The notes under the pieces: generated by a model
Seen by the model: the letters and a program-made list of their open reading frames with translations, nothing else
Told to the model about the DNA's origin: nothing
Database searches by the model: none
Made by a program: the position numbers and the translations under genes
In this document: piece after piece, positions 1 through 49,780 of the stretch
How the letters are laid out: each line of letters opens with the position of its first letter
Numbering within the stretch: the first letter of the stretch is position 1
Origin: Chromera velia
Lineage: Eukaryota; Sar; Chromeraceae
Assembly: GCA_018398765.1 (NCBI GenBank)
Contig: JAHBMJ010000018.1
Location: forward strand, 1-49,780
Direction: 5' to 3'
Length of the DNA: 49,780 bases

Positions 1-2463
1 ACGTACTGGCGGGAGGGGAAGGTTTGTCAAAGTCCATCCCCGCCATGAAAAGCCCCGCCAGATCGTGGCGACACCACTTTTGAACAACAATTTCTCATGA
101 ACTAGAAAGCATGAATGGCCCGCCAGAATAGAAATCGAATCTCTAACATATTCCATATCTATAACTTTTATGTAGCATAAGTCTAAACTATTATCCTAAC
201 TAGTTAGGAAGCCCGCCAAACTAGGGGTACCTATAATGTTCATCCTAGTGCTACCCCCTAGAAAACATGGAAATCTATGGGAAATGTGCGGAAAATTTAT
301 GGGAAATCCTAGTGAAATCCAAGGGAAATCTAAGGGAAATTCAAGGAAAATTGATGGAAAATCTGACGTGGGAAATAAATGGAAAAAGGATGGGAAATTA
401 ATGGAAATCCTAGGGAAATCAGTGGGAAATCTGTGGAAAATTTTAACTTAGATTTGAAATTCTCATCAATTTTCTATGGATTTCCCTAAGATTTCCCTCC
501 AAGTCGGATTTCATAAGGATTTCCTAATTGTTTCCCACAGATTTCCGTACGATTTCCATATTTTTTTGTAGGGTAGTAGTGCTTTTAAGCATTGTTGCTA
601 TTTTATGACTTTTATCCCAATATAAAGGTTTACTTACGACTGACTTGATTATAAAGACCTATTTAAAAACTGATTGAAAAATATTTTTTAAAAATAAAGT
701 CTGGAGGGCAAAACAAAAAAATTAACAAAAAAAACCTTTAGAACTTTAGTGTCCAACCCTAGATTTCTGTGTTAGGGTTTACTTAGAGGGCTAAGCGGCG
801 CAGTAAGTGCCAATGAGTACTCTATAATAGTAGTGAATACCACTAGTAGTAGGGGTCTGGGCAGGGGTTCAAGCCTTTTAGTTAGGCTTCAACATTCTGA
901 ATTTATCGTTTACTTAATAATAATGGGCTGCTCTGGCGACCACATGTGACGTGCTCTAGCCAGACCTCAGTTAGCTCTTTTAAATATGAAGTAACAACAC
1001 TGCAGGTAGACATGTGTGTATCTTATTCTTCTCTTTCAACTTGCCTGCTGTGCTTTGCAGCAACTGTTACACAGTAGTCAGCACAAAGAGAATTGAATGT
1101 GTAGGGCTTTCACCTTGAGTACTGGACTCATCTGTCTTTCTCATCTTGCTAAACTGGTCCAAAGCGTCTTTATCTCTGGCTGGGCAGTCTCTCTCCCTTT
1201 CCCACACAGATGTATTGGTTTATATCGATCTCAAACGGTATCTAATGAATTGACATTGTTGGCTTCCCCTCCCCCTTCTTTTTCTTTCTGTTTACTGGTT
1301 TCAGTTCTATGAATATATGGCGGAGGCATGCGTACATCCACAGAAATTTGGGTAGAGCACGTCTTCTATACCTCGGTTGTATGTTTTCTGCGTGTTGTTT
1401 GATCGAGGGGATGTGTTTGCCAATAGGTTTGAGTCTAGGTTTGAGTCGTGCCCATATCACCATCTGCCTTAGGCAACAAGAAGTTTTTCTAATGCTTGCA
1501 TGTGCCCCGTACCTGGCTGCCCTCCTGCCCCTTCCTTGTTTGCAGTATGTTTGGAAGCTATCATATACAAGGCCTCGGGTTTAGCCTTAATCACTGCATC
1601 ACTATCATATATCATCATCAATGTCTGATTATGTGATTCACGCATGGTTCGCTAACTTGTGCAAAACATGAACAACACTTATCACTTGTGCTGTAAGTTA
1701 TGCAATACTTGAATATGCAACAGGTCTTTCATTGAAAAAGAAAAAAATTAAAAGATAAAAAGTAAAGGGTTTCGGGGGATTTTTTTTTCCAGCCGACGCC
1801 TAGGCCAGCGCTTAGTCTCCTCTAGTCTAATGTTTCAATATACTACTAATATCTTAAAAAATCAAAACCATTTTTAAAGTGTAAAATCTATAAAACATTT
1901 TTGCTAGAAGCTTGAACATGTGTCTGTTTTTAACTTTTTGGAGGGAAAAAAGTGATCTCATCCAGAATTCAAACTTGTTTGAATACACAGTAGTATATTA
2001 TGCCTTTAGTTCAAATGAATGTAATTTTGCATGATCAGGATTCCTATGATAATTTTCAGCTTTAGTTCCAGTTTTTGCCTTCTTTTACACTTTTCATTAG
2101 ATGGAAATGCATGTTGTTGACTTCCTGTATCAATTCACAAAATACGGTCCACAATTCTTGAACCGACATAAACTGAGGAATTCAATACGTGACGCCCTAC
2201 AGTTACCCACAGTGACAACTCGAAGGTGAAGGCTGACTGTGAAACGGCCATGTAGATACGAATTACTCGTCAATCGAGGTGGATGTTGCGGTGAAAAGAA
2301 GACTTGATCGTGTATATGAGCATGAAAGTTAGATCTTGGCTGTTTCCAGGCTGTACGTGCTGCGAAAACCCTCTGTAAGTTGCTCAGAGGGACCTTTTTG
2401 GCGCTTTTTGTTGTCCCGGATCCAGCCTTAGTCTGAGTTTACCGTTCCAATTTCAATTTGATT
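1..2463. other. Left flank, AT-rich, no gene recognised
   Basis: Both strands carry only short open frames with no recognisable protein. The left part holds a degenerate GGGAAAT repeat field, listed separately. The stretch around 700-2000 is AT-rich with short homopolymer runs. At about 783-885 a possible pol III A-box-like stretch precedes a GGTTCAAGCC B-box-like stretch, which could be a decayed tRNA-derived SINE, but no cloverleaf folds. The right part lies downstream of the minus-strand gene ending at 2464 and probably includes its 3' untranslated region. Confidence 0.5.
262..556. repeat. Degenerate GGGAAAT tandem field with an inverted half
   Basis: From 262 to about 440 the plus strand repeats GGGAAAT or GGAAAAT at irregular spacings of roughly 9-15 nt. 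From about 470 to 556 the complementary form ATTTCCC recurs. The region is therefore a tandem array followed by an inverted array, and its transcript could fold back on itself. It is open in one short frame only because the repeat lacks stop codons. It could be a decayed minisatellite or the end of an unrecognised transposable element. Confidence 0.55.
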
Positions 2464-4015
2464 TCAGACCTCTGAAGGGTAGGGCTCCCTCCCCAGCTCC
2501 CTCATGCGGCCTTGGCCATAGGGTTGTTGGGAATATGCGTGGGAGCGAGAGTATGCGTCTGCCTCGTCACGGCCATCTCGAAAGCGCTGGTCTCTGTATC
2601 CGTATCCGGGCTCTTTCCCCTCCTCTCCCCATCTGTTCTCGTTCCGTCTATACGGTTTGTCTCTGTTTGAGTAGTCCCCAGGGGATGGCAGGGGACGCTC
2701 TCTCCTTGCAGTGTTCTCCCAATCCCTCTGTCTCTCTCTATCTCTCTGGGAGGCAGAAGGCGAGAAGGAAGAAGTCGACGAAAATCCGGAAGTGGTGATC
2801 AAGCGGCCACCGCCTGCACAAAAAAAAAGGAATCAGGAAGGAAAGAATCAACTTATTTTGTTTCACGGGGTCCGTGGTCTAATCCGGTTATGCAGGCATA
2901 CTGATTGCATCATAAAGCGAGGCCGCCCTACAAAAACTAAGTTGAAGAAAAGAGACGATCGACTGACCAGCAGCTGCAGTGGCAGGAAGGGGGGAAGGGA
3001 AGGGTCGCTGTTGCTCTCTTTCTCTTTCTCTTTCTGTTTCTCTTTCGGGCATCCCCCGTCCCCCCCTGTAGGAGTAGGAGAGTCCTTCTCGGTCTCTGTC
3101 TCTGTCTGATGCCCCTCTGTAGGCTTCCTCTGCTGTCCTGAGTCCGGATGGGTTCATCTGGAGGGGGGGCACTGTGGGGGGGTGGGAGAGGCCTATCTGG
3201 TATTGCTGCTGTTGGAGCTCCTGGGGGGGCTTCTGCTGCATGAGGTGGTGGAAACTGTCTGGATGCATCTGTTGCTGGTGGGTCGCCTCGTTGGTCTTCT
3301 GTATGGCCATCAGGGGAGCGTTCCCTCCTCCCCCCTTTTCCACATCGTCATCGTCATCTTTCTTCTTTGGCCGCTCAACAGGAACAGTGAGCGTAAGCGA
3401 TTTGGGGCCGAATCGCGTCTTGACTGTGAAGGGCTCTATCCCGGTCATTTCTCTCACAGCCAGGTCCCTCATTGCCTTTGCCCTGTAGTAACCAATGATG
3501 ATCATTGCAGTAAAGACAATTAGCATGAAGAGCTCAATGATTCTCTTTGCGTAGTCTGGAACAGCATCTTCGGGAGGAGGAGGGTCGGCCCTGTCGAAGG
3601 AAATGACGAAAATGGTGTCAATGATCCAGAGAACAGGAAGCAATGCAGCCATTGTTGTGGCCATCATATGGTTATTTGTGATCAGCGACTCTTTGTGGTA
3701 CTCTCTGATGAAGATCAGACGCTCCATGCCGTCTGTGTGTTTGAAGTAAGTAAGTACAAAGAGGGTAACCATGACTGTGTTCCCCAGCAGAAGAAAGAGG
3801 AGGTTCCGCATCGGATCGGCAAAGACAGAAGAAAAAGGAAGATCGAAGACCATTGTCAGCAGAAGGGCAGCGACAATGGCGTAGTTGTTCAGATTGGTCT
3901 CAAATTTCTCTGCCGCTTTGTCGACTGCCTCGTCTGATGCCTCGTCCCCGTCTATGTGTCCATCTCCTGAGGTGTCAACCAGACGGGAGAAGTACCAAAA
4001 GTCGTTGGTTGCCAT
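2464..4015 (-). CDS. Four-helix membrane protein with one EF-hand; two exons
   Basis: Exon 1 is 4015-2968 and exon 2 is 2813-2464, giving 465 residues. The donor GTCAGT and an acceptor preceded by a pyrimidine run and TGCAG leave the frame intact. Residues 14-25 form a textbook EF-hand loop: D14, S16, D18, H20, D22 and E25 at the ligand positions, with G19. Four hydrophobic segments follow, at about 45-65, 69-91, 117-140 and 158-179. The second half is predicted disordered: a KKDDDDD patch, a Gln/His-rich stretch, then Arg/Glu/Asp-rich sequence and an RY/YG-rich end. It has no signal peptide. A single calcium loop before a small channel-like bundle suggests a calcium-responsive membrane protein, but I recognise no family. 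The start is the first ATG of the open frame, directly before the EF-hand. Confidence 0.8.
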
Positions 4016-5825
4016 GCTTTGATCGCTGGTTTTGGGGCTTGGGATACTTCAAAGTGGACTCAAGCGAAGACTCAAAGCTGCTTTTCGGTCAGCACCTCTT
4101 CAGCCTTCATTCATGCGAGTTTAACAAAGCGGCCCCTTGATCTGTGGCCACTCAAAGTGACTCTTGCATGAGTACTGATCAACTTGTTTGTGCAGTGTTT
4201 CTGTATAGCGTGCTTACATGAAGACGGGAGGCAACCGATTGTTTCTGGCCTGCGGATCAAAATCTAAGCAAGCATTGTTGAAGTGCCTTCTGGTGCGTCT
4301 TTGTGTGGCAGGAATACAGACTTGAGGCTCCATCTCCACTTCTGATGCTTGCACGTATGCATGTGTGCGTGAATTCAATCGATCTTCTCTTGAATTTGCA
4401 TTCTCATGCATATACATGCATGCAGAATTCGTGAATGCATGCATTAATTCTCACGCGTGCTGGCTGCTGTATCGGTGTGCACGATCCGTGTGGAACCTGT
4501 TGGGGACGCAATTGTGCGGCTGCTTCCCTGCTCGCAGACTGGCAGCTAGGCTGGGGCACGAGACCACCGGTACGCTTCGGGCCGGGTGGATACCCAGTCA
4601 GTATGGAGCTACATATAGGGATAAAAACAGTTGCGCGAATGCATTCTCTTCTAGCATTAAGTGGAGCAATAACTAGAACTACTAAGAACTACAATAAAAA
4701 ATGTTTTTTTCATAATTAGACCACTAATATGATGAATATTGTTTTTTGGAAATTAATTGTATTGATGAAAAATTTGACTTAAATTCGTTTTATATGATTT
4801 ATCAAGATTTGTATTTGCTTTTGATCTGCTTTACAGCAAGAAAACAAGTTAATATAAGTCAAATTGGTAAATGAATATGTTTAAATTGATAACATGTTTA
4901 AGTGAATCTACTTTATATTCATTTTGATTATAAGTTATTAGAAGTTGTTTATTATTAAAATTTTTATCAAGTATTCAAACCTATTTAAACTAGTATCAGC
5001 CAGTTATTTTATGTGCCTATTTTTTGATATTTCTGTCTTGTAGAATCAAGTAAAAGATTGCACAAGCACGAGGGTTCTAGCTCTGTTTACTATAGGATGA
5101 TTCAACCCTTAAGTATTATTTTTTCTTTTTGCATTGGCGTGTTCTTGTCAGTAACGTGATCTCCTACACAGCCAAGCAAGCCCGTTTATTGTTTTTTCAT
5201 TAAATTGCTGGACATATCGGGGGACAGACAACAGGTATACCCCTCCTTATTCCGTCTGGCTTGATAAAGTTTTTCTTTCTTACCAAAGACTTACTCTTTC
5301 TTATCGATCTTACGGCATATGCCCTTTCCGCATGACCTGGCTCACCCTTCCAACCACCCGTCTTGAAGTTTCTCAAAGTCCACGCATGCTTTCCTTCTCT
5401 TGAAGGAAGTCGCGTGCATCCCCCAACAGATGCAAGTCGAAGAGAGGAATTCCCCACGCCCCAGACTCCTCCATGATTCTCCCTCCCTGTTTCTCACAAT
5501 TGTTTTCTGTACATTCCGCTTCCAGAAACCCAGCAAGCCATTGATTGTCATGCCTTCCTTACCCCTCCGTCCCTCTGTGTTTTTGATTTTCTGTCTGCCT
5601 GTCTGTATGTTGTTCTTTCCGGCTTCGCGGCAGTCCTGTACGAAAGTCGTTGAAGTGAATGTGTGTAGAGGACCAGAATGGGGATGATACTGCAAGAGAG
5701 AACTAAGGATACAGAAAAAGATCTAGAGGGAAAGAAAGTCACAAAGAAAGCAGACATGATGTATTGAGGTAAGAATGAATGGCTGAAAGTTTGAAGGACC
5801 CTTCTTCCCTTCCCCCTCCCCCCGA
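4016..5825. other. Intergenic, between two minus-strand genes
   Basis: 4016-4450 is the upstream region of the EF-hand membrane gene. 4680-5160 is strongly AT-rich, with no coding signal on either strand. 5200-5825 is of ordinary composition with no convincing exon, and is presumably the 3' untranslated and downstream region of the dynein gene whose stop is at 5826-5828. Confidence 0.5.
4417..4443. promoter_or_regulatory. Paired TGCATGCA sites upstream of the EF-hand membrane gene
   Basis: Two perfect 8-bp palindromes TGCATGCA lie at 4417-4424 and 4436-4443, about 400 bp upstream of the minus-strand start at 4015. They sit in a local run of ATGCAT-type words. In Plasmodium the ApiAP2 protein PF14_0633 recognises this octamer. 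A regulatory role here is inferred from position and from recurrence at another start in this window. Confidence 0.4.
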
Positions 5826-7281
5826 TCAGTATTTGAGTGCGAGGAACGCCGCCACGCCCGCCTTGATCCACACGTCTTCCACCTGGTCAGATGGAACGTC
5901 GATGTACATCACGAAGTTCGTTGAGTGACCTGAAGGAAGGAGAGAGGTAGAGGAGGAATGCAGGGGGCACACGGACGAATGCAGATGTGCAGCATAGCGA
6001 CTCAACAGCGACGTGAGCGCCAAGACAGGCACGCGGGTAGGCTGGCAGAGATATGCAAAAAGGTAGGGAGGGAGCACGGAAAACGGAGACGGCTTTTGAA
6101 TGAATGGAACGGTGCCAAAATCGATAGCAAAGAAAGCTGTGGTGGTTAGGTTCTGCTGCCTGTATTTTCATTCATCTGGAGCCCTGAAGGACAAACTACC
6201 CCATTCCGTAGAATCCCATTAATTCCTTCACTGTGCTCACCAACCTGTAGTAGAAAGAGTCCCGCTCCTTGTGAGGACCTTGTATAGGGGGCAGTTGTAG
6301 TTTTTGTCTTTCGGGGGCACTCTGTCGAGTTCAGGGATCAGCCAGACGACAGGCATCTCCTCATAGAGAACCTTTGGCATCGATACGCCCTGCACAAACA
6401 GATGCACCCAACAGAAGATGATCCAATCACTTGGTACGCACGGTGGAGAAAAGACAAGCAAAGATGGATCGCGAGATAGAGAACGACGAACACAACCACA
6501 CACGCATAAATGAAGTGTTTGCTGACTGACCAGCATGTGCGTCTTCTCACACCACCTCGCCCCCTCAATGTAGAACCCGAAGACGTAACAACCGTCGATG
6601 GGCTTCTCCTTGATGGCCTCCACGGTGAGTGTGTCCATGAAACGGAAGTCGAACGAGAGCTTGTCCACCGCGTACCTGCACAAGCAACGCCAAATTCCGC
6701 GAACGATTTATCACACGTGCATCTTACAACTCCTGTGGCATCCCTAATGTGTTCACGAGTTGCTTCTGAGTCTGTATTGAAAGGAAGATTGCATCAAACG
6801 AAACAGGTGCGGGAGGTAGAAGGAGAAAGTATGTGTCTGTTTTTTTTCGCAGCCTTCTTCCCGGTGAGTCTGCAAGAGATTTCGTTTAGCTCTACTTCCA
6901 CACCACATAGGCAATTTTGTTTTGTTTGTTTCTTCCTCAACCTGTGACCGACTTGTTCTTTCTTGCAAAGTTCTGTAGCGTTCCCGTAAGGAATGCTTGG
7001 GGAAAGAAGAGGCCGGACATCCAGAAGGCAGGGGGGGTGCCTCCCTCAATCCACTTATGAAGGAATTTGACCCTGTCGTTGAGGTCGTTGATCCATGACT
7101 TCAACGGCTTCAGAGAGAGGAACCCTTTCTTGCTCCAGTTAGTCGGCACGTGGTTGTCGAACATGGACTGTCCCATCTTCTCCAGGTCCTCGCTCATGAC
7201 CACCAAACCCTTCAGAGCCTTCTTGAATTCCTTCAAGCTGCTGTGCATCTCACCCAATAGACGGTTGTACCGAATCACCTC

Positions 7282-7317
<36 letters not shown>

Positions 7318-8793
7318 TCCAAGGGGAGGGAAATCATTCAGACAAACACAGGCGCGGTCTGGATACATGGAGGCAAGTCATGAGAGCAAGAAAGGGGCTG
7401 CCTCTCCATGTATGCAGGCAGCCGTTGCAAAAGGACTGTCCTTTCAGGGAGCAACGCAAGCCCAAATACTCACACACCACACTCGGAAAGCTCCCGTCCC
7501 ACCAACCCGCCCACCTGCACGAGCACGGTGTTGATGGACTCCTCATAAGATGTCGGGTACTTCTCTTGAATCTCAAAAAGGACGAAGAGCTTCGGCGTCT
7601 GCTCCTCCAGCATGTCCGCCATCTCGCTCATCACGTCTTCTCGGGATTTCCCTCCGGACCCTCCGCCTCCAGAGCCCATCGCGAGCATGCCGTCAAGCAA
7701 AAACTGCAAATGCAAACAAAAAGGATGCATCGGATTCTTACGCTGTGAGATGAGAACAGCGGATACGGATTCAACGGCGGATTTTGTCAACGATAAATGA
7801 ATTAAAGTAGACACACGAACAGATTGAAGGGAGTCTGTCAAGATACGAACAGCCAGAAAAAGACCACCGTGAGAACAGAAGGAGGAATACCAGCGACGGC
7901 AAAAATGATTTTGATATTCCATGCACCGAACATAGACCCCTCGACCCCCCCAACCGCACCAACGCACCGTGGCTTCATTCTGTGCGAAGGTGATGTTTGC
8001 GTTTTCATGCAGACCGAAGACCTCTGGCTGGGGCACGAGGGGCAGTTTCTTGATGTACTCGATGAATCCCTCCTTGTCCTCGGCCTCCGGACAGAAGTAG
8101 CTGCCGGACTCGGAGAATTTGTACCCGCTTCCCTGCACGTACAGTCACGGATAGAGGCGGGTGAATGGAGAGACGGATCGAGACAGAGGGACTCAAAATT
8201 CCATGCACGAGCAAATGGACTCATGCGCATTGTGTCCATCCTTGTCCAGGCAGAAAATTGTGCATTTTTCCGACCGATCACAAAGGCATGTCGGCCTGAC
8301 CTGCTCCACAAGGGTGGGGTTCATGTAGGTCTTCAAGATGTATTGGATCAGTCTCTTGTCCTTGTCGTCCGTCACACGCCCACCGTAGTTGATCTGTGCA
8401 CCGATGTAGTTCAGCACCTGCACCAAATTAAAAAGCAGCAAGAGATTACACAGTCAGAGCCCGTAGGAACTCACAAATAGGTGATTTACCCTTTCCAATC
8501 AAGCGAAGAGAAAAAGGGAGAGGCAGTAAATCAAGTAAACGGAGCCTGAAAAAGTGCTATGTAAAACTACGAATTTTCAAACTGCAGAGGACAAACTTGC
8601 GAGGCGCCTGCCGATGTGAACAGCTGGGCAGGAATGCGGACGGACTTTGTAAGGAATGTAGTCGTAGTTGTCGAGGAAAAGCTTCAGCTGTCTCTGCGAC
8701 ACGATCAGATCCTCCTTTGCAAACTCGTAGGCAATGTTCCATCCTGAAAAAACAGGAGGAGAGAAAAAGGCAAACGTCAGACTTCAGAAAGAG

Positions 8794-8831
<38 letters not shown>

Positions 8832-10167
8832 AGAGAAAGAGAAAGAGAAAGAGAGAATTAGAATTGGGAAGAGCACATGTCCAATTCGCTGAAAGCTCCA
8901 CCTGTCTCCTCGCTGCCTGTGAAGCAGACAGCTCAGAGGTGTTCCTATCTCTAGCTAACAAATAATCCTTGCATCTCTTTTCTCTAGCCATGAGACTCGT
9001 GCCGATAGGTGTGTTCTGCTAGCCATCTGCTTACCAATGGGTCCATACTTCCTTCTGTCCTGCACGATGGCGTGGAAGAAGCAGAATCCGAAGAGGAGTC
9101 TCGTGTATGCCTCCGGCTGGCTGCAATCTGTGATCTGTTTGTCGTTCATCTGCTCGTACGACCTTCCCAGGTTCGCCCTGAGTCCCTTCGGAGGTTCGTT
9201 GGTCATCTTCACACCGTTCTGGAGGACCGCCACAGGGAAGGTCTTCGCAGGCATCGACGTCAACCAGAGACGGAAGTCGCGGTGGACCTGCAGGCGCAAA
9301 CACACGGTGCAAGAATTAAGGGGCGGGCCACACAGGGAGGAGTGGACGACCAGAAACAGAGTTGCGATTTTGGAAGCAAAAGACAGGAAGGACCTTTTTG
9401 CAGCTGGAGGAAGGCCGGTGAGGCTAGAAGAAAGTAACAGAAGCGCAAGAAAGACGCAAATCCAAGCAAACACCCGGGAAAGGGAAGGCAGGAGACATGT
9501 ATACAGACCTACCTGCTCAGGAGAGAGCGACTCGACGATTCTTTCCAGTTCTGTCATCCAAGACGCCGCCAAGTGACAGTTCTGCAAAAGAACCCAGGCT
9601 CCTCTGGAGCACCCGTCCTCAATCATCCTCTGTGCCTTCTTTCCCTGACCCTGTCCGAGGGAGATGGACGTCAGCTTGTCGTTCTTTGCCATATTCATCT
9701 CCTCAGCAAACGCCTGGATATCGCTAACAGGATCGGAACCTGACGAGAGAATGAGGATCAGAGGTGTCAAGTTGGTGCTGTCTTTGTAGGATTTGGCCAG
9801 ATCAAAACTTGGAGGGTCCACGAATCTCTCTCCGACGGTGTCGATGACGAACTGGATGATTCCCTCCACGAGTCTGTCCATTCGAATTGTTCGGAGGAAG
9901 CACAGCCGTTGCAGTCCCTTCAGCTTTCCCTCCCATTCCCCAGGGAAGGGTTCCTTGTGGGCCTCCACGGCGTCGAAGATCCTCCTGAAGTCCTGACTGT
10001 GGGAGATCACGTAGTCGTCTAGACCTCTGAAGGCAGGCAGAGAGGACAGCAGAACCATTTCTCCCCACTCCCTTGCTGTCAGCCACTCGGTCGGATTCGG
10101 TTTGTCCGGGGGGGGCTCGAGGACCGTCCCTGTGTTGAGGAAACGGAACTCCGCTGGGTCTACCTGC

Positions 10168-10198
<31 letters not shown>

Positions 10199-13100
10199 GA
10201 TGCAGGACACAAAAAGGGGGCAGTCGGGTGAGGGGAGCACGCTTGCAGCCCACATGAGAATTGGAGTTAGTGCGAAGATTCAGCCGTTCAGATTCATAAG
10301 TGTTGAGAAAAGGCAGGGAGGGGGGAAAACTAGGAGAGACCGGTTTGGAGGTTGAGTCATGCATTTTGCGTGGTCGAGAAATAAAGCACCCGCAAAACTT
10401 ATCGTTCGAAGCGTGAATATGTTCATGTTGCGGTCTTTGGGAGAAAGAAGGAGAACCTTGAGACCCCTTTTCTTGATGTGGGCATCGAAAGAGACGGACA
10501 AGACTTTGGAGAGAGGGTCACAGACTGACTGACTGACCTTATTCTGTCCCATGAGCATTCTGATCGTCAGCGCGAAGGAGAAGAGCGTCTTGTGCTTCTC
10601 AAACAGGGACCTGAACGAAGGCAAAGAAAGGCACAGAAAGGAGACTCGTTTTAGTGAAAGAGGTCGTAAATCGAGGTAAAGGAAAGATAATCTTCCTTCC
10701 TTCTTTCGACGGCAAACCACAATGATGCTCAGACTGTGTTGGAAAGGTGAAATAGGACATCTATTTGCTTGTGCTCCTTTATGCCTGAGTGCGACGGCTC
10801 TTCCTCTTTACTGTAGTTCCCACAAGTCTACCTACCTGCAGACGTTCTCGTAGAGAAGGTACGTGAAATGATCTGAGAGGTTTTGCAGTCTCTCCTCTCT
10901 CTCTGCAGAGGGAGCCGCCTGATCGATACCCATGGAAAACAGGTTCTGGTACCACTGGAGAGAGTACTGATACATCGGGTCCAGGTTACAGAGCTCGATG
11001 ATGCAGAAGAAGAGGATCGCAGCTCGGAAGGCAACGGGACGGTAGGATTCTCTGCAATCAATACAAAGCCGCAAAAAGATCACTTGCGGTACAAAGAGAG
11101 AAGACAAACAAGGACAGCTGGTCGAAAGAAATAGACAGCGAAATGTACGCAAGAATCAGCGCATACAGAAAGTCATCAGATGGACTTATCCATTTTCCCA
11201 GACCAGAGAATGCTTGCCTACCTGACCGACTGGATGACTGACCGTGCCGTATCAATTTCCTTCTCCGTAATCTCCGCCTCTCGCACCTTCTCGTTGATCT
11301 CAATGGAGGTCTTTTTGGAAGCAGACAACGTGTTGATCAGCGTCTCGTCTTCCAAGATGTCTCCCTCTGCCTGGGAGAGGAGACGGAGAATCGTGTCCTC
11401 GAGGTCCTTCAAGTCGGCCTTCATCTTCGCGTTACTCTGCACCAGCGCGTTCTTCTTCTCCTCAAGGTCGGGGGCCTCCTTTGCCACCACCAGACCCAGC
11501 ATCTGGTCCTCTAGGCCTTGCGCAGTGATGGCAAAGTTCAGGAGGGTGACCTTCACCTGGATCTCTGGGGCGTAGTGGGGATTTGAGTAGGTCGTTGTCA
11601 TGAAGAACCTGAAGGAAAACAAGACAGGGAGACAAAAACCGGCTGACGTGAACATATGAAGGCAGAAGGTCAACCAGACTTTTAGTGAAAACGAAAAAAT
11701 CAACGGTAGTCCTCACACGGATGGGCTGGGATTTTGGAGGTCTTTGCCAGTGCACAGGAAAGAAAAATTTGCCTTTCTCATTCTCCTTTTGATCAAAGTA
11801 GGGATGCCCTGCTGACCTGAATGTGTCCGAGTAGGAGATGTTCTTGTCTCCCAATCTGATCACCCATGAGCCTCCGTCCTTGATTTTCTGTTGCAGGAGA
11901 ATGGGGTCAAGAGAGGGATCGAGGACCTCCCCGATGTTCTCCAAGAGGATCCATCGACCAAATTGAATCCCCAGTTCCAATTGCTTCATGTACCCAGGGT
12001 CTGAGAGTTTGATCACCTCTATTCCCTCAGGACTCATCTTCTTCCCAAGCTCCTTGATGTACCTGTTGGCCTGGTTCTGAGGATCGATCATCAGAGGCCA
12101 TCTGCGTGGAACAAAAAAGGAAAAAAGAAGGTTGACAGAGATAGGAGGCTTAATGTGCTCACTCACGCTTATTCCTCTCTTTTGGAGTCTAGTGCATGAA
12201 AAAAAGCGAGGTACAAAAAAAACAAGGTGATGCAGAGAGAAAAGCGTAAGATATGGAAATTCATCCCAACAGTGCGACAAACCAACCTTCGTGCCTTGTC
12301 GACCACAATACCGTTCTCGACTGAAAGGTTGTCTGAGGGGAGGCCGCACACGTTCCATTGTCGGATCTTCACAGGCTCTCCGAGGAACTTCAGCATCGTC
12401 ACCCCCTCAGAGTGGGGAATCTCCAGCCTCACCAGCTCTTCCCTCCAACTATCCTCCATGTCTGATCGGTAGGACGCAATGAAAGGACCTGCACAGACAG
12501 GGAAGAAAGAGTTGAAAGTGACCATTTCCTCTCTCTCATGTATGCGGAGAATTCAGCAAAAAGGGCGGCGAGAAGGATCCTGGGTGGATGCCTGACGTTG
12601 TTTCACCTAGGCGACAAGACGAGAAACAAAACAAATATCTTTCCAACACCCTTTTCCACTGACCAGCGTACGCGACCATTCCTGCAGAGACCAGTGAGTT
12701 CCCTGGGATGAGGACCATATCCTCCCCCAGTTCTTTGACCATCTGCGTCCATCTGGTCTTTTCTCCTCCGAGTCCTCCGATGAGCTTCTCTGCTCTGACG
12801 AGTTTGACCTGACAGTCCTCGATCTCTTTCGTGAGGTCGTCCTTCTTCTTGATCGAAGAGTTGTAGTCCGCCTCCAATTTCTCCAACTTGTCCACCACCG
12901 CCTGCAGTTTCGCCTTTGCGGCGTTCAACTTCTGCATCGTCACCTCGAGCTCCCCCTCGGCAATCTTCAGGGCTTGGCGCTTGGGCTCCACTTCCTGCGC
13001 AGACACACACAAAGACGCACATTTGGAAAGACATGAATTAAGGCACGTACATGAAGGGATGCAAAGACCAAAAGCCGAAAATGAGCGCCCGGCCATGGAG

Positions 13101-16100
13101 AGAGAGAGAGCTGTATTGTTGTCTGTTCCGCTATGGAGCTTGCCGTTCTGCATGCATGTGTCTGCGTCTCGGAAGGCTCACTGAAGCCGAAATCGAATAG
13201 CTATGATCAAAAAGGTGAATAATACACCATCTACCAAGGACAAAGGCCAAAAACCAATTTCATTGAATGCACGCCCATGCACTGACCCTGGCGACACCGT
13301 TGTAAGTGTGCATCGCCCGCACCCACATGCACATCGCCTCACAGGCCACCGAAGCTTTCTTGATGACTGCCGGCTGGAAGTCCTCCTTGTCGATGTACGG
13401 CCCGATCTTGGTTATGACGCTGTCGGGGATCTCGTCCTTCTCGTAGCCCATCAACTTCTCCAGAAGAAGCTTTGGGTCCTTGAGAAGTTTGGCCTGGGCA
13501 CTCTCCCAGTAGTCATCGATTTTCTTTCCGGGGTTGTCGGGGTCGTTCTTCTTTGTCGGTGCGACCTGAGGGGAGGAGAGAGACGTGCGCAGGGGACAAG
13601 AAGCAGAGGTGGTGACAATTGTTTTGGAGCCTTTATGCATTCTGTCTCGGTCACACTTCTATTGTACACCGTACACAGCATGGCTTCACACCCAATCTTG
13701 GAGAGCGCAGCTCAAAAAGACTTTTGGGACATGTGCAGATCAAAAGAATTCAGTCAACCGGCACTTGCTAGCATGCAGGAGAGTACAAAAGGTCAAAACA
13801 AAAGATGCACAAGTGTCAAAAAGGAAATCTGGTTTTACGGTCCACACAGATGGAAGCACAAGAAATCGGATGCGATTTGTGTACAGCTTTCTTGCTTGGG
13901 AGTCATGTCTGAATGCTCACAGACCGACCCGACCGACGGACCTGAAACATAATGCAGACTGCCTCCATGGTCAGACGCACACCAACAGGAGGTTTGCCGA
14001 GTGCTTTCACCTCTCGGATATGGTCGACCTTCAGACTCTTCAGACAGGCGACAGCTTCATCGAGGGCAGGGAGTGCCTTGTCCAGGTCTCTCTGTGCATC
14101 ATCCTTGATGGCCTGGGTGGCCTCTGCCTTGGTGGCTGCCTCGGACTCTTCCACAGCGACTGTGCCCTTGACGACTTCAGCATCCGCTTTATCCTTCTCG
14201 ATTTGAACCATCTGTACCTCCACGGCTTTCTGCGTCTTTTCAAGCTCAGGCTGCATGTTCTGAATCTTGATTTTCATTGCCTCCACGTCTCGCTCTGCAG
14301 CTGCGAGTTTGTCGAGACCGTTCTGGAACCTGTGCTGTTGCGTGGAGATCTCCTTTCTCTTCAGGGACAGGATATTTCGGAACGTCGAGAGAAGCTCCAG
14401 AAACGAGGTCGGCGTTACGTACACGTGCCTGCAAGGGCGAAGAGGTAACGCACACAATGGTATTTTTGTTCATGCGCAAAAGTGAGTACAAAACACTTCT
14501 GCCCACTCCGCTGACATCCAGGCATGTCCCTGCACAATCTATTCCTTCCGACTAACGGGTTTCCTGCGGAGCGGTTCCTCATTTCTTAGCGACGGAAGCA
14601 AAAGGAGGAATGGGGGAAGTCCGACAGAATCAAAAGGAATGGTAACAAAGAGTGGACAGAAAATGCTTCAACTTGTCGGATGTCACTGGCACCACCATCT
14701 TTTCTCTCCTACCTTCCCCTTGCCCCTTTCGCCCATTCATACCTTCTCTGATCACTCTTGTACTTCACTGCAGAATGCTCCACTGTCTGATGGATCGTCT
14801 TGAAAAGGTTCAAAACGCCCTCGAGCTTTGGAAGCTGGAGGTCCACACCCTGCGTGAGCTGTTGCTTGGCAACTGAGTACAGTGCTTCTGCTGGCCACTC
14901 CGAGAACCAATCGATGGTGCAACAGTTGACAAGAGACGGGAACATTCGGAGACGGGTTCTGAACATCTCGCCCAAAGGAGACATGGCCAGAATCATGTGG
15001 AGGTTCGATTTGACTCTCTTCAGGTAGGAAGAGAAGATGTTCGTCTTCGTTGGTTGAAGTCCGGCTGCCACGCAGAGAGGGCGGCATGCTGTGATGATGT
15101 TGTCCATGTCCTCGTTCTTGTACAGATTTGGGATGTCTCCCGAATTCAAAATGTTGTTGATGTCTTCCAACATGGTTTCTCTCACAATCTGCAGGCGTAA
15201 GCCCAAAACAGAAATTTGTGTGAAGAGACAAAACAACAGGATCTCCGAAAGTGACAGAAAAATTACCTGAGATGAAGACAGACTGTATGAAATCAGGCTA
15301 CCTTTACACATGCGACAAAGGAAATCGTTGCTCATTTCCGCGTTCTTTCCCGATCCCTTTTTATTGAACTGACCTGTGTGTCGACGAAAACAAAGGAGGT
15401 GATCTTGTCCTCCACACCGCACTTCAACAGCACACTCTTCAGATCGTCTCTCCACTCCGAAGGTCCGTAGGACTTCGTGACTTCAATCTGGAAGATCGCC
15501 GAGTCCATCAGATGGGATGCCAACCTGGAGAGAGACTGTCGGCCCGACCCACCCACACCCAGTAGAAGACAGTTCCCAGAAGGCTGACGGAGCACTCTGC
15601 AAATTCGAGAGACGTGCTCACATGCGTCGAGGAACATGACCAGTGGCATCTGGACTGCGGACATCGAGTTGTAGTCCTCCAATCCTTCCTCGATCGTCGT
15701 CTTCATCTTCGGCATGTCTGTGATTTCTTCATACAGCTTGTTCTCGCCCTGTTGGAGGAAATCACCGAAGATGAGTCGTTCGTGGATGAACACTTTCTTT
15801 TCTGCTTCCTCAATCAGTCCCGCCTCGGAGAAATGCCGTTTGCACATCTCCAGCAGGAGGTCCTTCAGCCATCCCCTGTCCTTGTCGTCAATCAGACGAT
15901 CTCCAAAAACACGGGAGCACTCGTGGACCCACCCACGCAGGACGCCGTCAGGGGCCGTGATGGATTTTGGCTTCAGAGAGCAGACGCCTTGGAAGACCTT
16001 CCAGATGTCTCGAAGGTTGAACGTGTAGTGACTCTTCGAGGGGGTTGGCAGAAGTTCCCTCAAAATCGTCTGGAAAACTTCCAACGTCGACGCAACCAGA

Positions 16101-19100
16101 GCCTGACTTAGTTTCTGCAAAACGAAAGAAAGGGAACAAGGGGGGACATCATGTACTGTGATTTTAGGACATTTGCACACAAACATAGTGTCACTCCAAC
16201 AATTGTCCCTGCCGTCTAGAACAACAGGAAGACCGTGAGACGGCGATGCAATTAACAAGGGTGGTACAAATGACGAGGATGCAAGGCTCAAGTCCATTCA
16301 ACTTCACGTGACTTTCTCCCTTCTCTTTCTCTCTTGCCCACCATGACCAACCTGGACATTTTCAGGGAAAGTCTGGAAGAAGTAATTGCACATCGTCGAG
16401 AAGATGGTCATGATCGCGGCGTCACTGATGTCGCAATAGGCGAGCACATTGTAGTGTCTCACAAGTCTGTTGGTGATGAACGTGCGCCCGCCCCCAGGGG
16501 GTCCCATTGCTGCGAGCATCTGGATGTCCACGATCTCCCTGAAGGACAGCTCCTTTCGGTCATACCTGCATGCACTCTCTCATGCATTCATTGCAAATTT
16601 GGATGAATTCAACAAAAGACGGAGCGGAGCAGGTTGGGGGACAAGCAGCAAGACACTTACAGGTAGGCAGACGGACATATAAACAAACAATTAGAGAGGA
16701 CACACACAGAGACACAGGGACACAGATGGAAGGATCTACGACTGACTGACCATCCCCCGTAGTCGAACCACTGTCTGAGAAGCTCCAGAGGTGGCTGAGC
16801 TCCGTACTCTTCCTTCTTCGGCATGTTCAGGTCATCCACGAACACCACGAACACCTTTCCGACCGGAGGCCCGAAGACACCCTTTCTCCTCTTCTCCATC
16901 TTTGCATCCAGCATGTCCTGCATTCATTCACTCAAGGAGAAGGGGAAAAGTAAACAATGACTAGAAAGATTTCTTGCGATTGCTGCAAAACCTTGTCGAA
17001 CAGAGGAGTGGGCGAAGAAACGTCCAAAACGGCCACGAGCTAGCAATTTCTTCACTACCTCAATGAACACCTTCTTTCCCGGGCACATTTTCCTCTTGCG
17101 TGAACTTTGCCACAGTGCATACAGGCTTATCGAAAAACGGTTTTCAAGCCGTGTGATGCAGTCACCAAAAATACGAGTACTTTGACGTCCGGACCTGAGT
17201 CTGGTTCTCGGACGTCTGGGCGGAGAAGGTCACATTCACGCTCTGGTACTTATCAGGTGCGCCCCGAGCGAGCCACTCCTCGACGTTGACCGTCTTTCCT
17301 GTACCTGTGGGACCAGGCATCAGGCAGTGGAAACCGTTCTTGAGGAGAGTGGTGAAGATGAAAGAATTTCGGATGGAGTCCTGGGTGGGGACCATGATGC
17401 CCTCGTAAGTCGCGTTGTTGGGAACAGAGTACGCCCCCCCGACGTCGTTCCATGTCGACCAGCTGCCTCCGTCCTCCATGGAGTAACAGAAGTCGTACAG
17501 AGACGCCGTGCCCTCAGCCACACCAGGGATGGTGACCTTGAGAGAGTCTTGAGTCTTCATTCTTTCCAAAATATGGGCATTCAGCTTCTTTCTCTCGGGC
17601 TCTGAATGCAGAAAAACAGAGAGAGGCAAGATTAAGATCACTGGATGAATGATGTGAAGTGAGACTCGTTCAAGGCATAGACACTGTGAAGTGGACTTCA
17701 CAGACAAAATTTTTCATTTTTCTAGATGCCGTCCCCTTTTGCGTGTGTTTATAGACAACCCGAAACACCATCTGTACGAGTCCCACAGAGATTTCACCAA
17801 CAATTCGGTTCTTTGTGTTTTCTTTCTTTCATGCCGACTGGCTGACCGAGGGTGGTTGCTCCCACAGACCACATGAGCGCAAAGAGGAAGATGTTGGGAA
17901 TGTGCTTGGGAATTTCCTCAATTTCTTCCTTGGTCGGGGGTTTTCTCTCTGGAGAGATTTTGAATCTGTTCAAGAAACAGTCCATCAGTCTCAGACAAGA
18001 CGCACAGAGGTTGTTGTCTCGGGTCGGCGTCACCTGCAATCAGTCAAGCGTTCGGCGTCGGCACAATCGTAACGGCAGTGATTGCGGTCGAAGTGATGCT
18101 GGATTCTGGAGCAGGAAGGAACGAAAACAGGGGATGAAGTCACACTCGTGTGTGTCATAAAAGACAGAGATACGCTGATGGAAGCAATTTGCAAGCACAG
18201 CCTACAGTATGAGAAACAGCCGCTGACGCGGTTATGCTGCTCCATGAGGATCACATGGTTGCATGTTCTGCCCTTCCCTTCTAACCTCTTTTGAGTTTCT
18301 CCGCACGAAGGTGATAGCGTCCCCGATGAAGTACATTCCAAGCTCCTTCAACTTGGCTTTGACTTTGTCGTTGATTGCCGGAGCAAGTCTCTCCAGCCAG
18401 GAGTCGATCAGAGGCTCGAGCCCGAACGCTTCGGGCTCCATGTAGACCATTCCACATCGAGAGACTGTGGCTGGTGACGCCACTGTCAGATCCTCCACCT
18501 CGAACATCATCGTCATGTGGGCAGTCAGGGCAATGATCTCTCCCGAGTTCAGGCAGAGCTTCTTGTTATCGTCCAGCACCGTGTTCATGTTCTCAATCCA
18601 CACAGCGTCGACTGGCCCGTCAAACATCACCCAGTGCTTGTCGACTGACGTGTCTCGAGTGCACAGCCTGAGTGATTCAAAAGAGGAAGCCCAAGGAAAA
18701 AAAGATTCACGAAAGAGAGACAGAAAAACGGCATCAACTGCGATCAGAGAAGGAAAGGAAGAGAGACGGAGCCAGGCAGCATGGGAAAAAAAGATAAGAG
18801 TCAGGGGACGAATCAGCAAATGAGGTGTTCAGTGAACTTGATTGGCACCCTTTCTTTTCATGGCACTCTTTCTTTTCGAATCAGCAAATGACACTCTTTT
18901 CTTTTCATCGTCCGACCCTCCTCTAATCAACCTGTCTTACTCGATATGGAAGAGACTGACCTCATCAGTGCCGCCAAAACGCCGTCAGTCCACTCGTGTG
19001 TGATCTCGTCAAACATACCGTACAGCTGACCCATCTTGATGGACTTCGGGTTCAGGATGTGCGTGTGCACAGTCTCACACCCATTTGCGCCCTTCAGTTT

Positions 19101-22100
19101 CGTCATGGACTCCTGCAGAACTCTGTAGTTGCAGGTCTTCCCTCCTCCCGTCGGACCCACAAGCATGAGACCGTGACGGACCTGGCATGTGTCGAACAAC
19201 TGGATGACCTTCATGACGAAAGGATCGACAGGCTGAAGGTGCGAGTGGGTGCACCTCTCCCTGATCGTCACTTCCAGATCTCCGTAGTCAATTTGGGGTT
19301 TCTCTGTGTCTGGGAACAGATCCGAGATGATATTCTCGAACAGAGGGAGATCGTCCTTGAGGAATTTCGGGACGTTCACATCTCGGAGGGCGCGCAGGAG
19401 GAGCTGCTGCTCGTCCATGTCTGCACAGAGAGAGCATCCAAGACAGGGAAATGAGTTCTTCTCCCATGGGTTCTGCATAAATGACCTTAGCCAAACTAAA
19501 CCAAGATGTGTACAATGAGTATGAACAGGCAATCAAATAAAAAAACAGGCCCCTTGCACTTTCCACGTACAGATCGAAGTTGAGGAAAGGCAAAAGGCCC
19601 GTCTCTACTTGCACTGACTGACTGACTGACTGACTGACTCGGGAACTGTCGTTTCAGAAGACCGGCAGCGTTAATCACAGAACGCACGGCGCGCATTCCG
19701 TAATCGTAGTGATCTTGTGCGGACAGCTGCTCTGAGCAGAGCTTGAAGGTGGCCACTTTCTTCTTTGCGAGGTCACGCGCCGCCTCGAACCCGAATGAAT
19801 ACAGCATGATTTCTCCGATGAGAGCGTAGTCGGGAACCATCATCGCCATGGGACGGAAGAGAGCCTTCAAGTTATCGGGCAGCTCGGTACGTCCGGCGTA
19901 TCTGCAGGATCGGCGGAGGGCATTCAAGTGGGGCATGATGCGATTGCATGGATATGTGCAGCAGTTTAATTCAGATGCACAGAATAGGGTCAAAATAGAG
20001 TCCCTTTTCCGTCTTTTGCCTTCCAGGTAATGACGTTACCTTTCCTCATTCCATTCACTGCACAGCGTCTAGATAGACCACCAACATGTCTGATTTGACT
20101 GACGTCTGCATATTCAGTCAACCTCTGCTTCTGGCTTCCCCCCCCCCTCCCCCCCCAACTGCTGCAGTGACTGACCCTGGGTTCATGGTGATGAAGACGT
20201 TGAAGGTCGGGTACATTCTGATCAGAGAGCCCTCAAATTCGACCTCCGTCGAGTCGTTGAATCCCTTCAGCTTGTGCTTTGCGCCGAAGAGGATAAGCAG
20301 CTGTTGGGCAATCACCGACAACACCTGCAAAACACACACAAAAAGAGACAGGGACACGTTTGCTGTTTCTGAGAGAAGATTTTGCTACTTCACTTTTGTT
20401 TCGAAGATTTTTCGCTTTGCAAGGACTTTGCCAATTTATACTCCGACTTCCTCTCTCTCGCCCGCCGCTTTTCCCATCCTTTCCCCCTCACCCCCACCTC
20501 AACTGTTCCCCCTGACCGACCTCAATGTTGATACGGTTGAACTCATCGAAGCACACCCAGGCGCCGCTGCTTGCAAGGCCCTTGAAGAATTTGCCCACCA
20601 TGATGTAGTCCATCATATCTGAGCAGTTGAACACCACGCACTGTCTTGCGAGTGCCTTTGCAAGATCCTTGGTGGTCTCGGTCTTTCCTGTTCCTGCGGG
20701 GCCTGCCGGGGCCCCTCCGAGGTTCAGCTGCTGGGCACCCATCAGGGTGATGTAGCACATGTCCGTCAGAGGCGTAATCACCAGACGCATGGTGTTGCCC
20801 AGGTACTCGTACCCATACGGGAAGTTTGTCTGCAGCATAGGTCGTATGAAGATCCAGCAAGAGTGTTACCGCGGAAGACGGTTGTGAATGGAGGACGCAA
20901 CGCACGAATTTTGTGTTTTAAGGAAGTCGACCCTTCCATTTCTCCTCTCGCTCGAACACAATGAACAATAGACAGACTTAGAATTTGTCGCTTCAACTGT
21001 GTTTGCTATGTTCTTCTTTCTTTAGTCCCCCCCTTCCATGGCTTTTGTTTGTGCGTGAACGGTTGTAATCCGACCCTCCCTCTCTGACCTGCACGCACTG
21101 GCACCAGCAGTCGTCGTCTCTCCAGTAGTACCGCAGCTGGGAGATCCACTCGAAGGAGTCGGTCGTCCTCACGTCCTCCAGGACAAGCTTCTCCACAACG
21201 TCCTTGGCGTGCACGTCAATCACAATCAGGGCACCGACAGTGATGCTCTCCATCTTAGCGAGACCTTCTCGGACGAGGGCGACCTGCGCGATGAAAGGGG
21301 GGATCCATTTCGTCATTTGTGTTGCTTGTAATATGGAACAAAAGGTATTCAAGAAGCACATGTGTCGCTTTCTGCTCTGACTGTTCATGGAGTGCACACC
21401 AGCGATAGGCAGACATCAGCAGTAGAGTTGTGAGTGTTTCAAAAATCGGTGGTACAGAAAAAAGGGCAACTGAGAAGGAGTGAATTTAGATTTGGGCTTG
21501 TCTGACGGCTTTGTGTCTACTCATCGGTCTGTGTCTGTCGGAACGGCTGAATGATTAAATGACCCACTGACTTCTTTGTTAGTCATACAAACGACTGCTT
21601 AGCTGACCATATCCATCAGTTGGTCCTTCAAGAAGTCGAAGTACTTCTTCACCTCGTGGCCGTCGATGGCTTCCTCGACCTCCGAAGTCCAGTGGACCTG
21701 CGAGCCGTTCAGGACGCACTGGCCAGGATGGCACAGGACCCACTTCCGTCTGGGCTTGGTGGGGTAGTCCTGGATTGATTTGTCCAGAACCTCCCTGATG
21801 CCCATCTTCATCGCGTTCTCCGTGTCTGTCATCCAGATCTGTGAGCAGACAGGCAAGTAGGCAGGGACGGAAGCGACAGATATTCGAGGAAAAAGCGGAA
21901 CAGAAAACGACAACAGAAAACACACACAGAGGGCCACAGATGCAGATTATCATCTCGAGCAGAAACAGAGATTCCACATGGGAAAGGGTACTGAGCCCCC
22001 CGTTGAACTTGAAGAAAGAGAAACGACGGAGAGTGAATTGTACTGGTAAAGTCGACATCAAGTTGCTTGAGCCTGCTGAGCACAACGTACCTCCACATTT

Positions 22101-25100
22101 TTCTCCTTCGTTTGCACGGGAGTGACGAAGGGGACCTTCTCGCCCTCTCCGGAGTACATCGCAGTGGCAGAGAGGTCGGGTTCGAATTCGAGTTTGGCCA
22201 TGGCCTCGAAGACCTTCTTGAGGAAGGGCTGGACTCTGGTCGGGTCTTTGGTCTGAGAGAGAATTTCCAGAAGCTCCTCGTCGGAAAGGAAGTAGAAACG
22301 AGCAAAGGCTGCTCTTTTGGTCTCCAGATAATCAGAGAGACCCTTCTGCACGATGTCAAGAGACTTGTTGGCATCCTGAAATCTCTCCAAGAGCCCATCG
22401 CCCTGAGTGCAGATTGAGAGAACGTTCGGGTTGTCGTGGGTCTTCTTCATCGTGGACCTCCACATTTGGTCAATGGCCTTGAAGCGTTTGCCCTCAGCAG
22501 GCAGCTGCTTCATGATATCGGGTGAATCGAAGATGGGCTGCAGGTACAGCCAGGCTCTCTGGCACTTCAGCCATTCATCCATTGTCTCAGACACCTGCAC
22601 ACAGAGAGAGACACAGGAGTGACACGGTGTAGATTTATAGCAAAAGAATAAACACAAAACACAGGAAGAGATGATGAGAGCCGAATTTAATGTGTCTCTT
22701 CGGACAACACCGTCCTTTTGGATTTCTCCATACAGTTGTGTGCCACTTCCTTCAGGCCTGGCACTCCGACTGGGACACCTTGACTGAAAGCGACATCCCT
22801 CCGGAGACCGATACCCCAACAAACAAACAGAAACAGAGAGACCTACCAGGAGCAGCTGAGTGGACCACTCCTCGATTTCCTCCTCGAATGGTTTCTTGAA
22901 TGTCGAGAATTGCATCGCCTGGGTGGTGACGACGTGCTCGTCCAGGGCGGCCTGCACTCACGCATCCACACATCCATTTGTTAGGCATTTGTGCACTGAT
23001 TTAGGTATCTATCGAGATTTGGTGAGCCAGTCAAGAGCAGAAGGGCATGTTCTTCCGGTTATAAAGTCGTGTGAAACAAAGTGGAGGGGGGTGGAACAGA
23101 CAGACAGTCTGACTGGCCGACACATCGACACATCGACACACCAACGTACCTGCACGATGTCTGTTCCCTTGAGGATGTACGTGTCGGTGCTTCTGTATTT
23201 CTCTTTGCAGTCGAACTGGATCCTCTCCCACTCTCTCTTCATTCCACGGAGCTGCTTCTCTATGCCATACTCCTTTCCTGCCTTCTCTCCGATCTCCTGG
23301 ATGTCCTCTGCGTACTTGTCCAGACCCAGGTCCAGCAGATGACGAAGGGTGAAATTGTCCATCTCCGGCTTGATCTCGACCTGGACAGTGCCAGAGACAG
23401 CTTCGGACACCTGCACATGTGTGTAAAATCCGGAGTCAGTGCGTTTCTCTCTTTAAAAAAAAATGCAAATACAACAGGAAAACTACCCTCTGGTTGTGGA
23501 CATTCGTGAGATTAGGCGGAAAAAGAAACAGGACTTGCATGTGTCCCTCCTGCCAACCGTTTGGCGATGCTTTTCGGATCACACGTTCGTCTCGAGTTTG
23601 TCTGACTGACTGACCTGAGTCCAGTGCCTCTCCCTCATTCCGTCGTTCCTCAGACCCAACACCAGAGGCACGTACGGTTTGAAGGCCTCGAGGTCTCCCT
23701 TGAGTTTCTCTGCAATCTTGAGGACTTCCGTCATCTCCTTCTCTCTGAACTGACGGGCGACCTTGAACATATTCTTGACTCCAGATGTCACCTGCACAGA
23801 GGTGGCCAGGTTGGACAGAGGAAAACATCAGTGCGTGTGGGCATGTTGCAGAGAAGGGAATGGGAAGCTGGTAGAGAAACGGAAGTGCCTTCTACCATCA
23901 TTGCAGGCGTTGAAAAGCACTTCTTGCTGCTATGCGTTATGCGGGGTAATCAGGAAGAATGGCAGAGAGAAAGCCGGAGAGAGGGACAGGGGATGAGTAG
24001 AGAGCTGACCATCTCTTCCATTTCTGGGGCGTTGATGTCCTGGAATGGTCCGTCCTTCCACTCCTTCTCGTTGTTCAACCAGGCGTATGTGGTCTTCCAG
24101 AGGATGGACAGAGGCTCGAAGTCCTTGAGGATCTTTTGGAGACGGGTGTAGTCCGTTGTGGCCTTTCCGAACAGACCCTCTCTTGAGTTGAACTCTCGAG
24201 AAGAGTTCACACAGTTGGCCAAACGCTCGTTGACAGACTCCACGTTCTGGTAAATCTCCTCGATCTGCAGTAAACACAAGGAAGGGGGACGAATCGTGGA
24301 GACAGGAGACCAGAAAGGAGAGAGAATGGTTCTCTTGGTCGTGACATTTTTGCGTAAAGTTCCTACTTTTGTTTGTATCGAAGAGCACGTGGGCAAAGAG
24401 CGAAAGCAATCACGCACTGAGAGCAAAAGAGCAACGAAAAGACGCATACACATATGCGTTAGCATGTACGAGAAGGTTTTCCTTTGCTTTGTTTAGTTGA
24501 CTCTCTGACACACAGATCAACTGACTGACTGACCTCCTCGATCTTGGTGTAGTTCTTGTGGAATTCTGCCACTGTGGTCTCGAGGTCGTTGAGGGTCTCC
24601 TCGAATTCTGTCTGTTGTGCAGTCATGGCCTGCAGGAATGTCTCCTTCTGCTTCTCCAGCTGTGCGTCGACCTTCTGCATCAACTCGACGGCCTGCTTGG
24701 GAGATCCAAACATCTGCCAGAGGGTCGTGTTGTCCTCCGCAGTGATCTTGTACCTGCATTCACTCACTCACTCACTCACTCACTCTCTCACTCACTCACT
24801 CACTCACTCACTCACTCACTCATCGAGAGAAAATCCAGAGGTGGGCTTTTCATCCCTCCTGCATGGATCCCCGTCTGTGTTCTTGTAGGTGATTGTCTGT
24901 CAGTCACCTACTTTGCCTGTCCACCTGTCCGCCTGTCTGTCTCTGTGTGCGCTTTCTTGTTTTTGTGTATCTATATGCATCGGTCTGCCTGCGTGCACGG
25001 ATAGATGGTTGTTTTTCTTTCCTGTTGACTGACTTGAATCCCTCCAGAATGGTGGAGATGCGGAGGTTGTCTTCGAGCTCCTTCTGGAGGTTGGCCACCT

Positions 25101-27258
25101 CGATAGGGACCTTCCCGAGGTAGTCCTTCAAGTCAGACAGAGCTTCGATGTTCTCAGGCTGCTGCTTCAGCTTCACGTGAATCTTCGCGAAGTGGTCCAG
25201 GACGTTCGCGGAGTTCTCCTTCATGCGGGCAGCCAGGACGTCCTGGAGAAGGGATGCCACCTGGAGGCACGCAGAGTAGGGAATGAGAGAGGAAGGGGGG
25301 GGGGACATTTTGTGATCTTACCGATTTAAATGGTTCTCTTGCAGGTTGTTTGTCTGTGCGAGCGAGTTTCCCTTTCCGAATCAAAACACAGAAACCAAAT
25401 CGACGCGTCGGGTACCGTCATTGCTGAATTTATTCTTTTATTTCTGTCTTTCCTTCTCTGGTTCCCTTCTTTGTTCTTCAGCTCACCTGGGTCAGTTTGC
25501 CTGCAAGAAACTTTCTGATGTCTCTGCAGACGACCTGGAAGATTCCCACATCACAGGTCTCGGGGATTGTGTCGAGGAGTTTTTGTTCCTCTGCGAGGTG
25601 CTCCTCAATCTTCTTCTTGATCTCTTCCACTTCCACGGGGGGCTCCTCCATCTCAAGTGCCTTCACCTTCGCCTGCAGAGTCAAAGAAAGTGCATGTCGA
25701 GTGAGCGAAGCAGGAAGAAAGCACGTGCAACCGCACATACATAAACACAGATACACATAATGTATAGGCCTCGCGATGAGCCTCCTTTTCATCTCGTCGA
25801 CAATTGATTGTCAATTGATTGTGTTATTGTCGAGCAGAAGGCCGTCGAAGGGGCTCGACAAGCTCCCTGAATCATGCATGTTGAACATCTATCCAAAGAA
25901 TAGCTGAGAGAACTGAACTGACTGGAGGGTCGAGAGCCAGAACAGAGCTGTACTGTGCGAAGAGTTCGAGGTATGCCTGGAGAGGGGGAATGGACTTTGC
26001 GAGTCCCTCCTCGAGTCTGGCTGTGGCCTCGACAACGAAGGGCTCATCCAGAGACACCTGCAGGAATCGATCAATCAATCAAACATATATCATCAATCAA
26101 TCAATCAATCAATTAATCAATCAGTGGATGACTTAAGTGACTAAATGAACCAAAGAGCGACTTAATGGACCGATGAGTGGATACAGACGAGAGAGGATAA
26201 GAAGAAGGAAAAGAGAGCAAAAAGGGAGCAGGAGCAGGAAACAGAACCAGAGAAATAATCGAAGCATGACAGAGACACCTATAGAATAAACTGGTGAAAA
26301 GGAAAAAGAACCTGAGTGTTGGGGTGTGTGCACATGCAATCGACCCAACGTACCGCCGCGAGAACCAATTTGGGTTGTGTTCTGAAGAGGTGTTTGAGGA
26401 TTTGTCTCTCAGGTTGGGTGATGTCTCCCAGAGCCTGCACGCCCTTCTTGAAGAGCTCCAGAGTCTCGTCGATGAGGACCTTGGGGTCAGTGAGAAATTT
26501 GAACTCAAGCTGTCCACCCTCACCGCCCCCCTCTGTTGCGGCTGCTTGTGCCTTTCCCATTTCCACTGTGAAGAGGCAAAACCTCTCAGAAGGTCCGTTC
26601 TCTTGGGGGATGAAGGGAGTGCTGCAAAATGAACAACCAGGAACAACAGAAGTAAGTTGGTTCTATTGATAGATACTTTCTACAGATTCCTCATCACTGC
26701 ACTGGATCGCTTCAACGACAATAGTGCCCCTTTCCGTCGCACCATAAAGCGACACGTCGCTAATTGTGCGGCTGCCTTTTTACTGACTCTCACGCTCTCA
26801 GTCGCACTCTTGCTGACTCACTCAACAGCTCACAGACTGACTCGTAGGTGTTGCATACATCCTGGACCCCCTTCACCTCTGTGGCAGAGGGGATGAACTT
26901 CTCGATCACCTCAACGAACTTGGCGACAGATGCGATCGTCACGCTGCGAATGGTGTCCTGCAGACAGAGGGAGGAAAAGAAACGTAACTAAATCCGCCCA
27001 GCCGACCAAAAATACAAAGACGTTCGACAAAGACGTTCGAGACGCAAACTGACAGCAAGCATCATGATCAAAAGCTCTCCTGACAGCGCACCCTCCCATA
27101 CCTAAGCTCCCGGTATTACTTCCTCTCTTCCTCCGTTTTCTCTTCATCTGTCACACGCGCAGGCAGACTCTCCTTTCATCCGTTGATTAGCGTGACACAC
27201 ACACACACACACACACACACACATTCACACACACACATTCACACACACACACACACAC

Positions 27259-27296
<38 letters not shown>

Positions 27297-27965
27297 GCAT
27301 CATGAATCGCACCACGTTGAGGTATTTCTTCAATTTGCCGAACTCGTACGTCTCCTTGTTTGTCTCCTGCAGGCACAAGAAAAGAAACGGGGGAGAGATG
27401 GTTTCACTTCATTTCAAAACGTTGCCTGATAAAAATGTGGAACTGCGCATCGAAGCGCCAGAGCATTGATTGCCCGAAATGGTCAGGCAGCTTATCCATA
27501 TCAAACATGGCCGCCGTCCAATGCAAATTCTGTCAGAGCCTCCAACGTCTCTTCCTTATTTTCTCCGTTCTTTTTTCTCCTCACCAACTGCCCTGGAGAA
27601 AACCTCAGTGAAGAACGAAAGGCGCAAAGGAAGCTCAACGAATCAAGCTCACAAACCGACAAAAACACAACCAACAAGACAAAGAGACGAAGACAAAAAT
27701 AGAGGCAGAAAAAAAAGCCGGACCCGTCGAACCTACCTGCATGTTGAACCATCCTCTTCCCACGTTCTCGAAATGCCTCACGATCAGCCTCTGCACCTGT
27801 TGACTCCACGTGTCCTTCAGTGCGTACTGTGCCTGGCTGATGGCCGTCTTCTCGATCTGTCTGTACTCATCCAGACGGAGAGGCTGCAGACGATGCGGAA
27901 GCACAATCGATTTAATCCATGTGGACGCGCTGCAAAGGATTGGGCCTACCGGCACTGGGCTCACC

Positions 27966-28025
<60 letters not shown>

Positions 28026-31000
28026 TCTGATTGACTCTTCAGTGCATCTGTCTCCATGCCCGTGTGTCCGTCTGGCTGCCTCTCAGTGCCCCACATAATT
28101 CATCTAGTCGCCGACCTTTTGAAAGTCTGTGGCGTAAATGATCGTCTCGCCAACGACGTTGCACTCCTCCCTGCAGGCGGACAAACAGGCACTTGCAATT
28201 AGTCAGATACCCAACAAGCCAGCCAGACACGTGGAAAGAGAACAAGACAGTCAAAGAGACACAGAACCACACACTCTAAAGGATTAGAGATTTGCGAAGA
28301 TAGTGCTGACATGTGGCTTTTGAACGGCAAACGGCAGACGCAGGCAGGCTCTGTATGGTCACTAAATCCAAAAAATTCTCTTCATGCGCTGACGTACTAA
28401 TTGTTTCCCTTGATGCCTTATTAGCAGTGATTGATCGGTTGGAATGCACCCTTTTCCCATTGTGTTTCTGTCTGCTCTGTCAAACCACTCCAAGTTCCCT
28501 CACCTGATCGCAGCCAGTGAGAGAACGACTTCGCTCTTGATATACAGAGTGGAGAAGCAGAATGAAGAGAAGGCGTCAGTAAAGTTGTGGTCGGGGGTGG
28601 GCACCAAAGCGTACCTGCGCGGAAGAACATCATGCAGGAGGCACCAAATATTCTCATGCGCACAGACACACAAGCCTTGGCAGAGCAAAAGCAAAGGTGT
28701 GGTGGGGTCTGCTGCTGTGGAAAAGATTACCGTATTTTCATCTGCAGAATGTCCCATGCAGATGATGCATGGAAGCAGACAATCACATTCAAGGATCCTG
28801 GCATCCTTAATTTGTTTACAACAGGTACACATGCATGCACCCGGCCACACACATCTATTCAAAGGCACCACGTCACAAAAAGAACAACAGACCGACCAGG
28901 GTACGGGTGGGTCTCCGGGCTTGGGAGGGAGGACAAAGTCCTTGAACATCAAATCGTCTTTGTGGTTTTCGATGTATCTGCATCCAGCACCTCGATCATT
29001 CATATAGAGAGTGAAGAGCTGCTAAATTGAAAGACCAGAAACACCCGGAATCTACACCCTCAACCACACAGGCAGCAGAGAAACAAACTGCGCACTTGGA
29101 ATCATCCGGCAACTATCTGCCCATTGCTTTTTTTCGGCTTTCGTTTTGTTTTTTCTTCACTGGTGCCTTCTTAGCTCGTTCACTTTCCCATTACTGAGGG
29201 ACTGGCGACTCGCTCACTCACTCAGTCACTCCCTCACTCACTTGTCAAAGATGATTTTGTTCATCGTTCTTGCAAAGTCCAACTGTATCTCTTTCAACAG
29301 CGTCTGGACCTCTGGTGTCTGTGCGAAGTCCTTCCCCTGCACTCCCGCGGCTGCAGCTGCCCCTGCTGCGAAGGAGATCTTCCTGATTTTGTTCTGCGCA
29401 CTGTCGAAGATCCGAGAGATCTGGTCCGCATCTGCACGCACTCATTCCATTTCAATCTCTCTCTCTGGTGGGCAGGAGGGAGGGGCAGAAGAAGTATGTG
29501 CGGTGAAAGCTTGTCTCGTGCCGCACAGGACTGTAATTGAACCATGCCGGCTGTCTCTGGAAGATAAGAAATCGTGCATAGCAGAGAGGAACAAAAAGCT
29601 GGATACACTTGGAGGGATGCAGACCCATGCAAGCTGTAGAGCCGCTCCTCAAACCGTCCTGATCGATCTCTGTCGAACGATCGCCTTGTGGGTTTCCACT
29701 GTAGCACGGTATTCCGCCCTCTTCCCCCTTCACTGACTGACCCAAGGTGGCAAGCTCGTCTGTGGGCATGTTGTCAACGTAAAATTGGTACCTGTGGGAA
29801 CAGAAGAGAAAAGCGCAAATTAACATGAAGGCAAATGGCACGAACAAATTGCAACGGGCCAGATCAGAAGCTTAGAGGAGGGACCGGATAGTCAAAAAAC
29901 GGGGCAGTGAAGAGGGGGAATTCGGGGAAAGCTTGAATAAATGAGGAAGAAGGCAGGCGGAGAAAGAAGACTGAACATGAAGTCTGCAAGCTGAGAGCAG
30001 CATGAGGCACGCTGACGGACCTGATGAGCCCCTCTGCAAACCTCCTGCACGTGTGAGCCTTTGCCACCCTGTCCGCAAAGATTGTGGGGTCTTCCGCCTG
30101 CATTCGTTCGTTCACACAGTGAGGGAGGATCGCTAACCAGAAAGATATGGGATCAGGTGCAGGTGCAGGGAACGTTTGTCTTCCTGTCCGAGTCTTTGCT
30201 CTCCGCACTTGTTTCCTCCAACCCTGAGGTCCCTCTGCAGCAATTGTGCCTGCCTAGATATCTTTGCTGTGCGCGTCAATAATCACCATTTGCCTGTCTG
30301 CAGTTTAAAGCCCGCAATTTTCCCGCACATAAATACCGAGTAAAACGAAATTCATTGGACAGACGCGTCTACCCCACCCTATGCAATGCATCGGCACATC
30401 ACAAGAAAGAGAACTGACGGACATCGAAGAGCAGTTGGAGTCTTGTGAGGTACCAGGTCTGTTTGTCAGAGACCCACTGCACCTCAAACTTGGCTGTCTT
30501 GGCATCGAACCCGCAGACCAGGCAGGGTACCCATGAGGCTGCCCCTGCGTTGTCCGGCCGGAGTCCCTGCGCTGCGAGGGGCATGAACTCCTTCTCCTTC
30601 ATCGACGACGCGGCTGTCTGGGTCTTCTTTGGTTCTCCCGGGTGGCTCCCGTCTGTCCACCCCATATTGATCCACTCCTCGGGGGTGCGTGCGTCAAATT
30701 CGAGGTCATCGAAGGGCTCTAGAGGAAGCCTGAAGGGAATTAAAAGGGAAAGGCAAATTGGTAAGATTGCATGTTAGTGTGAATAGAGATCAGACAGCAG
30801 AGAAGAAGTGAGACTGTTCCGTGGGTCTTCTCTCTCTCTGTCTTATGGTTGAGAAGAAAAGAAACAAACGATCGAAACAATTTCGTAGAAGAACTGAACT
30901 TCAGGAAAGGAAGACAATTGAGTAGAGAGGCTTTGTTACTTTGGCTAATCGCTACTCGATTGTGGCTCAAGTCGGTTTCCCTTTTAACGGCCAAGCGTGT

Positions 31001-31368
31001 TCTCAGAAAACACAGCAACAACAATTAAGCTGAGTGACAGATCGACTGACCATCTGTTCTCATCGAATGAAGGGTCTGAGTAGTTGATTCCTCGAACTGA
31101 GAGAAGGTGCTGGATGTCCTGACTTTGAAACCATTTCTTCTTTCTTTCCACCACCACCTTTCTTGGAGCCTTCCCGGGTGCCTGGTCAAAGGGCTCGATG
31201 ACCTTCGGGTCCACAGGCGCAACGTCTGCCTGAGCCTCCTTCCCCAGAGTGTTGCTGAAGTCTCTTTTATTGGGGGAAAAAGAGGTGGACCTCGGTGTTG
31301 CGTGTGCTTTCAAAGACTGCAGGTTCCGTGCCGATGTGGGTCCTTGGATCGCTTGCTGCACACACACA

Positions 31369-31405
<37 letters not shown>

Positions 31406-32045
31406 ATACACTCATATACACACACGCTAGCACGAACGCACACGCACAGGTCAAAGGTCTGACAGACGCTCGCAAGAAACTTTCACCCGCAGACAGGCGA
31501 GTTCCAGCAACCAGCCAGGAACAATCAGAGGGGTGACGGCCCCGACAGGATGCTCAAACGCCTTCTGGCACTTCACACTGTGTGAGAGTTGCTGTGCCTT
31601 GAAAAGAAGAGAGGACAAGTGAGTCAGTACAAGCAGAGCAGGAGTTAGTCAATGAGTCAGTCAATCAGTCAGTCAGTCAGCCAGCCATAGTCAAACTCCC
31701 GATCCCGCAGGCATGCAGGCACAGCGAACTCAAGAAGACTGGTCAGGCGAGCACGTTGGCACGCAAGCAGAAGCCCAAGCAGGCATGAAAATAGATTGCA
31801 GACATGCAGAGGGAAGGAAGGCGACCCAGACACGTCCCAACAGACACTTCTGATTTGTAGACGGACAGATGGACAGACAGGCTGAGCGAGGGACTAAAGT
31901 CACGAACCTGAACTTCTTCAATTCCGTTGGGTCTGAGAACTTCTGAGAAGACGCCTCGTTGACGGGTTGGAGAGGAGGCGGTTGACCGCATCTTGCCGGG
32001 GCTCGGGTTCCGGGAGGGAACCAGGGAGGCCCCCTGGGATGCCAT
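5826..32045 (-). CDS. DNAH1: Axonemal inner-arm dynein heavy chain, DNAH1 type; 53 exons
   Basis: This is the ATP-driven motor subunit of a single-headed inner dynein arm, which moves along doublet microtubules in flagella. Fifty-three exons join in phase into 12,594 nt, or 4,197 residues, close to the family length of about 4,200. All landmarks are present: tail, linker, six AAA modules, a stalk with microtubule-binding tip, and a C-terminal domain ending STTGHSTNF...LALKY. The DNAH1 call rests on the tail signature RTPEEW, then RLQLLF-AEDP, then YVDNMPTD, which I recall from that subgroup. DNAH3/7/12 are the alternatives. All 52 donors are GT with G at position +5. Introns split as 30 phase 0, 6 phase 1 and 16 phase 2. 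The gene appears intact. Exon 1 starts at an ATG at 32045; an upstream non-coding exon cannot be excluded. Exon coordinates are given with the domain entries. Confidence 0.95.
7285..7316. repeat. (CA)n microsatellite at a dynein splice acceptor
   Basis: On the coding (minus) strand this is a TG run leading directly into the TGCAG acceptor of exon 50 (first base 7281). Confidence 0.95.
8786..8855. repeat. GA/GAAA-rich microsatellite upstream of exon 46
   Basis: On the minus strand this is a 70-nt CT/CTTT tract shortly before the acceptor of dynein exon 46 (8743), extending its pyrimidine tract. Confidence 0.95.
9513..11051 (-). other. Dynein AAA6 (exons 42-44)
   Basis: Exons: 11051-10836, 10610-10538, 10163-9513. 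Exon 42 has the hydrophobic [10 protein letters not shown] segment and YQYSLQWY. Exon 44 covers the [14 protein letters not shown] segment, the [16 protein letters not shown] segment and [12 protein letters not shown], all characteristic of AAA6. No nucleotide-binding motif is expected or seen. Confidence 0.92.
10165..10199. repeat. (CAGA)n microsatellite at a dynein splice acceptor
   Basis: On the minus strand a CTGT array runs straight into CTGCAG, the acceptor of exon 44 (first base 10163). Confidence 0.95.
11222..12488 (-). other. Dynein AAA5 and buttress (exons 39-41)
   Basis: Exons: 12488-12287, 12101-11817, 11608-11222. [17 protein letters not shown] spans the exon 39/40 junction and marks AAA5. 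[14 protein letters not shown] follows. Exon 41 begins with [15 protein letters not shown] and then carries a long charged coiled coil, the buttress or strut that braces the stalk. AAA5 has no P-loop, as expected. Confidence 0.9.
12664..14428 (-). other. Dynein stalk and microtubule-binding domain (exons 36-38)
   Basis: Exon 36 (14428-13942) completes AAA4 and encodes the outgoing coiled coil, with heptad-like Lys/Glu/Ala-rich sequence to about residue 2850. Exon 37 (13565-13287; residues 2876-2968) encodes the globular tip, including the [20 protein letters not shown] segment typical of dynein tips. Exon 38 (12994-12664) starts with the returning coiled coil [17 protein letters not shown] and enters AAA5. 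The tip exon is 279 nt and phase 0 at both ends, so it could be skipped without breaking the frame. Confidence 0.9.
14743..16114 (-). other. Dynein AAA4 (exons 34-35)
   Basis: Exons: 16114-15374 (the longest in the gene) and 15188-14743. The P-loop [13 protein letters not shown] is at 15559-15533 and has Arg-Gln in place of Lys-Thr/Ser, as is usual for axonemal AAA4. Walker B is FVFVDTQ at the end of exon 34. [13 protein letters not shown] and the [10 protein letters not shown] segment are in exon 35. Confidence 0.93.
16352..17601 (-). other. Dynein AAA3, regulatory ATPase site (exons 31-33)
   Basis: Exons: 17601-17195, 16917-16751, 16565-16352. Walker A GPTGTGKT is at 17314-17291 (about residues 2151-2158). 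Walker B is VFVDDLNMP in exon 32, followed by [12 protein letters not shown]. Exon 33 carries AMGPPGGGR with TNR, the expected arginine-containing motif. Both nucleotide motifs are intact, so the regulatory site is probably functional. Confidence 0.93.
17847..19420 (-). other. Dynein AAA2 (exons 28-30)
   Basis: Exons: 19420-18961, 18667-18286, 18033-17847. The module opens with [19 protein letters not shown] across the exon 27/28 junction. Walker A GPTGGGKT is at 19157-19134 (about residues 1800-1807). Exon 29 holds [17 protein letters not shown] and the [16 protein letters not shown] segment. This module normally binds nucleotide structurally rather than cycling it. Confidence 0.93.
19613..19638. 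repeat. (ACTG)n microsatellite at a dynein splice donor
   Basis: On the minus strand, exon 27 ends at 19639 and the intron opens with about six tandem copies of GTCA, so the 5' splice site is the first unit of the repeat. Confidence 0.95.
19639..20829 (-). other. Dynein AAA1, main ATPase site (exons 25-27)
   Basis: Exons: 20829-20521, 20324-20176, 19901-19639. Walker A is GPAGTGKT at 20703-20680 (about residues 1514-1521), and Walker B is VCFDEFNRI near the end of exon 25. The ITMNPG segment ends exon 26, and [12 protein letters not shown] opens exon 27. Every catalytic residue expected of the primary hydrolysis site is present, so the motor should be active. Confidence 0.95.
21089..23791 (-). 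other. Dynein linker, residues about 981-1471 (exons 19-24)
   Basis: The linker is the lever that swings across the AAA ring during the power stroke. Exons: 23791-23615, 23410-23150, 22951-22847, 22594-22091, 21838-21608, 21283-21089. All junctions are phase 0. Family landmarks are [12 protein letters not shown] in exon 19, a [15 protein letters not shown] segment in exon 22, a conserved PGQ..L...VHWT segment in exon 23, and [11 protein letters not shown] closing exon 24 just before AAA1. Confidence 0.92.
24760..24821. repeat. (CTCA)n microsatellite at a dynein splice acceptor
   Basis: On the minus strand a GTGA array ends at the ATGCAG acceptor of exon 17 (first base 24753). Confidence 0.95.
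26069..26123. repeat. (TCAA)n microsatellite in a dynein intron
   Basis: An interrupted TCAA array lies just upstream, on the coding strand, of the exon 14 acceptor (first base 26057). Confidence 0.9.
27195..27294. repeat. (CA)n microsatellite at a dynein splice donor
   Basis: A 100-nt nearly pure CA tract. On the minus strand, exon 11 ends at 27295 with CAG and the intron is a TG repeat from its first base, giving donor GTGTGT. Confidence 0.95.
27969..28025. repeat. (TG)n microsatellite in a dynein intron
   Basis: A TG tract, CA on the coding strand, inside the intron between exons 9 and 10. Confidence 0.95.
31359..31404. repeat. (CA)n(CT)n microsatellite at a dynein splice acceptor
   Basis: On the minus strand a GA tract then a TG tract leads into the GCAG acceptor of exon 2 (first base 31355). 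The purine-rich tract replaces the usual pyrimidine tract. Confidence 0.95.
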
Positions 32046-32867
32046 GCTTTGTTCTTTTTGTGGTTCTTCTTACTGGATTGAGCGGGGCAAATGGGTTTAT
32101 CCCGCAGGTGTGGTGATCAATCTTACAAGCCAGACTGTGTTACTGCGGATGTCCGTGTCCAGTGCTTCTGCTTAGGCTCAGATGTTTCGAGTGTCTTTTT
32201 CGGAACCTGTGCACAGGTAGACTGCACACAGATCGGAGCTCTTCTGCGCGTGAATCAGATTTCCTTGAGTTGTCTGCTTACTTCACCGTCAATGGAAGGA
32301 CCAACTTGAGTCGGCCTCGTCAATTCCCGCCACTCACTGCACGCACTGGAGGACACCTGCCATGCAGACACAGGACTGTGCATGTGTGTATATATATATA
32401 TATGCACGCGTATATATGCACGCGAAAAAAAAATCTGTTAATTCAAAACCAATACTGAGAGTGAGAAAGAAGCGTATCGATACAGAGTGCCCCGGCATTG
32501 ATACGAAATTGGATGACGCAGCGGGCCCGCGGCCGCATGCGCATGCACGCGATATGCACGCGCGGGACCGCGTTGGCGCGGCCGGCCGGGGTCCTAGCTT
32601 GGGCCATGCATGGAGGGTGTTGCAAGTGCCTCGCCATGGCTCGCCTCCCTATATATAGCTCTCGCGAAAGATTTTGCACAAAACCCACGCACCAATTTAA
32701 AATCCACCTGTGTTTGTAGCTTTCGCGACAAGATTGGTGTTCAGTGCTGGTAGGAAGCACAAGTCTGGTTGTTTCATTCGAGTCTCGGGTTGTTTAAGTA
32801 TCCTGACTCTACTGTCTGTTTAGTTGTCTTCGGGTTTTCCATTCCCTTTTTGAATCTTTCTTCCAAG
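32046..32867. promoter_or_regulatory. Divergent promoter region, dynein and secreted-protein genes
   Basis: The two flanking genes start back to back here. TATATATGCACGCG occurs twice in tandem at 32397-32424, and its core ATATGCACGCG recurs at 32552-32562. 32521-32600 is a GC-rich island with the palindromes GCGGGCCCGC, GGCCGGCC and tandem GCATGC (32535-32546). A TATA-like TATATATA lies at 32650-32657, about 210 bp before the plus-strand ATG. TCGCGA occurs twice after it. The elements are plain in the sequence; their function is inferred. Confidence 0.45.
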
Positions 32868-33865
32868 ATGCAGTTTCTGGCCGTCTCCGCTGCCGCACTC
32901 TTGTCTGTGGCTCTTGCACAGGAGGCTGCTGAGTCCACCGTGCCCAGGTGCCTCAACCTCACCGAAGGACAGGATCGATTCCTGATGCTTGGCGCCGTCG
33001 GTAAGTCTCCTGCTCCCTCTTCGTTACTGCAGCACGCAATTTGAATGATGTTGCAACCTCTCTCTGCTTTACTGGGAGACACAGAGTATGCAACATCCCT
33101 CACCGTCCCTCACTTGTCTTTGTCTGTGCCTCTCTCTCTGCAGGTAACACTCTTGCCGGCTGGACTGAGAGGGCAGTGGGTAACTACACCTTCGACATTG
33201 CCATGCCTGGCATCTGCCCTGTTGCCGTCGATGTTGTCGACAATGAGGTCCTCGAGGTCTTCCTCGATGGAGAATACCCTTCCTTCTGGCCCACCGTTGT
33301 TGGAGAGGAGGCAAACCTGACCTCTTGCGAGAACCTCCCCGAGGATTTCGACAACTGGGGTGTCTTCACCATCGACCACATCCTCATGGAGATGCTGATG
33401 AACGTCAGAGACGCCAACGCTACCCATGCCTGCTGGGAGACGTCCAAGACCAACAACACCTACTCTGCCTTCATGCACGTCGATTTCGAAGACGAGAACG
33501 GAAGGGACGACATCACCGCTGTCGTGTGGAATCTCAAGCCCCTCACCCCTCAGGAGACTGCTGAGCTGATCACCTCCTATGAGGCCGCCGCTGCCGCTCG
33601 TGAGGGCGCCACCGACGGAACCCGTCGTCTCCTCAGACCCGCCTCTGAGCGAAGACTCTTCGGAGGTGCACGCCGTGTCGGTCGCCGTGCTGGTCGTCGT
33701 TCTCGCACTGTCGTTGGCGGTGCTGTTCGTGGTGCTACCCGTGGTGCCATTCGCGGTGCCGTCGTCGGTGCTTCCCTCGCTGGAGCTGCCGTGGGAGCCC
33801 GCGCAGGTGCCCGTTCCTCTTTCCGTAACAACTACGTGTGGGGCCGCCCCTACTACTGGGGTTAA
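32868..33865 (+). CDS. Secreted glycoprotein-like protein with Gly/Ala/Arg tail; two exons
   Basis: Exon 1 is 32868-33000 and exon 2 is 33144-33865, joined at a GTAAGT donor and a CTGCAG acceptor to give 284 residues. I chose the ATG at 32868 because it opens a clear signal peptide (MQFLAVSAAALLSVALAQ), although the frame is open further upstream. The middle has acidic, Trp- and Cys-containing sequence with five N-glycosylation sequons. The last 70 residues change character: arginine pairs (ARRVGRRAGRR), then small-residue repeats VRGATRGAIRGAVVGAS, ending VWGRPYYWG. The Gly-spaced segment resembles a glycine zipper, or a basic peptide released by cleavage at Arg-Arg. I do not recognise the family. 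A 370-residue antisense frame over it is a shadow. Confidence 0.8.
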
Positions 33866-35243
33866 GCGGGGATTGTCAGCCTGAGGGGGGGAAGGGGAAG
33901 CATGGTGATGGATTTGACAGAAGTGCGCATCCCTCAGTGTCCTTTTTTCTCGTTTTCCGGTTTTACGTTGCTTTCCTCTCTTGTACTTGTACTTGTACTT
34001 GTACTTGTCCTTCCTTGCCCTTGGGTCACTATTTGTGAAGTTTCTTTCCAGACTTGCCTTCAATATGTCTTGTGAAGTGAATGTATGCGGTTTCTGCAAA
34101 CGAACGGATGAAAACGCGAAGGACAAAGTGAGTCCCTTCGTGTCAACTGTCGTCGCCTGTAAGCAGCCTATCGTAGCGAGCTTGCAGCCACGACTGGCGT
34201 GAATACACGAAGAGTGTTCCATTAGAAAGAAGTGAAAGAAAGTTAAGGAAAGATTACGAAGAAGAGGTTGAGCGGTGGGGCTGTTCAGGATGCCCCCTCT
34301 TTTATTTTTGTGGACATTGCTTTTGATTTCTTGACGTGCGCAGTGATTCTCTTTCTTTTCGCTGTGTGGCCACAGACGTGAAGGTGTGCAGCAATGTCAG
34401 ACAGGCAGGCAGACGAGTAGACAGTCAGGCAGTCGAGTCGTTATTTCGGGGTGGTTGCTGTAGATCCCTGCATCTTCGCAGGGTGGGAGACTGACTGCTG
34501 CAAGCGGCGCAGTCCCTGGCCGCCTCTACAGCTCCAATGTATCCTCTGTGGTGTCCCGACTGCTCCTTTTCCCCTTCGTCTCGCCAAAGTCCCAAACGGT
34601 CTCAGAGCTTCAACAAGCCATCACGGTTTCAAGTACAGCATCAACCCCATCAACATCATCATCAAGAACAACAACTCCCTCTGTTGCTTGGAAGTTGTTG
34701 TTGTTCTTGAGATTCGTGATGGTCTTTGCGCAGCTCTGAGAGCGGATGCGCTGCTACATGCCTCTTTGTGGCGTACCCGAGAGGCGTTTTGGAATATGAT
34801 GCGTCCCTGCAGATTGTTTTGGGACGGCTCTCGAGTAATAGCGTTGATCATTGTGACACGTCGGCCCACCGCACTACCCTTCCGCCTTTTACATCCGAAT
34901 CGCCTGCATACGCACGTGTATGTATCCATACTGTCGGGTCATCTTTCAAACATCGATTCAATGCAATCCAGACAAGAGCTGTGGGGGTCCCTGCATGCGT
35001 GCATGTGGGGTGGGAGGCTGTTCTGCAAGCGGTGCTCATGGGGCAGTCCCTGGCCGCGCCTTCACACAAAGAACCTAGCAAAGAACCTTCAAGCATGATT
35101 TGAACTAAGATTTAAAGCATCCTCACACAGGTCCCTAACTTAAGTTAATTCTTCTACGTTCATACCTAGGTTCATACTATATCGTTCATATATAGGAACC
35201 TAGCTAGGCTCTGCACCGATAGCTATGCACAGACTGCACTCCA
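33866..35243. other. Intergenic; 3' flank of secreted gene, foldback and short repeats
   Basis: 33866 to about 34300 is probably the 3' untranslated region and carries a short CTTGTA array. A foldback lies at 34663-34709. A word of the form GCAAGCGG...GCAGTCCCTGGCCGC occurs near 34500 and again, with an insertion, near 35025-35058. A 215-codon plus-strand frame at 34451-35098 has mixed, low-information sequence and no family signature, so it is not called. From 35100 the DNA turns AT-rich towards the transposable elements. Confidence 0.45.
33979..34008. repeat. (CTTGTA)n short array in a 3' flank
   Basis: About five copies of a 6-bp unit shortly after the stop of the secreted-protein gene. 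Confidence 0.9.
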
Positions 35244-35870
35244 CTACACAGTACGGTTATATAGGAGTTACTACCAGCCCCTTTTAGCTAGCTTTTTAGC
35301 TAGTAGCGAGTTACCATCATGGAGTTTGGTAACCATGAGATGGTAGCGGACTTGAAGGCATGTACCACTACCATGGTAGTTCAAGGGAAAACTTGGGTAA
35401 AAACAGTTGCTAAACCCATTTTAAAGCCTGCCCTATAGAATTGGGAGTTGAATTAGGTGTCGAATTGGTAGTACTACCAATTTTTTACCGCCGGTAACTC
35501 CTAATTTTGAAAAATTGGTACCTAGTCTAGTGAAAGAAGTACATAGAGTTTGAAGCTAAAATTTTGTGTACGGGCTAGACAGGGCCTTACTAGTCTCTAG
35601 CCGGAGTCATTAGACTCTAATTCATTAGTAGGAACAAATTCTATGAACACTTAGAGTCACCTAAAAATTGGGAGTTACCAATTTTTTTTTAGGACTAACT
35701 ACCAATTTTTAAGAAAATCAACACCCAATTTTTTTGGGGGGACTACCAATTTTATAACTTCTCCTAGAAAGTAAAACATATGTGGAAAGAAAGAACGCTG
35801 TAATAGAACGGTGTTGCAGCTGCATAGAATTTCATAAATCCATAAATTTTGTATAGTTTCATAGTGTTAT

Positions 35871-36707
35871 TCATGCTCGAAGTCCCTCCTGGCGTAACAC
35901 ATCGGCAAAATATGCTTGCATGGCTTTCTTTCTCTTGCACAACCATGCAAAAACCAGATCTTCTAGAATAAAACGATCATATGAATAACGTCCCCCCTGT
36001 AGGACAAAACGTTTGCAAACCTTCTTATGATACGATTCAAAGCCGTAGCATTTCGCTATGTTCAACCCCCCAAACCGGCGGATCCACACCGGGAAGTGCG
36101 AGTAGAAGTGAGTCTTTGGGACCGCCCACCCATAAGATTTGCAAAAAAGGTCTTGCCAAGTCTTTATCACCATCTTCAGCTCTGCAAGTTTCTCGTCCGT
36201 GATTGAACCTGTCAACGTGGAAAGGATCTACGAATGCAAGTAAAAAGAACAAGCAGGAGGGTTCTCTACAATAAAAATGTCCGGGCACCTTTTTTTCATA
36301 AACTCAACCATGCGAGAGAAAACGTGTCTGACATCTGCAGCCCCCAATTTAATCTTTCTATTGTTTCTCGGAATCCTTCGGACCCACTGAGTAGGGGGTA
36401 GCCCTGTTTTTTGCCACATATCTGAATCAAACAGAAACGAATTCAATTCCTCCATCTGAAAGAGCTTCTTCTCATTCCCTGCCCAAATAAAAAAAAGTCC
36501 CAGCTCTTTTTTCGCTTCACCCTCGTCTGCGATATGCAAAATATCATGTTGAACGGACCGCAGGATGGAAAAGAAAAGCAGAGACAACAAAGGGGAAAGA
36601 ACAAAAGAAAAAGAAGAAATCGAAAAGTGAAAGTTCTCGTCAGCGCCCCCCTCCTCCCCAGCGCTCTGCAACCATGGTCGCACAAAGCCGACAGAGGGAG
36701 AGGTCAA
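35871..36707 (-). pseudogene. Transposase-like remnant in the long-TIR element
   Basis: Two minus-strand open segments are present: about 36560-36228 and 36215-35871, the latter open from about 36230. They are separated by a stop near 36230 that a short intron could remove. The downstream piece has the order KTHFYSHFPVWIRRFG, then GFESYHKK about 10 residues later. It resembles the H..H.P..I..FG...FES.H..K block of some cut-and-paste transposases and associated proteins. The upstream piece is Lys/Arg-rich with no catalytic triad that I can identify. It may be a fragment, a spliced gene or a non-autonomous copy. Placing it in a named superfamily would be guesswork. Confidence 0.45.
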
Positions 36708-37084
36708 AGGAAATGGACAAGGATGGATTTGTTATCCCCACCAAGTTTCGAGAGAGATTTGTTGTGAGGAGAGAGCTGAACATCGCTCATGCAATGTTTT
36801 CAGATGTCAAGTTCACCGTGAAGATTTTGGAGCTGAAAGAGCTCACAGATGATCACAGAAAAAAGGCAGACATCGGAATTTTCCCAGATAATTCCTTGGT
36901 CGTTTTTCAGTACACCCATGTTGTCCCCCCCCAAAATCTGTCAGAAGAGAAGAAGAAGGAATATAATCTCCATTTGAGGCGTCTGGGAACCACTAAGTGG
37001 GAGATGTTCGGGAGAGAGGGGCATGATCTGAACAAAGATCAGCAGCCACTGTCCGGCATATGGAGGGATTATGAATTCTGGTAG
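36674..37084 (+). CDS. Uncharacterised 136-residue protein inside the long-TIR element
   Basis: A single uninterrupted frame starts with an ATG at 36674 and is transcribed away from the minus-strand transposase-like segment, overlapping its 5' end. The composition is ordinary for a soluble protein: mixed charged and hydrophobic residues, a basic N-terminus, DGFVIPTKFRERF near residue 18, and a WRDYEF end. There is no transmembrane segment, zinc motif or signal peptide. It could be an accessory DNA-binding protein of the element or captured host sequence. Confidence 0.5.
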   Translation: MVAQSRQRERSKEMDKDGFVIPTKFRERFVVRRELNIAHAMFSDVKFTVKILELKELTDDHRKKADIGIFPDNSLVVFQYTHVVPPQNLSEEKKKEYNLHLRRLGTTKWEMFGREGHDLNKDQQPLSGIWRDYEFW

Positions 37085-38191
37085 GCTTACATGGTCGATT
37101 GGATCGATTTTCGCTCTGTTTTCTGTACTGGTACGTGCAGCTTGTGTAGAGTTGTCCACTGTCCGTTTTGCATTATATTAGCGGTGCACTATGACACATA
37201 AAACAAAAGTTTCAAGTTGACTCCCAATTTTTTTTTTTTGTACTACCAATTTTTTTTTCGGCGGTCCTAAAAAATTCCTATTTAAAAATTGGTAACTCCC
37301 AATTTTTAGGTGACTCTAAGTGTTCATAGAATTTGTTCCTACTAATGAATTAGAGTCTAATGACTCCGGCTAGAGACTAGTGAACCCCTGTCTAGCCCGT
37401 ACATAAAATTTTAGCTTCAAACTCTATGTACTTCTTTCACTAGACTAGGTACCAATTTTTCAAAATTGGGAGTTACTGGCGGTAAAAAATTGGTAGTACT
37501 ACCAATTCGACACCCAATTCAACTCCCAATTCTTTAGGGTGACCACTTAACCCATTAGTAGTTTAAAGCCCTGAAATGATCATATTTAAATAGTATATGC
37601 TATATATATATATATATATATATATAAGGATATACTAGTCAGAGCAAGTTAAAGTTCAGTCATAAAATGATGAACATTGAGTTTTACTAGAATAAACTTT
37701 TGATAAATACCAAAAATATGATTTTTACTGGTCTTAATAGTCTAAAATTGGTTTTATACCAGGTTTTATAAGTTAAGTTTGACTCAGAATATGGCTAAAT
37801 CTGCCTGTTTTTAGCTACTACCACTACTATTGGAACACTACTACCGTAACCACAAAATTGCTAACCAGGCTGCCTAGCGGCCACCTAGTAACCGTCTTAC
37901 TTTCGTTACTTCTAACCGTACTGTGTAGCACTCCGCAAACTAGTCCGCAAAGAAAAAGAAAAAAATGTACGGAGTTTTTCTGATTTTTTTTTTTTTTAAT
38001 TTATTTATGAACCATGGAAACATATATATAGTTTTCAATTTAACAATCACGCAACACTTGAATAACAGTTGTTTGCCTGTTGACTAGCAGTGACCTAGGC
38101 AGTGACTGCCTTTATAATATTGAAGGTAACAATTTAACTAAGTAACAAAAGTTAGAGCAAAAGTGGCCTACATGTTATAGTGCAGCTATTA

Positions 38192-38199
38192 GTACTAGG
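38192..38199. repeat. Target site duplication, left copy (GTACTAGG)
   Basis: This 8-bp GTACTAGG abuts the CAGGGTTGC terminus at 38200. It is identical to 39709-39716 on the other side of the element, the duplication length typical of hAT insertion. Confidence 0.88.
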
Positions 38200-39708
38200 C
38201 AGGGTTGCCGATTTTTTCGGTGGTAAACAAGCTTCATTACCGGTAACCGGTAATTACCGGCAGAGTTTGCTGGCAGTTGGCAAAGACTTAGCAGAATTCT
38301 AACAGTCACTAACACTTTTCAATAACCTAAGTCCTAGGTTATAGGTCAATCAATCAATCACTTAAGGCTAGACTTAAGGTCAATTCAAAAAGTCAATGCG
38401 TCATCTGTAGGGACAGCTATGCGGCCAGTGTGTTTGAAGATGACGCAAGTCGAAGCAATGGGTCCCGTCTTGTACTTAGCGCCCAAAGACAGAGAACCGC
38501 TGGCCACAATGACTAGCACAGTGACCACAGCTGGCCCAGACAGATGCATCTGTGTAATTCGAACAACGGAAAGAGTCCGCCTCAAAGTTTGGGCGGTCCT
38601 CCCAATCCAGTACTCCAGCCTCCAAAAAAAGACCCGCCGCTAAAAGCTGATGTCTGAGGCCTCGAAGGGGCAGGGCAGGAGGCAGAGCAAGAGAGGGAAG
38701 AGAGTGGGGAGGAAGAGAAGGAAGGGGGGGAAAGGGGTGAGGAGGAAGAGGAAGAGGAGGAGGAGAGAGAGCCTGGAGAGGGTGAAGGAGAGGAGTCCGA
38801 GGAAGAAAGCAAGGAAGAAGAGGAGGAGAGGGGAGGGGATGAGGAGGAAGAGGTAGGAGACGATATCGAGGCAAACGGGGGGGGCAGAGTAGAGGAAGAG
38901 GTGCAGGTACAAGAAGAAAAGGCGGGGGAAGAAAGGCCCAGAGACCCGCCGCCTTCAGAGAGAAGAGGGAAGAAAAGAGGGAGACGCAGCGTAGAAGAAG
39001 AAGGCTCTCCAAAAAGAGCCGTGATTCGTGTTCTCCCCTCTTCTACCCTAGCCTCTGCTAGTGTTCGGTCCCCTCAGGCGCCGGTCGCTCCGGCTTCTTT
39101 TTATAGCTGCGGTGCAGCAGCTGCATCCGCCCCTTCCTCTTTCCATCCGAGACCACCCAGCCTTAGACCCAGCCATACCATGGGGGGAGCTCGAGGAGGC
39201 AATGTTCTTCTTACTCCTCCCCCCTCAGCAAACTGGGCAGGGGCTGTGCAAGTACAGAGCTGCAGGCTTAGCATCTCCTCGTTTTTCAGAAAGAAGTAGA
39301 CTTTTTCCATCTCTTACTTTGATCGCTCTCTAACGACGGTCAAGGCCTGATATATAGAGAAGCAGAACAGTGAGAGATGAAGCAAAGTCAAAAAAGAGAG
39401 TAGTTGTTGGACAGACGCTGTCATAGAGCTGTTAGAACTTTTTACTACTTATAGGGGTGAAGCAATTAAAAATTTATATTTTTTAAATATTTTTTTTATT
39501 TTTTTTTGTGTGTGAATAGGCTTTTAAAATGCTAATAAACACTTAAAAACATGTTTTTGAAGGTTGGCGCCGCAGGCGAAATTTTTTTGGGGGGACTTTA
39601 ATTTTTATTATTTTTTTTGTCGGTAAAAGGAAGGCAGACTGAGGCCATTACCGGTTACCGGCAATTGCCGGTAGACTAGACCTGTTACCGACCAGAAAAG
39701 CAACCCTG
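38200..39708. mobile_element. hAT-type DNA transposon, 1,509 bp, probably non-autonomous
   Basis: The ends are CAGGGTTGC at 38200 and its inverse GCAACCCTG ending at 39708, matching the hAT pattern CAGNGNTG. A perfect 8-bp duplication flanks it. Subterminal DNA on both sides repeats ACCGGTAACCGGTAAT-like words in inverted orientation (about 38238-38266 and 39646-39675), as expected for transposase-binding repeats. No hAT transposase or dimerisation motif is visible. Instead the middle holds a purine-rich segment with a long Glu-rich frame. The element is therefore probably mobilised by a relative elsewhere and carries unrelated sequence. Confidence 0.85.
38769..39299 (+). pseudogene. Glu-rich open frame carried inside the hAT element
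   Basis: The plus-strand frame reads long Glu/Gly runs (GEGEESEEESKEEEEERGGDE and similar) from about 38769. It continues through a basic SERRGKKRGRR patch into a Ser/Ala/Pro-rich region and stops at 39297-39299. No clear ATG opens this frame. A second frame over 39061-39333 is also open. The acidic-then-basic pattern resembles a disordered nuclear protein, but the purine bias alone could keep the frame open. It may be a captured host exon or simple sequence. Confidence 0.3.
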
Positions 39709-39716
39709 GTACTAGG
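39709..39716. repeat. Target site duplication, right copy (GTACTAGG)
   Basis: Identical to 38192-38199 and flush with the right terminus of the hAT-type element. Confidence 0.88.
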
Positions 39717-39996
39717 AAAATAGTAAGAACCTAGGTAGGAAGTTACTAGAAACTTGAATATTAAGTTAAAATATTTTAATTCATTAATTTCTAATTAATT
39801 GCAATATTATTATATATATATATATAATGAATAATGAATTTAATTATACATAATTAGTTAAAAGTTTAAAGTTCTGCGTTTAAAAAAGAAAAGAAAAAAA
39901 TTTGAATTAAAGCCGTGCTTGCACTCGCTATATGGTTGTATGAATTGAAATGTTTATGCTTTACTGAGTGAAATTGGAGGTTGATGATTTGGTTTT
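39717..39996. other. AT-rich 3' flank of the centrin-like gene
   Basis: Mostly A/T, with a TATATATA run near 39812. There is no coding signal on either strand. It lies between the hAT element and the stop codon of the centrin-like gene. Confidence 0.5.
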
Positions 39997-42526
39997 TCAA
40001 TCCGCTTTCTTCACCATCATCGCATAGAAGTCCTCAAAAGAGACCTCGCCGGTGCCAGAGGTGTCAATGCGACGAATCATTTCCTGAGCGCAAGCAAACA
40101 GAAGAACAAACAAACACACAAACTGATAAACAGGTTCGACAACTCGGTGGACAGTCCACAAGTTTTGACGCAGATACACGTGGACTGCCTCACAGAAAGA
40201 CATAGCCATAATATGTCACAACCCTGTTCATATATGAACGTGCACGTATCCCGGAAGGCAGACAAAAACGCTACTGTTCAGCATTCATGTGGGCTGAGAG
40301 GAGCAGCCAGCGAGCCCTACTTCTATCAATATGATGACGGCGCGCAAGCCAAAAAGGGGGTCACCAGAAGGCTCCCTCGAAGGGAGCTTCTGAAGAGAGA
40401 GCAAGCAAGCAAGCAATCAACACAACACGACGGTCAACTCATGCAATTTCAAGCAAGTCTCGGACTTTGTCAGCACAGCCAAGACAGGGCTTTTTCTCTC
40501 TAGCATTTGGACCTTTTCTCGCCCTCGCTGTCAGTCCACCTCCTCCCTTCCCGGCTTGCGGTCGCTTCTGGCAATCTATTCTATGGTAAGACTAAAGGCT
40601 GAAGAGGCAGGAGTTCGAACCGTATGAAATCAGGTGAAGTCTCCCTATTGCTTTTCTACTGACCGACCAACCAACCTGAAGTTCTTGGGGTGTGAGGATC
40701 TCCCCTGAAGGCGTGTAGGAGAGAGAGGGAGGGAGGGAAAGGAGTGAGAAAAGGCGAGTCAGTGATCAGTGACGAAAAAGATAAAGTGAAGATAAGGGTC
40801 CTCTCTTGCAACAGACGGGTCGTTAGAGAGCTGGCTTTCGAGAATCGATGCAGACACGGTTGTCTCAACAGAAACGAAGTGCCCAACAAAACTTGTCTCC
40901 ACCTCTACGCACACAGGAAAGACTTTGAGCCACAGAGAATGGTAGAGGCAGAAAGCAGGGCTTGGGACGCCGACGGCTTCAAAAGTGGACGGTGTGCCAC
41001 ATTGGGGAGCGTGTATGTCAATCTTCTTTGAAGAGTAGAGGCGCTGCATTCTTCTTTGCTGTTTTCTTTCCTCAATCCAGAGTGGCACTCTTTCACCTTT
41101 TTTTCTGGATCACATTGCCTTGCAGTGCCCTCTGTCATCTCTTCCTTCAGTCTTTCCTTCCTCCTTCCCTTCTCAATGCCCTCCCCGTTCCTCTTTTTTC
41201 ATTCGTACACCTGTTCCTTCCTCTTCCACTCCCGCCCTCTTTCCTGATCTTCGTCGCTTCCTTTGCTTCCCCCTCCCCATGGTTCTCTTCTTTTTCCTTC
41301 TGCTTTCTCCAACAGGCGCGACTGACTGACCGATCTCCCTGGAAACTCTCTCCAGATTCTCAATCGATATGGTGCCGCTCTGGTTCTCGTCAAACAACGC
41401 GAACACCTGTTGTGGCAGACAGCGAGGGCACACAGACGGGAAAAGCGAAGAATGAGGCGAGATGTACAGCCAGAAGGCCAGCCTCTTCCTCTCAAGGGAA
41501 TGCGTGCGTTTACAGAAAAAAAATTCTGTATGAAAATAAATGCATACAGCCAGAACGTCAGCCTGTTCCTCTCAAGGGAATGCGACTGCATTGACTGCTG
41601 GGCAAAGCATGTGGGTGACGGAAGGGGGTCAGAAGCGGTGAGGGCAGCGGAATAGCGGTGAGAATGGATAAAAAACAAGTGGGTGACTGATTGAGCAGGT
41701 AAATAGACAGATGAGGGTATGTATGCGGATGTGCATGTACTGGTGGGCGAATTGTTGATCCCATCGATCCTCCCATGAAAAAACCAGAGGGAACGCCAAC
41801 CAACACACGTCAAAGGAGTTAGAAAGGGGAGGTGGAGAGAGAGCCCTGGACAGCCGAAACCCCGTTTCAGCTCGGGGTGAGACTGAGTGATTCTATGAAA
41901 GCGAGTGGAAATGGGAGGATGGCAGCCGGCTGTCAATGGAAAGGGATGTGGCACAGAAGGGACGAAGAGGACGTTCTATCTCTCACACTCTAGCTGTCCC
42001 GATACCGTCCTTTGAGATTGCAGCGACCAGAATGGTACTGTTTCGAATGTGCTTATTCCGACCTTCTTGATGTCATCTTTTGAGTCCTTGCTGACAAGTC
42101 GAGCCGTCATCATGTCGAGAAACTCATCGAATTTGATCACATGCGAATGGTACCGATCCAAGTCCGAAAACATCTGGTAGATGGTCTGGTTACGTGCCTC
42201 AAAACCTGCAAGTACAAGCACGCAAGCGTTTGCATTTTTCTGGACGCAAATCTTCAAAAAGAATCTCGATAGGAACTTTCATACAGTAAGTGCCTCTTTG
42301 GCATTTTCACTTACTCAGCTCGCAGGAGTCATGCCAACAACAGAACTACCGACTGACCAAGCTGAAGCATTGCATTCTTCAGGTCTCTAGGGTCTATGCT
42401 CCCGTTTCCCTTCTCGTCAAAGAGGTCAAACGCTTCCTTGATCTCCTGCACCTCCTCTGCGGACACACCCGGACGGACATAGCGACGGGCGTCGAAGCTT
42501 TTCTGTCTGCCTGCAGAAGCCGCCAT
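39997..42526 (-). CDS. Centrin/caltractin-like EF-hand protein; five exons
   Basis: Exons 42526-42358, 42205-42063, 41406-41331, 40704-40676 (29 nt) and 40083-39997 join in phase to 167 residues, the usual centrin length. Order: basic N-terminus (KSFDARRYVRPG), then EF1 after EIKEAFDLF, EF2, EF3 after KKVFALF, and EF4 after ELQEMIRRI, ending FYAMMVKKAD. Spacing and linker residues fit centrins of basal bodies, contractile fibres and some inner dynein arms. The calcium loops are weak. EF1 has Lys at position 3 and Asp at 12, EF2 has lost most ligands, EF3 has Asn at 12 (common in centrins), and EF4 has Thr at 5 and Asp at 12. A calmodulin-like protein is the alternative. Donors GTCAGT, GTCGGA, GTCAGT and GTTGGT follow the local pattern. 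Confidence 0.88.
41465..41584. repeat. 40-bp direct repeat, 80-bp period, in a centrin intron
   Basis: 41465-41504 and 41545-41584 are the same 40-bp word with three mismatches. Each begins TACAGCCAGAA and ends CTCAAGGGAATGCG. They lie in intron 2 of the centrin-like gene, separated by 40 bp of unrelated A-rich sequence. Confidence 0.85.
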
Positions 42527-43886
42527 GGTACAGTTTCACGCAGCTGGTAAGCGTACGGAATCCCCTGTTAGGACCCCCAACTCGAATCGAACTGTCCTCG
42601 TCAGTCTAGAGAGTGATAGAGCCTTCTTGGCGTCTGCCGATGAGGACGGCTGAGTGTGAAGAAAGAACTTCGATCAGGGCAACTCCGTCTACGTCTCGTC
42701 CGTCAGATGATCGAAGCTGGGCGTGGCTTGATGGCAGATATGGATTTTCTGGCGGGTTGCCGATAGAGGAGCGAGCCGCATATGCATGCACTTGGTCGTC
42801 GGAAAGAGTCTCCGGATTGCTGTTCCACATTGTCTGTCAGGCTCAGATCAGAAGTTCCAAGTTTTTCTCCATCGAGTCAACTTTCTGCCGTCATGCACGT
42901 GAAGCTTTAATTTATATATAGATATGCATGCATGTATACTTGTGCGGATTGGGCGCGCGGCGGCGCATGGCGGCGCCCCTCGGCCATATGCAGCCGGCGC
43001 GCTGCATGCGCGTGCATGCATGCTCATGCATGCAATTCAAAGTCAATTGCAGTGCGGCGCGCGCGCTATGGCGCCGCATTGGCGCCGGCCCAGGCTTTCT
43101 AGAGCGGGCATTTTTAGCACTGCGGCTGCGCCGCGGTTCCTTCCAGGGCCCTCCGCAGCGGCGCGCCGGCGCCCCCCCCCCCGTGTGGGACATGGCCCAT
43201 ATACCGTATAAAAACGGTTTTTTCTGAGCGCCGCAGGCACCATTTTTTTTTTTTTAAGGTGATTCAATGATAAATTTGATCAATTGCTGATCAATTTGGT
43301 TCAACTTACCTCAGAAAAGGTAAAAACCAGAACAATCACGCCGCGGTTCCCCCCCTTTCTTCAAGGTTTTACAACTGCGGCGCGCCGCGTGCGCCGCGGT
43401 GCGCCCTTCGGGCGCTCCGCGGCGAAGGGCGCACCGCGGCGTTTGACCGTAAACGCCGCGGTGTCTAGAAAGCCTGCGCGGGCCGGCTCATCCACCCGAG
43501 CTGTGGCGCCGCCGCGCGCGCGCAAAATGGTTCAAACATGTTCAAACAACAGTTGGTTGTGCAAATCTTCAATGTGCATCGAAATGCATCGAAACATCAT
43601 CGAACTCATTCGAACCCCAACCTTGATCTGCGTCTAGGTTTCATCATTTTTCGAAGCTGCGGTAGAAACAGCACACCACTGCTGCTCATCGCTATTGTTC
43701 ATGAGAACATCAAGTCGGTTCAGTCAGTTTCTCGAGTGTGTGACATAGGCGATCCTCTCAGAAGCTGCCTGAAAGATTCATTTGTCCCTTTCTTTGTTCC
43801 ACACCTGCTTCGAACACATAATCGTTGCAGGTCGTACGGGTTGAGACCCACTCTCTGTTCTTTCCCCCCCCTCACGTGCGCAGAAA
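42527..43886. promoter_or_regulatory. Divergent promoter region with GC island and TGCATGCA sites
   Basis: This lies between the starts of the centrin-like gene (-) and the MSP-domain membrane gene (+). Perfect TGCATGCA octamers are at 42925-42932, 43013-43020 and 43027-43034. 42950-43530 is strongly GC-rich with repeated CGCCGCGG words, in sharp contrast to the AT-rich intergenic DNA elsewhere, and contains the overlapping hairpins listed separately. A CGTGCGCAG just before the ATG at 43887 could be the acceptor of a 5' untranslated intron. No protein frame is supported here. Confidence 0.45.
43393..43462. repeat. Two overlapping perfect GC-rich hairpins
   Basis: Arms 43393-43409 and 43424-43440 are perfect 17-bp inverted copies (GCCGCGGTGCGCCCTTC and complement) around a 14-nt loop. 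Arms 43433-43444 and 43451-43462 are perfect 12-bp copies (ACCGCGGCGTTT) around 6 nt. They share 43433-43440, so only one can form at a time. This is seen directly; function is unknown. Confidence 0.9.
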
Positions 43887-45169
43887 ATGGGGCAGCAACA
43901 AAGTAGCAGCGAGCCGCGAAAGCTCGTGGAACTGCGTCCCTCCAAGAATTTGTTCTTTGCGTACGACCTGGGGGAGGAGGTGGAGTGCGAGTTGCAAATC
44001 AAAAACAAGAAAGATTGTCCTGTGAAGTTTAAGATCAGTTCAGAAGACAAAGACGGCGACAAAGATTTATTCTCATTCCAACCTGCTGAATCATGTCTCC
44101 TCCCCAACAGCAAAGTCACCGTGTCTGTCAAGTGCAAACCCCAGACAGCCCCAGATGAGGAAGGCAACACGGTCACCGTCGAGGTCACGACCTCGCCCCG
44201 AACAGAAGGAGAGGAGCCGGAAACGGAGGAGCTGGAGCTTGAGGTGACCTTCATGAAAAAGGGGAATCTAGCAGAGAGATTTGATTCAGCAGAAGCAGAG
44301 GTACAGGCTCGTTACACAACGCTGCACCTTGAGGATGATGCTGCCAACATCTACGCAGCCAGTCTGGTCAGGGCAAAGAGCAACGCGATCACTTTTGGCG
44401 AACTCACTCCGCCTCGGATCTTTCTCTTTGTGCTTCTCGTCTCGATCGTGCAAGTCTTCGCCCTGTCAGTCGCCAGGCTGCATCGATCCACATTGGTTTG
44501 TGCCCGCATCCACGCACGCACACGCACCCCTGTACCGAAATCGCATATTGTTTGCATACCAATTGGATGTGCCAATTTCGTGTAGCCATATGAACAGACC
44601 GTCCTGGCAAGGACTTTATATTTCCTCCCGTTCGTCATTCTCAAGATGCATTGTACGTCTGGGGCAATTTTGCGATAGTTGAATTCATGATCTGCATCTG
44701 CTCAAGCAAACGACAGGATGTTTTCTTCCATCGACAGAGTTCCCCTCAATGGAACAGTTGTTGGACCAATGACTTGAGTGCCTACTGAGTGTGTCTATCT
44801 GAAACTGAATTTGATTGATTGAGTGCCTCTGGTGCTGTCCATTCTTCTGCTGCATGCGTGCAGGGCGACTCTGGACCCTCGTTTCCTGAACATGGACGAG
44901 AACTTCCAGTTCGCCTACTGGAACTGGATCTCCTACGTTCCTTTCGGGGAACTCCCAGGGATCGTCTTTGAAGAGGCAACGCAACTCTCTCAGGACGCCT
45001 ATCTTGACTTTATCTTTAGGTCGGTCTGACAGTCTACATTCGCCTTCGTTTGACTCGTGTGTGTATGCATGGGTGTGTGATGTGGGTACGCTGATGCTCT
45101 CTCTTTCATCTCGCCAATCTAAACGGGTCTCTTCTCTGTTTGGATTCCTTGCGCGTGCTTCTTCTGTGC

Positions 45170-45206
<37 letters not shown>

Positions 45207-47255
45207 GGCTGTTTATCAAAATCACGCGTGAGACATTACATCTCCCCAAAGGTGTGGGGGTTTCCCCCTTTTTTTCTGAACAGGTGTGTTTTTTTTTCTT
45301 TTCTTTTTTCTTCTTTCCTTGTGTGATTTCTCCTCCCTGATCGCCTATGCAGGTTCATTGCCGTTACGCTGCTCTTTGTGCGTCTCTGCCAAGAGCTCCA
45401 GTCCCACCTGAGGGGCCTCCTCGTTCTTGATCGGGAGGAGAGAAAGAAATGGAGCGTCCGAATCGTCGTGCGCATTTGGGGGTGTATCATTTATCCCTTC
45501 CTTCTCTTCTCAGTCGGTGTCGCACAGATCATGCTGGCAGACGCGAAGCACGTGATTCTGTCCAGTCTGACAGTCGCGTTCATCGCTGGCATTGACAATC
45601 TTCTTGTGAACGGCCTCCGATTGCATTCCGGAGAGGATGCAGTGAAAGCGATGCTAGAGGTTACCTGCATCCCGGGTGTCCACATTGAATCTGCAAAGAC
45701 GGAGATGGAGAGAGGATCGGACTCCTCTGTGTCGTCGGCAGACGCAGAGAGGTCAGAGACCACCCTCATGACAAAAACTAGGGCCGAAAGAATCCTTGAA
45801 GACCTGCGAGACGACGAACCCGATATTCGTCTGAGTGCCCTGTTGGGCATTTTGGATTTTGAGGAGATTTGCGATAACATCCCCGCAGTCACTGCCGGTT
45901 TCACAGAAGAACAGAAGAAGGCTTACAAGAGCTCGTGGAGAACATACGGAGACCCATACGAAAAGAGCGATGTCCCCCCAACCCAATATGAGGCTGCTCT
46001 GCGTTACGGCGCGTATTTAGCAAAGCAGAAACTCTTTGAGAAGATCGCAGAGAGAGTGAAAAAGATCCGTTCCGACAGCCTGGCGACCACCAAACTGACG
46101 GCATGCTTTCTCCTCGCTGTCGCCATCACCCCCTTTGTGTTCACTGTCTTTGACTGGTGTGGCGTTGACATACCGAGTGAAACCGCACGAAGCGGCTATG
46201 ATGAGGTTGACATCCTCACTTTTTTCATGGTCTTTTCAGCCTCGATGAGCGTGTTGCCCATCAGTCAGAAGGCCAAGGCCGTTGCTGAGGAGCTAGTCGA
46301 ATCCTATGAAGACAGGGAGGAGGAAATGACGTGCTGTGAAAAGATCAAGTGGGTTTCCGACCAGACACTCAACCTGGCTCTCATGCCATTTCTCCTCATT
46401 CCCCTCATTTGTCCTCTCATTCTCGCTGCAGCGATTTTGAGTGCCAACACCCTGGTCACTGAAGTGACTGCATGGGTTCTTCTTTTGTTTTTAGACTATG
46501 TTGCTGTGCAGATTCTGGGTGACGGGCTTGGTGAGGTGTTTGGAGAGAAGGATGTGGAGAGTCAAACCGAGTCGGGTCTCGATCTGATCCCTCTGGCTTT
46601 CCACTTTGTGATTGTTCACCTTGTCCTTGTGCTCCTCTATATAGGGGCACTAGGGCACTCGAGACATTTCGATGTCAGCAGAGGGGAAGAGCGACTGACA
46701 GTCGAGAAGCAGTGGGGGAAGCTGACGGGAGTCCTGTGCGTCACAGGGCTTACCCTAGGGGCGCTTCTCCTGAGGCTCCTAGTTGAGTGCTGCTCCCGGT
46801 CTGGGAAGAGCACCTCCAAAATCGACCAGCAGAGAGAAGAGGGGGATAGAGAGGAGTCCCTGATTTCCGATCTAGACGATGAAGAGGATGAGGGCACAAA
46901 GGGGTGTACTGCCAAGGGGTTCTTTGACGCCCTGCCCCATTCGATCCTCACGGTCCTCCTGGCCCCTATCTGGCCCCTTGCCTTTCTCATCCTTTGCTGT
47001 ACTGAGGTTGTCATCTGCTTGTGTGTTTGCACAGGTTGCCAGAAGAAGAAAGAGTCGGAAGATAGCGACAGTTCGATTAGCTCCCTTGAAGATGAATCCG
47101 AAGAGGAAGAGGAGACTGAGCTGATGGAGTCAGGCATGTCAAAGGGAAGCGCAGAGGGCAGACAGGACTCCGCTGGAGTTGTGTCAGGGTCAGCAAACGG
47201 AGGAGAGATGGGGGAGAAGGCCCCCCTTCTGTCAACCGGCTCTGGGGGTGCCTGA
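43887..47255 (+). CDS. MSP-domain multi-pass membrane protein with acidic tail; three exons
   Basis: Exons 43887-44464, 44864-45019 and 45353-47255 join in phase to 878 residues (donors GTCAGT and GTCGGT). Residues about 10-125 look like a major-sperm-protein/VAP-type beta sandwich: [20 protein letters not shown], then [12 protein letters not shown]. Such domains can dock proteins at membranes. A first membrane segment lies near 177-195. The long third exon adds about ten more, including [26 protein letters not shown] (two parts of a recurrent algal membrane motif), a large Glu/Asp-rich loop, and a Cys-rich last helix. The tail is acidic and Ser-rich ([17 protein letters not shown]). The start follows a possible 5' intron acceptor. 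It may be an uncharacterised transporter or channel. No family is assigned to the membrane part. Confidence 0.8.
45172..45204. repeat. (TG)n microsatellite in intron 2 of the MSP-domain gene
   Basis: A TG tract in the middle of the intron between 45019 and 45353, not at a splice site. Confidence 0.95.
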
Positions 47256-48647
47256 CGGGCTAGTATACAGCCCCAAAATTAGCCCCGACAAGAATTGTAA
47301 CAAAATGCACACTCTCAGATACTTCGGCCATCATTCAACCATAAAAAAACAAATCTGACAGAACTCATAATTAAAGCATATGTCGTTGACGTCAGATGAA
47401 TCTTATAGATAATATTATCAGAATAGTAACGTTCAATAGTTAATGGGTCTTATTAAATTACTATATATATAGTAGTTATAATTCTTTAGATATTAAACTT
47501 GAATGCTAGAAGTACTGTTGGAGCTTCTAATAGCCTAAGTTATATCTGTATACAGTGTATAGTGCACATCTGCCGCAGTGTATCTAGTACTGTTGTATTC
47601 CGCACATCATACAACTAGTCATGCAAGCCGATATCTAGGAGTCGGCCGCGGGAAATCGGGGATTCGTTGAATATGTATCTTCCTACTAGTAGTATTAAAT
47701 ATATATATCCTCAGGCTGTCTAGCTTGTAATATATATATATATGAACGAATGTTGCTCTTCAATTAATCTATACAGTGATCACTAATAGCCTATAGATAA
47801 TCAGTTAGTGAGTGTTCACTGTTAATTAACTGATTGAACGGTTCGTAGACTAGTTCGTAGAACACTACTATTAGCGCAGTCTGTCACCATCTAAGTCATC
47901 ATTTGGCCCATTCCTAAAGAATTTATTATATGCTAACCTTGATAAGCAATATATATTTGTATATACTGGATCAGTGAATGCCCAGCTCGAATCGCTGCTC
48001 GATATTCACTACTATTTAGAGTTATAGACTTATAGTGCACAGAGACTAGTATAATGAAGAAATCATCTTAGAAATGCTATACAGGTGCAGCTAAGGTGCC
48101 ATCTAAGGAAGGGGCTAGCGAAGGGGTTCATATTTAGGCTGCTACGAGTCAGAATATGTCAGCCTTGCTGGATCTTGTTAGGTTCCAAGCAACACATAAA
48201 GACTGCAGGTCACAGAGGTGAACCATGGCGAAGCAATGCATGCATGCTCGCGGAACATGATGCTGCATGAGACCCATGGAAACAGGAAAACCTCAAAGCC
48301 TCAGACCGCATCTGGAGTCACCATGAGTCACCCCCATCGGGATCGGACCGTGCTCCATGCATTCTTGACAGGCAGACAGACACGCAGGCAGGCAAGCAGC
48401 ATGCTGCATAGCTGATGTACTTTCAGTATTTTGCGGTACCCGTAGTTCACACAAAATGCGTCTGGTGAATGCGTGTATGCACAAGTGTGAAGTTGCGTGC
48501 GTCAACGTGGGACAGCCCCATCGCTTCCAGCCCTGCTCTCCTCAACACTTGGCTCTGAACACAATTAATCAAGTATTCGTATGTTGTGAAAGGCTTCGAT
48601 AGAGAGGCCCTCCTGGATGCCTTTTTTGACTTCTGCTTTTGAGAAAC
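47256..48647. other. AT-rich intergenic region
   Basis: 47256-48100 is AT-rich with several TATATA runs and no coding signal. 48100-48640 is of more even composition and has TGCATGCATGC at 48237-48247. Short frames occur on both strands, but none shows conserved protein character. Confidence 0.5.
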
Positions 48648-48705
48648 TCACGGCCTTGCTTTACCTTTCTTGTTTGGGTACACCACACGGAATCCATTTC
48701 TTTCC
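48648..48705 (-). pseudogene. Coding-like patch, possible terminal exon or remnant
   Basis: After an acceptor-like TTTCAG, the minus strand reads ERNGFRVVYPNKKGKARP and then stops at 48650-48648. The residue choice is protein-like, but it is only 18 codons and its upstream exons are not visible. It could be the last exon of a gene, a remnant, or chance. Confidence 0.2.
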
Positions 48706-49710
48706 CTGAAATCCTTTTGTCCCTCCGTTTCTCTTCACTCGATGTGATCATTTCTCTGTACATGCATGCAGATCAGACAAGGAAGACTTTTTGTTTGTTG
48801 AACAAGGAAGGCTGCGACGCTGTTCTCAGACTTCTCCGTTCTTTATTTCCTTCCATGCATACACAGACCACACAAGACTGAATCAGCAACAGCCACCACT
48901 ACATGAGATGCAAACAAGAGGCAAAGCCCTCCATCCTTCTTCGAAGGTTGAGAGGACCGCAAAACGAAAAAATGAAACAACAGAAGTCGATCGTGCACAT
49001 ACGCACGCATGCACTTGAACGAACTGCATGTAGACAGACACACAAACGACGAAAGAGTCCTTCACTCCATTCATGCAGACAGTACAGTGAGTGAAAGACC
49101 AAGAAGAGAAGCACGGGGAAGCGCGCTGAAACGCTGCAAGCAAGTGAACAACCAATTTTGTCCACTGCAAGCAACAAATTTCTCTTCCTCTGCGTCTCCG
49201 CGGATGAAAAAAACGCAAAGCTCAAAGAGTGCATCTGCGAAGGACTGCACGCACATTTGATGAAGACCGATTGTTGCATGCAGGCACAAACAAACCGAGA
49301 CTAGGAAAACGGACAGACTAAGAAAAAACTGGACAACCGATGCGATCAGGACCCGCCACAAAAGTTTGCAGGACCACGTAGCTGGAAAAGCACAACCAGT
49401 TTCTTCTTTTCAAACAAACTGATAGATCACTTCTTGATGTTCTTAATCTCCTCAACCAATCAATCAGAAAGTGCTAGACCCGAAAGACGCCCTCCCTTTG
49501 CTCCTTTCCTCCGCAAATGAGAGAGAGCTCTCGATTAATCCTCTCGACCCACTGCTTGCAAAGCAGAAAGAACAAAGAAAAGGGAATTAAGGAAAATTCA
49601 TTTCTGCATCTCTGTACATTCGCTCAGACTCCAACAATTCAATTTTCTCCTGTAGTTTCTGCCTGCATGCACGAACGTAAAGACGGAACCAGACGTGCAG
49701 TCAGAGAAGA
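48706..49710. other. Non-coding, downstream of the Gly-rich gene
   Basis: Read on the minus strand this is pyrimidine-rich with no sustained protein-like frame. An AATAAA lies at 48847-48842 (-) and could serve as a polyadenylation signal. TGCATGCA occurs at 48763-48770. This is probably a 3' untranslated or spacer region of the gene entering from the right. Confidence 0.35.
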
Positions 49711-49780
49711 CTAGAGACCGAGTCCGCCTAGAAGCCCTCCCAGAAGACCCCCTGCCCCTCCCCCGCCCGATCCCCCCCCT
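49711..49780 (-). CDS. C-terminus of a Gly-rich protein, gene truncated by window end
   Basis: Reading leftwards from the window edge, the minus strand is open for 22 codons: a GGSGGGGAGG run, then LLGGLLGGLGL, then TAG at 49713-49711. Gly/Leu-rich ends of this kind occur in secreted or cell-wall proteins and in some disordered chaperone tails. The body of the gene is outside the window, so its function and exon structure are unknown. Low sequence complexity limits confidence that this is coding. Confidence 0.4.
   Translation of the reverse strand, partial: GGGSGGGGAGGLLGGLLGGLGL

Follow-up and report, generated by a model that had tools for sequence, protein, structure and literature searches.

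Splice donors with C at position +3 in Chromera velia and a possible U6-dependent donor class

The window, i.e. the whole analysed stretch of 49,780 nucleotides from Chromera velia, carries an axonemal dynein heavy chain gene and a centrin-like gene. Introns were placed by protein homology (spliced alignment), the sole demand of the aligner being GT or GC as donor and AG as acceptor. With pieces of DNAH1 and DHC2 as references, 27 introns were obtained in the dynein gene, of which 20 passed and seven failed a filter that required 4/10 or more identical residues on both sides. The centrin-like gene was aligned to a centrin sequence (71/147 identical). All features lie on the minus strand, and all single donors listed were placed by homology and kept:

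5826..32200 (ends approximate), axonemal dynein heavy chain gene with most introns; nearest solved relatives DHC2 and DNAH1; homology and HMM models
23144..23149, donor GTACGT, intron 22952-23149
22841..22846, donor GTAGGT, intron 22595-22846
21602..21607, donor GTCAGC, intron 21284-21607
20515..20520, donor GTCGGT, intron 20325-20520
20170..20175, donor GTCAGT, intron 19902-20175
19633..19638, donor GTCAGT within GTCAGTCAGTCAGTCA, intron 19421-19638
18955..18960, donor GTCAGT, intron 18668-18960
18280..18285, donor GTTAGA, intron 18034-18285
17189..17194, donor GTCCGG, intron 16918-17194
16745..16750, donor GTCAGT, intron 16566-16750
11811..11816, donor GTCAGC, intron 11609-11816
11237..11242, donor GTCAGT, intron 11052-11242
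10830..10835, donor GTAGGT, intron 10611-10835
10532..10537, donor GTCAGT within a GTCA repeat, intron 10164-10537
9507..9512, donor GTAGGT, intron 9288-9512
9029..9034, donor GTAAGC, intron 8744-9034; sole GTAAG-type donor of 41
8640..8645, donor GTCCGT, intron 8418-8645
7509..7514, donor GTGGGC, intron 7282-7514
6947..6952, donor GTCGGT, intron 6676-6952
6525..6530, donor GTCAGT, intron 6390-6530
40084..42357, introns of the centrin-like gene: 42206-42357 (GTCAGT), 41407-42062 (GTCGGA), 40705-41330 (GTCAGT), 40084-40675 (GTTGGT)

Position +3 of the 27 window dynein donors is occupied by C (14), A (6), G (4) or T (3), and +5 by G in 26. The gene for Prp8, a protein about 81% identical to its human counterpart, lies outside the window on contig C249 and shows C at +3 in 12 and G at +5 in all of its 21 introns, so that C+3 is found in 26 of 48 homology-placed introns. 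These Prp8 introns were exempt from the identity filter, and the first of them has just 3/8 identical residues on its right side. Two further dynein genes outside the window have C+3 in 2/5 introns, the centrin-like gene in 3/4. Excluded before counting were one Prp8 GC intron, 7 of the 27 dynein introns and, from a second dynein gene, a single GC placement; GC was picked twice by the aligner, both times dubiously, and termini other than GT or GC with AG were impossible by construction.

The best-supported set thus comprises 41 introns (20 window dynein, 21 Prp8), with C at +3 in 25, T in two and G at +5 in all 41. A purine at +3 occurs in 14/41 donors, which does not match the usual consensus, and A or G at +3 together with +4A and +5G in three (GTAAGC once, GTGAGT twice). 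Although undemanded by the aligner, C precedes the acceptor AG (CAG) in 38/41 introns. The share of C at +3 clearly exceeds that of the intron interior (24.4%, p=7e-7), whereas the baseline of GTNNGT words at random genome loci is much higher (46% C).

An ab initio HMM retrained on the window dynein gene gave C+3 in 30/52 and +5G in 49/52 introns when started from a flat donor, and 27/52 and 51/52 when started from a GTRAGT prior. With the model held flat at +3/+4, C+3 was obtained in 25/46 introns; two of the 46, shorter than 100 nt, and 25 of the other 44, overlapping homology introns, were left out, and 19 remained. Combined with the 41 homology introns, these give C+3 in 36/60 and +5G in 59/60. 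A hand-picked set of 24 window HMM introns and the four centrin introns has +5G in 28/28, a count that is not independent and carries no weight here. Between about one half and three fifths of the placed donors thus have C at +3, and +5G is near-invariant. The initial annotation had counted C+3 in about 37 of 60 donors, which was right in kind and a little high for the dynein gene alone (14/27 to 30/52); the invariant +5G and the rarity of GTAAG-type donors (1/41) that it reported were both borne out.

In other loci the noisier models revealed no clear C+3 excess. Unsupervised HMM training drifted when run with 154 kb of random loci, the resulting introns having C+3 in 18/87 cases, and a fixed-parameter codon-model HMM placed 149 introns in random and RPB2-type loci, with C in 12/39, 4/18 and 1/10 at rising stringency. 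An overfitted coding-model HMM was discarded for the same loci; 3 of its 45 introns were left at the loosest filter, all with G+3.

C+3 goes together with +4A, and its link to weak exon ends is less firm. Among the 60 donors, +4A accompanies C in 25/36 and other bases in 6/24 (p=0.0013), AG at −2/−1 precedes 13/36 C+3 donors vs 19/24 others (p=0.0015), and −1G 26/36 vs 24/24 (p=0.004). After removal of exact tandem-tetramer donors (n=43) the p values for +4A, AG and −1G are 0.015, 0.014 and 0.021. If the seven dropped dynein introns are restored (n=67), the links to +4A (p=6e-5) and AG (14/37 vs 21/30, p=0.014) persist, and that to −1G is gone (27/37 vs 27/30, p=0.12); in the 41 homology introns alone the values are 0.053 for AG, 0.066 for −1G and 0.32 for −2A. 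These tests are exploratory, several having been run on one small set. Among the 21 donors of the 41 with +4A, 17 have C+3, compared with 39% C in GTNAG words of random loci. With fewer exon-side AG and more +4A in C+3 donors, the C seems to act as a strong base on the intron side. The exon sides of these donors tend to be weaker, whereas a U1 mismatch that is simply tolerated would predict the reverse. The other donors mostly carry AG at −2/−1 (19/24), yet +5G is not free in that group either.

The initial annotation had suggested either that pairing with U1 or U6 is altered or that the donors lean heavily on +5G, and compensating changes in both RNAs were looked for; none was found. The U1 of the genome reads ACUUACCUG and U6 reads ACAGAG. 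Both the single U1 that passes the Rfam cut-off and another, shorter copy start with AAACUUACCUGG, and ACAGAG is kept in all seven U6 matches, so that a canonical U1 5' end and the U6 ACAGA box are both encoded. A U1 variant in which the base opposite +3 differs was also considered and rejected: a whole-genome pattern search, which would miss a U1 that starts very differently, returned the two canonical copies plus four sites with two mismatches, all four without a U1 body, compared with seven matches of the reversed control. Altered snRNAs as the cause of C+3 are thus not supported by the genomic copies. Reliance on +5G stands as a fact (59/60), without explaining C over any other base at +3. 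As unmodified U6 could offer a Watson-Crick partner for C+3, altered pairing may still hold as a change in the RNA that the donors suit, the RNAs themselves being unchanged.

We tentatively favour, with a probability of about 0.42, a reading in which these are ordinary major-spliceosome (U2-type) introns whose intron-strong donor class reads GUCAG in place of GURAG. Purine at +3 being a consensus and no requirement, U2-type membership stands despite 14/41. GUCAG would be a U6-dependent class: U1, with U opposite +3, would make the ordinary but weaker contact first and hand over to U6, where C+3 would form a Watson-Crick pair with a G of ACAGAGA (G44, human numbering). The predicted helix would run from +2U through +3C, +4A (opposite the central A) and +5G to +6U. 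In published passages G44 faces +3, and its interaction with A or G there is described as weak. Donors with A, G or T at +3 would rely on the exon-side AG (U5-type class), with +4 left free. Supply would contribute, because GTCN words are common in tetranucleotide repeats and much C+3 material would be available to keep. T+3, which might wobble with G44, is not favoured; this, the models of other loci without C excess and the 2/5 of the two other dyneins count against the reading.

A bolder and rather doubtful version holds that the lineage has re-optimised its donors for U6 over U1, trading the U1 pair at +3 for a Watson-Crick pair with U6, so that, with the snRNAs unchanged, the choice would mostly be made when U1 hands over to U6. 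Both intron ends would lie in phase-locked tetranucleotide arrays, (GTCA)n-like downstream of the donor and made of TGNN units upstream of the acceptor, and slippage would therefore keep re-creating splice signals of the same type.

The C excess is in part a matter of supply, as the genome is rich in tetranucleotide repeats (all 33 tetranucleotide classes are above expectation). It is possible, if somewhat questionable, that supply and tolerance are the explanation, +3 being nearly unread, the choice resting on +5G, +4 and the exon side, and C+3 stemming from GTCN repeats and slippage at intron starts. This would agree with the 46% C in random GTNNGT words, with +7 repeating the base of +3 in 24/41 donors (C share 5/17 where it differs) and with an exact tandem tetramer at the start of 17/67 introns vs 2.8% in intron middles (two of the 19 HMM introns left out). 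However, T+3 occurs in 2/41 donors although it makes up 18% of the supply, and thus the base at +3 is read. Moreover, CA at +3/+4 is found in 14/34 donors vs 5.7% of supply and CT in 1/34 vs 21%, C+3 persists in 10/19 donors lacking GT at +9, and the coupling to weak exon ends still holds once exact tandem tetramers are taken out. In whole-genome word counts MAG|GTCAGT occurs 6672 times, compared with 4063 for the version with G, 1533 with A and 992 with T; relative to Markov models of order 2, 3 and 4 its enrichment (2.53, 3.40 and 1.81) is the highest among these words. Against reversed-pattern controls it stands at 2.07-fold, with G at 1.04, A at 0.27 and T at 0.38, ratios by which those controls measure poorly.

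A U1-led recognition, in which a U1 pseudouridine or a U1-bound protein (U1C or LUC7 type) accepts C+3, seems unlikely: in a study of model duplexes pseudouridine is reported to be able to stabilise them also in pseudouridine-C pairs, but the weaker exon ends of C+3 donors are not predicted by a U1-led preference alone. Finally, misplaced introns could mimic the pattern, as HMM and homology share the donor position in just 18/25 overlapping introns and the identity filter favours C (13/20 kept dynein introns vs 1/7 dropped). Such an artefact is highly improbable, given that the Prp8 junctions, fixed by the identity to human, have C+3 in 12/21, that +5G and CAG acceptors emerged undemanded, that EM started from a GTRAGT prior still shifts to C, and that the genome-wide word counts are independent of gene models.

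Two further ideas were set aside. Avoidance of GTAAGT as over-strong for U1 could be read from A+3 with A+4 in 1/41 donors (Fisher p=0.009), but was dropped as AA accounts for just 1.8% of GTNNGT words at random loci; the idea that donors avoid stop codons is countered by GTAGGT, which contains TAG, in 4/41.

The shares of U1 and U6 in 5' splice-site choice are hard to disentangle, since A or G at +3 fits U1 and its contact with U6 is described as weak. A common C+3 with canonical-looking snRNAs separates them, as a standard pair is impossible with U1 and possible with U6, and many introns starting GTCAGT suggest that splicing here favours a different pairing step. If so, U6-led selection could be tested within one organism on thousands of natural donors, and gene finders tuned to GTRAGT would misjudge Chromera velia introns.

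No report of a GTCAGT-type donor consensus was found among titles and abstract beginnings of the open literature on GTCAGT or GUCAGU donors and U1, Chromera velia introns, alveolate and cross-species donors, U6 m6A and tetranucleotide repeats in connection with introns. Passages of Parker et al. 2022 (PMC9803359) and of a review (PMC11732430) describe //GURAG (U6-type) and AG//GU (U5-type) donor classes in animals and plants. As in those accounts, weak exon ends tend to accompany intron-strong donors in Chromera velia, and the reverse, with +4A and +5G marking the intron-strong class; the anti-correlation of //GURAG with exon-side AG recurs in the C+3 donors (p=0.0015, or 0.014 with the dropped introns). 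Where //GURAG as described there has a purine at +3, this class has C, and here both groups carry +5G almost without exception (59/60). C+3 donors may work like the //GURAG class without belonging to it.

Amoebophrya, a probable myzozoan relative, is reported in parts of PMC7789003 to have introner elements and non-canonical introns; it likewise shows unusual intron ends and short repeats at the boundaries. In contrast to that description, GT-AG fits the placed Chromera velia introns (with GT or GC and AG forced), a U1 was found and the introns are mutually dissimilar, an all-against-all BLAST of the 41 yielding two matches of 23-27 bases; an introner origin was rejected on this ground. According to passages of PMC10581693, Saccharomycotina yeasts switched from +4A to +4U with loss of METTL16 and SNRNP27K, likewise a lineage-wide change at one donor position facing the U6 ACAGA. 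Compared with that account, the position in Chromera velia is +3 and the base C, and METTL16 and SNRNP27K family domains are both encoded in the genome.

C at the third intron position (C+3 donors, typically GTCAGT; plus signs count into the intron from the donor, minus signs denote the exon side of the donor or, before an acceptor, intron positions) is a real feature of the Chromera velia introns in two unlinked genes, the dynein gene of the window and the Prp8 gene. The genome assembly comprises 177.8 Mb in 4040 contigs, of which the window is contig C18, and the genes of the window that matter here are:

about 5.8-32 kb, minus strand: axonemal dynein heavy chain gene, nearest solved relatives Chlamydomonas DHC2 and DNAH1
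about 40-42.4 kb: centrin-like gene

Introns were placed by a protein-to-DNA spliced aligner whose only requirements were an AG end and a GT start, with GC allowed at a penalty, and which left +3 to +6 unweighted. With pieces of human Prp8 as reference (identities 508/624 and 1048/1291), the Prp8 gene (contig C249) yielded 22 introns, 21 of which were retained (+3 = C 12, A 4, G 4, T 1; +5G 21/21). Alignment to DNAH1/DHC2 pieces gave the dynein of the window 27 introns (C 14, A 6, G 4, T 3; +5G 26/27), and a filter of at least 4/10 identical residues per side retained 20, making 41 together with Prp8. Across these 41, +3 is C in 25, A in 9, G in 5 and T in 2, and +4 is A in 21, G in 10, C in 9 and T in 1; the remaining positions are +5G in 41, +6T in 34, -1G in 35 and -2A in 26. 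The C+3 preference of the initial annotation, which had counted C in about 37 of 60 donors and +5G in all 60, was right in kind, with C in 25/41 and +5G in 41/41 under donor-unbiased placement. Only 1 of the 7 filtered-out dynein introns has C+3, and pooling of all homology introns gives 26/48. A dynein HMM flat at +3/+4 yielded C in 25/46, and iterative training 30/52 from a flat start and 27/52 from a GTRAGT start. The acceptors of the 41 introns read TGCAG (-3C 38, -4G 33, -5T 36), and the following exon starts with G in 33 cases and carries T at its second position in 25.

Altered U1 or U6 pairing, which had been proposed as one cause, is not supported, the U1 5' start being canonical and the U6 ACAGAG intact. 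A single U1 copy exceeds the Rfam cut-off (79.3 bits), and both it and a second, shorter copy start with AAACUUACCUGG; a third match is without the 5' end. A genome-wide search for AAACUUACCUGG-type starts with any base facing +3 returned, besides the two canonical copies, four sites with two mismatches, none of which has a U1 body. ACAGAG is retained in seven U6 matches, in one of which the next base is U and not A. Since the U1 start has an ordinary U facing +3, C+3 mismatches U1. As a merely tolerated mismatch, C+3 should need stronger exon ends, and the observed tendency is opposite in 60 introns placed blind to +3, of which homology supplied 41 and the flat HMM 19.

Bases accompanying C+3 donors and all other donors (C+3; others; p)
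AG at -2/-1, n=60: 13/36; 19/24; 0.0015
-1G, n=60: 26/36; 24/24; 0.004
-2A, n=60: 18/36; 19/24; 0.031
+4A, n=60: 25/36; 6/24; 0.0013
AG, 7 filtered-out introns added back, n=67: 14/37; 21/30; 0.014
-1G, n=67: 27/37; 27/30; 0.12
+4A, n=67: 26/37; 6/30; 6e-5

The AG direction is the same in both subsets (p=0.053 and 0.020), and exclusion of exact-tandem-tetramer donors (n=43) leaves p=0.014 for AG, 0.021 for -1G and 0.015 for +4A. The coupling of C+3 to +4A is firm, that to the exon side moderate. In animals and plants two donor classes with anti-correlated strengths, //GURAG (U6-type) and AG//GU (U5-type), are described (PMC9803359, PMC11732430); we interpret donors with C+3 and +4A as the U6-type class, here spelled GUCAG. 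SNRNP27K and METTL16-type families are tied to +4A in other organisms (PMC10581693). Both domains are encoded in C. velia, SNRNP27K with one match (87 bits) and the METTL16-type family PF05971 with two (38.7 and 33.4 bits).

In published structures U6 G44 faces +3 and its contact with A or G is weak initially and firmer later. C at +3 would be a Watson-Crick partner of G44. Standard pairs to U6 at +2, +3, +5 and +6 are predicted to be possible in 20/41 donors. T+3, for which a G44 wobble is possible, is not favoured, so the U6 G by itself cannot rank the four bases; an order of C and A over G over T would fit joint action of U1 and U6.

Part of the C excess is supply, since 46% of GTNNGT words in the sampled loci (L011-L030, 156 kb; GTGTGT left out) have C at +3, and of the 17 among the 41 introns in which +7 differs from +3, only 5 have C+3. 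In these loci 8-match windows are commonest at period 4 among periods 1-10 (14.8 per kb; period 2, whose runs are also counted under period 4, 6.4 per kb), and all 33 tetranucleotide tandem classes lie 1.7-15.5x over order-3 expectation. CT is the second supply pair (21%) after GT, yet occurs in 1/34 donors, while CA makes up 14/34 donors versus 5.7% of supply. The likeliest reading is the two-class donor system already known, here with a new letter at +3; it would be consistent with an unaltered U6, and the repeat-rich genome would feed it. No report of such a C+3 donor consensus was found among titles and abstract starts of the openly accessible literature.

The intron ends themselves are periodic. 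In the 41 homology introns (window dynein 6390-23149, minus strand; Prp8 loci L037/L038) GT recurs at 4-base steps 3' of the donor (+5 34, +9 17, +13 13, +17 7, +21 8, +25 7; off-phase places up to +28, 0-5) and TG 5' of the acceptor (-5 31, -9 18, -13 11, -17 12, -21 15, -25 10; off-phase up to -28, 0-8). In-phase and off-phase rates are 0.254 vs 0.043 for GT and 0.322 vs 0.079 for TG; 26 additional introns gave 0.154 vs 0.071 and 0.177 vs 0.090 (p ~0.012 and ~0.014). The donor array is only slightly above random GTNNGT words (+9 p=0.045, 0.005 without CT), with no significance below 0.05 beyond +9; before 29 acceptors, by contrast, TG recurs in phase more often than before random TGCAG words (p 5e-6 at -9, 4e-7 at -21). 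We read the phase-locked ends as slippage working on selected end motifs.

The C+3 observation, established for the two unlinked genes rather than for the average gene, fits genome-wide word counts.

MAGGTxAGT (exon end MAG) on both strands of the whole genome, counted as words and not as proven donors; Markov expectations from the 156 kb of sampled loci (count; reversed-pattern control; enrichment at orders 2, 3, 4)
x = C: 6672; 3227; 2.53, 3.40, 1.81
x = G: 4063; 3899; 1.38, 2.41, 1.06
x = A: 1533; 5764; 1.21, 2.71, 0.96
x = T: 992; 2616; 1.45, 1.56, 1.09

The C word is the most enriched at every order. Noisy ab initio models in the sampled loci showed no C excess, neither in one set (C+3 18/87) nor in another with rising stringency (12/39, 4/18, 1/10), and two further dynein genes have C+3 in 2/5 introns; the genome-wide C+3 share is therefore uncertain.

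CAGGTGAGT is clustered on contig C1 (191288-208268, minus strand; nine in 17 kb) and on C19 (9308-9587, minus strand; three copies about 136 bases apart), perhaps as tandem repeats or as a single gene with many GTGAGT donors. Two divergent U6 copies, at C3040:10684-10791 (L009) and C3674:55054-55155 (L010), are perhaps pseudogenes; one reads ACAGAGUAGAU, and in the other four bases are inserted after AGAUU and the usual 5' stem is missing. A bacterial-type RNA polymerase beta domain at C213:40358-41713, 1.36 kb open but for 8 in-frame TGA, probably belongs to a plastid gene reading TGA as tryptophan, as the Chromera plastid does.
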